A stretch of 64,000 nt of DNA from Histomonas meleagridis (lineage: Eukaryota > Parabasalia > Tritrichomonadida > Dientamoebidae): positions 496,001 to 560,000 of the forward strand of contig WSYJ01000138.1 in the NCBI GenBank assembly GCA_020186115.1, written 5' to 3'. The position numbers and the translations under genes were made by a program. Below the pieces are notes generated by a model. The model worked only from the letters and a program-made list of their open reading frames with translations, did not search any database and was not told where the DNA came from. Within the stretch, counting starts at the first letter, position 1; each line of letters opens with the position of its first letter. Shown here one piece after another: positions 1 to 64,000 of this stretch.

Positions 1-1
1 T

Positions 2-1288
2 CAGATTCTTGATCGATCATCGTCAGATAGCATTGTTCTTCAACGACATAAATCGCAAGTTGTCCATTGCTTAGATCATCGCGATCCATCAATTCGTCGA
101 CGTGCGCTTGATGTTGTTGCTGCATTAATTGATGAGACAAATGTCGAAACGTTAATTCCGGAAGTTATGTCCTACATCAAGATGGCCGACGGCGACTTCC
201 GCACTGAAATGGTTGCGAAAGTTTTTTCTTCAGTTCAACGATTTGCGCCGACTGTCATTTGGAATTTTGACACTGTCTTAAAACTGTTATCAGAGAGCGG
301 GAACTACGTCGGCAATGACGTGATCACATCCTTCTGCAAGTTAATTGCGCGTAACATCGACTTGCGACAACATGCGATTACATCGCTGCAAAATTCGTTG
401 TACTCCGACAGTAATAACCAAACATTACTTCAAGTCTCGTCGTGGGCACTTGGCGAATTTCTGGAGGAACAATCGGCCGAAACAATCGACACATTAATTA
501 AGTTGTGTAAAATGCCGCAAACGAAAGTCGACACGAAGTGTTACATCATCACAGCACTGTCAAAGCTCGCGACGCGATTTGGTAAGTACGACACAGTGAG
601 CGAAATACTGAATCAACTCGAACATAACAATGATATCGAAATCCAACAACGCTCCGGCGAAATGTTACGCATCATACAAAAGGGAGAAATCAAAGAACAA
701 TTACTTGCGCCAATTGAACCTGAAGAAATCGATGTAAATAACGAAGGAAATAATACACAACAACAACAAAAACAATCTTCAAATAATTTGGATGATTTAC
801 TTAACTTATCGGAAACTCCTGCAAATAATAATAATGAAAACACTAAGTCACATGATGATTCTTTATTAGAAATTATAGAAGACGCTTTAACTACACCACA
901 AAGTAATCAAAAAGCTGTCCAGGAAATTAGGGCACCCCAAGGCGCAAAAGAAGTTTTGAGAACAGCCGATTACGTGATATTCTTTGAAATTCAAAGGAAT
1001 GTAAACAATCCAAATCAAATAGCTATCCGATCGTCAATTTTCGGTTTGGGTAAAATGACGTTAAATAATTTCATAGTGCAGTACGGGGTGCCCCAGGGAT
1101 GGGCGGTGATGGCACAACAACCGTCGGGTAACGTTCTCGGGCCAAACGGTTCAGTACCAATAAGACAAGTGTTAATGTTGGAAAATAGAGGTGCGGCACA
1201 ACTTATGATGAAGACACAAATAAGTTACATGTATGGAACGCAGCCAATTAAGGAAATGGGAACAATCCAACCATCAGTTTTTAACTAA
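2..1288 (+). CDS. AP-1 complex gamma-adaptin, C-terminal part (5' end outside window)
   Basis: Large subunit of the clathrin adaptor AP-1, which sorts cargo at the trans-Golgi and endosomes. The frame is open from base 2, so the gene starts upstream of the window. The first residues hold the adaptin trunk signature (VLQRHK, then SIRRRALDVVAALID), followed by alpha-helical HEAT-like trunk to about nt 700. A low-complexity N/Q-rich hinge follows (about nt 730-900), then an ear domain (about nt 950-1280) with the beta-strand pattern of the gamma-adaptin appendage (YVIFFEIQRN, VLMLENRG). The trunk, hinge and ear order fits gamma- rather than alpha- or beta-adaptin, because the ear is a single short domain. 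The stop is TAA followed by A, as in trichomonad genes where the poly(A) signal overlaps the stop. An ankyrin relic lies just downstream. Confidence 0.88.
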   Translation, partial: QILDRSSSDSIVLQRHKSQVVHCLDHRDPSIRRRALDVVAALIDETNVETLIPEVMSYIKMADGDFRTEMVAKVFSSVQRFAPTVIWNFDTVLKLLSESGNYVGNDVITSFCKLIARNIDLRQHAITSLQNSLYSDSNNQTLLQVSSWALGEFLEEQSAETIDTLIKLCKMPQTKVDTKCYIITALSKLATRFGKYDTVSEILNQLEHNNDIEIQQRSGEMLRIIQKGEIKEQLLAPIEPEEIDVNNEGNNTQQQQKQSSNNLDDLLNLSETPANNNNENTKSHDDSLLEIIEDALTTPQSNQKAVQEIRAPQGAKEVLRTADYVIFFEIQRNVNNPNQIAIRSSIFGLGKMTLNNFIVQYGVPQGWAVMAQQPSGNVLGPNGSVPIRQVLMLENRGAAQLMMKTQISYMYGTQPIKEMGTIQPSVFN

Positions 1289-1399
1289 ATCTTCTTCTTT
1301 ATAAATTCTTTGGTTTAAAAACACTTTAATTTGGACATTTTGTAAACATTAAAATGAAAATATGAAATATCCGATTTTAAATATCCAAATTTTTGTTTT

Positions 1400-1700
1400 G
1401 AACAAAAAGGAATTGAAATTATTAATATAGAAGTTTATTTATTTTATTTATAATTTATTTTAATATTTTGATATTTGAAAATAATATTTGGAAATTATTT
1501 AAATTATTTTATACAGCACTTATTTATGCATCTTATAATGGACATACAGAAATAGTTAAATTGCTTCTTGAACAAAAAGGCGATGTTAATGCTAAAAATA
1601 TTTATTTGTTTTAATATTTTGATATTACAAAATAATATTTGGAAATTATTTAAATTATTTCAAACAGCACTTTATTTTCCATCAGAAAATGGTTAAAAAT
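1400..1700 (+). pseudogene. Ankyrin-repeat array relic (about two modules)
   Basis: Two degraded ankyrin modules with no head gene. One reads TALIYASYNGHTEIVKLL and then NAKNIY. The next starts at QTAL near nt 1665 and decays within 20 bases. They are joined by the same AT-rich linker (aatatttggaaattattt) seen in the ankyrin loci at 43-44 kb and 59-63 kb. There is no DUF3447 N-terminal region and no start, so this is an orphan fragment. Confidence 0.7.
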
Positions 1701-1809
1701 TTTAATATTAATTGGTTCCATTGGCACATCAGAAATTGTATGAATGCTCTTTCAAAGAACTTATCTTTTCGACGTTGAAGTTTTTTTCATATACGAATAA
1801 CTATTGTTA

Positions 1810-2526
1810 TCATTGTGTTTGCTGTTCTTGTATTTGTCTCTGTATTTCTTCTATTCTTTGCTTTATTGGTTCAAGTTCTTTTTTCTTTTTCTTTTCCAAC
1901 TTTTCGATCTCATCATCCAATCTCTCTCTGAGCAAATTGTTTTCATTTTCTTGTGCTTTAACCAAAAGTTCTTTCCGAGCTTCGACTTCTCGCATTTGAA
2001 ACCATGTTATATTATCTGCAATATCATTCTCGAGAATTTTGATATTTCGGTAAATTTTGGTCGCTTCTTCTGTCTTCCCTTCATTTTCAAGCCGAGTTGC
2101 TTCAGAACGCATTTTAACAATATTTGATTGAAGGGCATCTATTTGACTTGACCTTGGTACATATGTTTCTTCCAAGTGTTTAAGTTTCTTTAAATCTTCA
2201 GTGTGCTTTTTATCTATAGTAGATTGAATGCTTTTTTCAACTTGTTGAATTTTTTGATTCCAATTTAATTTTTTAGTGTTATACATGGTACGTAGTCTAT
2301 TAAGTTCAGCAATTAATTCACCCGAAGGTTTTGATGTATATGATATATTCATTGGAGCTTTTGTTTGGTGTTGAATTGATTTAGTATTATTTGAACTTAA
2401 AAGTGGAAGCCTATCATTTGTTGATAAAGACCGAGAAGAAGACTTTTTGGTGACAACAGGGTGTTGGTAAGTATTTCGTGCTTGTAATTTTTGTATTGAG
2501 ATAGGGGATGCAAATTTTTTCTTCAT
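1810..2526 (-). CDS. Coiled-coil protein of unknown function (238 aa)
   Basis: No family recognised. Residues 1-75 are basic and Ser/Thr/Asn-rich and probably disordered. From about residue 78 to the end the protein is almost continuous charged heptad-like helix (GELIAELNRLRTMYNTKK and similar), ending in a KKKKK stretch and a Gln-rich tail. This architecture suits a structural or cytoskeletal protein, and trichomonads have many such. It is transcribed toward the ankyrin relic and away from the kinase gene; the intervening 426 bp would hold both upstream regions. Reading-frame integrity over 238 codons supports a real gene. Confidence 0.7.
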   Translation of the reverse strand: MKKKFASPISIQKLQARNTYQHPVVTKKSSSRSLSTNDRLPLLSSNNTKSIQHQTKAPMNISYTSKPSGELIAELNRLRTMYNTKKLNWNQKIQQVEKSIQSTIDKKHTEDLKKLKHLEETYVPRSSQIDALQSNIVKMRSEATRLENEGKTEEATKIYRNIKILENDIADNITWFQMREVEARKELLVKAQENENNLLRERLDDEIEKLEKKKKKELEPIKQRIEEIQRQIQEQQTQ

Positions 2527-2952
2527 ACATTTCCAACGTTTTTTTGAGGGTACCCCATTTTATATGGAAAAATTCTGGCAAAACTAATCATTTTGAAAAA
2601 ACGAATTACCAACAAAGTTTAAAAGTTTACAACTCTTAAAAAATACTTCTTACATCACTTGAAGTAAATCTTATAATTTTATCATTAAAGTGAAGCAAGC
2701 AATCTTTATAATCCTTATAAACAAAATTATTTTTTTTACAAAATTTCTTAAAAAATTAACTCCGTTAATTATTTTTACGTCATATCAATTCTTTTTAACA
2801 AATCAAATAGAGTCACTTCCATTAAAATTTATTCCATCTTTGCAAAAAACCGCTGACAGGGATGGTTTTGAATGAGTTTTGAGAAACGTTTAATTTGAAA
2901 TGGCTGATAGTATTTTTGAATTGTTTATTTCTACACAGCAAAAAAAAGTGTT
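2527..2952. other. Intergenic region between divergent genes
   Basis: 426 bp, AT-rich, between the divergently transcribed coiled-coil and kinase genes. It must carry both promoters, but I see no convincing initiator motif beside either start codon and no repeat. Confidence 0.5.
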
Positions 2953-5355
2953 ATGGCTAAACAAGTTACTATGAGGCAACTTGTTTCTGAACTCCAAGGA
3001 ATATGCGCAGAACTGGAGGGCCTTGCACATCAGACGGTAGCACATCGCCGTAAATTCATATATGCTTGTCATCAATTTCGACAATTTGTCGAAATTTTTG
3101 GTCAAAATGCAACAGATGACCAGATTACACAGGAACAATTCGATGCATATAAAACAGTTATAAACAATGCACGTGCATATCAAAAAATTTTTGCTCAAAA
3201 TATGATGCAATGTTGGGCGGTTTTTGCTCTAGAGAATAAAAGCTCTACTGTAGCGATGGAGCTATGTCAAATAGCTAGTAATCTCAAAGAAGCTACTTCT
3301 ATTCTAGATTTGCAAGCTTCACTTTCATTTGATCCAAAATCAAATCAATGGCTTCAATATCATATATTAGATCTCCGAGCAATTTCTGCTTCATTTTCAC
3401 AATACAATGGGAAAGCTGATCCAGATGATCCAACTTTTGCACTCATGAAAAAGCGATTAGATTCCATCAACAATTTTATCAAACAGTTTCGAGATGCCAC
3501 ACCAGGCAATCATCTTGTATCTCCCATACCTATACATTATCAATCATGGCGTGTTAATATTTCTGATTTTCAAATTATCAAAGAAATTGGAACCGGCGTT
3601 AGTGCCAATGTTTATTTTGGCATTGACAAACGAACAGGCAAACATGTAGCCATTAAAAAGCTTAAGTTTAACAAACTTACTGGAACCAAACTCCAGTCAT
3701 TCCAAAGGGAGCTCTCAATCCTCGCATCGGCGGACCACCCCACTCTATTGAAATTTGTTGGGGCAACCGAAACCGTTCCCTACTGCATCATCACCGAATG
3801 GATGCCGAACAAATCTCTTTATCAAGACCTTCATAAGAACCATCGTCTTGATGACACAATGCTTACTATAGCACTGTTTGATATTGCAAGAGGAATGAGA
3901 TATTTACATGCTCGACAAATTATCCATCGAGATCTGAAATCACTGAACGTTTTATTGGATGAAAACTATCTCATTAGGATTTGCGATTTCGGGTTTTCGA
4001 GAAAGGCTGCAAATAAAGAGGTAATGACAAAAAATGTTGGAACACCTCATTGGATGGCTCCAGAACTTTTAAACACAGAAAGCGGTTACGATAACAAGAT
4101 AGATGTTTACGCATACGCTATTGTTTGTTGGGAATGTATTGCAAAAGCTCTTCCATATGGAAATCTTGAACCAACACAAATTATTGCCCAAGTACTTGTT
4201 AACGATATTCGCCCACCAATACCACCAACAGTTCCAGGACCTTTACGCTCACTTATTACTGAGTGTTGGTCAAGAGATCCCACACAACGGCCAACTTTTT
4301 CTCAAATTGTCCGTCGGTTTAAGCGTGGAGACATATATTTGGAGCATGCTGATAGGTCTGCAGTCATGCGTTATATTGTATCTGTTAGTGGTGATGATGT
4401 TGATGATGATGAAGCTGACAAAAGTAAGCTTTTCTCCAAGCCACTCTTTGATGATGCTGGAGGGCTCATTGTTGACGCTGCAGAAGAGTTTGTTGATATA
4501 ATGGAGAGTGAAGGAATTCCGTTTAATCTTTTATCGAAATGTTGGGAATTTGTCCAACAAATTGATGTTAGCAAGTATGCTGACCTATATCGGAGAGGCA
4601 TGGCTGCTTTTATACCCACACCTAACGTAGGCTACGCAGCCAAAGCGCTTCGTGCTTTGCCACATGATTCACTACCCCCTCAAATTATAACCTCCGTCAT
4701 AGCCGCCGTGCCAACGGGAAACGCTGACGCCGATAGAGACCTTATCATAATTGCGTGTAAAAACGGTTTTGCCGCTGACGCCGCTTTACATGCAATTCAG
4801 AAGGAGAACGTTAAGCTTTCATTGGAGGTTGCTGGCCAACGCGGGGTGCCCCCAGAGCGGGTTGAAGAAGTAACAGAAATCTGCAAAAGGTGCTTGTTGG
4901 ATGAAGATCCTATGCTTAATGTAGCAGCATTACGGTGTTTAATTTCTATGAAAAAAGCACATGTCGTAGAAATTGACACATTGCGTGTAATGTTGCAATC
5001 AAAAAATGGAACATTACGCTTGGCTTCTCACGTGGCAGCAGCAGAGATGGTGAAAGAAGGCGTTGTGTTGCCTATGGAAATGATTGACATGTTCATCACA
5101 AGATGGCAAGATGACCCATTAGCAGCAGCAATACTAATTGCAACGTGCTCTAGAGTAGAAAACGCAAGACATTTGATGGATGCGTTCACTTATGGAAGTA
5201 GGCCGCAACCAGAAATTGCGATGAGATTACTAAGAGCTATAGCCGCCCATCAAGAAATGAAAGAACGAGTTGCTGAGGTGGCAAAGGGGTTCATGGAGAT
5301 CTCAATGTCAACAGAACTACATGAGGCTTTTGAGAAACTTGTGAATAAGGAATGA
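2953..5355 (+). CDS. TKL-type protein kinase with alpha-helical flanks (800 aa)
   Basis: Predicted Ser/Thr kinase. Residues 1-200 are helical. The kinase domain runs from about 205 to 455 with all key motifs: glycine loop GTGVSANVYFG (about 213), catalytic Lys in VAIKK, catalytic loop HRDLKSLNVLL (about 325), DFGFSR (about 344), GTPHWMAPE (about 365) and a C-lobe RPTFSQIV. HRDLKSLN and GTPHWMAPE are typical of the tyrosine kinase-like group. An acidic spacer (DDVDDDEAD, about 480) leads to an 800-residue end made of helices that look like armadillo/HEAT repeats (VAALRCLISM, LRLASHVAAAEM). All catalytic residues are present, so it should be active. The substrate cannot be inferred. Confidence 0.88.
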   Translation: MAKQVTMRQLVSELQGICAELEGLAHQTVAHRRKFIYACHQFRQFVEIFGQNATDDQITQEQFDAYKTVINNARAYQKIFAQNMMQCWAVFALENKSSTVAMELCQIASNLKEATSILDLQASLSFDPKSNQWLQYHILDLRAISASFSQYNGKADPDDPTFALMKKRLDSINNFIKQFRDATPGNHLVSPIPIHYQSWRVNISDFQIIKEIGTGVSANVYFGIDKRTGKHVAIKKLKFNKLTGTKLQSFQRELSILASADHPTLLKFVGATETVPYCIITEWMPNKSLYQDLHKNHRLDDTMLTIALFDIARGMRYLHARQIIHRDLKSLNVLLDENYLIRICDFGFSRKAANKEVMTKNVGTPHWMAPELLNTESGYDNKIDVYAYAIVCWECIAKALPYGNLEPTQIIAQVLVNDIRPPIPPTVPGPLRSLITECWSRDPTQRPTFSQIVRRFKRGDIYLEHADRSAVMRYIVSVSGDDVDDDEADKSKLFSKPLFDDAGGLIVDAAEEFVDIMESEGIPFNLLSKCWEFVQQIDVSKYADLYRRGMAAFIPTPNVGYAAKALRALPHDSLPPQIITSVIAAVPTGNADADRDLIIIACKNGFAADAALHAIQKENVKLSLEVAGQRGVPPERVEEVTEICKRCLLDEDPMLNVAALRCLISMKKAHVVEIDTLRVMLQSKNGTLRLASHVAAAEMVKEGVVLPMEMIDMFITRWQDDPLAAAILIATCSRVENARHLMDAFTYGSRPQPEIAMRLLRAIAAHQEMKERVAEVAKGFMEISMSTELHEAFEKLVNKE

Positions 5356-6359
5356 AACGGTTGTAATTTTTATGTGACTAAAGATTTGTTGAATAATAAT
5401 AATTTAATAAATGTAACTTTAGAACATTTAAATGTTTTTTACTTACTTTTCTGTAAATTTAAATTAAATATTAAAAAGTGGACACAATTTTATAAAAATT
5501 TTTGCTTAATACGCAAAATAAAGCAAAATTCCCACACAAACACTCTCAGCCCTAAAGCACATGAAAAGAAACTTATTTAAGGTTTGGAAATAGAACTTTT
5601 TGAAGAACGATCAATTTAATGAAGAAGAAGATGACGAGAAAACTTCAAATTTCGAAATAATTATGCCTTCGTTCGATAGAGCATTGTTCCATAATAAAAA
5701 GATAGAACATATCTAAATAAATTTTTTATGATTTAAATTATATTTATGCTCTGTTACGTTTACAAAATTTTGTAGAGCTACTTTTTCAATTTAAAACGAT
5801 CAAAACAAGGCAAAGAACCAATTGATGTTTACTTATACTGATGTTCCTATTTCTGTCCGTGCTTGGATTGACTCTCACATATATGACATAGCATTCAGAT
5901 GTCGTTTTGAATCGAAAAAGTAGCTCTACAAAATTTTGTAAACGTAACAAAGCACAAACATAACCAAGAAATAAACATGTTTATGAGATTTTTTTTCTGA
6001 TCAAATTTCGTAAATTTGCAAAATAATTTAAAATTTTTAATATAATTAAATAATATTAAATTAATAGATATCATTTGTGTCATTCTTTATTATATAACTT
6101 AAGTATTCATGGAGAAAAAGTTATTTTTCCCCATCATGACGATTATTTCTCATTCAATCAATTTGACAAAAAGTGTCGAATTTTCACTCCCAAACCTGAA
6201 AACGTTTTCACCATCCCAGCAGTACTATAACGGTCCCCACCCTTCAAAAAGTTGCGAAAAAACTGTTATTTTTTGATGGCTTGCAACCGTTAACTCCAGC
6301 CATTCGCTTTGAGGCACAGATCATGAAAAAGGTTAAAAACGAATTTTGCGTGAGTTTAC
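5356..6359. other. Intergenic region between kinase and severin genes
   Basis: About 1 kb without a supported gene. It contains the inverted-repeat element listed at 5740-5961 and otherwise only AT-rich sequence. Short open frames here have low complexity and no recognisable motif. Confidence 0.5.
5740..5961. repeat. Small inverted-repeat (MITE-like) element
   Basis: Two near-identical arms of about 60 bp in inverted orientation (about 5740-5799 and 5902-5961), both containing GTAGAGCTACTTTTTC next to ACAAAATTTTGT, surround a spacer of about 100 bp. No coding capacity is recognised. Size and symmetry fit a miniature inverted-repeat transposable element or a stable RNA hairpin. No target duplication was confirmed by eye. 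Confidence 0.6.
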
Positions 6360-7364
6360 TCATGCGAAGATGACTTCGAGGTCTTGTGAAGCAACTCCTT
6401 CACGGACTGTAGCGATTGGTGTCCAGTTTGGAAGACCATTATCACCGATGAACTTGACACCAATGTTGATCATTTGCTTGATTTCTTCAGCTGGAACGCC
6501 ATTTCCGGCATAAACCAAAATGTAATTACCACGTTGGATGATGTACATAGATGCTCCTTGAAGCTTGTCCCTTGTAGCTGCATTGCCTTCAGCAACAAGT
6601 GTAGCTTTGCCGCCTTCAACCTTGAAGATCTTACGAACGCTGGCTGCTTCATGTTCTTCATCAGCACCTCCTGCCTTAGCATCAGCAATTGCGGTTTCAC
6701 CACCAAGAGCTTGCCAGAATTCTGGTGTTGTCTCGCCACCTTCAAGACGATGTGATTTATGCTTTGGATTTTGGGATTTTAACTTTTCTAAAACCATGGC
6801 GCCCTTGTTCTTTTCCATAAGGTTGGCGTTCTTGCCGATCCAGAGGAAGATGTTTCCTGGAGCAACAACGATGAATACATCACCTTGGTTAAGAGATGTA
6901 CCAACTGGTGGAACCTGTTGGAGAACTGGGTGCCTGCGGCCTTTGATTTGGTAGAGGACTGTTGGTTCAGCATTTGGATCAACTTTCCTGAAGCCAGAGT
7001 CGATACCTCCATCCATGTAACGAACGCCACCATACTTTTCGAAGGCTTTCATGAATGCATCACTTTCGTGACCTTGGATTTCACGGTGTTGGGTTGGTTC
7101 TCCTTTGAAGCGGTCATCAAGTTCAACAGATTTGATAGCAGCGGTACCTGATTCATCTTGTGTGCATTCAGCACCAAGCCAGAAGAAGATATCACGTTGG
7201 ACACGTTGGCTTGTTCCAACCTTGTAAGCATTTAAGACAATGTATGCATCGCCAGTGTAGAAAGCACCAATGTCTTTCCATGGAACAACTTTGAAGTTTT
7301 CAATCCTGAAAACGTTGAATGTTTCGGTCTCTGGGAGATCAAGGAAGACTTGTTCTGTTGTCAT
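6360..7364 (-). CDS. Severin/fragmin-like gelsolin-repeat actin-binding protein (334 aa)
   Basis: Predicted Ca2+-regulated actin severing or capping protein. Three gelsolin-like repeats are visible. Repeat 1 (about 10-115) has FNVFRIENFKVVPW, TGDAYIVLNAYK, DIFFWLG and then VELDDRFKGEPTQHREIQGHES, the classic repeat-1 block. Repeat 2 (about 135-220) has VLYQIKGRR and GDVFIVVAPGNIFLWIGKNA. Repeat 3 (about 243-330) is more divergent. The length fits three-repeat severins rather than six-repeat gelsolin/villin, and there is no villin headpiece. An initiator-like TCACATT lies just upstream of the ATG on the coding strand. Confidence 0.88.
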   Translation of the reverse strand: MTTEQVFLDLPETETFNVFRIENFKVVPWKDIGAFYTGDAYIVLNAYKVGTSQRVQRDIFFWLGAECTQDESGTAAIKSVELDDRFKGEPTQHREIQGHESDAFMKAFEKYGGVRYMDGGIDSGFRKVDPNAEPTVLYQIKGRRHPVLQQVPPVGTSLNQGDVFIVVAPGNIFLWIGKNANLMEKNKGAMVLEKLKSQNPKHKSHRLEGGETTPEFWQALGGETAIADAKAGGADEEHEAASVRKIFKVEGGKATLVAEGNAATRDKLQGASMYIIQRGNYILVYAGNGVPAEEIKQMINIGVKFIGDNGLPNWTPIATVREGVASQDLEVIFA

Positions 7365-7369
7365 AAATC

Positions 7370-7376
7370 AATGTGA
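7370..7376 (-). promoter_or_regulatory. Initiator-like element (TCACATT) of the severin-like gene
   Basis: TCACATT on the minus strand, 5 nt before the ATG. It matches the trichomonad initiator consensus TCA-Y-W-Y-W; the role is inferred from family knowledge and position. Confidence 0.5.
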
Positions 7377-7836
7377 ATTGACCAATTAATTTGCCGCATG
7401 TGCACTCAATTTTTGTATAAATTTATTCAAATTACGAATTCAATTTACTTTTTCAAAAAAGTCAAAAAAAAAACTCACTTTTTATGAGACTTCCGCACCT
7501 TATTGAGTAAATTGAGTACTTTGTAATCCTCTCAATTGTTTCGATCATATTGCATTGAAAATCAAAGATGATAAAAAATGCGATATCTTATTGCAAAAAG
7601 AAATTGATTTATAAATATTTTCATCGATTTTCTAGGAAAAAATATATTGTTGCTTGTTATGCTCTAAATTAATGTTTAATAATGATATTTGTATTTTGAC
7701 ATGGATATCCGCCTATCAAAAAGTTGATTTTCGCCGATATTGACGGGGATATCAATTTTTATGTTTTTTTCAATTACATTCGAAAAGTACGATATAACGA
7801 TACAGTCAGAATTTCGTTCTAAAAAAGTACTATCGT

Positions 7837-7843
7837 TCATTTC
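7837..7843 (+). promoter_or_regulatory. Initiator-like element (TCATTTC) of the RhoGDI-like gene
   Basis: TCATTTC lies immediately upstream of the ATG at 7846, spaced as in trichomonad initiators. The last position departs from the strict consensus. Confidence 0.45.
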
Positions 7844-7845
7844 TC

Positions 7846-8268
7846 ATGGAGGGATCAAATGATTTCGTTCCACATCATCTTGAGATCGCTACAAAAGATG
7901 GAAAAATTCTATATGAAAGTGAACCATTTCCACACCAAGATCACTTTAAAATTGAAGGTATAACAACCCCAATTGAAGAAGGAAGTTTTTCACATAATGC
8001 TATATATTTTAAGATCAATAAACCAATCCGAAAACTTACCTGCAGAAGGAAGGTATATAAAGTTGGGTTATGCGTTAACACATCTGAAGATCTCCTTGGT
8101 GATTTTGAGCCAAGTGATGAAATGCATTTTCACAAATTTGAAGATATGGAAACTCCAAAAGGATTTTTTGTTCGAGGAAAATTGGAACTCCACTTAGATT
8201 TTGTTGATGAAACAAAAAGGACACTTTTTTCATTGGACTATGCAATTGATATTGTGAAAGCCAAATAA
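7846..8268 (+). CDS. RhoGDI-like protein (140 aa)
   Basis: Likely guanine-nucleotide dissociation inhibitor for Rho/Rac GTPases. The immunoglobulin-like fold pattern is visible: YFKINKPIRKLTCRRKVYK, then GLCVNTSEDLLGDFEP (the family has a conserved MLGSYxP-like block), then the hallmark ETPKGFFVRGKLEL (family EEAPKGMLARGxY), and a C-terminal strand LDYAIDIVK (family WEWNLTIKK). At 140 aa it lacks most of the N-terminal regulatory arm of the usual 180-200 aa proteins. The stop overlaps TAAA. Assignment rests on motif order, with low overall identity expected. Confidence 0.72.
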   Translation: MEGSNDFVPHHLEIATKDGKILYESEPFPHQDHFKIEGITTPIEEGSFSHNAIYFKINKPIRKLTCRRKVYKVGLCVNTSEDLLGDFEPSDEMHFHKFEDMETPKGFFVRGKLELHLDFVDETKRTLFSLDYAIDIVKAK

Positions 8269-8494
8269 AACTGCAACTATCCATCAATTTAATTTTTATG
8301 CTTTTGTGTATAAAGTAAACTCATTTAAAAGTTCAACAAAACAATAATCCAAAAAAAAAAAGATTTGAGTATTTCATCTTCGAATGCTTTGTTTTTGCTG
8401 TGAATATTGTAAATGTTAAAAAATGAATTTAAAAAAGAAAATGGATATGCGTATTTTTTAAAATGTTTAATAAAAAAAACTTTTATTGATAAAA

Positions 8495-8825
8495 TTACTT
8501 CTGAGTTTGTGTCATAACCCACTGTGCATTGCACAATGGGCATGTTGGACTATTTTTAATCCATTTGTTAATACAGTGAAGATGAAAAGCATGATTACAT
8601 TGACCCTGATGTTAGAATTAAAACATACGAAAGCTGGAGGACATGGTTCACTCTCATCTGATTCGTTAGCCTGGCATTGAACGCACTTTTCAACAAGAGA
8701 CGATCTGGTATTAGAAATTAAAAATACTTGCAAATTGCGCATGTATCTTGTTCCATTTCCCATGACCATAGGGCAACTGCATTCCATTTTGTTACGACAA
8801 ATTTTGGTGCAGGATCTTGGGACAT
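8495..8825 (-). CDS. RBX1: RBX1/ROC1 RING-H2 subunit of cullin ubiquitin ligases, two 23-nt introns
   Basis: Three exons (8825-8728, 8704-8629, 8605-8495) join into a 94-residue protein. Unspliced, the frame is broken. Before the RING lies [11 protein letters not shown], the near-invariant RBX1 N-terminal strand that enters the cullin. The RING-H2 ligands follow as CAIC, CVQC, C, then [10 protein letters not shown] and CPLC. RBX1 recruits the E2 to SCF-type ligases. The conserved KWNAVALW strand favours RBX1 over APC11. Each intron begins GTAT and ends CTAAY-3 nt-CAG, so the branch-like sequence sits directly at the 3' splice site. Exon 1 ends inside a Lys codon and exon 2 ends between codons. 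Stop at 8495-8497. Confidence 0.92.
8606..8628 (-). other. 23-nt spliceosomal intron 2 of RBX1
   Basis: On the minus strand: 5' GTATGTTTTA and 3' TCTAACATCAG. Removal restores the frame between PPAF and GQCNHAF, as the RING-H2 family requires. Confidence 0.88.
8705..8727 (-). other. 23-nt spliceosomal intron 1 of RBX1
   Basis: On the minus strand: 5' GTATTTTTAA and 3' TCTAATACCAG. Removal joins CAICK to [10 protein letters not shown] in frame. It has the same length and the same 3' architecture as intron 2. Confidence 0.88.
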
Positions 8826-9265
8826 CAATCGAAATGTCAAGCCTCCAAAACCGCCGGTAGCACGTTATTCTAATTATCCGACCAAATAATAACTGAAAAA
8901 GATATCATTGTGTAAACCATGGAATCTATGACATAACTTCATGAAGCAAACTCGTTAACTTAATTATAATTTCATTCGTATAATAGAATTTCTATCCTAT
9001 TATTATCTCCTTTTGTAATGAGACATCAAAATGATACTTGTTATTATATTTTCATATTATGATTAATTAAAGATATTTTAATGAAAATAATTTCATTTAT
9101 CATATATTTTATTGCGATCTTTCTTTCTATGCTAACGTAAAAAATGGTTCACGTCATGACATAACTCATTGGTATTTCGATAATTCGCTCATGAAAATCA
9201 AATCAGAATCGGAATAGGAAATATATTTCGTTCCAAATATTTTTATTAAATTTAATATCATAACA
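8826..9265. other. Intergenic region, RBX1 / DEAD-box helicase
   Basis: 440 bp of AT-rich sequence holding the RBX1 upstream region and the 3' end of the helicase gene. No gene, RNA or repeat recognised. Confidence 0.5.
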
Positions 9266-10882
9266 TCATATATCCCTATAGTCTTGGTATTGCTCGTAGT
9301 CGGGCCTTACCTTTGTCATCGAGTCTGGATTCATTTTCATTCCTTCGGGCACCTCAATTTTGTTTCTTTCCAACAGCCTTCTCAGGTCGTACATTATTAC
9401 CCTATCCTCAGGCGTAACGTAGCTGATGGCTGTTCCCCTTTTCCCTGCTCTTCCTGTTCTTCCTATTCTATGTACGTATACACTTATGTCTTCTGGAACT
9501 TGGTAATTCACAACGTTCTCAATCGAGTCAATATCGATACCTCTTGAAAGAACATCAGTTGCAACAATGATGTCGATGATTCCGTCCTGCAATGCGTCAA
9601 TGACTGCTTCTCTGTCTTTTTGCGCTTTGCCGCCATGGATAAATGCAACACGAAATCCTTCGTTGCCGAGTACATTCGCAATATGTTCACATGATTCTCT
9701 CGTGTTAGCAAACACAAGAATTGGCTGCTTAAGCCCATGCATATCTTCAATGACTCTTTGATCGCGTTCAAGGACTGACGTGTAATGAACAACTTGTGTA
9801 ATGTTCTCTGACGCATCTCCAATTTGTCCAACACGTACTTTGACAACATTTGTAAAGAACTTTTCAACAATAGTCATAACAGCTTCGGGCATTGTGGCGG
9901 AAAACATAAGAAGACGCTTATCTGGTGATACAGAAGAGAGAATACTCTCGATTTGTGATGAAAATGATCGATCAATCATTTTATCGGCTTCATCTAAAAC
10001 AACAAATTGACAGTTGTCAACCGCCATAAGGTGACCGTTAAGAACATCATCAAGTCGACCGGGAGTTGCAACAATGATTTGGTAGCCATGACGTAATGTA
10101 AGCGCTTGGTCTGTGATGGAAAAGCCACCTGTGAGTGCAAATGTATTAATCCCAAGCGAAATGCAGATACTTGAAATGACTTCATGAACTTGATTAGCAA
10201 GTTCATGAGTAGGTACAAGAACAACACCAAGAGCACCATCGGTTGGACTGTACTGATGTACTTCTAAATATTTCATAACAGTACAAATTAAAGGAACTGC
10301 ATAAGCAAGAGTTTTACCAGTACCTGGTTGTGACAAGCCAATAACGTCACATCCATCGAGTGATAAGGGAATACATTGCGATTGAACTGGTAGTGGATGG
10401 AAATAATTACACTGCAAAAGAGAATCAATAAGGATATGTGGAAGAATAGAAAAAGAATCCCATTCAATGATAGGTGGGGTAATGTTTCGTTCTTTCGCTT
10501 GAACAAATACATCATTATTGGATCGCCAAAGACGTGTGTCACGTGGACCCCATTGTCTAGTTTCTTCTGGGGGCCTATTACGGTGTCTTGAAGGGCGAGA
10601 AAATTCATCCTCTTTTTTCTTTTTAAATACAAATTCTTGTTTGGAATAATCTTTGAGTGTTGTGTCTTCTTTGAAACTCCAATCCTCTGAAAATGGAGCT
10701 GTAAAACTCCGAATGTTGCGCTCTTTTTCTCCTGTATAGCGTTCGTGAACAACTTTCTTTTCATCTCTCGAAAGTGTTGCTTCTATCATTTTCTTTTGCG
10801 GCTTTCTATGTGGATGATTTTGAACTGGTTGTGCTTTCCCTCTCTCAGTTTTTGGCACAAAACTGATCGAGAAATCTTCCAT
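9266..10882 (-). CDS. DEAD-box RNA helicase, Prp28/DDX23-like (538 aa)
   Basis: ATP-dependent RNA helicase. The core (about 150-510) shows the Q motif (LPVQSQCIPL), GTGKT, PTHELA (motif Ia), TPGR, DEAD (VLDEADKM), SAT, then in domain 2 IHGG, ATDVLSRGIDI and HRIGRTGRAG. Features shared with the U5 snRNP helicase Prp28 are the N-terminal W-x-F-KEDTTLKDY segment, a block like the family's RDWRIFREDY before the Q motif (here TRLWRSNNDVF), DKMID, and a tail NPDSMTKVRP. Prp28 displaces U1 at the 5' splice site, which fits an organism that still splices (RBX1 is next door). Other DEAD subfamilies cannot be fully excluded. Confidence 0.85.
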   Translation of the reverse strand: MEDFSISFVPKTERGKAQPVQNHPHRKPQKKMIEATLSRDEKKVVHERYTGEKERNIRSFTAPFSEDWSFKEDTTLKDYSKQEFVFKKKKEDEFSRPSRHRNRPPEETRQWGPRDTRLWRSNNDVFVQAKERNITPPIIEWDSFSILPHILIDSLLQCNYFHPLPVQSQCIPLSLDGCDVIGLSQPGTGKTLAYAVPLICTVMKYLEVHQYSPTDGALGVVLVPTHELANQVHEVISSICISLGINTFALTGGFSITDQALTLRHGYQIIVATPGRLDDVLNGHLMAVDNCQFVVLDEADKMIDRSFSSQIESILSSVSPDKRLLMFSATMPEAVMTIVEKFFTNVVKVRVGQIGDASENITQVVHYTSVLERDQRVIEDMHGLKQPILVFANTRESCEHIANVLGNEGFRVAFIHGGKAQKDREAVIDALQDGIIDIIVATDVLSRGIDIDSIENVVNYQVPEDISVYVHRIGRTGRAGKRGTAISYVTPEDRVIMYDLRRLLERNKIEVPEGMKMNPDSMTKVRPDYEQYQDYRDI

Positions 10883-11339
10883 TAAGCCGAGTATATTTGA
10901 AAAGTGACGGATAACGTTGTGGAATGGTGTGCCACTCTAACCGTAGCATTTCTGATAAAAACGATCAGATCAATGTTTTTATTCTCTTTCAAGAAAATTG
11001 TTTACAGAACAAATTTTCCAATGTTTTAAGCTGTGCTTGTCACTAGGAAATTTTAGGATTCATTAATTCTATGAACAAAATTCATGTCAATTTTGTGACA
11101 ATTAGTTAATTATTAAACCAAACCATTAATTATTATTTTAATGGTCACATACCAAAAAAAAAAAAAAACATGTACTACGAAGGATATCCTTGAAGATCAT
11201 AAAGAAGGAATAACAGGTAATATTGCAAATTAGTAATTGCGATAAAAAATATAAACGGAAATGTTTTCAAATGTTGTAAAACTAAAGAGGAAATTTTGAG
11301 TGCTTTATCCGGACGTCGCTAAGAATTTTTGAGAAAGAT
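10883..11339. other. Intergenic region, DEAD-box / Wee1-like kinase
   Basis: 457 bp, AT-rich, with a run of about 14 A near 11155. It carries the helicase promoter and the 3' end of the kinase gene. No gene seen. Confidence 0.5.
10902..10908 (-). promoter_or_regulatory. Initiator-like element (TCACTTT) of the DEAD-box gene
   Basis: TCACTTT on the minus strand, about 20 nt before the ATG, matching the trichomonad initiator consensus. Confidence 0.5.
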
Positions 11340-12254
11340 TTATTCACAATGTTTAATTGATTCATAAACAATCTGCTCGGCACTTGGCCGACGGTCTGGG
11401 CATGGGTCTAGCATTGCGTTTACCAAGTTACACAAGTGTTGTGAGAAAGGTGTCTGATATGCCCCATGACCAAGTCTGATTTCGCCGTTCCGAATCTTTG
11501 CGTATCCTTGGCAACCACCTCTGGGTGCGCTTTTACCACTTGCAGCTTCCAAAAGGACAACACCAAAACTGAATATATCCGTTGCTGATGTTACCCTTGG
11601 ACCATTTGGAAATGCAAGTGCCTCTGGAGAGACGTACGGCCCTGCGCCTTCGTCTCCTTCTGAGAAAAAATTGATTTTTGTGAGTGTGCCGAAATCTGCT
11701 AATTTGAAGTGGTGGTCTGTCATCAATATGTTTCCTGGAGAAACATCAAGATGCATTAATCCTCTCGAATGGAGTATATGGAGTGCTGTCCCAATGTCAT
11801 GAATCAAGTGCCAGATCCTGCTTTCGTCTTCTGCGACAAAATTGTAATCTGAGATATCTCCTCTTTCACACAACTCCATCTGAAGCATCGCTTTTGTTGG
11901 ACTTTCATAGAAGTTAATTGTTTTTACAAAAAACGGTGAAGATATTTGTTCACTTTCCATCATTCTTATTCGATCAAATTCATCTCTAACTCGTTTTTTG
12001 TGTTCTGTGATTTTAATTGCATAACGCATATTATTATCGTCCGTTGAGTATGCTTCGTAAACTGCTGAATTGCTTGTACACCTTAACGGGGTTTCAGAAC
12101 CCAAAGTAATTCCATTTGATTCGCATATGTCAGTTCTTTCGTCATCTGTTAAGGCATGAATTGAAGAGGGCATGGGAGAAGGCATTAATTGGCTTGACTC
12201 CCCGTAATCATCTTCATCATCAAAATCAAGATCGGGAAGTGGGAACCCTTCCAT
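11340..12254 (-). CDS. Wee1/Myt1-like protein kinase (304 aa)
   Basis: Likely inhibitory CDK kinase. Residues 1-55 are acidic and Ser/Pro-rich; the kinase domain spans about 50-300. The catalytic loop is HLDVSPGNILM, where HLD instead of HRD and the following D-x-x-P-x-N is the Wee family signature. DFG is present (LADFGTLTK) and the activation segment has EGDEGAGPYVSPEAL, like the Wee/Myt EGDxxY block. The glycine loop is degenerate (RCTSNSAVYEAY), as often in this family, while the VAIK-type Lys is kept (YAIKI). A perfect GC-core palindrome lies about 140 bp upstream of the start. Confidence 0.78.
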   Translation of the reverse strand: MEGFPLPDLDFDDEDDYGESSQLMPSPMPSSIHALTDDERTDICESNGITLGSETPLRCTSNSAVYEAYSTDDNNMRYAIKITEHKKRVRDEFDRIRMMESEQISSPFFVKTINFYESPTKAMLQMELCERGDISDYNFVAEDESRIWHLIHDIGTALHILHSRGLMHLDVSPGNILMTDHHFKLADFGTLTKINFFSEGDEGAGPYVSPEALAFPNGPRVTSATDIFSFGVVLLEAASGKSAPRGGCQGYAKIRNGEIRLGHGAYQTPFSQHLCNLVNAMLDPCPDRRPSAEQIVYESIKHCE

Positions 12255-12916
12255 CGAAATTTTGGAAATAATAAACGAATCTTACTCAATATACTGAACC
12301 CCTTGACATGTTATGTGAAAATGATTTAAAAAGCTAATTCATTTCCGTTCTTAAATGGTCGGTTACTTGTTGTTCTTGGAACTAAAACTCAAAATGGCGC
12401 CATTTTTGATGTCCTCCGATCTCTTTTTTGGTGAAAATATAACATAATCCTCTTTTTTGTCCTTGCAAAAAGGATGAATTGTGCGTTCATTAAGTACAAA
12501 GAAAAAGAAGATTTAGAGTTTTTTATTCGACACCATAAATAACGGTTCGTTTAGCTTTCTTTTGAATTTTTATGAGGGAAATAAAAAAAAATTATTTGAA
12601 AATTGAATGCTACAAAATCTAACCGTATTCCTAATAAAAAACAACCAAAGGAAAAAAATTAGGATTTGGAAAATTATTTTATATCATGAAAAAGAAATGA
12701 ATAGATGCGCTGCATAGTAGAAATCATACCTTTTTATTTCTTGGATATTATTTTGCAATTTCAGAAAATTACATTTAATTGTTAGTTTTAAAACTTTTCT
12801 ATTCCGAAGAACATTGGATTGAGAAAGCTCTTCGCCTTAATCATATACAAAAAATCTGAAATTTGGCTGTCTACATAATCTTAGACACTTTAAAGAGACC
12901 GTTATTTAAACCACGC
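12255..12916. other. Divergent intergenic region, Wee1-like / BET protein
   Basis: 662 bp between divergent start codons, AT-rich apart from the palindrome at 12391-12406. It should carry both promoters. No gene or repeat recognised. Confidence 0.5.
12391..12406. promoter_or_regulatory. Perfect 16-bp palindrome AAAATGGCGCCATTTT upstream of the Wee1-like gene
   Basis: Self-complementary over all 16 bases, with a GGCGCC core in an AT-rich intergenic region, 137 bp upstream of the Wee1-like start. The TGGCGCCA core resembles E2F/DP sites. A regulatory role is inference only. Confidence 0.4.
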
Positions 12917-13648
12917 ATGAAAAGGCAAAATGTTCTTCCAGAATTCCTCAAAGCAAAAGCATTAAAAGCCATGAACACCCTTTGTGCAAGGCCATTAGCA
13001 GAAATATTTCTTCATCCAGTTGATCCCAAAGATGAAGAATATGCAAATTATTATGAAGTGATTAAAGACCCTATTGACTTAACCACTATCAAAACAAACC
13101 TTGAAAAAAATAAATATAAAACGATCCTAGAATGGAAAAATGATGTTGAAAAAGTCTGGAATAATTCTCTTTTATTTCACAAAAACAATGATCTTGTTCG
13201 GATAATTACTCTTGATCTTAAGCACTTCTTTGCAGAAATTTCAAAAGCGATTGCAGAAACATCAGTTGATTGTTGGAAACTCAAACTTATTCAATTACAT
13301 CAAGAATTACTTGTATGTGGCCGTGAAATGATAAAATGTAGACCAGCGTCCGGACAAAAAGCGAAACCAATTATTAAAAGAGATCAACTTACACCAATTA
13401 TTGAAGATCTTCCGCCTCCACAATTTCGAAGATATTTCAAATCTTTCACACCTGAAGAACTAATAGAACTTACAAATTCTTTAAATTCATTAAAAGAATC
13501 ACAAGTACAAAAAATATTATCAATCTTGAAAGAACAAGAGCCAGGGTTTATGTCGTGTTCCTCGAGCAACGAATTAAACATTAACTTACTAAAGCCATCA
13601 ACATTGTCTATTCTCAAAGAACAACTTGATGAGGTATTGCAATCTTGA
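12917..13648 (+). CDS. Single-bromodomain BET-family protein (243 aa)
   Basis: Predicted acetyl-lysine reader. The bromodomain (about residues 8-105) shows FLHPVDPKDEEYANYYEVIKDPIDLTTI and a C helix with NSLLFHKNND in place of the usual YNxxxS region. The C-terminal part (about 150-240) matches the extraterminal (NET) domain: LTPIIEDLPP, then ELNINLLKPSTLSILKEQL, close to the family DFETLKPSTLRELE. Animal BET proteins have two bromodomains; plant GTE proteins and this one have one. The first ATG in the frame is at 12917. The frame is open upstream to about 12863 but without an ATG. Confidence 0.85.
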   Translation: MKRQNVLPEFLKAKALKAMNTLCARPLAEIFLHPVDPKDEEYANYYEVIKDPIDLTTIKTNLEKNKYKTILEWKNDVEKVWNNSLLFHKNNDLVRIITLDLKHFFAEISKAIAETSVDCWKLKLIQLHQELLVCGREMIKCRPASGQKAKPIIKRDQLTPIIEDLPPPQFRRYFKSFTPEELIELTNSLNSLKESQVQKILSILKEQEPGFMSCSSSNELNINLLKPSTLSILKEQLDEVLQS

Positions 13649-14140
13649 TGTTCTTGAATTATAATTTTTAAATGATTTATGTGTGTTAAATAATTTGTAA
13701 ATAAAAGTGTTTTTTATTTAAAATGTTATATAATTTCTATATTTTAATATAATGTTTGGTAAATTACTCTTTTTCCACATTTTTTTAGAAGTTCTTCTTA
13801 ACTTAATGTTAAATCAAGTTGAAAAAACATATGATTTAAACAATTATATTTAATTTTTTTTTCATTTCATTTCATGATTTAATGATGGTTTTAAAAAAAG
13901 GATGAGAAACGTGTCGTAAAATTTCTGTTAAATTTAAGGAATTGGACTGCTGAATTTTTTTTTTATGTGCAATTCTTTTTGTGGTGTTTCCCAAAAAAAT
14001 AATTTGAATACTTTACAAAACGTCGCCGGAAGCTTTCTGAATCAAAATTTTCACTGATTTGAATGCATCTAGTTGTTTTTCATTCAATACCATTGAAATT
14101 CTGAGGAAATTTTTCGTTCACATCATTTTTATTTTTTATC
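13649..14140. other. Intergenic region before the split pseudogene
   Basis: 492 bp, AT-rich, with no gene. An initiator-like TCATTTT lies near its right end. Confidence 0.5.
14123..14129 (+). promoter_or_regulatory. Initiator-like element (TCATTTT) before the split pseudogene
   Basis: TCATTTT, about 11 nt before the ATG at 14141. The pseudogene thus kept a host-type promoter motif. Confidence 0.4.
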
Positions 14141-15540
14141 ATGGAAAAATCAAGACAAGCCTTGCAATTAGCAGCGCGAGAAAGACAAAAGCGGATCAAG
14201 GCAGAAAGACAAGCACGTATTTATAGATAACTTTATGAAGCGAAAAGTGTCAAATGTGTTTCAAACATAGAGAGAAATGAAGATATTAATTCAGAAAATG
14301 AAAAATATGATGAAATTATCAATCCAATATTGAGAAACCTTGGAGTTCACCCAAATGCAAAAAGATATGATGAAAAAATTTATCAATTAGCATCCAATAT
14401 TAATTCGATTTCGCCACAAGCTTTACGTTATATATGATCTTTTATTCCATTACCTTTTTATACATCAATAATACATAATCATTTAGCAAATTTAATCAAT
14501 GAACGTTTTAAGTCTTTGATTGATATTAATCAAATAGATGGAATCATAAATGATTATAAAGACAATCAAATCAATATTTTTCGTTCAGCTCCAATGGATT
14601 GTATTTTAAGTATTGACGCAATAGCATATTCGCCCGATGTGACTATAACAAAAGATAATGAAATTATTGGTTTAAAAAAAACAGTTTTACAAAATATTGA
14701 AAATCTATATCAATTTTTCTGCGAAAATGCACAACAATGGATAAATTCTTTAATGATAAATTGAAGTCAAATAGAAAATTATGCCTTCGTTTATTACATT
14801 CAACCTATAAATCCAGATTATTCGTGCTCAATAATTCATTTTTCTCCTTCACCTCAGGGGAAAGCAACAAATATTCAATGTGAAACACTCAAAACATTAC
14901 GTAATAAATTAAAGAATCATAATATATATGTTCTTGGATTTGCCTTTGATGGTGATAATTGCTATGATTCTTATCATAATTCGTTTTTTGGTCAATATGA
15001 ATGTGTTGCTGGACATTACACAGCTTCAATTGTTGAAATTGTAAAAAAAGTTTTTTTTCGATATATTAGTGATCCCCTTTATATACTCAAACGTGCAAGA
15101 TATTGTTTACTTAAAGGCGTACCATTAACTATTGGATTTAATCGAAATTCACCAATCATTGACATTTCCGAAATACGGGAAGATTTAAATTTATTACCGA
15201 TTTTAATTAATAACTTCAAAATCACAAAAATGCACGATATTCTTCCCATTTCTAGATTTTCTATTAACAATACTTTAATGCTATATGAGAAACATAATTT
15301 TTCAGCATTATTATATTTCTTACCATGGTCTTTATTTATAGAAGCAATGTCTAATGACAATATAAATTTAGATAAAAGAATTTCGCTATTTGAAATCATT
15401 TTTTTTTTAATATTTATATATTATAAATTTATGAAGAAAACAAAATTAGACACAGGAATTAAACAAAGAAAAATGAAAAATATTGTTGCTTTAACACTTT
15501 TTGATGAGAAATTATGTATTCATTGTTGTAATACAATTCA
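14141..15540 (+). pseudogene. Transposase-like pseudogene, 5' part, split by the palindromic element
   Basis: One reading frame can be followed for 1.4 kb with only three in-frame stops (TAA near 14228, TGA near 14436, TGA near 14762) and then runs into the insertion at 15540. It begins with a basic ATG segment (EKSRQALQLAARERQKR). Motif-like parts are SIDAIAYSP, VLGFAFDGDNCYD and SDPLYILKRARYCLL. The last resembles the D-P-x-H-x-L-K-R-x-R helix of several cut-and-paste transposases, but I cannot name the superfamily. The frame continues at 37112 beyond the insertion. It was already decaying before or after interruption. Confidence 0.7.
15536..15540. repeat. Target-site duplication, left copy (ATTCA)
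   Basis: ATTCA directly abuts the left terminus (AC)7 of the palindromic element and is repeated at 37107-37111. Deleting the element and one copy restores a single open frame in the host pseudogene. Confidence 0.85.
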
Positions 15541-15603
15541 ACACACACACACACAGCGCTATGTGAGCTTCGTGCTACGCACTCGCTCCCACTCGCGCTA
15601 CAT
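15541..15603. repeat. Left terminus: (AC)7 plus GC-rich subterminal block
   Basis: (AC)7 then AGCGCT, followed by about 45 bp of unusually GC-rich DNA with recurring GCGAG/CTCGC words, in an element that is otherwise about 75 percent AT. The mirrored copy is at 37044-37106. This is the likely binding and cleavage zone for the mobility protein (inference). Confidence 0.7.
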
Positions 15604-15963
15604 AAACTAAAGGATGAACGGCTAAAATCGATTGAATTATCATAAATCGGTTGGTTTTGATTGAAAGTAATTAAATATATTTAAATTCATGATGACATTT
15701 ATATTTAAAATGTGTGATGCATGAATCCGGCTGAGTTGTTGTTAATACTATGTGGATTTTAGTGTTTTGTTGTTAATCCTATGTAGATTTTAGTGTTTGG
15801 AGCTTAAAGTTGTTATTAACTGAGGTTTTGAATGTAAAAAGTACCTTTTAATTTTCAAAGGTGATTTTTTAACCTTTTTTTTTAACCCTTTACGAAACGG
15901 AGAAAATGAGCATTTTTTGAAGGATTTAACGCAAAAGTTGAATGACAAAAAAATAAATTATTT

Positions 15964-16520
15964 TTAAACGAAACCGTAAAGTTTTTTGAATTTTGAATAA
16001 TAAAGTGCAAAACTTGAATTATTAGTATCTCTGCAATAAACATGAGCAGAACCGCGCTTATCATAACAGATTGTTAATTTTTCTGAATTTAATACCGTTC
16101 CAAAAGTAAAACGCATCTGTTTTATCATCATAATAATAATCTTCTAATTGATGATTGCCATACTTATTAACTTCAATTGAATCCTCGTTGATTTCGTCGA
16201 AGAATTCAAAGTCTTTTCCTTTACCTGAACTTTTATTTTTTAGATTTTCTGACTGATAAACCCAACGGAGATTTGAAACGTGATTGTTTGAACGATTGTG
16301 ATCTATGTGATCTATAAAAGGTTTGTCATCAGGATTTGGAATAAATTGTAATGCAACAATACGATGTTTAAGATATAATTTTCTGTTTAATTTACATGCA
16401 ATATAACCGGTAGTTTTTATTGAAAATTCTTTAATGATTTTTTTTATCATTTTTTCTTCTAATGGCATAAGGGTATTCTGTGTTAATCTCATAATTTCGG
16501 TTTACGACGCAAGTTTTCCA
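15964..16520 (-). pseudogene. Outer HNH_3 endonuclease gene, left-arm copy (frameshifted, start overwritten)
   Basis: Left-arm partner of the gene at 36121-36682. It reads KLYLKHRIVALQFIP, then FIDHIDHNRSNN and NLRWVYQSEN (HNH_3 core), then the acidic C-terminal module. Three defects are visible. The first codons are replaced by a run of 20 A (16520-16539). An A8 run (coding strand) near 16440 shifts frame early, and this is shared with the right arm. An extra base near 16077 truncates the C-terminus in this arm only. The first and third look like consensus errors. Confidence 0.7.
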
Positions 16521-16539
16521 AAAAAAAAAAAAAAAAAAA

Positions 16540-17929
16540 TAAAAAATTAAATTTTTTTAAAATTAGCTTTAATTTTTTATTTTGTAAAATCATCCGAAAA
16601 ATGTTAATTTACTTCGTTTCGTTGAGGGTTCAAAAAAAGGGTTCACTTTTTTATTTTTTTAACCCTCAAAAATTTTGTGTCACTTTTGGTGTCACTTTTT
16701 GTGTAAATTTTCATATCACATGTCTGTGTCACTTTTATATAAACATTTCACATAACATTTCTTTGTTTTTCATTTTCACATATCGTTTCCGAAAAATCAT
16801 TTCATATCACATGTCTTTCATTTCATATCACATGTCAGTTGATGAAAAATTAACGTTCGTTAGTGATACGTTTACGAAAAATAAACGGACGGAGAAAATG
16901 ACGGTTGATAAATTTGAACAACCGCTGAAAAAGTAAGTTGTGAAAAATAAACTTTTTTTAACGGATTTCAAAAAATTTTTTTTAAACGTTTTCTGTTTAA
17001 AATTTAACGGAAATTAACGGACGGAGAAAATGACGGTTGAAGTTGTTGTAAAAAATATTTTGAATTATCATTTAATTTAGTGGCAAATGTAAAATTTTTT
17101 GAATTGTCATTTAATTTGGTGGCAAAACGATTAATAATTGAATAGGTACTGAAAATATTGGCGGGAAATGAATTTGAATGAGTTCTGAAAAAGTTTTTAA
17201 AAGTATTGAAATCTTAAAAAAAATCTGACACGCGTTTCTCGACACAGGAGCATTTTTTTTTCAATGTTGTAAAAAGTAAAGTATTGAATTATTTTACAAT
17301 GAAAAAAATTTTGGTGGTAATTGAACGTTAAGGATTAGAAATTGGCGGGCAGTAATGAGATTTGAATGAGTACTGAAAATGTAAATTTGAATGATGTTTT
17401 CAATTAGTGTCAAACGTAAAATTTTTTGAATCCACATTGAATTTAGTGGCAAATGTAAAAAATATTCGATGACGAATTTTATGACGGTGTTTATGACGAA
17501 GGATAAAGTGAACGTTAAGGAAGAACGTTAGAGTCGAACGTTAAGGAAGAACGTTAGAGTTGAACGTTAAGGTAGAACGAGTAAAAAAAAGTTCAAAAAT
17601 AAAATTCAATAGGTTTGGGAATCGAACGTAAGACATTAACAAAAAACGCACTGTACGGGAATCGAACGTAAGGCGTTCATTGAAAAAGTGAAAAACTGAC
17701 ATTGAAATTTTAAAATAAATTTATCTCGTTATATGATAGTTATTTTTACATGATTTACATATCAAACGAATCGCAAAATTATGTACTATTCAATGCTTAT
17801 AATTTCATGTTTTAAAATTGATGACATCATAAATTTATTTTTAGATTTTTGTAATTAACACTTAAAAATTGATGTTTCATTCGTGTGTGTGAGTGATTTG
17901 TCGATTTTAGCAATCAACGCTGATAAATT
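16540..17929. other. Non-coding outer stretch of left arm with short repeats
   Basis: About 1.4 kb with no supported gene. It holds two copies of a block containing AACGGACGGAGAAAATGACG (near 16882 and 17012), repeated ATTTAGTGGCAAATGTAAAA words, and near 17510-17580 tandem copies of GAACGTTAAGGAAGAACGTTAGAGT-like words (about 25-bp period). Two GGGAATCGAACGTAAG words near 17617 and 17659 resemble tRNA T-loop/B-box complements. The mirror lies at about 34720-36110. Confidence 0.5.
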
Positions 17930-18345
17930 CATGTTTTAAAATAATGATATATCATTAATTCCTTTGTCGAATGTTGTAACAAACGCTGATAAATTGAACG
18001 AACGTAAACTTGTTTTAAAATAATGATATATCATAAATTCCTTTGTGAATGTTGTAACAAACGATGATAAATTGAACGAACGTAAACTGGTTTTAAAATA
18101 ATGATATATCATTAATCCTCTGTCGAATGTTGTAATAAACGCTGAAAAATTGAACGAACGTAAACTTGTTTCGTTCATCTGAATCGTAAGTGATTTGTGG
18201 ATTTTGAGCGTTTGATGCTTAAAAATTGTTGTTTGAAAATAATGATATACATAAATTCCTCTGTCGAATGTTGCGATAAACGCTGAAAAATTGAACGAAC
18301 GTAAACTCGTTTTAAAATAATGTGAGTCGTTAATGGTTGTGTCGA
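17930..18345. repeat. 78-bp tandem repeats, left arm
   Basis: TTGAACGAACGTAAAC recurs near 17994, 18072, 18150 and 18291. The first three are 78 bp apart, each followed by AATGATATATCAT and a CGAATGTTG word. Because 78 is divisible by three, long artificial open frames run through the block. I do not treat these as genes. Mirror at about 34300-34720. Confidence 0.75.
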
Positions 18346-18609
18346 TTTTAGATTTTTTTTTAAATAATGAGGTAGCAAAGTAACCGGTAATTTTTATATT
18401 AACAGTATAGTGTCGGAGCCTTCCGACATCCGACATGAATTTTGATTTGTGACTTGTTACTGTTACCAGCACATTTTACAGAATTCTGTTTATAAGAATA
18501 AATTAACAGAAGAAACAACAGACAAAAAACAACTAGATGAAAGAATAACAGAAGAAACAAGAATATAATACTTATAAATGTACTGTTAAATGAAGGTATC
18601 AAATGCTGT

Positions 18610-18870
18610 TAATTTTGTTACCGCTATTGTTACCATCACCTTTAACAGTAATTATAAGAAAACAATGACTCATTCAAATCAAAAACAGCAAAGAAAACTC
18701 CGATTCACACATAATCGACTTTGAAAATTGTTACCATCACCTTTAACAGTAATTATAAGAAAACAATGACTCATTCAAATCAAAAACAGCAAAGAAAACT
18801 CCGATTCACACATAATTGACTTTGAAAATTGTTACCATCACCTTTAACAGTAATTATAGAAAACAATGAC
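18610..18870. repeat. 101-bp tandem repeats, left arm
   Basis: About 2.5 units of a roughly 101-bp repeat. GTTACCATCACCTTTAACAG recurs at about 18630, 18730 and 18831, followed by ATGACTCATTCAAATC and ACTCCGATTCACACATAAT. It lies directly downstream of the primase-helicase stop. Mirror at about 33778-34035. Confidence 0.75.
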
Positions 18871-18989
18871 TCATTATTTAGAATCATTAACTTTTATCAT
18901 TAAATTCAAAAAATAATTACAATATAATTTATCTCTTAACATCAAACTCTCCATTAAATTCTTCATTAAATTCTTCGTCGATTTTCTTT

Positions 18990-21292
18990 CTATAAAATAC
19001 ACGTGTATTTCTTCCAAATATTTTTATACTGCATTTTATAAATTTCTTTTTCCATCAGCTCTCTTTCAAATGATTTCTTACTTAGTTTAAAACGATCGTA
19101 TTTTGAGTATTGAACGTATAACCGGTTCATTTCTGATACTGTTATATATTCTATTTCTTCGTCATGATATATTGCATTCTTCCAACATTCTTGAATATCA
19201 TCAAGGAAATCTTCAAGCGGAGATTCTTTAATGGCTCTCAATTGATTTTGAACAATTGATGAATCATATCGGTCAAATAAATTTCTTTTCACAAAATCAT
19301 TTAGATCTAAAGACATTAAATAATTATATAAAGATAATGGAAAATTAATGTTGTCAATAACATCTTTATCCTTAACAAAAAAAAAAAAAAAAATGCTTCT
19401 TTCTTTAAATCTAATTATACAAAATCTTGACAGCAAGGCTTGATCTCCTGAATTCAACATACCGTATAAATCCGCGTGATTTGTGTTTAATACGTCGATG
19501 GCAAAATCATTTTCTTGGCGTGTATCACGATTCATCGATCGCACCGTTTGTGAGTTATTAGTCAATCGTTTGATGATATTATTTGTTGTTTTATTTGAAT
19601 AATTATCAGTTGAAAACTCATCATAAGAACGATAAAGCTTTTTAGCAAAACCACCGTTGTGCTTCTCACTTAGTTGTAGTTCATTTATTCCGACTAAGGC
19701 AAAATCTCGATAAAGTTTTTTGAATGAATTGTCGATATATGTTTTTCCAGAATTTCCGGTTGAAGAATATTTAATAAAGAATACTGGAGCTTTTTTACGA
19801 AACTTTAAAGTAAAAGCTGCTATTTTAAGTAGATGATGAAAAGCTTTTATTGCTTCATCATCAAAAAGTTGATCTTCAATTAATTGAATCCATTTACTAA
19901 TAAGATCAGGTTTATCTTCTATTGAGGTATAACTCATTGTGTTTGAGGGAGCTCTAAAGAGAGAGAAAATTTTATCATCATCTCCAATAACTTCAAACCT
20001 CACAAAACTTTTGAATCTATCTCTATTCTTAACGTTTCGTAATTCTTTAAACAAAGATATAGTTTTTGTGTCTGAAATCTTTTTATGCCTTTTACGCATC
20101 AGTTCTTTTTCTTCGTTTGTTGTTGGCAGTGTGATGTCAAAATTGAAATAATTCTGAAGTGATTTTGAATCTAAAATTTGAAAATCAATTTTTCCATCAT
20201 TGAAAACTTTAATAATATAATCTCCCCAATCAGTGAACGCCAAACATTTTATAAGGTTATTTATATAGTCATCAACTGTTGAAAAACTAATCATTTCTTT
20301 CAAATAATCAGAAAAACAGTATTTAGAATTTAAAAACTCATCTTTAGAAACATTATTTTTTTTAATTAACGGCAATATAAATTTATTATAATAATCATTA
20401 TTATGAATTTTTAATATCTTTAATAACACGCCATGATGTTTAAATCTCTTACTTCTATTTCTTGCTATTTGTTCAAAGAATTTATTTTTAGCATTAACTG
20501 TTAAATCAGCTGTTTCATAAATTTTCATAAACGCATCGTTTATTAAATCGCGATTGATTGTTTCACTTTCAAAAGAATTAAAACCGCAAATTACAGGAAG
20601 CAGAGAAATTTCTTGATCTACTGATTTATTGCAGTCGTTGTGGATTTCAAGATTTTTTAAAACCATTAACTAAAGCATTAAATAATTTTAATTCATTCTC
20701 TGGATTTCTTTCTTCTGTTTCTTCTTCAAATAATTCTTCATTAAAATTCAATTCTTCATTAAAAACAGTAACTTTTTCGTTTTGTTTCTCAGTTAAGCTT
20801 TCAAAATCAATTCCAATCTCATCAAAAAGTATATTTTTTAAATCATCAAAAGTCATTAATTCATCATTATTGCAATCGTTTATTAATATATACTCACCAA
20901 TAACTCCATCGTGATTCTTTGCTTTACTTCCCGGTAATACTACTATCGATCGTTTCTCTCTATCTATCGGAACGAATAAATCAACATCGAACAATTCACA
21001 ACTGAAGCATTTAATAAATCTATTCTTATTTAAAGACATCGATTGATCCCAAAAAACTATAAATATGTATTCCTCCTGACGCAGTTTTTACAATTTTACA
21101 CTTATTAAAAGCTTTAGAATTAAAAGATTTCAAAACTTCTTCTTGTTCACATTTAACGTCTATATCAACAATCGCGTACGGCGATAAATTAGCAAGTAAA
21201 GCTTCTCCGGTTCTTTTTCCGATCTTTACTCCATCATGCTTTTCATAATTGCGTAAAGTGATTTTGTCACCTATGAATGTATCGTTATTCAT
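18990..21292 (-). CDS. AEP primase-SF3 (D5-type) helicase, left-arm copy (frameshifted in assembly)
   Basis: Same gene as 31358-33774, in mirror orientation. The primase start is at 21292. The frame breaks at a T6 run near 21050 (coding strand; T5 in the right arm), resumes, and breaks again at an A6 run near 20655 (A5 in the right arm). From there the helicase is open to 18990: STGNSGKT (Walker A), SYDEF (Walker B), LNTNH (motif C), SRFCIIRF (arginine finger). A run of 18 A at 19377-19394 replaces sequence present in the right arm and turns a short charged segment into five Phe. Each break is intact in the other arm, so the real gene is probably unbroken, about 766-800 codons. Confidence 0.8.
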
Positions 21293-21386
21293 ATTCTTTT
21301 TAATGCTGCTAAAAAAAAGTAATTACAACATTAAAACTAAGCTTAATTACAAAACATATTTTTTAATATTTTTTACGACTAATAAA

Positions 21387-21656
21387 TGGAAACCATTAAT
21401 GATATTAATAACACAGAAGATAACAAAAAACATAGATTAACAAAAAAACCAAAAAAGATTGTATATTGATTTTCTAATGCGAGATGATATAAAAGAAATT
21501 TTAAAAACAATTCCAAAACGTTCACAATTGAATTTTTTAAGAGAAGCTTTTGAAAAAGAAACTGGAATTAAAATATCTCGTCATATAGCTTATTTAATAA
21601 AACCTGATAACATACCAACAGTTATTTATGGAGGTCAAACTTATATTGTGTGTTAA
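21387..21656 (+). CDS. Small putative DNA-binding protein, left-arm copy (one-base frameshift)
   Basis: Partner of the intact 89-residue gene at 30998-31267. The start and first 20 codons (METINDINNTEDNKKH) are present, then an A7 run (A6 in the right arm) shifts the frame. The remainder (LYIDFLMRDDIKEI to the end) is open. It is divergent from the primase-helicase, with about 95 bp between the start codons. Confidence 0.6.
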
Positions 21657-21779
21657 ATATTATTTTTGTCAACGCTCAAAAACACATCTTGCATTAACGT
21701 TATCATCAGCTTTATCATCATCAGCTTTATCATTCAACGAAAGCATTAATTAAAGAAGTTTCGACATATACATAAACGT

Positions 21780-21905
21780 TATCATTCAACGAAAAGCATT
21801 AATTAAAGAACTCTCGACACATCATTTTTGTTCTTATCATTCAACGAAAAGCATTAATTAAAGAACTCTCGACACATCATTTTTGTTCTTATCATTCAGC
21901 TTTAT
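21780..21905. repeat. 55-bp tandem repeats, left arm
   Basis: TATCATTCAACGAAAAGCATT recurs at 21780 and 21835, with a truncated third copy at 21890, each unit carrying CTCTCGACACATCATTTTTG. A degenerate unit lies just upstream near 21730. Mirror at about 30755-30890. It sits between two small genes, so it may be regulatory. Confidence 0.7.
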
Positions 21906-21974
21906 CATCAGCTTTACATCAACGCCAAATTTATTAATTTTAAATTATCATTTTATAATTTTATTTTTATATAA

Positions 21975-22355
21975 ATGGAGTTATTAATTCCAGAAGAATT
22001 TTTAAGATATAATATATCATTTTGTTTTGAAGATGAAGAATTCACTAACGCAAACACTATTATAGAAAATATATTTAGAATTTACGGCAAACAAAATTTT
22101 ATAGAGTTTTACTTTGACTTTGACGAAGCGCAAACGTTTGACAATATAGTATATAGAATTAGAATAAAGAACATAAAATTTGGTGATTCAAGCATAACGT
22201 TTGGAATTCCCGTTTATATTTACGTTACTAACGCAAAGCATAGAACGCTGACAAAGAATAATAACAAAGTCGTTTATTTTACAAAAAACTATGAGACGTT
22301 CAGGAATGAAGATGGAGTCGTCATTAAATATTATTATTATTATTATTTTAATTGA
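21975..22355 (+). CDS. Unknown element protein, 126 aa, left-arm copy (intact)
   Basis: No family recognised. It starts MELLIPEEFLRYNISFCF, is rich in Asn, Phe and Tyr, and has alternating hydrophobic residues suggesting beta strands (NIVYRIRIKNIKFGDSSI, GIPVYIYVTN). It ends in a run of Tyr. The ATG is preceded by TTTTATTTTTATATAA, the AT-rich upstream pattern shared by several element genes. The right-arm copy carries frame-disrupting bases. Confidence 0.65.
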   Translation: MELLIPEEFLRYNISFCFEDEEFTNANTIIENIFRIYGKQNFIEFYFDFDEAQTFDNIVYRIRIKNIKFGDSSITFGIPVYIYVTNAKHRTLTKNNNKVVYFTKNYETFRNEDGVVIKYYYYYYFN

Positions 22356-22375
22356 GAAATCACTAATTAAAAATC

Positions 22376-23080
22376 AATAATGAATACGTTGATTTTAGCA
22401 TCAAACGCTTAAAAATACTTCTTCCGTTTGTGTTATATAACTAATGATTATGTTGATTTAAAACAAGTGGATTTAAGTGCGAACGACTTAAAAATACTTC
22501 TTCCGTTTGTGTTATATAACTAATGATTACGTCGATTTAAAACATGTTGATTTAAGCGTGAACGACTTAAAAAATACTTCTTATGTTTACTTATATGTTA
22601 ATCCTATGTCGATTTTAGCATCAAATGCATAAAAAATACTTCTTCTGTTTACTTATATGTTAATCCTATGTCGATTTTAGCATCAAACGCTTAAAAAATA
22701 CTTCTTCCGTTCGTGTTATATCAATAATGATTTCGTCGATTATAGAATTACTGTTAAAATATAAGGCGGTACGATTTGACCACCATCAATTTTTTAAAAT
22801 TCTTTTGGTAACAAAGTAACGAGTCCCAGGTACCATTTATGTTTTTATATAAGTGGCGGCGAGCTCCGACTCCCGACATTAATTTTGATTTGTGACTTGG
22901 GACCCGGACCGATACATTTAACAGTATAATTAAGAAAAACATTGAACAAATCATAATAAATCGTTAATCCTTTGTCGAAACTAATAATTACCTCTTAAAA
23001 ATACTTCTTCATTTACTGATGAATAACTAATGATACGTCGATTATAAAATTACTGTTAAAACATAAGATGACAGGATCCT
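22376..23080. repeat. Dispersed degenerate repeats, left arm
   Basis: Repeated words AAAATACTTCTTCCGTTTGTG, ATATAACTAATGATTACGTCG, GTCGATTTTAGCATCAAACGC and their variants occur five or more times with irregular 60-80 bp spacing. No gene is supported. A copy of the region with ATTTTGATTTGTGACTTG is also found near 18440. Mirror at about 29570-30300. Confidence 0.6.
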
Positions 23081-23183
23081 GTCACCATGAATTTTTTAAA
23101 ATTTATGACACTGTGCAATTTTGCACACCCTTGATTTTAAAGTTAATTTTAAATCATTAATGTAAATTTTTACTGATTATAAA

Positions 23184-23480
23184 ATGAGTAAGTTAACAGT
23201 TGACCGCAAAAATAAAATACGAAAGAATCAAGTGATAGATTTTATCGTTTGGTATGATACATTGAAAGATAGTTTAAAAAATATGAGCCGTTCAAAAATT
23301 CAAGAGCTTTATTTAAATGACTCTGGCGTCGCTGTCTCAAATAATTTTGTGGCACAAATATTTAAAAACGACTATTTGATAAAAGGGAACAAGGTTTATA
23401 GGTTATATGGCTTGATTAATGACGGCGTTAATGAAAACAAAGACGGAGAGAATGAAGAAGAAGACAAAGAAATACATTAA
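23184..23480 (+). CDS. Small putative DNA-binding protein, 98 aa, left-arm copy (intact)
   Basis: Basic N-terminus (SKLTVDRKNKIRKNQVIDF), then helices with SRSKIQELYLNDSGVAVSNNFVAQIF and a strand-like end KGNKVYRLYGL, then an acidic tail. The order (helix, helix with G-V-x-V-S, turn, K-D-x-x-I/L, short strands) resembles a winged helix-turn-helix and parallels the 89-residue protein of this element. Function not known; DNA binding is inferred. The ATG follows ACTGATTATAAA. It is convergent with the inner HNH gene. Confidence 0.65.
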   Translation: MSKLTVDRKNKIRKNQVIDFIVWYDTLKDSLKNMSRSKIQELYLNDSGVAVSNNFVAQIFKNDYLIKGNKVYRLYGLINDGVNENKDGENEEEDKEIH

Positions 23481-23564
23481 CGAAAAGGATTATTTTGAAA
23501 CGTGTCAAAACAAGAATTTTTTAGTGTGAATGACAAAATTAATTGAAAAAATAAAACTTGTAAA

Positions 23565-24119
23565 TTAAACGAAGCCATAAATTTTCTTAAATTTTGCATA
23601 ATAAATCCTGACTTGTTTATTATTTATGTCGCGTGCATTGACGAAAGCATAACTGCGCTTATTATAACAGATTGTTAATTTTCTGAACTGTAAACCGTTC
23701 CAAAAGTAAAACGCGTCTGTTTCGTCGTCATAGTAATAATCCTCAAATTGATAATTATTATACTCTCTAACTTCAATTGAATCTTCATTGATTTCATCAA
23801 AATACTCAAAATCTTTCCTATATGATGCTCTATTCTTTGAATTTTCTGAAGCAGAAACCCAACGGAGATTATTAATGTTATTATTAGTTTTATTATGATC
23901 TATATGATCAATAAATGGCTTATTTTCATGATTCGGTATGAATTGTTCTGCAATAATTCTGTGTTTGAGATATAATTTGTTATTTAAGTAACATTGAACA
24001 TATCCTGTATTCATTACTGATTCTTTAATAATTCTTTTATTACTTTTTCTTCGAATCTGAAAAGGAAATTCTGTGAAAATTTCATAATTACAATCACAAA
24101 TACAATCAATCCAGCTCAT
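23565..24119 (-). CDS. Inner HNH_3 endonuclease, 184 aa, left-arm copy
   Basis: Identical in length to the right-arm copy at 28534-29088, which is described in full there. It is intact here. The upstream region carries a run of 16 A (24217-24232) where the right arm has mixed sequence. Confidence 0.85.
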   Translation of the reverse strand: MSWIDCICDCNYEIFTEFPFQIRRKSNKRIIKESVMNTGYVQCYLNNKLYLKHRIIAEQFIPNHENKPFIDHIDHNKTNNNINNLRWVSASENSKNRASYRKDFEYFDEINEDSIEVREYNNYQFEDYYYDDETDAFYFWNGLQFRKLTICYNKRSYAFVNARDINNKQVRIYYAKFKKIYGFV

Positions 24120-24464
24120 TATTTTTATATAAATAAAAAAATTAAATTTTTTAAAAATTAAACTTAATTTTTGAAATCTCAAAATCATTCGGAAAATGCT
24201 AAATTACTGGAGTTGTAAAAAAAAAAAAAAAATGCAGTACCTTATGAAACATCAACCGCTTAAAAATTGAACGAACGTAAACTTGTTTCAAAATAATGAT
24301 ATATCATAAATTCCTTTGTCGAATGTCGCATCAAACGCTTAAAAATACTTTATCTGTTCGTGTTTTTTCATTAACGACAAACGTAAATTTAAAACGTGTG
24401 GATTTAAGCGCGAAATGACTTAAAAATTGATTTCGCAATAATAATAAGATGTAAACATATTCAA

Positions 24465-24698
24465 TTACTGAATCATTAACGACAAAACATTCGTATAATT
24501 TATTAAACGCGGATCTACGTATGTTCCTCTTAAATAGTTTTCCTTTACAGAAAATCCTTTATTTAATTGATAAATTGGCTGTTTCTCTTGCTCGCCCTTT
24601 TTCGGGCTACCATAATATTCTTTGTAAAATTCATCATAAAATTCTTGCCAAGAGTGATTTTCAAAAATTGTATATATATTTTTTGATGATTCATTCAT
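24465..24698 (-). CDS. KilA-N-like short protein, left-arm copy (77 aa)
   Basis: Identical to 27952-28185. Its C-terminal LRGTYVDPRLINY matches the KilA-N hallmark (GTYVHPxLI). See the right-arm copy for detail. The start overlaps the 64-bp repeat block, so the true 5' end is uncertain. Confidence 0.45.
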   Translation of the reverse strand: MNESSKNIYTIFENHSWQEFYDEFYKEYYGSPKKGEQEKQPIYQLNKGFSVKENYLRGTYVDPRLINYTNVLSLMIQ

Positions 24699-24842
24699 CC
24701 GAAGTTATTTGATGATATGTGGATTTGAGCGCTAGATGTTTAAATCTTGATGATTCATTCATCCGAAGTTATTTGATGATATGTGGATTTGAGCGCTAGA
24801 TGTTTAAATCTTGATGATTCATTCATCCGAAGTTATTGATTG
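24687..24842. repeat. 64-bp tandem repeats, left arm
   Basis: TGATTCATTCATCCGAAG recurs at 24687, 24751 and 24815, exactly 64 bp apart, each full unit containing GATATGTGGATTTGAGCGCT. The first unit overlaps the start of the KilA-N-like frame. Mirror at about 27805-27963. Confidence 0.8.
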
Positions 24843-25738
24843 TGTCGAAAAGTTCTTATTCTTGATGTTACATTTGTGATTGTGTCGAAAAGTTCTTATT
24901 AACTGAGGTTTTGATGTAAAAAGTATCTTTTAAAAAATAAAAAAATATTTTTTTAACCCGAAAAAGTTAACCTCTTACAAACTCGAGTAAATCAGCGTTT
25001 TTCGGATGATTTGACGTGAATATTGCAAGTTTACTGCAGTTACTGAAAGGTTAACTTTTTTTGTTTTTTAACCTTGAATTTTTTATATATATTTTTTGAT
25101 GAATGAAGTCTCATTAACGACTAAACGTGAATTTGAAACAAGTATTTTTCAGTAGAATGACAAGAAAATACAAGGACGTTTATGATATTATTAATTCTAT
25201 GTTTGATTTTTCATATTATTTTAATAATGACAAACTAACTAACTAACTAAAAAAGTTATTAGCTAAAGGAAATTTCAAATTGACGATTGAGTTTCTCCGT
25301 TCAGATGATTTGACGTGAATATTGAGTGTTTACGTGAGCTGCTGATGATTCATTAACGACTAAACGTGAATTTAGAAACATGTATTTTTAAGTAAAATAA
25401 CAAGAAAATACAAGGACGCGAATGATATATATTAATCCTATGTTTGTTTTTTCATAAAATAAATACTACCTGATAACTTGATATACCAGGTAGTTACCAG
25501 GTAATATTGCGATTAGCTAAAGGAAATTTCAAATTGACGATTGAGTTTCTCCGTTCAGATGATTTCACACGAATATTAAGTGTTTACGTGAGCTGTTAAT
25601 AATCATTAACGTTAGAAATTGATTTAAAACAACAATTTTTTGAGCATAAATGACTCATTTCCACATATCATTCAATGACTCATTAACGTGAATGTTGATT
25701 TTACAAGTTTCTTGTTCTTCAATCTTCGGATAATAAAT
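24843..25738. other. Non-coding inner stretch of left arm
   Basis: About 0.9 kb with no gene. It includes two copies of a roughly 200-bp block starting CTCATTAACGACTAAACGTGAA (near 25110 and 25345). Both copies contain TAGCTAAAGGAAATTTCAAA. A short inverted repeat TACCTGATAA...TACCAGGTA is present near 25466-25500. Mirror at about 26910-27800. Confidence 0.5.
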
Positions 25739-25974
25739 GATTGTGTCGAATGAATCTTATATTTTGTTCTTCGTTAATGATTGTGTCGAATGAATCTTAT
25801 ATTTTGTTCTTCGTTAATGATTGTATCAAATGAATCTTATATTTTGTTCTTCATTAATGATTGTGTCGAATGAATCTTATTTCTTGTTATTCATTAATGA
25901 TTGTATCAAATGAATCTTATATTTTGTTATTCAATCTTCGGATAATAAATGATTGTGTCGAATGAATCTTATTT
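25739..25974. repeat. 40-bp iteron-like direct repeats, left of centre
   Basis: TTGTGTCGAATGAATCTTAT (variants TTGTATCAAATG) starts at 25741, 25781, 25821, 25861 and 25901, exactly 40 bp apart, and again at 25953. Mirror-image copies lie at 26673-26908, so 12 units flank the unique centre. This resembles iteron arrays at replication origins; that role is inference. Confidence 0.85.
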
Positions 25975-26024
25975 CTTGATTCTCTGAAGATTTAAGTGTT
26001 TGATGTTGTCGTTGACGTTATAAA

Positions 26025-26620
26025 ATATTTTCTATTATGTTAATATAAAAATAAGTTAATTTTTAATTTATTTTTCATTTTTTTTATATATATAAAATGA
26101 GCTTTAAAAAGCATATTTCAGACGAAGAAGAAGAATATGAAGTTGTTGATTCAATTGAGCGAGAAGAAGAAATTATAACAGAAAATTTGATTCAAAAAAT
26201 CAAAACATTAAAACTCAACGAAAAATTAGAAATTTTAAAAAAAATAACTAATCCGGAATTTTATGACAAAAAGCAAATTTCAAAAGAAGACGACGAAGAA
26301 GAATATGAGCTTGAAACTTTAGCTGATCTTCCTTTCGATGCGATTGAAGTCAGAGAATTTAAAAATTCAAAGTTTGAGAATTATTATTTTGATATTCGCG
26401 TTCATGGTTTTTATTTCTTTGATGGTATCCTTTATCATCGTTTGCGTGTGAATTATGACCGTTTGGGAAACGCTATTGTTTTCTTGCGTGATATTAATTA
26501 CGGTTTGGTCATTGTGCGATTATCGGAATATTTTAAATTTGTGGGATTGCGCTGAAACTTTTTATTTTTGTAATTTGTTCATCCGAACCGTTAGTTTTAT
26601 TGTGAATAGAAGCATGAATG
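26025..26620. other. Unique centre (loop) of the palindrome
   Basis: 596 bp with no inverted partner. It holds one gene (26097-26555) and is the only asymmetric DNA in the element. Confidence 0.85.
26097..26555 (+). CDS. Central single-copy protein with the HNH-associated C-terminal module (152 aa)
   Basis: The only single-copy gene of the element. Residues 1-75 are highly charged (DEEEEYEVVD, REEEIITENLIQKIKTLKL). From about 80 on it aligns with the C-terminal module of both HNH proteins: IEVREFKNSKFENYYFD, HGFYFFDGILYHRLRVNYD, VFLRDIN and KFVG, against IEVREYNNYQFEDYYYDD, DAFYFWNGLQFRKL, VNARDIN and KIYGF. The HNH motif is absent. It may be a regulator or accessory subunit using the same binding module; that is inference. 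It starts ATGAGC directly after TATATATATAAA, as the inner HNH gene does. Confidence 0.75.
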   Translation: MSFKKHISDEEEEYEVVDSIEREEEIITENLIQKIKTLKLNEKLEILKKITNPEFYDKKQISKEDDEEEYELETLADLPFDAIEVREFKNSKFENYYFDIRVHGFYFFDGILYHRLRVNYDRLGNAIVFLRDINYGLVIVRLSEYFKFVGLR

Positions 26621-26672
26621 TTTATAACGTCAACGACAACATCAAACACTTAAATCTTCAGAGAATCAAGAA

Positions 26673-26908
26673 ATAAGATTCATTCGACACAATCATTTAT
26701 TATCCGAAGATTGAATAACAAAATATAAGATTCATTTGATACAATCATTAATGAATAACAAGAAATAAGATTCATTCGACACAATCATTAATGAAGAACA
26801 AAATATAAGATTCATTTGATACAATCATTAACGAAGAACAAAATATAAGATTCATTCGACACAATCATTAACGAAGAACAAAATATAAGATTCATTCGAC
26901 ACAATCAT
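26673..26908. repeat. 40-bp iteron-like direct repeats, right of centre
   Basis: ATAAGATTCATTCGACACAA (variants ATTTGATACAA) starts at 26673, then at 26725, 26765, 26805, 26845 and 26885 (exact 40-bp period). It is the mirror of the left array. Confidence 0.85.
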
Positions 26909-27951
26909 TTATTATCCGAAGATTGAAGAACAAGAAACTTGTAAAATCAACATTCACGTTAATGAGTCATTGAATGATATGTGGAAATGAGTCATTTATG
27001 CTCAAAAATTGTTGTTTTAAATCAATTTCTAACGTTAATGATTATTAACAGCTCACGTAAACACTTAATATTCGTGTGAAATCATCTGAACGGAGAAACT
27101 CAATCGTCAATTTGAAATTTCCTTTAGCTAATCGCAATATTACCTGGTAACTACCTGGTATATCAAGTTATCAGGTAGTATTTATTTTATGAAAAAACAA
27201 ACATAGGATTAATATATATCATTCGCGTCCTTGTATTTTCTTGTTATTTTACTTAAAAATACATGTTTCTAAATTCACGTTTAGTCGTTAATGAATCATC
27301 AGCAGCTCACGTAAACACTCAATATTCACGTCAAATCATCTGAACGGAGAAACTCAATCGTCAATTTGAAATTTCCTTTAGCTAATAACTTTTTTAGTTA
27401 GTTAGTTAGTTAGTTTGTCATTATTAAAATAATATGAAAAAATCAAACATAGATTAATAATATATCATAAACGTCCTTGTATTTTCTGGCCTTTCTACTG
27501 AAAAATACTTGTTTCAAATTCACGTTGTCGTTAATGAGACTTCATTCATCAAAAAAATATATAAAAAAATTCAAGGTTAAAAAACAAAAAAAAGTTAACC
27601 TTTCAGTAACTGCAGTAAACTTGCAATATTCACGTCAAATCATCCGAAAAAACGCTGATTTACTCGAGTTTGTAAGAGGTTAACTTTTTTCGGGTTAAAA
27701 AATATTTTTTAAAAAATTAAAAGATACTTTTTACATCAAAACCTCAGTTAATAAGAACTTTTCGACACAATCACAAATGTAACATCAAGAATAAGAACTT
27801 TTCGACACAATCAATAACTTCGGATGAATGAATCATCAAGATTTAAACATCTAGCGCTCAAATCCACATATCATCAAATAACTTCGGATGAATGAATCAT
27901 CAAGATTTAAACATCTAGCGCTCAAATCCACATATCATCAAATAACTTCGG

Positions 27952-28185
27952 ATGAATGAATCATCAAAAAATATATATACAATTTTTGAAAATCACTCTT
28001 GGCAAGAATTTTATGATGAATTTTACAAAGAATATTATGGTAGCCCGAAAAAGGGCGAGCAAGAGAAACAGCCAATTTATCAATTAAATAAAGGATTTTC
28101 TGTAAAGGAAAACTATTTAAGAGGAACATACGTAGATCCGCGTTTAATAAATTATACGAATGTTTTGTCGTTAATGATTCAGTAA
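27952..28185 (+). CDS. KilA-N-like short protein, right-arm copy (77 aa)
   Basis: The C-terminal third, YLRGTYVDPRLINYTNVLS, matches the most conserved part of the KilA-N DNA-binding domain (L-x-GTYVHP-x-L-I-x-x-I). The N-terminal part (HSWQEFYDEFYKEYYG) is not clearly KilA-N, and the usual W-x-S/K-x-E block after the hallmark is missing. At 77 residues it is shorter than a full domain plus tail, so it may be a remnant or exon-like fragment. KilA-N proteins are common in large DNA viruses and are known in trichomonad genomes. Identical in both arms. Confidence 0.45.
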   Translation: MNESSKNIYTIFENHSWQEFYDEFYKEYYGSPKKGEQEKQPIYQLNKGFSVKENYLRGTYVDPRLINYTNVLSLMIQ

Positions 28186-28533
28186 TTGAATATGTTTACA
28201 TCTTATTATTATTGCGAAATCAATTTTTAAGTCATTTCGCGCTTAAATCCACACGTTTTAAATTTACGTTTGTCGTTAATGAAAAAACACGAACAGATAA
28301 AGTATTTTTAAGCGTTTGATGCGACATTCGACAAAGGAATTTATGATATATCATTATTTTGAAACAAGTTTACGTTCGTTCAATTTTTAAGCGGTTGATG
28401 TTTCATAAGGTACTGCATTTTTGCACGACCTCAACAACTCCAGTAATTTAGCATTTTCCGAATGATTTTGAGATTTCAAAAATTAAGTTTAATTTTTAAA
28501 AAAATTTAATTTTTTTTATTTATATAAAAAATA

Positions 28534-29088
28534 ATGAGCTGGATTGATTGTATTTGTGATTGTAATTATGAAATTTTCACAGAATTTCCTTTTCAGATTC
28601 GAAGAAAAAGTAATAAAAGAATTATTAAAGAATCAGTAATGAATACAGGATATGTTCAATGTTACTTAAATAACAAATTATATCTCAAACACAGAATTAT
28701 TGCAGAACAATTCATACCGAATCATGAAAATAAGCCATTTATTGATCATATAGATCATAATAAAACTAATAATAACATTAATAATCTCCGTTGGGTTTCT
28801 GCTTCAGAAAATTCAAAGAATAGAGCATCATATAGGAAAGATTTTGAGTATTTTGATGAAATCAATGAAGATTCAATTGAAGTTAGAGAGTATAATAATT
28901 ATCAATTTGAGGATTATTACTATGACGACGAAACAGACGCGTTTTACTTTTGGAACGGTTTACAGTTCAGAAAATTAACAATCTGTTATAATAAGCGCAG
29001 TTATGCTTTCGTCAATGCACGCGACATAAATAATAAACAAGTCAGGATTTATTATGCAAAATTTAAGAAAATTTATGGCTTCGTTTAA
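28534..29088 (+). CDS. Inner HNH_3 endonuclease, right-arm copy (184 aa)
   Basis: Predicted DNA endonuclease of the homing type. Residues 1-30 (MSWIDCICDCNYEIFTEFPF) are an N-terminal segment also present in the outer HNH gene and resembling NUMOD4-like starts. The HNH_3 core is at about 45-105: KLYLKHRIIAEQFIP, FIDHIDHNKTNNNINNL, RWVSASEN, giving the His, Asn/His and Asn ligands. The C-terminal module (about 110-184; FFDEINEDSIEV-like, DAFYFWNGLQFRKL, KIYGF) is shared with the outer HNH protein and the central protein. It is intact in both arms. About 65 bp of upstream sequence is conserved with the outer HNH gene, which suggests duplication of a complete gene unit. Confidence 0.85.
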   Translation: MSWIDCICDCNYEIFTEFPFQIRRKSNKRIIKESVMNTGYVQCYLNNKLYLKHRIIAEQFIPNHENKPFIDHIDHNKTNNNINNLRWVSASENSKNRASYRKDFEYFDEINEDSIEVREYNNYQFEDYYYDDETDAFYFWNGLQFRKLTICYNKRSYAFVNARDINNKQVRIYYAKFKKIYGFV

Positions 29089-29172
29089 TTTACAAGTTTT
29101 ATTTTTTCAATTAATTTTGTCATTCACACTAAAAAATTCTTGTTTTGACACGTTTCAAAATAATCCTTTTCG

Positions 29173-29470
29173 TTAATGTATTTCTTTGTCTTCTTCTTCA
29201 TTCTCTCCGTCTTTGTTTTCATTAACGCCGTCATTAATCAAGCCATATAACCTATAAACCTTGTTCCCTTTTATCAAATAGTCGTTTTTAAATATTTGTG
29301 CCACAAAATTATTTGAGACAGCGACGCCAGAGTCATTTAAATAAAGCTCTTGAATTTTTGAACGGCTCATATTTTTTAAACTATCTTTCAATGTATCATA
29401 CCAAACGATAAAATCTATCACTTGATTCTTTCGTATTTTATTTTTTGCGGTCAACTGTTAACTTACTCAT
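29173..29470 (-). CDS. Small putative DNA-binding protein, right-arm copy (one-base frameshift near start)
   Basis: Partner of the intact 98-residue gene at 23184-23480. The ATG (complement of 29468-29470) and first nine codons are present, then an A6 run (A5 in the left arm) shifts the frame; the rest is open. Most likely a consensus error. Confidence 0.6.
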
Positions 29471-30296
29471 TTTATAATCAGTAAAAATTTACATTAATGA
29501 TTTAAAATTAACTTTAAAATCAAGGGTGTGCAAAATTGCACAGTGTCATAAATTTTAAAAAATTCATGGTGACAGGATCCTGTCATCTTATGTTTTAACA
29601 GTAATTTTATAATCGACGTATCATTAGTTATTCATCAGTAAATGAAGAAGTATTTTTAAGAGGTAATTATTAGTTTCGACAAAGGATTAACGATTTATTA
29701 TGATTTGTTCAATGTTTTTCTTAATTATACTGTTAAATGTATCGGTCCCGGTCCCAAGTCACAAATCAAAATTAATGTCGGGAGTCGGAGCTCTCCGCCA
29801 CTTATATATAAACATAAATGGTACCTGGGACTCGTTACTTTGTTACCAAAAGAATTTTAAAAAATTGATGGTGGTCAAATCGTACCGCCTTATGTTTTAA
29901 CAGTAATTCTATAATCGACGAAATCATTATTGATATAACACGAACGGAAGAAGTATTTTTTAAGCGTTTGATGCTAAAATCGACATAGGATTAACATATA
30001 AGTAAACAGAAGAAGTATTTTTATGCATTTGATGCTAAAATCGACATAGGATTAACATATAAGTAAACATAAGAAGTATTTTTAAGTCGTTCACGCTTAA
30101 ATCAACATGTTTTAAATCGACGTAATCATTAGTTATATAACACAAACGGAAGAAGTATTTTTAAGTCGTTCGCACTTAAATCCACTTGTTTTAAATCAAC
30201 ATAATCATTAGTTATATAACACAAACGGAAGAAGTATTTTTAAGCGTTTGATGCTAAAATCAACGTATTCATTATTGATTTTTAATTAGTGATTTC

Positions 30297-30679
30297 TCAA
30301 TTAAAATAATAATAATAATAATATTTAATGACGACTCCATCTTCATTCCTGAACGTCTCATAGTTTTTTGTAAAATAAACGACTTTGTTATTATTCTTTG
30401 TCAGCGTTCTATGCTTTGCGTTAGTAACGTAAATATAAACAGGGAATTCCAAACGTTATGCTTGAATCACCAAATTTTATGTTCTTTATTCTAATTCTAT
30501 ATACTATATTGTCAAACGTTTGCGCTTCGTCAAAGTCAAAGTAAAACTCTATAAAAATTTTGTTTGCCGTAAATTCTAAATATATTTTCTATAATAGTGT
30601 TTGCGTTAGTGAATTCTTCATCTTCAAAACAAAATGATATATTATATCTTAAAAATTCTTCTGGAATTAATAACTCCAT
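30297..30679 (-). CDS. Unknown element protein, right-arm copy (frame-disrupted)
   Basis: Partner of the intact 126-residue gene at 21975-22355. The start and end are conserved, but the copy is two bases longer, including an extra T after GGAATTCCC near 30445, so the frame is lost in this arm. Confidence 0.6.
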
Positions 30680-30997
30680 TTATATAAAAATAAAATTATA
30701 AAATGATAATTTAAAATTAATAAATTTGGCGTTGATGTAAAGCTGATGATAAAGCTGAATGATAAGAACAAAAATGATGTGTCGAGAGTTCTTTAATTAA
30801 TGCTTTTCGTTGAATGATAAGAACAAAAATGATGTGTCGAGAGTTCTTTAATTAATGCTTTTCGTTGAATGATAACGTTTATGTATATGTCGAAACTTCT
30901 TTAATTAATGCTTTCGTTGAATGATAAAGCTGATGATGATAAAGCTGATGATAACGTTAATGCAAGATGTGTTTTTCGACGATGACAAAAATGATAT

Positions 30998-31267
30998 TTA
31001 CCACACAATATAAGTTTGACCTCCATAAATAACTGTTGGTATGTTATCAGGTTTTATTAAATAAGCTATATGACGAGATATTTTAATTCCAGTTTCTTTT
31101 TCAAAAGCTTCTCTTAAAAAATTCAATTGTGAACGTTTTGGAATTGTTTTTAAAATTTCTTTTATATCATCTCGCATTAGAAAATCAATATACAATCTTT
31201 TTTGGTTTTTTGTTAATCTATGTTTTTTGTTATCTTCTGTGTTATTAATATCATTAATGGTTTCCAT
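30998..31267 (-). CDS. Small putative DNA-binding protein, 89 aa, right-arm copy (intact)
   Basis: Starts METINDINNTEDNKKHRL, then basic helices (RLYIDFLMRDDIKEIL), then IPKRSQLNFLREAFEKETG and IKISRHIAYLIKPDN, and ends in a short hydrophobic strand (TVIYGGQTYIVW). The S-x-L...G-I-x-I-S-x-x-I-A pattern suggests a helix-turn-helix or winged helix. The order parallels the 98-residue protein of the same element, so the two may be distant paralogues. It is divergent from the primase-helicase with a 90-bp gap, a position typical for a regulator (inference). Confidence 0.65.
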   Translation of the reverse strand: METINDINNTEDNKKHRLTKNQKRLYIDFLMRDDIKEILKTIPKRSQLNFLREAFEKETGIKISRHIAYLIKPDNIPTVIYGGQTYIVW

Positions 31268-31357
31268 TTATTAGTCGTAAAAATATTAAAAATATGTTTT
31301 GTAATTAAGCTTAGTTTTAATGTTGTAATTACTTTTTTTAGCAGCATTAAAAAGAAT

Positions 31358-33774
31358 ATGAATAACGATACATTCATAGGTGACAAAATCACTTTACGCA
31401 ATTATGAAAAGCATGATGGAGTAAAGATCGGAAAAAGAACCGGAGAAGCTTTACTTGCTAATTTATCGCCGTACGCGATTGTTGATATAGACGTTAAATG
31501 TGAACAAGAAGAAGTTTTGAAATCTTTTAATTCTAAAGCTTTTAATAAGTGTAAAATTGTAAAAACTGCGTCAGGAGGAATACATATTTATAGTTTTTGG
31601 GATCAATCGATGTCTTTAAATAAGAATAGATTTATTAAATGCTTCAGTTGTGAATTGTTCGATGTTGATTTATTCGTTCCGATAGATAGAGAGAAACGAT
31701 CGATAGTAGTATTACCGGGAAGTAAAGCAAAGAATCACGATGGAGTTATTGGTGAGTATATATTAATAAACGATTGCAATAATGATGAATTAATGACTTT
31801 TGATGATTTAAAAAAATATACTTTTTGATGAGATTGGAATTGATTTTGAAAGCTTAACTGAGAAACAAAACGAAAAAGTTACTGTTTTTAATGAAGAATT
31901 GAATTTTAATGAAGAATTATTTGAAGAAGAAACAGAAGAAAGAAATCCAGAGAATGAATTAAAATTATTTAATGCTTTAGTTAATGGTTTTAAAAATCTT
32001 GAAATCCACAACGACTGCAATAAATCAGTAGATCAAGAAATTTCTCTGCTTCCTGTAATTTGCGGTTTTAATTCTTTTGAAAGTGAAACAATCAATCGCG
32101 ATTTAATAAACGATGCGTTTATGAAAATTTATGAAACAGCTGATTTAACAGTTAATGCTAAAAAATAAATTCTTTGAACAAATAGCAAGAAATAGAAGTA
32201 AGAGATTTAAACATCATGGCGTGTTATTAAAGATATTAAAAATTCATAATAATGATTATTATAATAAATTTATATTGCCGTTAATTAAAAAAAATAATGT
32301 TTCTAAAGATGAGTTTTTAAATTCTAAATACTGTTTTTCTGATTATTTGAAAGAAATGATTAGTTTTTCAACAGTTGATGACTATATAAATAACCTTATA
32401 AAATGTTTGGCGTTCACTGATTGGGGAGATTATATTATTAAAGTTTTCAATGATGGAAAAATTGATTTTCAAATTTTAGATTCAAAATCACTTCAGAATT
32501 ATTTCAATTTTGACATCACACTGCCAACAACAAACGAAGAAAAAGAACTGATGCGTAAAAGGCATAAAAAGATTTCAGACACAAAAACTATATCTTTGTT
32601 TAAAGAATTACGAAACGTTAAGAATAGAGATAGATTCAAAAGTTTTGTGAGGTTTGAAGTTATTGGAGATGATGATAAAATTTTCTCTCTCTTTAGAGCT
32701 CCCTCAAACACAATGAGTTATACCTCAATAGAAGATAAACCTGATCTTATTAGTAAATGGATTCAATTAATTGAAGATCAACTTTTTGATGATGAAGCAA
32801 TAAAAGCTTTTCATCATCTACTTAAAATAGCAGCTTTTACTTTAAAGTTTCGTAAAAAAGCTCCAGTATTCTTTATTAAATATTCTTCAACCGGAAATTC
32901 TGGAAAAACATATATCGACAATTCATTCAAAAAACTTTATCGAGATTTTGCCTTAGTCGGAATAAATGAACTACAACTAAGTGAGAAGCACAACGGTGGT
33001 TTTGCTAAAAAGCTTTATCGTTCTTATGATGAGTTTTCAACTGATAATTATTCAAATAAAACAACAAATAATATCATCAAACGATTGACTAATAACTCAC
33101 AAACGGTGCGATCGATGAATCGTGATACACGCCAAGAAAATGATTTTGCCATCGACGTATTAAACACAAATCACGCGGATTTATACGGTATGTTGAATTC
33201 AGGAGATCAAGCCTTGCTGTCAAGATTTTGTATAATTAGATTTAAAGAAAGAAGCATTTTTGAATCAGAATTTGTTAAGGATAAAGATGTTATTGACAAC
33301 ATTAATTTTCCATTATCTTTATATAATTATTTAATGTCTTTAGATCTAAATGATTTTGTGAAAAGAAATTTATTTGACCGATATGATTCATCAATTGTTC
33401 AAAATCAATTGAGAGCCATTAAAGAATCTCCGCTTGAAGATTTCCTTGATGATATTCAAGAATGTTGGAAGAATGCAATATATCATGACGAAGAAATAGA
33501 ATATATAACAGTATCAGAAATGAACCGGTTATACGTTCAATACTCAAAATACGATCGTTTTAAACTAAGTAAGAAATCATTTGAAAGAGAGCTGATGGAA
33601 AAGAAATTTATAAAATGCAGTATAAAATATTTGGAAGAAATACACGTGTATTTTATAGAAAGAAAATCGACGAAGAATTTAATGAAGAATTTAATGGAGA
33701 GTTTGATGTTAAGAGATAAATTATATTGTAATTATTTTTTGAATTTAATGATAAAAGTTAATGATTCTAAATAA
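31358..33774 (+). CDS. AEP primase-SF3 (D5-type) helicase, right-arm copy (frameshifted in assembly)
   Basis: Replication protein joining a primase/polymerase core to a hexameric helicase. The primase part has AIVDIDVK (D43, D45; motif I), ASGGIHIYS (H76; motif II) and an FDVDLF segment (motif III), the AEP arrangement. Downstream come SF3 motifs: Walker A STGNSGKT (about residue 508), Walker B SYDEF (about 557), motif C VLNTNH (about 600) and SRFCIIRF with the arginine finger (about 620). The flanking sequence resembles poxvirus-D5/phage-P4-type helicases. The frame breaks at an A7 run (about 31811) and an A6 run (about 32160). The left arm has A6 and A5 there, and is itself broken elsewhere. 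The C-terminus differs between arms through one A indel near 33600, so the true end is uncertain. No host-type initiator is present. Confidence 0.82.
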
Positions 33775-34035
33775 TGAGTCATTGTTTTCTATAATTACTG
33801 TTAAAGGTGATGGTAACAATTTTCAAAGTCAATTATGTGTGAATCGGAGTTTTCTTTGCTGTTTTTGATTTGAATGAGTCATTGTTTTCTTATAATTACT
33901 GTTAAAGGTGATGGTAACAATTTTCAAAGTCGATTATGTGTGAATCGGAGTTTTCTTTGCTGTTTTTGATTTGAATGAGTCATTGTTTTCTTATAATTAC
34001 TGTTAAAGGTGATGGTAACAATAGCGGTAACAAAA
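33775..34035. repeat. 101-bp tandem repeats, right arm
   Basis: Mirror of 18610-18870: about 2.5 units with CTGTTAAAGGTGATGGTAAC and ATTTGAATGAGTCATTG, right after the primase-helicase. Confidence 0.75.
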
Positions 34036-34299
34036 TTAACAGCATTTGATACCTTCATTTAACAGTACATTTATAAGTATTATATTCTTGTTTCTTCTGT
34101 TATTCTTTCATCTAGTTGTTTTTTTTTTTTTTTTCTTCTGTTAATTTATTCTTATAAACAGAATTCTGTAAAATGTGCTGGTAACAGTAACAAGTCACAA
34201 ATCAAAATTCATGTCGGATGTCGGAAGGCTCCGACACTATACTGTTAATATAAAAATTACCGGTTACTTTGCTACCTCATTATTTAAAAAAAAATCTAA

Positions 34300-34720
34300 A
34301 ATCGACACAACCATTAACGACTCACATTATTTTAAAACGAGTTTACGTTCGTTCAATTTTTCAGCGTTTATCGCAACATTCGACAGAGGAATTTATGTAT
34401 ATCATTATTTTCAAACAACAATTTTTAAGCATCAAACGCTCAAAATCCACAAATCACTTACGATTCAGATGAACGAAACAAGTTTACGTTCGTTCAATTT
34501 TTCAGCGTTTATTACAACATTCGACAGAGGATTAATGATATATCATTATTTTAAAACAAGTTTACGTTCGTTCAATTTATCATCGTTTGTTACAACATTC
34601 ACAAAGGAATTTATGATATATCATTATTTTAAAACAAGTTTACGTTCGTTCAATTTATCAGCGTTTGTTACAACATTCGACAAAGGAATTAATGATATAT
34701 CATTATTTTAAAACATGAAT
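34300..34720. repeat. 78-bp tandem repeats, right arm
   Basis: GTTTACGTTCGTTCAAT recurs in four units, each with ACATTCGACAAAGGA and ATGATATATCAT. The mirror is at 17930-18345. A 178-codon open frame through here is an artefact of the 78-bp period. Confidence 0.75.
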
Positions 34721-34729
34721 TTATCAGCG

Positions 34730-36110
34730 TTGATTGCTAAAATCGACAAATCACTCACACACACGAATGAAACATCAATTTTTAAGTGTTAATTACAAAA
34801 ATCTAAAAATAAATTTATGATGTCATCAATTTTAAAACATGAAATTATAAGCATTGAATAGTACATAATTTTGCGATTCGTTTGATATGTAAATCATGTG
34901 AAAATAACTATCACATAACGAAATAAATTTATTTTTAAATTTCAATGTCAGTTTTTCACTTTTTCCATGAACGCCTTACGTTCGATTCCCGTACAGTGCG
35001 TTTTTTGTTAATGTCTTACGTTCGATTCCCAAACCTATTGAATTTTATTTTTGGACTTTTTTTACTCGTTCTACCTTAACGTTCAACTCTAACGTTCTTC
35101 CTTAACGTTCGACTCTAACGTTCTTCCTTAACGTTCACTTTATCCTTCGTCATAAACACCGTCATAAAATTCGTCATCGAATATTTTTTACATTTGCCAC
35201 TAAATTCAATGTGGATTCAAAAAATTTTACGTTTGACACTAATTGAAAACATCATTCAAATTTACATTTTCAGTACTCATTCAAATCTCATTACTGCCCG
35301 CCAATTTCTAATCCTTAACGTTCAATTACCACCAAAATTTTTTTCATTGTAAAATAATTCAATACTTTACTTTTTTACAACATTGAAAAAAAAATGCTCC
35401 TGTGTCGAGAAACGCGTGTCAGATTTTTTTTTAAGATTTCAATACTTTTATAAACTTTTTCAGAACTCATTCAAATTCATTTTCCCGCCAATATTTTCAG
35501 TACCTATTCAATTATTAATCGTTTTGCCACCAAATTAAAAAAAAAAAAAAAAAATTTTACATTTGCCACTAAATTAAATGATAATTCAAAATATTTTTTA
35601 CAACAACTTCAACCGTCATTTTCTCCGTCCGTTAATTTCCGTTAAATTTTAAACAGAAAACGTTTAAAAAAAATTTTTTGAAATCCGTTAAAAAAAGTTT
35701 ATTTTTCACAACTTACTTTTTCAGCGGTTGTTCAAATTTATCAACCGTCATTTTCTCCGTCCGTTTATTTTTCGTAAACGTATCACTAACGAACGTTAAT
35801 TTTTCATCAACTGACATGTGATATGAAATGAAAGACATGTGATATGAAATGATTTTTCGGAAACGATATGTGAAAATGAAAAACAAAAATGTTATGTGAA
35901 ATGTTTATATAAAAGTGACACAGACATGTGATATGAAATTTTACACAAAAAGTGACACCAAAAGTGACACAAAATTTTTGAGGGTTAAAAAAATAAAAAA
36001 GTGAACCCTTTTTTTGAACCCTCAACGAAACGAAGTAAATTAACATTTTTCGGATGATTTTACAAAATAAAAAATTAAAGCTAATTTTAAAAAAATTTAA
36101 TTTTTTATTT
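34730..36110. other. Non-coding outer stretch of right arm
   Basis: Mirror of 16540-17929. Contains tandem AACGTTC words, two TTACGTTCGATTCCC (B-box-like) words near 34977 and 35019, and a run of 18 A (35537-35554) where the left arm has mixed sequence. No gene supported. Confidence 0.5.
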
Positions 36111-36120
36111 TTAATAAAAT

Positions 36121-36682
36121 ATGAGTTGGAAAACTTGCGTTGTAAACCGAAATTATGAGATTAACACAGAATACCCTTATGCCATTAGAAGAAAAAATGA
36201 TAAAAAAAATCATTAAAGAATTTTCAATAAAAACTACCGGTTATATTGCATGTAAATTAAACAGAAAATTATATCTTAAACATCGTATTGTTGCATTACA
36301 ATTTATTCCAAATCCTGATGACAAACCTTTTATAGATCACATAGATCACAATCGTTCAAACAATCACGTTTCAAATCTCCGTTGGGTTTATCAGTCAGAA
36401 AATCTAAAAAATAAAAGTTCAGGTAAAGGAAAAGACTTTGAATTCTTTGACGAAATCAACGAGGATTCAATTGAAGTTAATAAGTATGGCAATCATCAAT
36501 TAGAAGATTATTATTATGATGATAAAACAGATGCGTTTTACTTTTGGAACGGTATTAAATTCAGAAAATTAACAATCTGTTATGATAAGCGCGGTTCTGC
36601 TCATGTTTATTGCAGAGATACTAATAATTCAAGTTTTGCACTTTATTATTCAAAATTCAAAAAACTTTACGGTTTCGTTTAA
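36121..36682 (+). CDS. Outer HNH_3 endonuclease, right-arm copy (early A8 frameshift)
   Basis: Paralogue of the inner HNH gene. It starts MSWKTCVVNRNYEINTEYPY, then an A8 run near 36200 shifts frame, and the second frame continues with IIKEFSIKTTGYIACK. The HNH core follows (LYLKHRIVALQFIP, FIDHIDHNRSNNHVSNL, RWVYQSEN) and the shared C-terminal module (EDYYYDDKTDAFYFWNG, KLYGFV). With seven A the whole gene would be open. The A8 is present in both arms, unlike the arm-specific errors, so it may be a real mutation or a slippage site. It lies about 430 bp inside the right end. Confidence 0.78.
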
Positions 36683-37043
36683 AAATAATTTATTTTTTTG
36701 TCATTCAACTTTTGCGTTAAATCCTTCAAAAAATGCTCATTTTCTCCGTTTCGTAAAGGGTTAAAAAAAAAGGTTAAAAAATCACCTTTGAAAATTAAAA
36801 GGTACTTTTTACATTCAAAACCTCAGTTAATAACAACTTTAAGCTCCAAACACTAAAATCTACATAGGATTAACAACAAAACACTAAAATCCACATAGTA
36901 TTAACAACAACTCAGCCGGATTCATGCATCACACATTTTAAATATAAATGTCATCATGAATTTAAATATATTTTAATTACTTTCAATCAAAACCAACCGA
37001 TTTATGATAATTCAATCGATTTTAGCCGTTCATCCTTTAGTTT

Positions 37044-37106
37044 ATGTAGCGCGAGTGGGAGCGAGTGCGTAGCACGAAGCTCACATAGCGCTGTGTGTGT
37101 GTGTGT
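37044..37106. repeat. Right terminus: GC-rich subterminal block plus (GT)7
   Basis: Exact mirror of the left terminus, ending AGCGCT-(GT)7 at 37106 and followed directly by ATTCA. Confidence 0.7.
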
Positions 37107-37111
37107 ATTCA
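37107..37111. repeat. Target-site duplication, right copy (ATTCA)
   Basis: ATTCA directly follows (GT)7 at the right terminus and matches 15536-15540. Confidence 0.85.
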
Positions 37112-37926
37112 TTCATTTGTTACATTACTTTTAAAAGATATTAATGCCAAAAAAAGCTTAAATAGATTTACGTCAAATCCTTTTGAACATCAATTTGCAT
37201 GTTTATAAATAAAAATGGGTATGTTCAAAATTTCAAAATCAGCATTAAAAAGTATATCAACTGATCAAATAATAGCTAGCATAACAGACCAAAAATTACA
37301 ACCTTTAAAGGTTTCTAAAAGAGCATCATCATTTGGAATTACAATTTCAAACAATGTATATGATAAATCATTATTTCCATATGATGGAAGGACAATTGCT
37401 TATTCACTATTAATTGAAGCAGGATTCATAGTAGAAAAACCTATTGTTAATGTAGAAAATTTTGATATCATTATTAGTAATCATTCTAAAATCGTGGAAG
37501 AATTTTTTCAAATATTATTTGATACATTTTATTTTAGTACAAAAAGAATAATGAATTCCTTGAGTATTAATGCAGTTACCTTGTCTGTTCAGACAGGTTT
37601 TAATGGTAGAAATCTTACACAATCCAAAGTATCAATGGATAAGATATGCTTTATCGAAGATTCTCGAAGATTAAAGATAAGAAGGAAATATATCTTCAAT
37701 TAATGAAGAAATAATAATTGATTTAAAGAAATTATTTGGAAATATGTTATTATGTAGTACTCTGAAGGATATCATCGTAAATTGTTCTGAATACTATCAA
37801 ATTCCATTTTCCAAATATGATACAAAAACAAAGCAAAATATGCTCGAATGGATCCAGAAATATTATGATAGCATTAAAGAAACAATAGCAGTGATATCAG
37901 TTAACTTAAGATATTTTAATAATTAA
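37112..37926 (+). pseudogene. Transposase-like pseudogene, 3' part, beyond the insertion
   Basis: Continues the frame that stops at 15540: the two halves join in phase across one ATTCA. The first residues, ending SLNRFTSNPFEHQFACL, look like the conserved C-terminal motif (R-x-x-T/S-N-P-x-E-x-x-F) of several DDE-type transposases. An in-frame TAA at 37206-37208 follows, then an open stretch to about 37703 and a frame change into a last segment ending at 37926. No domain is recognised after the motif. Confidence 0.65.
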
Positions 37927-38802
37927 GTAGACACCCAAAAATTCGAATAAAAAAATAGAAATAAATAAAGAAATAATCACTTCACATTATTTTTTTCACT
38001 TCATCAAAATTTCAATCATTCATAAAAATCCATGCAAAAAATATTTTTATTTAACAATCACATTTTTTTAAATAACAAATCATATATTTTTATTCATAAA
38101 TAAATAAAGACCACCGCCACTTCATATAAAAAGTTGCACTCGATTTATTATCGACTAAGTTGATTTTTTCATATATTTTCACTTTTTCTCAAAATTTTTA
38201 ATGAAAATGATAAAGGATAATAGTTTAGAAAATAAGCACATCTAATATGCAACATTACTATATAGGAAATAAACCAAAATTCCAGAAAAAGTATGGTCGA
38301 AATCAGATCGAATTTAGTAAGATTGTACAGTTGAAATTTCGGAAAGAGGGTATTTTTGTAATCTCCTCCCAATGTTATCCTTAACATAAAATTATCGTTG
38401 AAAAAATATTGCAGGATTTTGAGTTTTAGTACCTGAATAATATTTGTTGACAGATTATTTAGAGATTTTTCAGGGAGTCAAATTTTATGTGACTAGGACT
38501 TGAAAGATTCAATGTGATGTGTTCTCTTTATGAAATATGTACTTATGCAATTAGTTATTTTTAAATTATTAAAATTGTCATTACATTTATATTTTCACAT
38601 AAAGGTTTTCTTGATTATGTAAGATATGTAATCAAATATATAAATTTCTTTTTTATAATGATTTTAATGTTACAATTAATTTAAAAAACATAATATAAAA
38701 TTTATATTAGCGTTGTACAAACATTATGCAACTTTGTTAGTTTTCTTTATATTTTGATTCATTAGAATATTTTATTTCATATAACATTTCCAAGTTATTC
38801 TT
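37927..38802. other. Intergenic region before the DOP1-like gene
   Basis: 876 bp, AT-rich, no gene or repeat recognised. An initiator-like TCATATA lies at 38777-38783, about 20 nt before the DOP1-like ATG. Confidence 0.5.
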
Positions 38803-41800
38803 ATGCAAAAATATGAAACACAGATAAATCATGCACTAGCAAAATTTAAACAAGCCAGAAGCTGGCCAGATTTAAATGCTATGCTTCGAAATGTTATAGA
38901 TATTTTTGGAAAATTTCCAGATTCACATGAAATACCACAGCAAATGTTATTTGCAAAAACATTATCACAATGCCTATCTCCTGCGCTTCCAGCAGGTATT
39001 CAAACAAAAGCACTTGAAGTTTATAGATGTGTTTTTGAAAAAGCAGGATCAGATTTTATTCTCGAAAATTTTAATGTATGGTCACCTGGTTTATTCCAAT
39101 TTTTTCACTCTGCTGGAATTGCACAACGTTCAATTGCGTTAAAATTATTTAATGATTTTTTTCTTCCTTTAATACCACGAAATCTAAGAGTAGCTCCACC
39201 CTTAATCACTGCGATATTACCAGGGCATGCCAATAGTGGAACAGAAGTACAAACTAAAACCTATGATATGTTAGAAGAAATTCGTCGTATAATAAAAAAC
39301 AAATATTTCTGGCGAGCTGCGTTTGAAGCAGTTCTTGTTAACCCATCGACACGAGAACCCTTCCTTCTTTATTCTTTAAAATGTCCATCAAATGAAATCA
39401 TGGAAATTAATCATGATCAACTTGTTATTTCCACCTTCAAAACATTATTTAAAGAACCGAATCCGCTAATCATTCGAAGTACACTTGAACTTTTCAATGC
39501 ATGTTATCCTTTATTTTCGGCAGATATTCAAAATGAATTATCATTTTCGTGTATTGAACTTCTTACATTAGAAGACCAATCAATTCGTAGACGTGTTTTT
39601 GCATGGATCAATGCAAACAAGGAACAAGCCATCAAATCGTTTTGCAAAACCCCATCAATTGGTTCGATTCAAACGATGTTATCAAAAAGTGGTGAATTCA
39701 AAGAAATAATTTTTCAATGTCTTCCGACTATTCTTGAGCAAAATCCGGAATTTGAGCTTTCTAAAATATCCTCGATGATTGACATTGATGAATTATTTAC
39801 TCTTGTTGGAGATAATATAAATTCTCAGTATTTAATTTTAAAGAATTGTGTAATTCCAAGTATTCAAATCCAATCGAAAGCATTAAATAATATTTTGTTA
39901 TTAATTTCTCAAACATCGAATACTTTAAATAACTTATGTGAAATCGCAGAACTTTTAATTGAAAGCCTTAATGAAGAACATATCGAAAATTGTACATTAG
40001 CAATAAATAACATTTTCACTAATTTTAAAGATAATGCAAAAGCACTTTCTTTAAGTATAAAACTTATAAATAAGTTACCGAACATTAATCCGAATTTTAA
40101 TCTTTTGTTTGAAGAACCTTTTTCATATATAACAATCGATACAATATTAAAAATTTCCGAAAACAACTTATTAGCAATATTAACATTAGATAACAATGTC
40201 GACAAATGTTTAAAAGTTTGTTTCCAAACATTAAATAATAATAATTTGACTATTAATGTAATTAATGATATATGTAATATGATAATATATTTTTCGAAGA
40301 ATTATTCATCGAATTTCATTATTAGTTTGGATCAAAATTGGATTTTTAATGCGATTCAAACATATATAACATATTCGAAGGAGTTACAGGTTTCATTGAT
40401 AATAGTGTGCCAAAACAAAAACCAATTTAATTTACAAAGATTACTTCTAAAGCGTTTTAACTATTTATTAAATGATATTAAAAACATTTTATCTAATAGC
40501 GATGAACAATTTAATTTAATTGTTATTAAATCATTAGAAAAATTAATTGATTTTGATGTTTCTTTGTTTTTTGCAAGCATTTCATTAAATGACTTAATCG
40601 ATTTCGTTAAGTTTTTAATTAATATTAAAAATACAGAGAATTTGATGTATTTAATTTTAAGTTCTTCAAATAATGAACAGTTTTTAAATAGTGTTTCAGA
40701 AGTAATTTTTAATTTCGTATTAAATAATTATGAAAATGTAATGTTGCATCGACTTTTAATACCAATTTCAAACCCTGACTTAAAAATTAATGAATTAATT
40801 AATAAAATTCCTCAATCTAATGCATTAATTTCTACGTTGTTGTTCGTGCTAAAGAAAATTCCAATTTCTGAAAACCACTTTGAAAATTTGAAAGAGTTAT
40901 TCCAAAAGTGCATCAATCTCCTTGAAGAGCAAAATTTAAACGAATTATTGATTTATGACATATCACTTTTGTGTAAACTTGTCATTTCCTCTATCGAAAA
41001 AGAAATTAATGAAGTTAGAAATTCAAATAAATCTTCAACTTTAAGAAGATTTATTACAACAACAGAAGAGCTAAGTAATGATACTTGTGTTGCTTCTATA
41101 ACAATTAATTTTATGCCTGATTATTCCGCTTTATATTCATCATTACTTCCACAATTTTTACCAAAAATCATTTCAATTTTAAACAAAAAAATTGATTTAG
41201 AATTATATCCAAATGTTATTTCCGAACTATTTAATGCATTTGTACCAAATTGGGAGTTAATGATTTTTTATGCTTTTGTAATATCAAATGATTTAAGTGA
41301 TTCTAAATTTTATCCTTTTTTGCTAGATATATTAAATAATGAGCAATTAATACAATTAATTAAAGATTTAATTTTCGTTTTAACTTATAACGACAAAAGT
41401 GACAAAACTTTATGCGTATCGTTTTTTGTAAACTTAATAAAATTACATCCAATTGCATTTGCAGATCAAAATGCAATAACTCAATTTCAAACAATGTTTC
41501 AACAACTAAGAATAGCACCTTATTATGCGGTGCTTTTTGTTTGCGAGTTTATAAAAGAATTTCCTGATACTCAAATAATATCATTCCAACAATTATTAAC
41601 AAATTCTTTGTCTGATATAAAATCATCAACAGAGGATTGTCAAGCTGTAATTTCTTACCTTTGTGGAATCGAAAATTCAATTTTATCTTCTCTTGGATCA
41701 TCAAAAGTATTCTCAATTCTTCTTAAGGTTTTCCAATCAAGTAATAAGTTTTGTATCTCATATCCACAATTCGTTTCCAAGTATTGTTCCTTCGAATTTG

Positions 41801-42492
41801 AAGGATTTTTATGGGATGAAATTCTTTTCCATCTTATTAGTGAGCCACAGTTCTTTTCTAAGAACAAACAATACATCACCGAGACTCAGAAAGCGATAAA
41901 CTCTGTCTCTAAAAGCTCTCCAAAATTTTGCCAATCATTTTTCAATTTCTCATCATCATTCAAACCACTCAAAGAGCAAGACAAAAACACCCAATACAAA
42001 ATGCTTGCTTTTGTTTTATTTTCATGTGATGTAGATTGTTTTTCTAGTGAGCAACAATCGATTAATTCTCAATTATCACATTTGATATCCAATGAAACGC
42101 CTCAACTTTCCGACTTCAAAACCTTTTCTTTGCTCATAAGGGTCATATTTGTACGGTTTTCACATAAATTTACCGAAACTTTTTCTTCGATAATTATTCA
42201 TGAGTTAATCACCAACTTTTCGATGGGCGATGAAATGCTGAAAGCGCAATCGGAGAAGCTTGCGAGGGCATTCCTCCTTGCTGTTCCGAGCAGTTTCCAA
42301 TTTATGGAGTTTGCACTGATTCCAGATCTGATCACATTCCCAAACAACGACGACATTAGCTGCGGATGGCCAATACTAAAGGAGTCAAAGGACTCATTGT
42401 TGCACCTTTCGAAGGATAAAATACAGAAGCAGACGTATGAAAATGATCTTCTTGACGATTTCATTGAGGAGGCACGAGTTGAAAATGTTTAA
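38803..42492 (+). CDS. DOP1/Dopey-family membrane-trafficking protein (1229 aa)
   Basis: Dopey proteins act with the flippase Neo1/ATP9 and Mon2 in endosome-Golgi traffic. The N-terminal 220 residues match the conserved Dopey domain: FAKTLSQCLSPALPAGIQTKALEVY (family LAQCLNPSLPxGVHxKALEVY), then WSPGLFQFF, LKLFNDFFLPL, LRVAPPLITAILPG and YFWRAAFEAVLVNPSTREP. The remainder is long alpha-helical solenoid, very rich in Leu, Ile and Asn, ending in an acidic tail (DLLDDFIEEARVENV). At 1229 residues it is shorter than the fungal and animal proteins (about 1700-2400), so the middle and C-terminal regions are reduced. There is no membrane segment. The stop overlaps TTTAAA. Confidence 0.85.
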   Translation: MQKYETQINHALAKFKQARSWPDLNAMLRNVIDIFGKFPDSHEIPQQMLFAKTLSQCLSPALPAGIQTKALEVYRCVFEKAGSDFILENFNVWSPGLFQFFHSAGIAQRSIALKLFNDFFLPLIPRNLRVAPPLITAILPGHANSGTEVQTKTYDMLEEIRRIIKNKYFWRAAFEAVLVNPSTREPFLLYSLKCPSNEIMEINHDQLVISTFKTLFKEPNPLIIRSTLELFNACYPLFSADIQNELSFSCIELLTLEDQSIRRRVFAWINANKEQAIKSFCKTPSIGSIQTMLSKSGEFKEIIFQCLPTILEQNPEFELSKISSMIDIDELFTLVGDNINSQYLILKNCVIPSIQIQSKALNNILLLISQTSNTLNNLCEIAELLIESLNEEHIENCTLAINNIFTNFKDNAKALSLSIKLINKLPNINPNFNLLFEEPFSYITIDTILKISENNLLAILTLDNNVDKCLKVCFQTLNNNNLTINVINDICNMIIYFSKNYSSNFIISLDQNWIFNAIQTYITYSKELQVSLIIVCQNKNQFNLQRLLLKRFNYLLNDIKNILSNSDEQFNLIVIKSLEKLIDFDVSLFFASISLNDLIDFVKFLINIKNTENLMYLILSSSNNEQFLNSVSEVIFNFVLNNYENVMLHRLLIPISNPDLKINELINKIPQSNALISTLLFVLKKIPISENHFENLKELFQKCINLLEEQNLNELLIYDISLLCKLVISSIEKEINEVRNSNKSSTLRRFITTTEELSNDTCVASITINFMPDYSALYSSLLPQFLPKIISILNKKIDLELYPNVISELFNAFVPNWELMIFYAFVISNDLSDSKFYPFLLDILNNEQLIQLIKDLIFVLTYNDKSDKTLCVSFFVNLIKLHPIAFADQNAITQFQTMFQQLRIAPYYAVLFVCEFIKEFPDTQIISFQQLLTNSLSDIKSSTEDCQAVISYLCGIENSILSSLGSSKVFSILLKVFQSSNKFCISYPQFVSKYCSFEFEGFLWDEILFHLISEPQFFSKNKQYITETQKAINSVSKSSPKFCQSFFNFSSSFKPLKEQDKNTQYKMLAFVLFSCDVDCFSSEQQSINSQLSHLISNETPQLSDFKTFSLLIRVIFVRFSHKFTETFSSIIIHELITNFSMGDEMLKAQSEKLARAFLLAVPSSFQFMEFALIPDLITFPNNDDISCGWPILKESKDSLLHLSKDKIQKQTYENDLLDDFIEEARVENV

Positions 42493-43085
42493 ATGTTTCT
42501 TATTTATAAATAAATAAAGTATTATAATAACTTTGTGGCATTAATGTTTTACTTCAAAATGTCTCGTTCCAATAAATGTTTTTTTTGATAAAGAAAATGA
42601 ATTTTATGAATGGGAGAGTATGAAATATTCAAATCAGAAAGAATGATTCATTATACGCATTTGGAATATTAAATAAAAAAAAATGTTTCTGTGATGTATC
42701 AGTAGTGAAAATTATATTTTAGGAATTTTAAATACTAAATAATTATAGAGAATTTTGAAACTTCATTTGATTAGAATCCATTTTGCTCATAATCAGAAAT
42801 TTATGATGACCCAAAATTTAAAAATTCATTCTAATAAATGTTATAAAAAATTGAAGAATATGTTAGAAATAAGTGGCAAAAAAAATGATCGAGAGAAAGA
42901 TAAAAATCTTATGATCGCATAAATAACTTTTTAGGTGTCTGGTATTTAGTAAAAAGCAAAAAAATGAAAAGAGAGATTTTATTTAACCAGGATACAATAT
43001 TGAAATTGATCCGATATCGAATGAACTTAGAGGAATCTTTTATTTGTGTCCTTTTTAAATATTAAATAAAGCAAACAAATATCTT
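42493..43085. other. Intergenic region, DOP1-like / ankyrin pseudogene
   Basis: 593 bp AT-rich, the 3' side of both convergent loci. No gene or repeat recognised. Confidence 0.5.
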
Positions 43086-45021
43086 TGTTCAAGAAGTAAT
43101 TTTCTTATTTTTGTGCAATTATTTTTAGTTGCTTCAATAAGTGCTGTATTAAATATTTAAAATAATATCCAAATAATATTTAGAAATATCAAATTATTAT
43201 AGTAAATATCAAATATAATAAATAAATATCTTCAGCATTAACGTCAATTCCTTTTTGCTCAAGAAGTAATTTAACTGTTTTTGTGTGACCATAAAAAGAT
43301 GCCCACATTAAAGACGTTCTAAATAATTTAAATAATTTCCAAATATTATTTTCAAATTTCATTTTATTGAAATAAAAAATAAATAAAGCAAATAAACATC
43401 TTTAGCATTAATATCAATTCCTTTTTGTTCAAGGAGTAATTTAACTATTTCTGTATGACTATCCCTGGATGCTTCCATAAGTGCAGAAAAAAAACCTTTA
43501 AATAATTACCAAACATCATTTTGAAATATCAAATTATTAAAATTTACATTAAATTAAACAAATTAATATCCTTAGAATTAACATAAATTCCTTCTTGTTT
43601 CAGAAGAAATTTAACTATTTCCGTATTACCATATTCAGATGCTTCCATAAGTACTGTTCGAACTGGTTTAAATAATTTCTATATATTATTTTTAAAATAT
43701 CAAAATAATATTATAAAATTCAAACAAAATAAATAAAAATTTTCAGTTTTAATTTTAAATTTTTTTTGTTCGAAAAAGAATTTAACTATATCCATACTAC
43801 CAGACTTAGCTACTTCCATAAGTGGTGTGCGAAATGATTCAAGTAAATTCCATATCTTATTTTAAAATATTCAATTAATAAAATAAATATTAAATAAAAC
43901 AAATAAAAATTCTTAGCATTAAAATCAATTCCTTCTTGTTCAAAAAGGAATTTTACAAGTTCAAAATGACCATTTACAGATGCAACAATAAGTGCTGTAT
44001 TAAATATTCCAAATAATTTCCAAATAATATTATCATAAAATTCTAAATTATGAGAATAAAAATCAAATAAAATAAAGAAATATCTTTAGCATTAATATCA
44101 ATTTTACCTTGTTTTAATATATATTGAATAACTTCAACATTTCCTGATTTGGATCCTGAAATTATAATGTCTTTTGGGATATTGTTATTATGTAAAAAAT
44201 ATTTAACAAGAAATAGATTCCCGATTTTTGCTGATCTCGTAATAATCTCATCATTGATTTTCATTCCATTTTTTTGTAAAAAGTGATGGTTCAATTTCTT
44301 GATCGAAATCAAAATCTGTTTGTGATGTTATTTCTTGAAGTTTTTCGATTTCATCATTTCGAATTATTTTTGCAATTTCATTTGGATTATGTCCTTCTTT
44401 AATATATTTTTTATGAAGTTCCCAATCATTCTTTGAAAGTTCGTCATAATTTTCAATGATTTGATCCATAAAATCTGAATTTTCCATTTTTTGAATGTCT
44501 TTTTTTGTCATGTAATTAGCAAAATATGCATTTTTTGTATTTTGAATAATTTTTGATTCTAGTAAATTATTTTCAATCATATTAGCAATTAGAAGATTAT
44601 TACTATATTTTTTTGAATGATTTTTAAGAAGAAAACATTCTAAAACATCTAAAATCTTAGATTTACTTTGATTATTTACCTCAAATGCTTGGATTTCTTT
44701 CAGTAAATTGAAATATATATTAGTTTCGTTTATTTTTGTTTCAAATAACATACATAACATTTGGCTAATAACAGTATTAAAAGTCATAGAGTAACTTTCA
44801 TCAAATATGTTCAGTAATGAATTTACTGTTTGAGAAATATTTATTTTCTCTAAACCATAAATTAACTGCCCAATTGAAGTTATTATTTCCCATTCCTGAT
44901 TTTTTATAACATTTTTGTTTTCCATGAAGAAAAAATAACTTTTTGAATGATCTTGCACGTTAAGGAGTTTTCTGCGGTTTACTTGAAGAAATTCTTTTTG
45001 CTCGTCTATACCCTCATGCAT
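43086..45021 (-). pseudogene. DUF3447/ankyrin-repeat gene with internal deletion and broken repeat array
   Basis: The head (45021-44251) matches the N-terminal part of the two plus-strand ankyrin genes up to HKKYIKEGHNPNEIAKII and RNDEIEKLQEITSQ. After FDQEIEPSLF it jumps directly to FLQKNGMKIND in another frame. The roughly 125-residue DUF3447 core present in the other copies (LYERCSF to the G-G-M-K-I-N region) is missing, so a deletion of about 370 bp with a frame change is implied. Six ankyrin modules follow, for example LMWASFYGHTKTVKLLLEQK, each stop-free inside but separated by stop-rich AT linkers. The last module is degenerate. An initiator-like TCATTAT precedes the ATG. Confidence 0.75.
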
Positions 45022-45026
45022 TGCGT

Positions 45027-45033
45027 ATAATGA
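45027..45033 (-). promoter_or_regulatory. Initiator-like element (TCATTAT) of the minus-strand ankyrin locus
   Basis: TCATTAT on the minus strand, 5 nt before the ATG at 45021; it matches TCA-Y-W-Y-W except at the sixth base. Confidence 0.45.
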
Positions 45034-45265
45034 AAAAATATTTCCCTGTTATCTCATATATAAAACTATTTTATGGTATAAGGAATTTTGTAATATGTTA
45101 TACAGACGTGATTTTTCTCAAGTAATGTTATCATTAGATTAACCAAACACAAAATTTTGTAATAAAAATCTAGTTTACATGAAGCATCTAGTTTCACTTA
45201 GAAACACTTTGTATTACCTAGATTAATCCAAAAAAAAATTTGCATTCCATGAAGAGACATGTGAT

Positions 45266-46312
45266 ATGAAATGGCCAATGTCTGGGAGAACAAAAACAGA
45301 AGCAAATCACCCACCAAACACAGCTTCCCATGAAAAAATTCTCCACAGCTTGTCTCTTTTAATTTTTAGCGAAAATGGAACTGAAAGTGCTGCCGCTTTA
45401 AATGAGTTATATCGATGGTCAACAGGCAATACGCGAACGATTGAAATACCGCATCCAGGAATCCAACAGCCACCACAGCCACCGCAATCACCACCCCAAC
45501 CCACACCCATGCTTATTATGTCATTAACAAATTTTATTCATTATCATATAAGCCCTTTTAAGCATGGTCCAACCATAAAACCCGCCATCACAGCACTTGA
45601 CATTCTGAGCAATCTTGTTCGTTGCACAGATCGTATGCAGAGTCTTACCAACTCCATTTTATTATCCTCTATTAGAGATACTGTACTTTTACTTCATCGA
45701 TTAAGTTTCTGTCCAAACTCACCCCTTCGTAAGCATTCACAAGACATTCTTATCCAAATTGCCAAATTCTGTAACATTACGAATGTCATGGGTGACTATA
45801 CATCTGAATTTATATCATCTCTTTGTTCAATTTTTATGCTTCTAGATCCATCCGAGGATGATTCCAACCTTATTATCTTCATGAACTTCGCACTTCTTCC
45901 AGATAATTGTCGGCTAATTATTGATGAAATCGGAGTCGAGACAATGGTCACACGTATCTCACAGCTTCTTTCATTCCCCTCCACGCCCCTTCGAGACCTC
46001 CTCCTTGAGTGCGTTTACTTGTTCTGTATGACGATTCCAGACTTCAAAGACGCAGTTTGTAATTCGCATTTTCTTCTTCGCTCACTTGTAACATTATCAA
46101 TTCCGCCATTCATGCCATACGAGACGAAGTTCGTTGTGCCATTCACTCCCTGCCAAAAGGCGTGCGTTGTGCTGCTCGAGCTGTGCGACGACTCGAGAGT
46201 GAGTTCGTATTTGGCACGATTCAAGATGCAATTAGCGGACGCAGTGTTGAAGTGGAAGTCATGCGGACTGCCGGAGCTCGCGTTAAAGTTATCAAACATA
46301 TCACCCCGCTAA
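45266..46312 (+). CDS. Alpha-helical (armadillo-like) protein of unknown function (348 aa)
   Basis: No family recognised with confidence. Residues 1-30 are polar, and a Pro/Gln-rich loop (about 65-82: IQQPPQPPQSPPQPTP) interrupts the N-terminal region. The rest is helical with repeated hydrophobic patterns (AITALDILSNLVRCTD, LRKHSQDILIQIAKFCN, LRDLLLECVYLFCMTIP) that suggest an armadillo/HEAT-like solenoid. There is no signal peptide or membrane segment. A second in-frame ATG four codons downstream could be the true start. It lies between the minus-strand ankyrin pseudogene and IscU. Confidence 0.72.
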   Translation: MKWPMSGRTKTEANHPPNTASHEKILHSLSLLIFSENGTESAAALNELYRWSTGNTRTIEIPHPGIQQPPQPPQSPPQPTPMLIMSLTNFIHYHISPFKHGPTIKPAITALDILSNLVRCTDRMQSLTNSILLSSIRDTVLLLHRLSFCPNSPLRKHSQDILIQIAKFCNITNVMGDYTSEFISSLCSIFMLLDPSEDDSNLIIFMNFALLPDNCRLIIDEIGVETMVTRISQLLSFPSTPLRDLLLECVYLFCMTIPDFKDAVCNSHFLLRSLVTLSIPPFMPYETKFVVPFTPCQKACVVLLELCDDSRVSSYLARFKMQLADAVLKWKSCGLPELALKLSNISPR

Positions 46313-46699
46313 TAGATTGTATGTTTTGTTGTGATAATTATAATAATAAAAATGAAATCATATAAACGTGTGAACGATGTTAACAGAACGAGAATTTGTG
46401 TAAAAGAATTTGTGGATTCAATATGAAAATGTAAAAATTTGTTGATATTGATGAAGACGTGACAGATGATTCAGTGATTAAAAAAATATTATTATTTCAT
46501 GCTAAACCAATTTTAAAGTTTATAAATTATTTATTTGAATGATTATGAATTAATAGATAATGCATCATTATTGATATGAAATTTACTGAATGATTTATAT
46601 AAAATGGAATTTGTTTAATAATAAGTTTTCCTTCATAAAAGCTATGTATAAATGGAAATATATTCAAACTTATTGATGCTATTTGGAGTGAATGGATTA
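46313..46699. other. Intergenic region downstream of the armadillo-like gene
   Basis: About 390 bp AT-rich. No gene seen; it may contain the decayed 3' end of the relic listed next. Confidence 0.4.
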
Positions 46700-47161
46700 A
46701 TATTGATAAAATTTCCTTCCATTTTTTCTTGGTTTTTTATTTATAATTTTTTCCACATAATAAACAAGCTTTGATGGGATCATTTCATTTTTATTCATTT
46801 CTTTAAGAAAACATTCTGATTCATATGTGTTTATTTGATAAAGATAAATAGTTAATATTTAAGCAGTTTTGAAAAATTTAAATTTTTTATGTTTGATAAT
46901 AAATTTAAAATTATAATATATATCCTTGCTTCTCTTTTTTGCGTAAAATAAGACATATAAATAAATTGAGAAATATAAAATTCATAGAGTAAAGGACATA
47001 CTGGATGATCTTCTAAGATTAGTTTTGAAACTTGTTGAAATGTTGACTCAAGTTCTTTTCATTTAAATTAATAAACAATTTCTATATCAACAATCTCATC
47101 TGGAACAAGTCGTAAGGATGATGAACTTGATGGATGTGGGGAAAGGGGAGGAGGAATATCC
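46700..47161 (-). pseudogene. Decayed gene relic of unknown family
   Basis: On the minus strand an ATG at 47161 opens MDIPPPLSPHPSSSSSLRL and stops after 33 codons. The same frame continues through several stops with protein-like stretches (FQQVSKLILEDHPVCPLYEF, YFTQKREARIYIIIL). This looks like an old pseudogene, but I cannot assign a family and chance is possible. Confidence 0.3.
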
Positions 47162-47660
47162 ATTAAAACGAATTCGTATGGCACCTTTCAAACAGTTAGA
47201 TCTAATGAATGTTAAGTTGTAAGACTATTTACATCAATATCCATGATAAATATATTAAATTTACACACCATATTTTTGCTAAGATAAATCATAAAAAATT
47301 ATATTTAACAAATTTTTTTGTGAATTCATGAAGATAACATCACATTAATGATTGTAGTTGTAAACCATAAAAAAAGAAGAACGGCACTTTTGATTTAAAC
47401 CATCATAGGCGATCGTTTTCATCACAAATATTCTAACCGTTGTAATAAAATAACGATACGTATTCAATTAGTACAAATAAAACGGTTGTAAAGGCTTTTT
47501 CGGTTCACCAAACTTTCAGACAAAATCAAAAAGATTAAAAAAAAGCAGTAATCAATTCATATGAAAAGGATCACAAAAATATGATTTAAAATGGCACAAA
47601 AGATTTTGCTGACATGGTTGAAGAATTTTTAATTTAAAATTCAATTATAATTGTTTACTA
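47162..47660. other. Intergenic region downstream of IscU
   Basis: 499 bp with no recognisable gene, repeat or RNA. Confidence 0.4.
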
Positions 47661-48107
47661 TTATTGTTTTGGTTGGTGCTTCTTGAGGTAACTTTCAACA
47701 GCGGCCTTAATAGCATCTTGAGCTAACATTGAACAATGCAATTTTACCGGGGGAAGATTTAGTTCATTTGCAATTGCTGTGTTTTTGACTTGAAGTGCTT
47801 CATCAAGTGTTTTTCCTTCAATCATTGTGGTTGCAAGTGATGATGATGCAACAGCAGCTGGACAACCAAAAGCTCTGAATTTCACTTCCTTAATTTTACC
47901 TGTGTTTTCATCAACACGGATTTGGAACTTGAGAGCATCACCACAAGCAGGTGCACCAACTATTCCAGTGCCAACATCATCATCATTAGCATTCATAAAT
48001 CCAGTATTCCTTGGGTTTTTAAAGTGCTCATTGACCTTTTCGTGATAGAACCTCATTCCAAAACGAGATAGAATCTTTTTACCAGTGCAATTTAAGCTTG
48101 AAAGCAT
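47661..48107 (-). CDS. iscU: IscU iron-sulfur cluster scaffold, hydrogenosomal type (148 aa)
   Basis: Scaffold on which IscS-supplied sulfur and iron are built into Fe-S clusters. All three ligand Cys are present: GAPACGD (with the conserved Asp), FRAFGCPAAVASSS and KLHCSMLAQDAI. The KLHCSMLA segment replaces the usual VKLHCSxLAEDAI, and the family's LPPVK chaperone-binding (HscA) motif is kept. The first 20 or so residues (MLSSLNCTGKKILSRFGMRFY) are a short basic, Ser/Leu-rich leader typical of trichomonad hydrogenosome targeting, placing the protein in the hydrogenosomal matrix. The length is normal. Confidence 0.95.
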   Translation of the reverse strand: MLSSLNCTGKKILSRFGMRFYHEKVNEHFKNPRNTGFMNANDDDVGTGIVGAPACGDALKFQIRVDENTGKIKEVKFRAFGCPAAVASSSLATTMIEGKTLDEALQVKNTAIANELNLPPVKLHCSMLAQDAIKAAVESYLKKHQPKQ

Positions 48108-49088
48108 TCTTTAAACTGAAAACTTGTGACCAACTATTTCAATGTACCCGACCATAAAACAACTCAAACTCACCTAATTTAACGTTTTTATTTAAAAATT
48201 AAGTGTGTTAAACGTTTGCAATCCGATTTTAGTAAATTTACCTGTAATAAAACTCAAACATATAAAAAAACATCATCCGAACCTCAATGTGTTACACTCA
48301 TTTTTTTTAGAACTGTTTAATATAAAATTTAGTTAGTGTTTAAATTTATTTTAACGTTAGTAAATTTTAATAAGTTTTGATTGATTAAAAATTATTAAAA
48401 GATAAAAAAAATCATACATATGTATGAAAATGTGTTCATTTATGATGCATAATAAAATCAAAGAAAAAGAAATCAATAAAAGTAATTATAAATCGGTTGG
48501 TTTCATGAGGATCTGTTTATTATGAAAAAACATTTTATTTTAGAAACCTAAGGTGATGATTTTTGTTCACTTCCACACATTTTAAAAGCATTTTATCCAC
48601 ATAAATTTATATTATAAGAATTTCTAAAAGAACTTCACCTTAAAGAAAATCATTCATTTAAGAAAATCTTATCATCAAATGAAATATATATAATAGATTT
48701 AAATAACATTATTTTCAAGAAGAAATTGGTTTAAATTATTAAAGTAATTATAAAAAGAATGCAATTATCTCATTTTATATGATTATTCAATCACTGTTTA
48801 TGTTTCCAAGCTTTAGATTTAAATTCAATATTATCATGGTATTGTTGATTTACACTATGCTGTTTTTACATCATTATCAGAACAAGATAATTTTGTTTCT
48901 AGTATAACTTTAGATTGTGAAAGTTGTTGTGGTAAGGGAATTCATTGGATGTCAATTAATCTAATTTAAATATTATCTCATTTAAATGGGTGAATAAAAA
49001 CAGTATTTTATATCTTTATTTTGGTTTAATTGATCTTTAAAAATTTTTTTCTCTTTTATTAAATATTTTATGTCTTATTGAGAACATA
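48108..49088. other. Intergenic region between IscU and mariner relic
   Basis: About 980 bp. Mostly AT-rich; near 48835-48970 a stop-free stretch on the plus strand (YHGIVDLHYAVFTSLSEQDN, then DCESCCGKGIHW) looks like a protein fragment without start or recognisable family, possibly an old pseudogene piece. Confidence 0.4.
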
Positions 49089-50285
49089 AAGTGTTGCCAA
49101 AAATTATTCCCATACGATAGAAATAATTCAAAAATAATTGACTTAATTACGATTGTTTTAAATTGGAAATATTTTACATTTGGGAATAAAATTTGGTCAA
49201 AGAAGTTTCACTTTTATTCAGAAAATTCAGAAGCTTGTTGGCCCACCAAAATTCCTTATTACTTCCTTCATACGCTCTTTCATGGAGTCAATAAGGTGAT
49301 TTATAACTTCTTCAGAGATTTAACTCCATACAGCAAAGATATATTCAATTAGTTCCTCTTTCGTTTGCGGATTTAATTCATATCCTCTCGCCTTAATGAT
49401 ATACCATAGATTCTCAATAGGGTTGAGGTCAGGCGACATCGCCGGCCAATTCTCTATAATATTTACATAATTTTTCAAATAATCAATAGTTATTTTGGAT
49501 GTGTGAGCCATGGCTCCATCCTGCATTAAAATCCATTTTTGCACTCCATAGGCTTGGTTCATGTCTGGAATAAAACCGGATTGATCTATTAATTCATCAA
49601 TGTATGTGATCGTATCAACAGTACCTTTTTCCACAATTATTAATGATGTTTTGACTATCCTTGATATTCCACCAAAGATTAATATCTTTTCAGGAAATTT
49701 CTTTTCACATATTTTAATCTCATCACGAATTTCTCCTCTTCTTCTGTATAACGAATGGTGATCATCTCCAAGCCAAAAATAGGATTCATCCGTAAAAAGC
49801 ATATATCCCATTTTGTTTTTTCAAATAGGTGTTTGCGACAAAAAAAGACTCTTGCAATTTTTTGTTCTTCAGTGATATGAAATGTACGAATAGGTGGTAG
49901 TAACTTGAATCCTAATTTTTTCTCGATTGTTTGAACAGTTGATTATGAGATTATGGGAAATTGATTTGATGAATTGCATATATTGGCCAATTTTTCATTT
50001 GAAATTCTACGGTTCTTTTCGGTCATTGTTTATATATATTCGACTAAACCTGGGGTTCGTTTTGTTGGTGCCCCAATTTTTCCAAAATTTATAAAAAATA
50101 TTTTCACCATTGTCAATCATCATTCTGATCTTTGCAACTGTTTTATGATTTATTCCTGTTTTTCTTTCTATTTCCATATTTGAATATCCTTGTTGAATAT
50201 TTTGCAGGATAATATATCGCTTTTGCTGATGTTTTTTCATATGAAAAAAAAGTAAACGGCCTGGGAATAATTTTTAGCAACACTT
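49089..50285 (-). mobile_element. Tc1/mariner-type element, defective (1,197 bp)
   Basis: Terminal inverted repeats of about 25 bp: left begins AAGTGTTGCC at 49089 and right ends with its complement at 50285, with one mismatch seen. The TA dinucleotides at 49087-49088 and 50286-50287 are the expected target duplication. The interior encodes a broken transposase. Length and structure fit the mariner family described in Trichomonas. Confidence 0.9.
49320..50240 (-). pseudogene. Tc1/mariner transposase pseudogene
   Basis: The start (MKKHQQKRYIILQNI) leads into a helix-turn-helix (YSNMEIERKTGINHKTVAKI). Frame changes occur near 50010 and 49812, and one in-frame stop near 49945. The catalytic half reads LFTDESYFWLG (first Asp), LMQDGAMAHTSK (second Asp) and WPAMSPDLNPIENLW (third acidic region, D-x-N-P-I-E). 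The DDE core of Tc1/mariner/IS630 is therefore complete, but the gene cannot be translated as one protein. Confidence 0.9.
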
Positions 50286-50586
50286 TAGCTAGATAAGAAT
50301 AAATCTATATGCTAGTTAAATCACTTTAACAATAAAAAAAATATGCAATAAAAACTTTTACATATAAGAACTTGAATTTTTGATTATTCCATTTTTTAAT
50401 CTTTAATTTTGTCTCGTCATTTTTGCTGTCAACACACATTGATAGGACAAAAAAAGCATATTAAAAACGTTAATTCATTTCAGTTTTTGAAATTTGAAAA
50501 GCTTTTCAAAGCAAAAGAAAGAATTTCTGAGTATTTCATTCAAATAGAGTTAACCCCTTTTCTCAATTTTCTATCCATCAAAAAAA
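50286..50586. other. Intergenic region upstream of the legumain gene
   Basis: 301 bp AT-rich, containing the legumain promoter region. A TCA lies just before the start codon, but the strict initiator consensus is not met. Confidence 0.4.
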
Positions 50587-51765
50587 ATGTTTGTCTTCTT
50601 GTTTTCTACACTTGCAGTCGCAGACAATTATGCCATACTAATTGCAGGATCAAGTGGATGGATTAATTATCGTCATCAAGCAGATATCTCGACCATTTAT
50701 CAAATGCTTCTTCGTAACGGTTATCAAAAAGATCATATAATACAATTTCAATATGATGATATAGCTAATAATGAACTTAATACATTTCCTGGACAGATTT
50801 TCCATGCTGAATCACATGAAAATGTATATCCTGGTGCATCACAAATTGATGTCAAAAATGAAGATATTACAGCGGAAAGCTTATATAACGCATTAAGGTC
50901 ACTTAAGAGCACATCTAATGATAACATATTACTCTATTATGATAATCATGGAGCACCAGGAACATTAGGAGTTCCTAATTCCAAAGGTTATCCAATATAT
51001 GGTGATGAATTAAATAACGTAATACAAGAAATGTATGACAAAGGCCTTTATAAGAATTTCCTTTTCATAGTTGAAGCATGTGAAAGTGGAAGTCTTATTC
51101 CATTTATTAAAGCACCGAATACATTAGTTATTTCTGCGTCAGGACCAGCCGAAGAATCATGGTCATTAATATATGATTCATCAATAGATAATATGTTAAC
51201 AAATGAATTTACATATTATCTTCTTTCTCAAATCCAAGAAAATCCAACTGCAGAAATCATTGATATCTTCAACAAAGTATTAAAGTTAATGCACGGATCA
51301 ACACCAAGAATCGGCAAAAACGAAACAATCCAAAAAATGAAAATTTCGGAATTCTTTGGAATACCAAACAAAATAAACTTTAGAAAAACAATACAAAAAG
51401 TTCATCACGAAAATGGTATCCCTCAAAGAAGTGTTTTATCACATTTCTTAAAGAAGACATCCGAAGAAATTTCAGATCCAATGAAAAGAGCAAGTGCGAG
51501 AATTAAGCTTATGAAGATAAAAACTGAACGAGAAAAGTTTTCTTATGTACTTCGAGAACTTGCAAACGCATTAAATATAAATCCAAATGACATTCCAAAA
51601 GAGTATAATGATATTCCTTTGTCTTACTTCAGAGTTTTAAGACATTTCGTTAAGAAATATGATCAAATACAACCTGATGATATGGATTTGTTATCAACTT
51701 TGGTATATATTTGTAAGAAAAGATCTGAATCAGACATAATTTCTGCGATTGATTCTCTTCTTTAA
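50587..51765 (+). CDS. Legumain-like cysteine protease, family C13 (392 aa)
   Basis: Asparaginyl endopeptidase of clan CD, lysosomal or secreted. A short hydrophobic leader (MFVFLFSTLAVA) precedes NYAILIAGSSGWINYRHQAD, the canonical C13 start of the mature enzyme. The catalytic His is in LLYYDNHGAPG (about 120) and the catalytic Cys in FIVEACESGS (about 165). The family's intervening IYGDELN strand and the SASGPAEESW loop are also present. The C-terminal 110 residues (from about 275) are helical and would be the prodomain. Length is slightly below plant and animal legumains. The enzyme appears complete. Confidence 0.93.
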   Translation: MFVFLFSTLAVADNYAILIAGSSGWINYRHQADISTIYQMLLRNGYQKDHIIQFQYDDIANNELNTFPGQIFHAESHENVYPGASQIDVKNEDITAESLYNALRSLKSTSNDNILLYYDNHGAPGTLGVPNSKGYPIYGDELNNVIQEMYDKGLYKNFLFIVEACESGSLIPFIKAPNTLVISASGPAEESWSLIYDSSIDNMLTNEFTYYLLSQIQENPTAEIIDIFNKVLKLMHGSTPRIGKNETIQKMKISEFFGIPNKINFRKTIQKVHHENGIPQRSVLSHFLKKTSEEISDPMKRASARIKLMKIKTEREKFSYVLRELANALNINPNDIPKEYNDIPLSYFRVLRHFVKKYDQIQPDDMDLLSTLVYICKKRSESDIISAIDSLL

Positions 51766-51883
51766 ATATATAGATAAAGTATTTCTATTAATAAATAAAA
51801 TATTTCTTCATTTTAATATCAAACAAACCCAGCCAAATTTGAGCGGTTTTCATCACAAAAAACGTATCGATTCCAAACGTATT

Positions 51884-52615
51884 ATGGAAGAAATGGAGTT
51901 GGAAGAAAGAGAAATTTACGGTGTATTCTTTTATGATAGAGAGCAAAGAGAACTTTTTTCTTGTTCATGCTTAGATGAAGAATATACCAAAAAAATATCA
52001 ATTCCTAATATTTTTAAAGCTTGTGATATTGAAGATGTTGAAGGAATTGAATTAATATTTTCATTAAAAATAGATGTTTACATGGTTGACGTTGCTTTTG
52101 GAAATGATGTTTATTGTGTTACAATCTTTGATACCAGAACAAGTCGAAATGGATCAGTGAATCCAATATGTGCCTTATTCTATTTACAAGTCCTTCAAAA
52201 GGAATTTTCAGGAGAATACAATTTTGGTCAATTAAAATTTCTACCTGTTTTATATACCGAACTTTCTGCAATGTTCTCATGTTTTACATCACCGGATTTT
52301 GCCGAGATGTTTATCATTATTTCTCCTTGCCAACAAATTTTCTGCAAGTTCGGATCTATAAAATTAAGTCCTGAAGCAACTAATATTACATGGTCAATTG
52401 CATTGGAACTTGCTTTAGCCATTGAGAATTCTCCATATATCATACCACAACAATCAGATTTCATATTTGGTTTTGATTTTTTAAATTTTGCCAAAATTAT
52501 TGCATTCTTCTCACATCAAGCCGTCGATAATTATGAGCCGCAGCAAATAATCCAAGAATTCACAAAAAATATCGCTGAGATGATGGAGGCAATGAAGGAA
52601 TTATTCCTCATGTAA
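51884..52615 (+). CDS. Unknown protein (243 aa)
   Basis: No family recognised. The chosen start (MEEMELEEREIYGVFFYD) is the first ATG after a TCATCAC motif at 51849. The frame is open upstream to about 51749, overlapping the legumain stop, but that part is low-complexity. The sequence is mixed alpha/beta, with strands such as EIYGVFFYDREQRELFS, a hydrophobic segment AEMFIIISPCQQIFCKFGSI and a helical C-terminus with MMEAMKELFLM. There is no signal peptide or clear membrane span. It ends 130 bp before the convergent ribosomal protein gene. Confidence 0.7.
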   Translation: MEEMELEEREIYGVFFYDREQRELFSCSCLDEEYTKKISIPNIFKACDIEDVEGIELIFSLKIDVYMVDVAFGNDVYCVTIFDTRTSRNGSVNPICALFYLQVLQKEFSGEYNFGQLKFLPVLYTELSAMFSCFTSPDFAEMFIIISPCQQIFCKFGSIKLSPEATNITWSIALELALAIENSPYIIPQQSDFIFGFDFLNFAKIIAFFSHQAVDNYEPQQIIQEFTKNIAEMMEAMKELFLM

Positions 52616-52744
52616 TCCTAAAACGGAACAACTGTTTATAAATATATTGTCGATTTTGCTTTTTTTTTTTTAATAAAATATTACGTAATTTGTTTAACAC
52701 TAAATTTAATACTTAAATATATAGAAAACGTTTAAATTTAGATC

Positions 52745-53251
52745 TTATTTCTTACGTTCAACACCAACTGCAACACCGCGACGACCAGTAGATTTAGTGC
52801 ATTGGCCACGAACTTTAAGTCCAAGGCTATGACGAATACCACGCTTCATTCTCATCTTCTTCATACGTTCGATTTCGTTACGGTGATTAGATGAAAGATC
52901 AGTTGATGCCCATTGAAGGTTCTTGCCTGAAGCACGATCATTTCTACGGTTGAGCATCCAAACAGGAATTCCATTTTCAACTGGGTTTTGAATGATTGCA
53001 ACAATACGTTCTTCTTCTTGTGAAGTGAGTGTACCTGCGCGTTTGAGTGGATCAAGACCAGCACGGCGAGCAACAGCGTGTGCAAATCTACGTCCGAGAC
53101 CTGCAATAGCTGTGAGTGCTAAATAAAGTGGCTTGCGTCCATCGACATTTGTTGAGAGCATACGAACCATATCGCGAAAGGCAGAAGGATCAGTTACTTC
53201 GAGAGGCATAAAATCTCTTTTAGTGTGGCCAGATCTCGGTTTTCCATTCAA
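52745..53251 (-). CDS. RPS18: 40S ribosomal protein uS13 (RPS18)
   Basis: Small-subunit head protein contacting tRNA and the B1 intersubunit bridge. Family blocks in order: VRMLSTNVDGRKPLYLALTA, GLGRRFAHAVARRAG, KRAGTLTSQEEERIV, IPVWMLNRRNDRASGK, RGIRHSLGLKVRGQ and TKSTGRRGVAVGVERKK. From the first ATG the product is 168 residues; a second in-frame ATG at 53209 (MPLEVTDPSAF) gives 154, closer to the usual 152, and may be the true start. Confidence 0.95.
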   Translation of the reverse strand: MNGKPRSGHTKRDFMPLEVTDPSAFRDMVRMLSTNVDGRKPLYLALTAIAGLGRRFAHAVARRAGLDPLKRAGTLTSQEEERIVAIIQNPVENGIPVWMLNRRNDRASGKNLQWASTDLSSNHRNEIERMKKMRMKRGIRHSLGLKVRGQCTKSTGRRGVAVGVERKK

Positions 53252-53326
53252 TTTTGGGCCGCCCTAATCATGGGGTGGTTTTTTATCAAAAAAGTGCTTT
53301 AATTTAAACGGCTTCATATTAAAATG

Positions 53327-53333
53327 TCACTTT
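53327..53333 (+). promoter_or_regulatory. Initiator-like element (TCACTTT) of the COMMD-like gene
   Basis: TCACTTT lies 4 nt before the ATG at 53337; a second candidate TCATATT is at 53314. Confidence 0.5.
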
Positions 53334-53336
53334 TAT

Positions 53337-53888
53337 ATGCTAACCCAACAACAAATTCGAGATAACATCCCTTTACTAAATTCTATTTCTGAAGATGGTA
53401 TACGACAACTATGCTCAACTGTTATAGACAGTATTCAATATCAAACAAACCTTCAAACACAACTTAATTCGTTAACTGATATTGCAGACATTTCAACATT
53501 ACAAAATGTTGCCGATACAATATCATCTCTTGTTTATAGGTTACTTCAGTCACGCTCTAATACTTCAGATTCTGCCGATACTTTTAAATCACTTGGAATT
53601 TCAGAGCAACACTCAGCTATTCTATCTTCAGTCGTAAACAATAGAATAGATAGTTTATGTAAGGACATGGCATCTCGTTCATCTGGAGATAAGCTTTCAG
53701 ATCTTGAATGGCGATTTGGTTTGACAGCTGCATCAAGTTCAGAAAACGGATCCGCCTTTGTCCAAATGAAATTGTCATTTGAAAACAATGATCCTGTTTC
53801 TGTTGAAATGGGAATGAAGGAATTTTATGAATTTGCTGCTGACATTAAGCACATTCAGCAACAGATGGAAAATAGTCTAAGTATCTAA
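53337..53888 (+). CDS. COMM domain-containing protein (183 aa)
   Basis: COMMD proteins form the Commander assembly with CCDC22/CCDC93 and retriever, acting in endosomal recycling. The N-terminal 110 residues are helical. The C-terminal part matches the COMM domain: KLSDLEWRFGLTAASS (family L-x-D-x-D-W-R-L-D-x-x-x-A-S-S), then FVQMKLSFEN and SVEMGMKEFYEFAADIKHIQQQM (the strand then helix, L-x-x-E-E-x-x-x-L-x-x-x-L). Which COMMD paralogue it is cannot be told. The stop overlaps TAAA. Confidence 0.78.
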   Translation: MLTQQQIRDNIPLLNSISEDGIRQLCSTVIDSIQYQTNLQTQLNSLTDIADISTLQNVADTISSLVYRLLQSRSNTSDSADTFKSLGISEQHSAILSSVVNNRIDSLCKDMASRSSGDKLSDLEWRFGLTAASSSENGSAFVQMKLSFENNDPVSVEMGMKEFYEFAADIKHIQQQMENSLSI

Positions 53889-54110
53889 ATAAAGGTTTCT
53901 TATTCTAATTCTTTCTATGAAAACCATTTTTAAAAATCATTTTTAAGGATCCTTCAAATTTTCAGTTCATATGTCTTAGAAGAGAGACCGTTTAGGAAAA
54001 TTGAACCGAATTTTACTCTGAAAATTTCAATTAAAACGATTATCCGGCCAATTGTAAACTTTTGAAAAAATATTTCATGTTTCCTTGAGTTTAATGGAAT
54101 GGCTTTAACT

Positions 54111-54117
54111 TCATTTT
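54111..54117 (+). promoter_or_regulatory. Initiator-like element (TCATTTT) of the cupin gene
   Basis: TCATTTT, 6 nt before the ATG at 54124; it matches the trichomonad initiator consensus. Confidence 0.5.
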
Positions 54118-54123
54118 AATTTA

Positions 54124-54573
54124 ATGTCACTCAAAACAATCTCTGAAGGAAGCAACTATACTGCTGTTAATGTAGGTCCTGCATCAGAAATAGAAAAATA
54201 TGTTTTCACAGGTTTTGGTCAACCAATTCCTGGAAAAGTTTTCTTACAACAAGCTCTTCATTTAACAGGATCTGAAATTTCATATACATCAATTCCTGCA
54301 GGTGTCCAACTATCATTCTTCCATTCACATAAAGAAAATGAAGAAGTATATATTGTTATTCAAGGAAAAGGCGAATATCAAGTAGATGATACCGTTTTCC
54401 CAATTGAAGAAGGATCTGTTATTCGTGTTGGAACTGGAGCTAGTCGTTGCTACAAGAACACAGGAACTGAACCTCTAGTTATAATCTGTATACAAACCAA
54501 AGAATCTAAAGAACCACTTAAAACTGGTCATGACGCAGAGTTCCTCCAAACAGAACCAAAATTCACTAAGTAA
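54124..54573 (+). CDS. Cupin-domain protein (149 aa)
   Basis: Small single-domain cupin. Motif 1 is seen in SFFHSHKENEEVYIVIQGKGEY (His, His and Glu metal ligands), followed by motif 2 around FPIEEGSVIRVG with CYKNTGTEPLVIICIQ. This is a cupin_2 arrangement similar to bacterial proteins of unknown substrate. The bacterial look and intact metal ligands suggest an enzyme or sugar-binding protein, and a transferred origin is plausible, but I cannot name the reaction. The stop overlaps TAAA. Confidence 0.85.
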   Translation: MSLKTISEGSNYTAVNVGPASEIEKYVFTGFGQPIPGKVFLQQALHLTGSEISYTSIPAGVQLSFFHSHKENEEVYIVIQGKGEYQVDDTVFPIEEGSVIRVGTGASRCYKNTGTEPLVIICIQTKESKEPLKTGHDAEFLQTEPKFTK

Positions 54574-55074
54574 ACCAAAATAACTTCTCAATTTTAAAAT
54601 TTTTATCAATCACAAAATATATTTTATTTCGATTATTATTCACAATGATTTTAAACATTATATTTATGTTTTCTTAAAAAAAATGAATCCCTTTCATTGT
54701 GCACTTTGCCTATTTACATTTATTTATATTGAAAATTTATAAATTATATTTAAAACAACCAATAACTAAATTAAAATATAAAAGAAGCCAGTGCATTTCA
54801 TTAAAACTTTTACAGTTTTTGTGTTAAATTTAGTATTTATCAAAAATCTACACTTATAATTTATTATGTGATAACAATGTAAAAGTTATATAACAATAAT
54901 GGAAATTCATAATAATTTGTTCTATATATTCTAAAAACAATCTTTTATTAAGTTAAAAACAAATTTCAGCATAACACCGATCAAACCAATACGACAAAAT
55001 TTAAATTCATTTTCACAAAACATTCTAAATCATCGTATTTTATTTACAACAGTTAATTTAATTCTTATTCTACT
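54574..55074. other. Convergent intergenic region
   Basis: 501 bp AT-rich between the 3' ends of the cupin and VPS9-like genes. No gene or repeat seen. Confidence 0.5.
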
Positions 55075-56481
55075 CTATTCGTTCTCCTTTACATAACTTT
55101 CCAAGTCAATACTTTGGCAATGGGATATCAATCCCTCGAAATTTCTTTCTGCATATTCGAAAGGCGGAGACAGTGATTCCTTATCCAGAAAAGAGTCGAT
55201 CATCCAAAACGTATAAAATATGTCCGGATGCTCTGATGAAAGTGTAGTTCCGAGGAACAACGAAAAAAGGTCGTCGAAACATATCAATTGCTTTATGTCG
55301 CTTAAGCTTGCCAAGTTCGATCCCTTTTGGATAATTATCGCCGCCTTTTGTACTCCGATTAATTCCTTATGTATGTAATAAAGGGCATCAATCGGATTGG
55401 GGCAGAAGATCGACTCATAGAGGAAAAGTGATGCGGAATGATAAAAGTTTATGTTTCGGAATAAGTTTCGAATACTTTCTTCTCCATCTCCGACGTGGAT
55501 ATATTCGGTTGGAAGATGAAAGTATTTAGAGGGTAACGAGGCAAGTTTCTCAAGTTTTATTAGATTAGGATTCGGCTTAGGTGCGAAGTAATGCGGAAAT
55601 CGTTCATAACATCGTTGAAATAAACAACGATAGAGAATTACGAATGCTATGGATTGCTCTTGGGGCGTTAAAGAAGCGCGTTTAGGGATGATTCGAAGCG
55701 CAAAGTCAATGAGCTCACGAGTAAATGTGGCATGATCGACTTTGGTAAATGTATTGATTAATAAATCGATCTCATATTGATATGGTGACTTATAACAAAA
55801 GAAACATTGGGATAAGGAGACTTCAATTTCCATGGGAAATATGTATGAAATGTCGGAGATGACACGTGAGCGAGAATCAATGACTAATTGTGTGAAAAAA
55901 GGTCTGAAATCTTGATGCCAGGGAGCTTTAGGAAGAGTCTCAATATGTGATTTAGTACGTTCAACATAATAATATAGATATTTGATGGAATTCTGAAGTC
56001 GAGATGATGATTCAGGTTCGAGATATTCAAAAAATTCAGAGCAAACACAACACATATAGTCTGTTGGAATTATGTCAGATTGAAGAAGTTGGATTATTTC
56101 ATGTGATTGTTCTATTCTATCTTTAAAATAGCCATATTGTTTTGTAGCAAGTTCAATTTGATATCCACGAAGCTCTTGCTGCATAGCAGTTAGTTTTCGG
56201 AGTAATATTATTGTATTCTTATCATCATAACATGCATAAGGAAGATCTGGAATTTCTTGTTCAGATAATTGATCAATCCTATTTTCTTCACATGTACATA
56301 ATTTTTCTACTTGTGCGATAAATTCAAGTAATTTTTTCCGAAGAGATTGGTGTTTCTTTTCTCTTTTGAAAAGAAAAGCTTCTTGTTGTTTTTGTTTGTC
56401 GTTTTGAAAATAATGAACGTATGGAAGCAGATTTATATGTTCTAAACACCATGTTTTTAGTTTATCATGGTTCTCCTCCAT
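55075..56481 (-). CDS. Possible VPS9-domain-like protein (468 aa)
   Basis: Uncertain assignment. Residues 1-135 are helical and charged. The middle part has PWHQDFRPFFTQL and DISYIFPMEIEVSL. The C-terminal 190 residues are helical, with EYIHVGDGEESIRNLF and FDDLFSLFLGTTLSSEHPDIF, then FEYAERNFEGLISHC. The end (a D-D-x-F/L block, then a helix, then a Y-x-x-x-N-F/L-E-x-x-I block) is similar in order to the VPS9 Rab5-GEF fold (D-D-L-L-P-V, then Y-x-x-T-N-L-x-x-A). I cannot see the invariant Asp/Tyr pair with certainty. The gene itself is well supported. Confidence 0.5.
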   Translation of the reverse strand: MEENHDKLKTWCLEHINLLPYVHYFQNDKQKQQEAFLFKREKKHQSLRKKLLEFIAQVEKLCTCEENRIDQLSEQEIPDLPYACYDDKNTIILLRKLTAMQQELRGYQIELATKQYGYFKDRIEQSHEIIQLLQSDIIPTDYMCCVCSEFFEYLEPESSSRLQNSIKYLYYYVERTKSHIETLPKAPWHQDFRPFFTQLVIDSRSRVISDISYIFPMEIEVSLSQCFFCYKSPYQYEIDLLINTFTKVDHATFTRELIDFALRIIPKRASLTPQEQSIAFVILYRCLFQRCYERFPHYFAPKPNPNLIKLEKLASLPSKYFHLPTEYIHVGDGEESIRNLFRNINFYHSASLFLYESIFCPNPIDALYYIHKELIGVQKAAIIIQKGSNLASLSDIKQLICFDDLFSLFLGTTLSSEHPDIFYTFWMIDSFLDKESLSPPFEYAERNFEGLISHCQSIDLESYVKENE

Positions 56482-56714
56482 TTTTATTGGTTAATCCCAA
56501 GGGAATAAACGGGCGATGGGTTATTTAAACGGTCACCCGAAGACATACATATTTATCAGGTTTACAAAAAGTGAACTCGATATTGATGAAAAAATCGATA
56601 TTGTTTTGGAAGAATAACGATTGATTTTCAATACATAACCGCTACGATATTCATCGTTTGACAAATTTTATTTAAAAAATAAAATATTCCATTAACCATT
56701 TTTAAAAATCCTAT

Positions 56715-57614
56715 CTATTCAAATAATTGGGTGGAAAGATACTTTTCACCACGATCAGGGAACAAAACAACAATGACACTACCAGATGGTACTTCTTCTG
56801 CAATCTTCAAAGCTGCAACCATTGCAGCACCAGATGACATTCCGATAAAAATTCCTTCTTTAGCAATGATATCTCTTGCTGCTTGATAAGCTTTCTGTGT
56901 TTCAATGATAATATGTTCATCAACTTTTGTTGGATCATAAATTTCTGGTACAATTGCTTCTTTCATGTTTTTCAGACCTTGGATTTTATGTCCCATTTCT
57001 GGTTGGGCTTCGATAATTTTGATATTTGGATTTTTCTCTTTTAGATATTTGGCATTACCCATTAAAGTTCCAGATGTTCCAAGAGATGCCACAAAGTGTG
57101 TTATTTTCCCATTTGTTTGTTCCCAGATTTCAGGTCCTGTTGTATAATAATGTGTCATGTAATTAGCAGGATTAGAAAATTGGTTTGGCATATAGTACTT
57201 TTCAGGTTCTGCGTCATAGATTTCATGGGCTTTTCTGATGGCTCCATCTGTTCCTTGATCACCTGGAGTAAGAACAATATCAGCACCAAAGGCCTTAAGG
57301 ATCTTTCTCCTTTCAACGGATACTGACTCAGACATAACAATTACAAGCTTGTAACCTTTGATCGATGCAACCATAGCCAATCCTATTCCTGTATTTCCAG
57401 AAGTTGGTTCGATGATTATTTGTCCCTTCTTAAGTTTGCCTTGCTTTTCTGCTTCATTGATCATGTTCAAAGCTATTCTATCTTTAATTGAACCAGAAGG
57501 ATTAAAACCTTCAAGTTTTGCATAAACTTCGATGTCATCTCTTTTAATGATATTGTTTAGTTTTACCATTGGGGTATTACCTACTGTTTCAAGGATGTTA
57601 TTGTACACTTGCAT
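56715..57614 (-). CDS. Cysteine synthase, O-acetylserine/phosphoserine sulfhydrylase (299 aa)
   Basis: PLP enzyme making cysteine from an activated serine and sulfide. PSGSIKDR carries the PLP Lys (about 42), EPTSGNTGIGLAM is the substrate loop, VASLGTSGTLMG is the phosphate-binding loop, and FIGMSSGAA is near the C-terminus. The length and EVYAKLEGFNPSGSIKDR are of bacterial CysK type. Trichomonads are known to hold such an enzyme of bacterial ancestry, which could supply cysteine for Fe-S assembly (IscU at 47.7 kb). No N-terminal leader, so it is probably cytosolic. Confidence 0.93.
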   Translation of the reverse strand: MQVYNNILETVGNTPMVKLNNIIKRDDIEVYAKLEGFNPSGSIKDRIALNMINEAEKQGKLKKGQIIIEPTSGNTGIGLAMVASIKGYKLVIVMSESVSVERRKILKAFGADIVLTPGDQGTDGAIRKAHEIYDAEPEKYYMPNQFSNPANYMTHYYTTGPEIWEQTNGKITHFVASLGTSGTLMGNAKYLKEKNPNIKIIEAQPEMGHKIQGLKNMKEAIVPEIYDPTKVDEHIIIETQKAYQAARDIIAKEGIFIGMSSGAAMVAALKIAEEVPSGSVIVVLFPDRGEKYLSTQLFE

Positions 57615-57849
57615 GAAAAAAAATAATAAGTATTTGAGCGGCCAGCCAAGCCCACAAAATTTTCCTTCAAAAGTTAACTTTGTGAAATGAAAAAATATCG
57701 CTCTCCATAGAAATAAATGGAATAAACTACAGAATATTTATTGAATTTTGTGATGTTTACTCACGAGCCGGTAAAACAAACCGATCCCAACGTAAGGAAA
57801 GTGACACACTTCAGTTTTCTTATTTAACAAAATACTTTACGAATTTCCC

Positions 57850-59091
57850 ATGTCTGAACATGAAGAAATTTCTCAAAAACTTATAAAGAATGAAGACAAG
57901 TACCACGAGAATTTAATATCATTGGAAAGGATTTTTTTTAAAGGAAATAATATCTCACCTGATTTGATTTTAAATTATTATGAACGTAATTTTCCTTATT
58001 CATTTAATCTTATTATTTGTCAATTAATGTATTCTTCTATAGTTTCACAAAGACTTGATTTTAATACATATACTGATTGTTTAAAATCGATTGAATCATA
58101 TGAAACAGAATTTGATATCAATTCCAAAATAATAAAAGTATTTGGAAAATTTCTTCTTGGAAATCAATCACAAGAATCTAATTATATATTAGAAAACATG
58201 ATAGAACAAAAGTTAATTCATCCTAACTTTGTACAAAAGAAATTTACTTATTTCTTTTCGCATTTGAAAAACAAAGAAGAAACAAATTATTTAAGATATC
58301 ATCCATTTGAAGATAGAAGTGCACCATTTTTTGTACAATTTAATTCTAATATTAATGAACTTATAAAGGATGATTGGAAGATGCATAAACAATTTATTCA
58401 TGACGAAGTTAATCCGAATGAACTTTCAAAAATAATACGAAATGATGAAATAGAAAAACTTCAAAAGTTATCAACATCAACAAAATTTGATTTTAACAAG
58501 AAAATTAAACCATCGCTTTATGAAAGATGTTCATTTGTTAATCATGAAAATGTTACATTAATTGATTATGCAGCTTTTTTTGGATCGATTAAATGTTTTC
58601 GATTTTTATTATTAAATGAATCAGAAGTAATAAATGGTTTTAAATATGCTATTGCTGGTGGTAATGTCGAAATCATTCATTTATGTGAACAAAATCATTC
58701 ATCTTTTGATGGTACTTTAGAAACAGCAATTGAATTTCATCGAAATGAAATCTTCCATTATCTTTATGAAAATAATATTTTTAATAATAAAGATTTAAAT
58801 GAATTAGGGAAAATTTGTGTCGAACATAATAACTATGAAATTCTTTCATTTTTAGAAGATGAAGGAATGAATATAGAAAATTCGATTATAAATTTATCAG
58901 CAAAATGTGGTAATATATTTTTGGTTAAACATTTTCTTAAATCCCATCAAGTTCCTGAAAATATTTTACTTTTTTCTGCTGAATCGGGAAACTTTGAACT
59001 TTTTAAATATGTAATCGAACAAGAAGGTTATAATGTTAATTATAAAGATGTTTTTTTGTTAGTTTTGAAGTTTGTTTTTTTCATAAAATGA
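57850..59091 (+). CDS. DUF3447/ankyrin-repeat protein, N-terminal part (413 aa to first stop)
   Basis: Member of the large trichomonad ankyrin family. An N-terminal helical region (1-180) leads to the shared motif VNPNELSKIIRNDEIEKLQ and then PSLYERCSFVNHENVTLIDYAAFFGSIKCF, which is DUF3447. After that come divergent ankyrin-like repeats (GGNVEIIHLCEQNHSSFDG, KCGNIFLVKHFL, ESGNFELFKYV). The frame ends shortly after NYKDVF, then ten more ankyrin modules continue downstream with stop-rich linkers (59100-60697). Whether the mature protein stops here or extends depends on how the linkers are handled. Confidence 0.8.
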   Translation: MSEHEEISQKLIKNEDKYHENLISLERIFFKGNNISPDLILNYYERNFPYSFNLIICQLMYSSIVSQRLDFNTYTDCLKSIESYETEFDINSKIIKVFGKFLLGNQSQESNYILENMIEQKLIHPNFVQKKFTYFFSHLKNKEETNYLRYHPFEDRSAPFFVQFNSNINELIKDDWKMHKQFIHDEVNPNELSKIIRNDEIEKLQKLSTSTKFDFNKKIKPSLYERCSFVNHENVTLIDYAAFFGSIKCFRFLLLNESEVINGFKYAIAGGNVEIIHLCEQNHSSFDGTLETAIEFHRNEIFHYLYENNIFNNKDLNELGKICVEHNNYEILSFLEDEGMNIENSIINLSAKCGNIFLVKHFLKSHQVPENILLFSAESGNFELFKYVIEQEGYNVNYKDVFLLVLKFVFFIK

Positions 59092-59099
59092 TTTTAAAA

Positions 59100-60697
59100 T
59101 AAATTTGGAATTTCTTTAATTTGTTTAATACTGCTTTCATGATAGCTTGTCAAGAAGGTAATATTAATATTGTTAAATTACTTTTAGAACAAAAAGGTAT
59201 AAATATAAATACTAAAAATGTTTTTTTTAATTTTTATAATGTTTTTCTAAGTAGTTTCATGTTTATAACATAATATTAAAATTTGTTTTAATGTTTTTGT
59301 ACTGGTTTTATGATTGCTTGTATGAATGGACATTATGAAATTGTTAGTTTGCTTCTTAATAATATAAAAAATAAAATTAATGTTAAATCAAAAGACATTA
59401 ATATAATTTATTTGAAATTTAATTTTATTTTTTAATGTTTTGATTAAATATTTAGAATTTATTATATTTATTTAATACAGCATTAGATTATGCATGTGCT
59501 AAAGGTTATTTAGATATAGCGAAATTGCTTTTAGATCAAAAGAAAATAAATATTAATCATAAAAATGTTATTTTATAATTAAAAAAATTTAATTAATACG
59601 TATAAAGTTAAATAATTATATTTGCAATTTCTTTAATTATTTTGAAACAGCTCTAATATTGGCATCATTTAATGGGCAACTTGAAGTTGTTAAATTATTA
59701 CTTCAACAAAAGAAAATGGATATTAATGCAAGAAATATTTATAAACTTTTTATTCTATTTGTTTCTTTATTTTTAATGTTTCAAGAAAATTTTTGAAACT
59801 TATTCAATTCATTTAGAACAGCATTAATGTTAGCATCTTCAAATGGTCATGTTGATATTGTTAAAATACTGCTTGCACAAAATGGAATTGATGTTGAAGC
59901 TAAAGACAATTTTTACCTTAATAATTTGTTATTTCAAAAACATTTTTGGAATATATTCGTATTGTTTATTACAGCTTTTATGTATGCATGTAGATGTGGG
60001 AAATATGATGTAATGAAATATTTTATAGAAAATGAAAAAATCGACTTTAATTTACAAGATATTAATTTTATATATTTAAAATTTGTTTTGAATATTTTTT
60101 GGAAATTATAAATAATATTTAATACAGCTTTAATTTATGCATCTAAAATTGGTTATGTTAATATTGTTCAATTATTGCTTGAACAAAAAGAAATTAATAT
60201 TAATATAAAAAGTGTTTTCTTTAATCATAAACAGAAGTTTTTTAATTATATAATGGATTTATATATAAAATTTGGAGTTTATTCATTTTATTTAGAGTTG
60301 CATTTATGTATGCTTGTTATTATGGTCATACTGATGTTGTGAAGCTATTTCTTAAACGAAAAGAATGCGATATTAATGCAAAAGATTTTTCTTTTATATT
60401 TACTTTTTGTTTATTATAAATATTTAATTTTTACATATTTTATTTGACATTTAATTTCTTTTCTTGTAACAGCTTTAATGATTGCATCACATAGAAACAA
60501 AATTGATGTAGCAAAGTTGCTTCTTGACCAAAAAAACATTGAAATTAATGTAAAAAATGTTTAATTAATTTTATATAATGAAGTTTTTGTGTATGATATG
60601 GTGTTTATTAACGTTTTTCAAAACTGCTTTATCAATTGCAACTGAAGACAAGAATACAGAAATCGAAAAATTACTTCTTTCTAAAGGTGCTATTTAG
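59100..60697 (+). repeat. Array of ten ankyrin modules separated by stop-rich linkers (locus A)
   Basis: Ten modules start with T-A-L/F-like words at about 59130, 59301, 59478, 59647, 59818, 59971, 60124, 60297, 60469 and 60623 (spacing 153-177 bp). Each keeps a clean ankyrin reading (for example LILASFNGQLEVVKLLLQQK) with no stop inside, while linkers contain stops and change frame. The last ends with KLLLSKGAI and TAG, a natural ankyrin protein end. No canonical GT-AG pair recurs in the linkers. Confidence 0.75.
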
Positions 60698-61435
60698 TTT
60701 TCCCATTCTGCTATGTAAAATAAAGAAAACAAATTTGTTAGCAATGTTTTTATTATAAAATTAATTTTTTAATTTTCGTTTTTTCAATAATATTTTAACA
60801 CAATTGATTTTAATGAAAGTAATTGTGCGAAATAAATCGACCAGAATATTCAAGTATTGTTGAAAAAATGTTTAAAATATTTTTATCTTCTGTTTGATTT
60901 TGTGATTCCTTGTTGTGAGTATCGCTCACTCGTGGAGGAACGAATCTTGATGGATTTGTATTAGCAAAATTAATTCAAAAAGTCATTTTTTCTTCTTTGT
61001 TTAGAGCCTCCAATAATGAATAAATTGTTTCAAGAATTATCCTATTGATAGAACATATAAATTGCAAATACAGATTTTTGAATTTTTGCTCTGGTCTATA
61101 GATATTGAAAATCTTGTATAACTTAAAAACAGAATGGAAACTATAGAAAAATTATATAAATTAATATTGAATATTATTAGTTCTATATTTATTGAATTTG
61201 AACTTCTGTATTTAATTCTAGAGCCAAAAAAGCATTTTGAAATTTTTGAGATTGCTCATAAAAAAATAAGATAACAAAATTTGGTTAAGATAATTTTATT
61301 GAATAGAATGTGTATACTTATTTATTTATGTTTTATTAAATTTAGGTCAGTGGAAAATGAAAAAAATTGATTTTATGATTTGAAACGACCGTTTATTTGG
61401 TTGACAGCGTCTTGTAGGAACAGAACAAGAATTCT
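60698..61435. other. Intergenic region between ankyrin loci A and B
   Basis: 738 bp AT-rich. No gene is recognised. Scattered short open stretches have no motif. Confidence 0.5.
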
Positions 61436-61442
61436 TCATTTT
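61436..61442 (+). promoter_or_regulatory. Initiator-like element (TCATTTT) of ankyrin locus B
   Basis: TCATTTT directly abuts the ATG at 61444, in the usual trichomonad spacing range. Confidence 0.5.
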
Positions 61443-61443
61443 G

Positions 61444-62715
61444 ATGAAAAAACAAAAAAAGAAGAATTCATGGGAAACCTATCAATTAATCAATAGAACT
61501 ATTTACAACTTAAACGAAGGAAATATTTCTCAATCAGTACAAACAATATTTGATATATTTGATGATAATTATGCATATTCTTTTAATTTAGTTATAAGTC
61601 ATATGATATATTCATCATTTGTAGCACAAATAGTTAATTCTAATATAATATTCGATTTTCTTAATAAACTTGAAAAAATGTTAAATAATGAAAACAAGCA
61701 TAAAAAAATATTTGATATTTTAACGCATTTTCTTGTCAACAAGACTACAGGCGATAGTGAATATCTCATTAATGAAATTCTTAAGAATGAATTTTCTAAA
61801 CCAGAATGAATTTTCGTTTCCTTAACTCCTTATTTTGCACATTACGATGAAATGAATTATTTAAACAATTCAATATATAACCAAGATGATGACAAACAGT
61901 TTAATTATTTTTTCGAAAATTATGAAGAACTTTCAAAGAATGGATGGGAACTTCATAAGCAACTAATTGAAGAAGGAGTCAATCCAAATGAAATTGCGAA
62001 AATAATTCGAAATGATGAAATCGAAAAACTTCAAGAAATTTCATCACAAACAAAATTTGATTTTGATCAGTTTGTTGAACCATCACTTTATGAAAGATGT
62101 TCATTTATAAATCAAGAAAATGTTACATTAATTGATTATGCAGCATTTTTTGGATCAGTAAAATGTTTTAAATATTTATTTGTGAATGGAGCAAATGTAG
62201 AAAACACAGGTAAATATGCAGTTGCAGGTGGAAATGAAGAAATTATTCATTTATGTGAACAAAATCATTCATCATTTGAAGGTGCATATAAAACAGCAAT
62301 TAAGTTTCATCGAAATGATATCTTTAAATATCTTTATGATAATAAAATTGAAGATATCAATAATTTAGAAGAATTAGGAAAGAAATGTGTTTTATGTGAT
62401 AATTTGGATATATTTTTGATTTTACTCAAGGGAGGAATGAAAATTAATAATGATATTATTAATGAATTAGCAAGAGTTGGAAATATATTCCTTATAAAAC
62501 ATTTTCTTAGAGAAAATGAAATTCCAAAGGATATTTTGGTTTTTTCATCAGCATCAGGAAATTTTGAACTTGTGAAATATATTTTAAAAAAAGAAGGAAT
62601 TGATATTAATACTAAAGATATTTATTTATTTTATTTAAAATTCATTTTAATAATTTTATATTTCAAAATAATATTTGGAAATTATTTATACTATTTTATA
62701 CAGCACTTATTTTAG
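61444..62715 (+). pseudogene. DUF3447/ankyrin-repeat gene B, head region with one in-frame TGA
   Basis: Close paralogue of locus A. Residues 1-121 are the helical N-terminus (QLINRTIYNLNEGNISQSVQ), then a TGA at 61807-61809; the same frame resumes at once and continues to 62715 with VNPNEIAKIIRNDEIEKLQ, SLYERCSFINQENVTLIDYA (DUF3447), GGNEEIIHLCEQNHSSFEG and ASGNFELVKYILKK. The two open parts are in phase, so a single nonsense codon breaks the gene, unless it is an error. It is followed by the 170-bp module array. Confidence 0.75.
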
Positions 62716-63478
62716 CATCTTCAGAAGGTCATACAGAAATCGTTAAATTACTTCTTGAACAAGAAGGAATTGATATTAATGCTAAAGAGATTTATTTGTT
62801 TTATTTAAAAATTATTTTAATAATTTGATATTTAGAAATAATATTTGGAAATTATTTAAATTATTTGATACAGCACTTATTTTGGCATCTGAAAAAGGTC
62901 ATACAGAAATCGTTAAATTACTTCTTAAGCAAAAAGGAATCGATTTTAATGCTAAAAATATTTATTTGTTTTATTTAAAAATTATTTTAATAATTTTATA
63001 TTTCAAAATAATAATTGGAAATTATTTAAATTATTTAATACAGCACTTATATTAGCATCTAGACATGGTCATACAGAAATAGTTAAATTACTTCTAGAAC
63101 AAGAAGGAATTGATATTAATGCTAAAGATATTTATTTGTTTTATTTGATATTTATTTGAATAATATAGAATTTCAAAATAATATTTGGAAATTATTTAAA
63201 TTATTTTGGACAGCACTAATGGTTGCATCTTTTTATGGACATACAGAAATAGTCAGATTACTTCTTGAACAAGAAGGAATTGATATTAATACGGAAGATA
63301 TTTATATGTTATATTTTGTATTTATTTTAATAATTTGATATTTCAAAATAATATTTGGAAATTATATAAATTGTTTAGAACAGCAACAACATGTGCATTT
63401 GCAAAAGGCCACATAGAAATTGGTAAATTACTTCTTGAACAAAAAGAAAATAAATATATCCTTAAATACTCAAAATAA
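62700..63478 (+). repeat. 170-bp-period ankyrin module array (locus B)
   Basis: Five modules begin at ACAGCAC-like words at 62700, 62870, 63040, 63210 and 63380, exactly 170 bp apart. Each encodes about 34 clean ankyrin residues (for example LILASEKGHTEIVKLLLKQK) and is followed by a linker with stops containing TATTTGGAAATTATTTAAAT. Because 170 is not divisible by three, successive modules lie in different frames unless a segment is removed. Confidence 0.85.
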
Positions 63479-63657
63479 TGATGGCAATTAAAAAAACAAA
63501 CTCAACAACATTTATATTAATTTTTTAGTATACTTGAATTATAGGTTAAATAAAAAGCATCCCATTGCGACCAACCGAAAACTTAATATTAATATGTAAG
63601 AACAAATAACTATGAACCTGTTAAACTTAAAATTAAATAAAAAATTTAATATTAAAT
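63479..63657. other. Intergenic region before the calnexin-like gene
   Basis: 179 bp AT-rich, convergent between ankyrin locus B and the calnexin-like gene; no gene seen. Confidence 0.4.
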
Positions 63658-64000
63658 TTATTTAAACACGATAGAGAATAACAAAGGAGTGAAAACAATA
63701 GTAAATGTTGCGTTTAACGTTGTTATAGGAGCACCTTTGTAAAACGATTTCCATTTATCAATTAAGTCAGCAAAAATTGGTTTATTTGTTTCTATATTTA
63801 TATTTTCTTTTTCTTTTTTCAGGTAAAAAATTTCCGATTTTGATTTCTTCTTTCTCATCAATTTCTTTTGGTTCTTCTTTCTTTATGAATTTTTCATTGT
63901 ACTGTTTGGTAGCATTTTCATCACTGGAAATTATTATATCTGAAATGCCAACCGTTCCATCAATTGTCCATAAATCGAATCCAACCCCTGTGAAGTTTGC
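63658..64000 (-). CDS. Calnexin/calreticulin-like protein, C-terminal part (5' end outside window, one frameshift)
   Basis: At the window edge the minus strand reads TGVGFDLWTIDGTVGISDI, matching the calnexin/calreticulin lectin-domain end (G-x-E-L-W-x-x-x-x-x-I-x-F-D-N-I/F). A charged stretch (EKFIKKEEPKEIDEKEE) follows, then the frame shifts inside an A-rich run near 63820. In the shifted frame the C-terminus shows a hydrophobic segment (about NATFTIVFTPLLFSIVFK) that could be a membrane anchor, which favours membrane-bound calnexin over soluble calreticulin. There is no KDEL-like end. The shift sits in a homopolymer and may be a consensus error. Confidence 0.7.

Follow-up and report, generated by a model that had tools for sequence, protein, structure and literature searches.

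Polinton/Maverick elements are bounded by long terminal inverted repeats (TIRs) and a 5-6 bp target site duplication, and carry their own rve integrase, a protein-primed PolB and an A32-like ATPase. The duplication is 6 bp in vertebrate Mavericks (PMC8097293) and 5-6 bp in Polinton-like viruses (PLVs) (PMC12220804), and the Mavericks of Trichomonas vaginalis include Tv1.6, which encodes a protein with a DNA primase domain (PMC7845603). Among the Polinton-like viruses and virophages of protists, those with a primase-helicase and rve also have HNH genes and TIRs and integrate into protist genomes; the Metamonada group of Bellas et al. (2023) counts five parabasalid species among its members, and the main text of that article contains no word starting with “palindrom-” (PMC10120064). 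Parabasalids, Histomonas included, also harbor the IS481EU transposons, DDE elements distantly related to rve integrases, with termini TGT..ACA and duplications of about 4, 15 or 25 bp (PMC10045372).

Where, among all these, should one place a chromosomal element that is almost entirely its own mirror image? Yeast pGKL1 F-type plasmids and adenovirus snap-back genomes are palindromic derivatives of linear protein-primed replicons, in which one end is duplicated head to head while the other end and its genes are lost. In foldback elements such as Galileo and Tetris, inverted repeats occupy much or most of the element, and these repeats are mostly non-coding. As for a palindromic Polinton, none is described in the titles and abstract openings among the matches listed by a literature search.

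The element, hereafter W, lies at 15541-37106 of a window of 64,000 nucleotides (positions 496,001-560,000, forward strand, of Histomonas meleagridis contig WSYJ01000138.1, assembly GCA_020186115.1); names such as C82, C61 and C4 denote other contigs or elements of the same genome. It is 21,566 bp long, of which 20,970 bp (97%) are palindrome, in agreement with an earlier note on this DNA that had described two arms around a 596-bp centre. Its architecture is as follows:

15541..26024, + strand: left arm, 10,484 bp
26621..37106, - strand: right arm, 10,486 bp, an inverted copy of the left arm, 99.13% alike
26025..26620, + strand: unique centre, 596 bp
25736..25933, no strand: tandem repeat adjoining the centre, 40-bp unit, 4.9 copies; mirror at 26712-26909
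15536..15540, no strand: target site duplication ATTCA, left copy, 5 bp
37107..37111, no strand: target site duplication ATTCA, right copy, 5 bp

Inverted pairs in mirror register reach 1,101 nt at 100% in a repeat search, and their arising by chance is not an issue. Globally aligned, the arms give 10,466 aligned columns with 91 mismatches (99.13%) and 30 gap events. Of the mismatches, 12 are isolated; each of the other 79 has a further difference no more than 12 columns away, and many fall in A runs that overwrite sequence kept by the other arm. Of the 30 gaps, 21 are single bases adjoining A/T runs of at least 5. Given these clustered A-run differences and homopolymer gaps, the divergence between the arms may in part be sequencing or polishing error.

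The termini of W are ACACACACACACACAGCGCTATGTGAGC, and five uninterrupted relatives of its joined flanks (empty sites) exist elsewhere in the genome. W is thus a clean insertion, which bears out the earlier description of it as mobile and flanked by a 5-bp duplication. Could it nonetheless be two opposite insertions, brought together on the chromosome by recombination or deletion and now resembling one palindrome? Mavericks of T. vaginalis have been described as seemingly fused end to end and also nested (PMC7845603), and C38 and C61 appear composite. This is very unlikely for W: with a single 5-bp duplication and an empty site, it most likely inserted as a unit, and its centre recurs in C4 and C88 (the three matches elsewhere in the genome being C88 at 99%, C4 at 97% and C38 at 78%).

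Even less probable is an assembly artefact, in which a one-arm element was turned into a palindrome by fold-back reads or a collapsed repeat. The assembly was likely made with Flye from Nanopore reads of sheared DNA, followed by Illumina polishing (PMC8529796); fold-back contigs are present in it (C88, and C27 with its visible flanks mirrored), and the A-run overwrites between the arms of W resemble polishing errors. Yet the flanks of W differ between its left and right sides, the duplication is there, a single empty site is fitted, and sequence continues for 26.9 kb beyond the element within the window; moreover, the arm, array, flank and outer differences of C61 are not expected from a fold-back read. 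Since the target of W is itself repetitive, it is just conceivable that two target copies were joined.

Each arm carries a set of genes, and the centre a frame of its own:

16061..16492, - strand: HNH frame of the outer left arm, 143 aa, the shorter of the two outer copies; family inferred from the right-arm copy and tblastn with C82 HNH proteins
36155..36682, + strand: HNH_3 endonuclease of the outer right arm, 175 aa (Pfam, E 1.7e-10); mirrors 16061-16492
23565..24188, - strand: HNH_3 endonuclease of the inner left arm, 207 aa, profile match
28534..29088, + strand: HNH_3 endonuclease of the inner right arm, 184 aa, Pfam match
18990..21292, - strand: PrimPol-SF3 helicase, left copy, three overlapping frames, with AEP and helicase motifs
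31220..33774, + strand: PrimPol-SF3 helicase, right copy, at least two frames, with AEP and helicase motifs
21975..22355, + strand: 126-aa ORF with no assigned function; a similar 125-aa frame occurs in C61 (both arms) and C38
23184..23480, + strand: small protein, 98 aa; helix-turn-helix likeness suggested by the earlier note, no significant Pfam match
24465..24698, - strand: KilA-N-like frame, 77 aa, weak match below the Pfam cut-off; mirror at 27952-28185
26097..26555, + strand: centre ORF, 152 aa, whose C-terminal part resembles part of the family's HNH proteins

The replication gene is indeed duplicated, as previously claimed, both copies being broken in the assembly into two or three overlapping frames, a point absent from the earlier note. 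The PrimPol-SF3 helicase call rests on motifs and fold, since the sequence databases gave little: a DUF5906 match below the Pfam cut-off (24.6 bits against 27.6), one NCBIfam match among 17 relatives, no match in a PHROGs profile search, and none in the PDB by single-protein or profile sequence search. The predicted fold of an 88%-identical relative gave BFVD matches consistent with phage and giant-virus primase-helicases, while an IMG/VR scan with the primase-helicase profile returned 44 pattern matches, none of them a relative. Purifying selection has acted on the lineage of this protein. The HNH_3 nucleases were also correctly recognized, two per arm (the left outer copy by inference), and a C82 HNH protein additionally matches W bases 10797-10958 by tblastn (window 26337-26498; 48% over 54 residues, E 2e-13). 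The proposed KilA-N-like frame keeps a weak match (E 9e-4), which at 19.5 bits stays below the Pfam cut-off of 23.8.

The absence of an integrase gene, noticed at the outset, holds, the 56 rve matches of the genome all lying outside W. Neither PolB nor a packaging ATPase was found in it: none of the 11 PF03175 matches of the genome falls in W, a search that a very divergent PolB could escape, and the A32 ORF of C82 has no tblastn match there. The same is true of the 638-aa ORF of C82 and of its 391-aa ORF (capsid-like by eye only). No capsid family was recognized by Pfam in 14 ORFs of W, and Pfam is equally silent on the frames of C82 and C38 that look capsid-like. The 638-aa frame had been considered as a PolB on motifs seen by eye; Pfam, PHROGs and PDB gave no confirmation. 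For the C38 frame, of 524 aa, the capsid likeness was likewise seen by eye only.

The earlier note had found no named class for this gene set. The ends provide one, as W is, at its termini and over the outer 2.2 kb of either arm, of a Polinton/Maverick type present in the same genome, with 71 termini:

15541..15783, + strand: terminal sequence common to the genome's Polinton-type elements, 243 bp, 98% to the C82 left end
15541..17769, + strand: outer 2.2 kb (left arm), colinear with C82 at its HNH-side end; mirror at 34878-37106

Further copies of these ends thus exist with other flanks. C82, C11 and C99 share them and encode an rve integrase, C82 encoding the A32 ATPase as well. A 5-bp duplication is also found at C11 and C99, and is absent from five of the eight terminus pairs with independent flanks (C61, C82, C1, C8, and C114). 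W has the ATGTGAGC type of end on both sides, whereas C11 and C82 each have one ATGTGAGC end and one ATTGAAGC end. C99 has ATGTGAGC at both ends with a single integrase match near one of them, and on that basis is not palindromic; one end type at both ends does not, by itself, prove fold-back. The replication block of W has no match in C82, which therefore does not reveal which Polinton would have folded back.

How does W compare with the described systems? Like Polintons/Mavericks, it has TIRs, a short target duplication, a length of tens of kb and KilA-N and primase genes known within the family, and its ends are those of rve-encoding relatives in the same genome; it differs in being 97% palindrome, in having two ends of one type, and in that no gene for an integrase, PolB or ATPase was found. 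With the protist Polinton-like viruses it shares the primase-SF3 helicase, HNH, TIRs and genomic integration, but no capsid gene was recognized in it. It resembles the snap-back derivatives in having one end type at both ends (a feature shared by C99) and the other end lost; those forms are extrachromosomal, whereas W is chromosomal, with a target duplication and related copies. Its repeats fill the element as in foldback elements, but they hold a replication gene and Polinton ends. Finally, with termini ACACAC..GTGTGT and a 5-bp duplication, W lies outside IS481EU.

W is not the only palindrome of its kind. C61, with its own flanks, is a second one, its arms being mostly 97-98% alike and its flanks and centre unlike those of W; by blastn its arms are 2-3% apart, they differ in tandem-array length, flanks and outer parts, and the inner part on both sides is unlike that of W. 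C4 is palindromic too, without flanks. C88 was dropped as a second clean palindrome: it is a fold-back contig, with a palindrome that continues at 99.4-99.5% into mirrored flanks where sampled, reaching as far as 135 bp from the end of the contig. C13, tried as its missing right flank, does not have the C88 target letters in its own flank, and two C27 terminus pairs were dropped because their visible flank letters are mirrored. Another relative, C38 (85%), lies on a contig that also has an integrase-like gene; it too is half-palindromic, and it is rearranged. W-type primases (identity at least 77%) occur on seven contigs, a count that leaves out C61 near 59-60 kb, C101, C70, C90, C92, C42, and C86 (24-59%), and none of the seven holds a complete one-copy element that could be a single-arm ancestor, although on C38 and C13 the primase match starts where the contig does, and C2 carries a fragment.

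Comparing arms within and between elements bears on how the symmetry arose, for which the earlier note had offered gene conversion between arms or a head-to-head product. At bases 7040-8000 of W, the two arms of any one element (W, C61, C4 or C88) are 99.2-99.9% alike, while W against C4 or C88 gives 92-94%, and homogenization by gene conversion would fit this segment, one of five. It would not fit the primase segment of C61, where the arms are 98.08% alike and the right arm is 99.14% identical to the right arm of W, nor W 9220-10470, where the arms of W are 98.32% alike and its left arm matches the C4 arms at 99.2-99.3%. At W 5300-6100 the arms of C88 are 97.99% alike, and its left arm is at 99.1-99.4% to C4. 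The arms of W pair with each other in three segment trees (primase, mid2 and inner1) and are not grouped in two (mid1 and inner2). Of the two proposed origins, head-to-head fold-back therefore fits better, and both processes may act.

These comparisons also weigh on the idea that a Polinton lineage has the palindrome as its stable, heritable state, formed once and inserted whole, with arms kept alike by gene conversion. The pattern at W 7040-8000, the pairing of the W arms in three trees and the 97-99% likeness of the C4, C88 and W centres, which implies a common source of their palindrome, all speak for it. We nevertheless consider it unlikely: the conversion pattern is confined to one segment in five, arms are closer between than within elements in three others (primase, W 9220-10470 and W 5300-6100), two trees separate the W arms, C88 is a fold-back contig, and the differing centre and inner parts of C61 would be more easily produced by a second fold-back.

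Our preferred explanation, to which we give a probability of roughly 0.62, is that W derives by snap-back (head-to-head duplication of one end) from a Polinton/Maverick-type linear element, has its own primase-helicase and was integrated in trans; fold-back origin and trans-integration are both inferred. A strand of the replicating linear molecule would have turned back on itself close to where the centre now lies and been copied, so that each side received the same functional end and the replication gene became doubled. In protein-primed linear replicons, replication can begin at either terminal repeat; if so here, the symmetric molecule would retain its cis requirements. Its primase-helicase would assist its own copying, with a polymerase supplied from elsewhere, and the integrases (perhaps capsids) of same-ended Polintons would insert and spread it in trans. 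Symmetry would then be maintained by arm-to-arm copying, renewed fold-back, or both. Several findings count against this explanation: the seven contigs with W-type primases yielded no single-arm ancestor, five of the eight terminus pairs lack the duplication, C99 has one end type on both sides, C82 does not match the replication block, C38 is half-palindromic and rearranged, and W has been seen in the chromosome only. A bolder proposal, which we consider rather doubtful, is that of a Polinton satellite that is an obligate palindrome: it would have its own PrimPol-helicase, borrow the integrase (perhaps capsid) of same-ended Polintons and renew its symmetry in every round by way of a hairpin or fold-back intermediate, one branch (C61) having its own A22-type Holliday-junction resolvase in the arms.

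In culture, free linear plasmids and viruses are known to yield palindromic derivatives. In W, such a form has become fixed in a genome: it is cleanly inserted, has palindromic relatives and carries a replication gene whose lineage was under selection. It resembles a virus-like replicon that underwent fold-back and spread afterwards. It also carries a warning: assemblers cut or fold such elements, which leads to their under-counting. If the preferred explanation is true, Polinton replication, with its either-end initiation, fold-back and trans-integration, would become testable from genome sequence, and a defective or satellite class belonging to Polintons is suggested.

The element at window 15541-37106 (W) spans 21,566 bp and is palindromic: two arms (10,484 and 10,486 bp, 99.13% alike) flank a centre of 596 bp. 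The near-complete palindrome reported in the earlier note is thereby confirmed. Aligned over 10,466 columns, the arms differ by 91 mismatches and 30 gap events. Just 12 of the 91 mismatches are isolated; the others are clustered, many of them at places where one arm has a run of A instead of the sequence that the other retains. In the left arm, one of these overwrites alters primase-helicase residues on which the right arm and the related element on contig C61 concur; some of the divergence between the arms is therefore probably due to sequence error. The following runs replace the sequence of the other arm while keeping its length, and look like polishing or consensus errors of the assembly:

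16522-16534, + strand, run of A
19380-19388, + strand, run of A
24217-24227, + strand, run of A
35540-35548, + strand, run of A

The published assembly of virulent Histomonas meleagridis is described as built from Nanopore reads of sheared DNA with Flye, followed by Illumina polishing (PMC8529796).

One copy of the target duplication ATTCA stands on each side of W. Once the flanks are joined and one ATTCA is removed, the resulting 600 bp find an uninterrupted match (88-95%) at five other genome sites, while shorter pieces occur on three further contigs.

Uninterrupted relatives of the joined flanks, by contig
C30, 600 bases matched
C82, 603 bases matched
C92, 600 bases matched
C26, 592 bases matched
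C84, 584 bases matched (query 16-600)

As the target is repeated, a join between flanks from two different copies is conceivable, but would require W at the same base in both. With five uninterrupted relatives, the target is a member of a repeat family, and W entered it cleanly, without other visible damage. In the left flank a frame is open as far as the duplication, and on inspection the right flank extends it, in register, by 33 codons; the left piece of this target frame (flanks 15241-15540 and 37107-37411) has no Pfam match. Also outside W lie two imperfect repeat blocks in inverted orientation (75-81%; window 43084-44031 and 62546-63449, about 19 kb apart), the right one overlapping the terminal part of an ankyrin-repeat ORF (61852-62715), and, in the right flank region, a DDE_3 transposase fragment (49320-49811, E 7e-12). 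DNA transposons make up 0.22% of the genome in the published H. meleagridis repeat annotation.

Does W have relatives elsewhere? Across 43,276,120 bases in 121 contigs, its 40-base terminus occurs at 71 sites with at most 3 mismatches (reversed control, 0), and elements with these ends, as the earlier note had proposed to look for, are present on C11, C99, C82 and C61. Of 35 reverse-strand matches, 23 are no more than 5 kb from the start of a contig; the assembly thus often breaks within these elements, and breaks cluster there. Eight terminus pairs with independent flanks were examined, three others (two on C27, one on C88) being left out for mirrored flanks. The 5-bp duplication is shared only in part: it accompanies W (ATTCA), C11 (AGCGA) and, provided two terminal bases are assigned to the target, C99 (CCTAC), but is absent from the other five (C61, C82, C1, C8 and a 43-kb pair on C114). 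Two short derivatives carry W termini: C1:553244-560021 (6.8 kb) has C82 ORFs at 86-99%, including an A32 ATPase, and C8:273036-277669 (4.6 kb) has inverted ends of 1.4 kb (84%) and tandem repeats.

The relatives sharing the ends of W are Polinton-type. Besides HNH genes, the 24.3-kb C82 element has an integrase of the rve family (E 2.6e-8) and an ATPase of the Pox_A32 family (E 1.2e-8); further frames are PolB-like and capsid-like by eye, a likeness that neither Pfam, PHROGs nor a PDB sequence search confirmed. The integrase has 56 genome matches, the C11 and C99 elements included. Among 26 C82 ORFs tested, two match W, both HNH. In both arms of W the outer 2.2 kb match the HNH-side end of C82 in the same order (90, 89 and 98%), whereas the opposite end of C82 has its first 243 bp in common with W, along with short repeats (about 50-60 bp). 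By this colinearity, both sides of W are the HNH-side, non-integrase end. A distant Pox_A22-type resolvase is also seen in C82.

The W-type primase (at least 77%) lies on seven contigs, none with a complete single-copy element. It stands in two inverted copies on C74 (W itself), C61, C4 and C88. The match begins at contig base 2-3 on C38 and C13, and C2 holds a fragment. Whether such copies are palindromic, as had been asked, receives a mixed answer. The C61 element (about 86516-108684) does have two inverted arms, mostly 97-98% alike by blastn; its tandem array is longer in the left arm than in the right, and, compared with W, its centre, inner part and flanks are different and its left end is of the other end type. 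Its inner part encodes a Pox_A22-type Holliday-junction resolvase (C61:100186-100857, L023:686-1357, E 5.6e-9), open in one arm and broken by 11 stops in the mirror copy. C4, a 15.5-kb contig, lies entirely within a palindrome (arms 98%) and may be a folded contig, since it has no flanks. C38 (85%) is only half-palindromic; the sequence that follows contains an integrase-like gene (26.4 bits for rve, below the cut-off of 32.6). C88 was dropped as proof of a second clean palindrome: its mirror symmetry does not stop at the element but, at the points sampled, persists in the flanks (99.4-99.5%), to as near as 135 bp from the end of the contig. Fold-back contigs are centred on elements with the W terminus at C88:423633-469172 and around C27:472159-478208, the sampled C27 flank letters being mirrored on both sides.

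Arms were compared across copies in five segments, with trees for primase, mid1, mid2, inner1 and inner2. At W 7040-8000 both arms have changed together, since they are 99.2-99.9% alike within each of W, C61, C4 and C88, against 92-94% between W and C4 or C88 (98.4-98.9% between W and C61). This joint change fails elsewhere: identity in the primase segment is 98.08% between the two C61 arms, against 99.14% between the right C61 arm and the right W arm; at W 9220-10470 the W arms reach 98.32%, against 99.2-99.3% for the left W arm and C4; and at W 5300-6100 the C88 arms reach 97.99%. The trees place the W arms together in primase, mid2 and inner1, and do not group them in mid1 or inner2; in the primase tree the arms of C61 and of C4 are not grouped either. 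From these mixed identities and groupings, the palindrome seems in part to have been passed on as a palindrome and in part to have been formed anew or converted.

The suggestion that W belongs to no named class is borne out only in part. Its ends and target duplication are those of Polintons, but no integrase, PolB or ATPase of its own was found, so that W is a Polinton derivative and not a full member. Published work describes Polinton-like viruses of parabasalids as well as protist elements with Pri-Hel and rve genes (PMC10120064); for T. vaginalis, end-to-end fusions of Mavericks and one Maverick encoding a protein with a primase domain are reported (PMC7845603). No palindromic Polinton was found by title or start of abstract within the literature collection searched, and no word beginning palindrom- occurs in the main text of PMC10120064, PMC8097293, PMC12220804, PMC7845603, PMC6431247, PMC3671162 or PMC11071308.

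For W we have demonstrated the ends, the clean insertion, the gene set, the recurrence and selection on the primase-helicase lineage. How did it most likely arise? A linear, end-primed replicon probably folded back near the present centre and was copied into a symmetric molecule with the same end type on both sides. This molecule would replicate by its own primase-helicase and a polymerase from elsewhere, and would be inserted by the integrases of Polintons with the same ends. As in poxviruses, an A22-type resolvase such as that of C61 would suit a replicon encountering cruciform or hairpin junctions.
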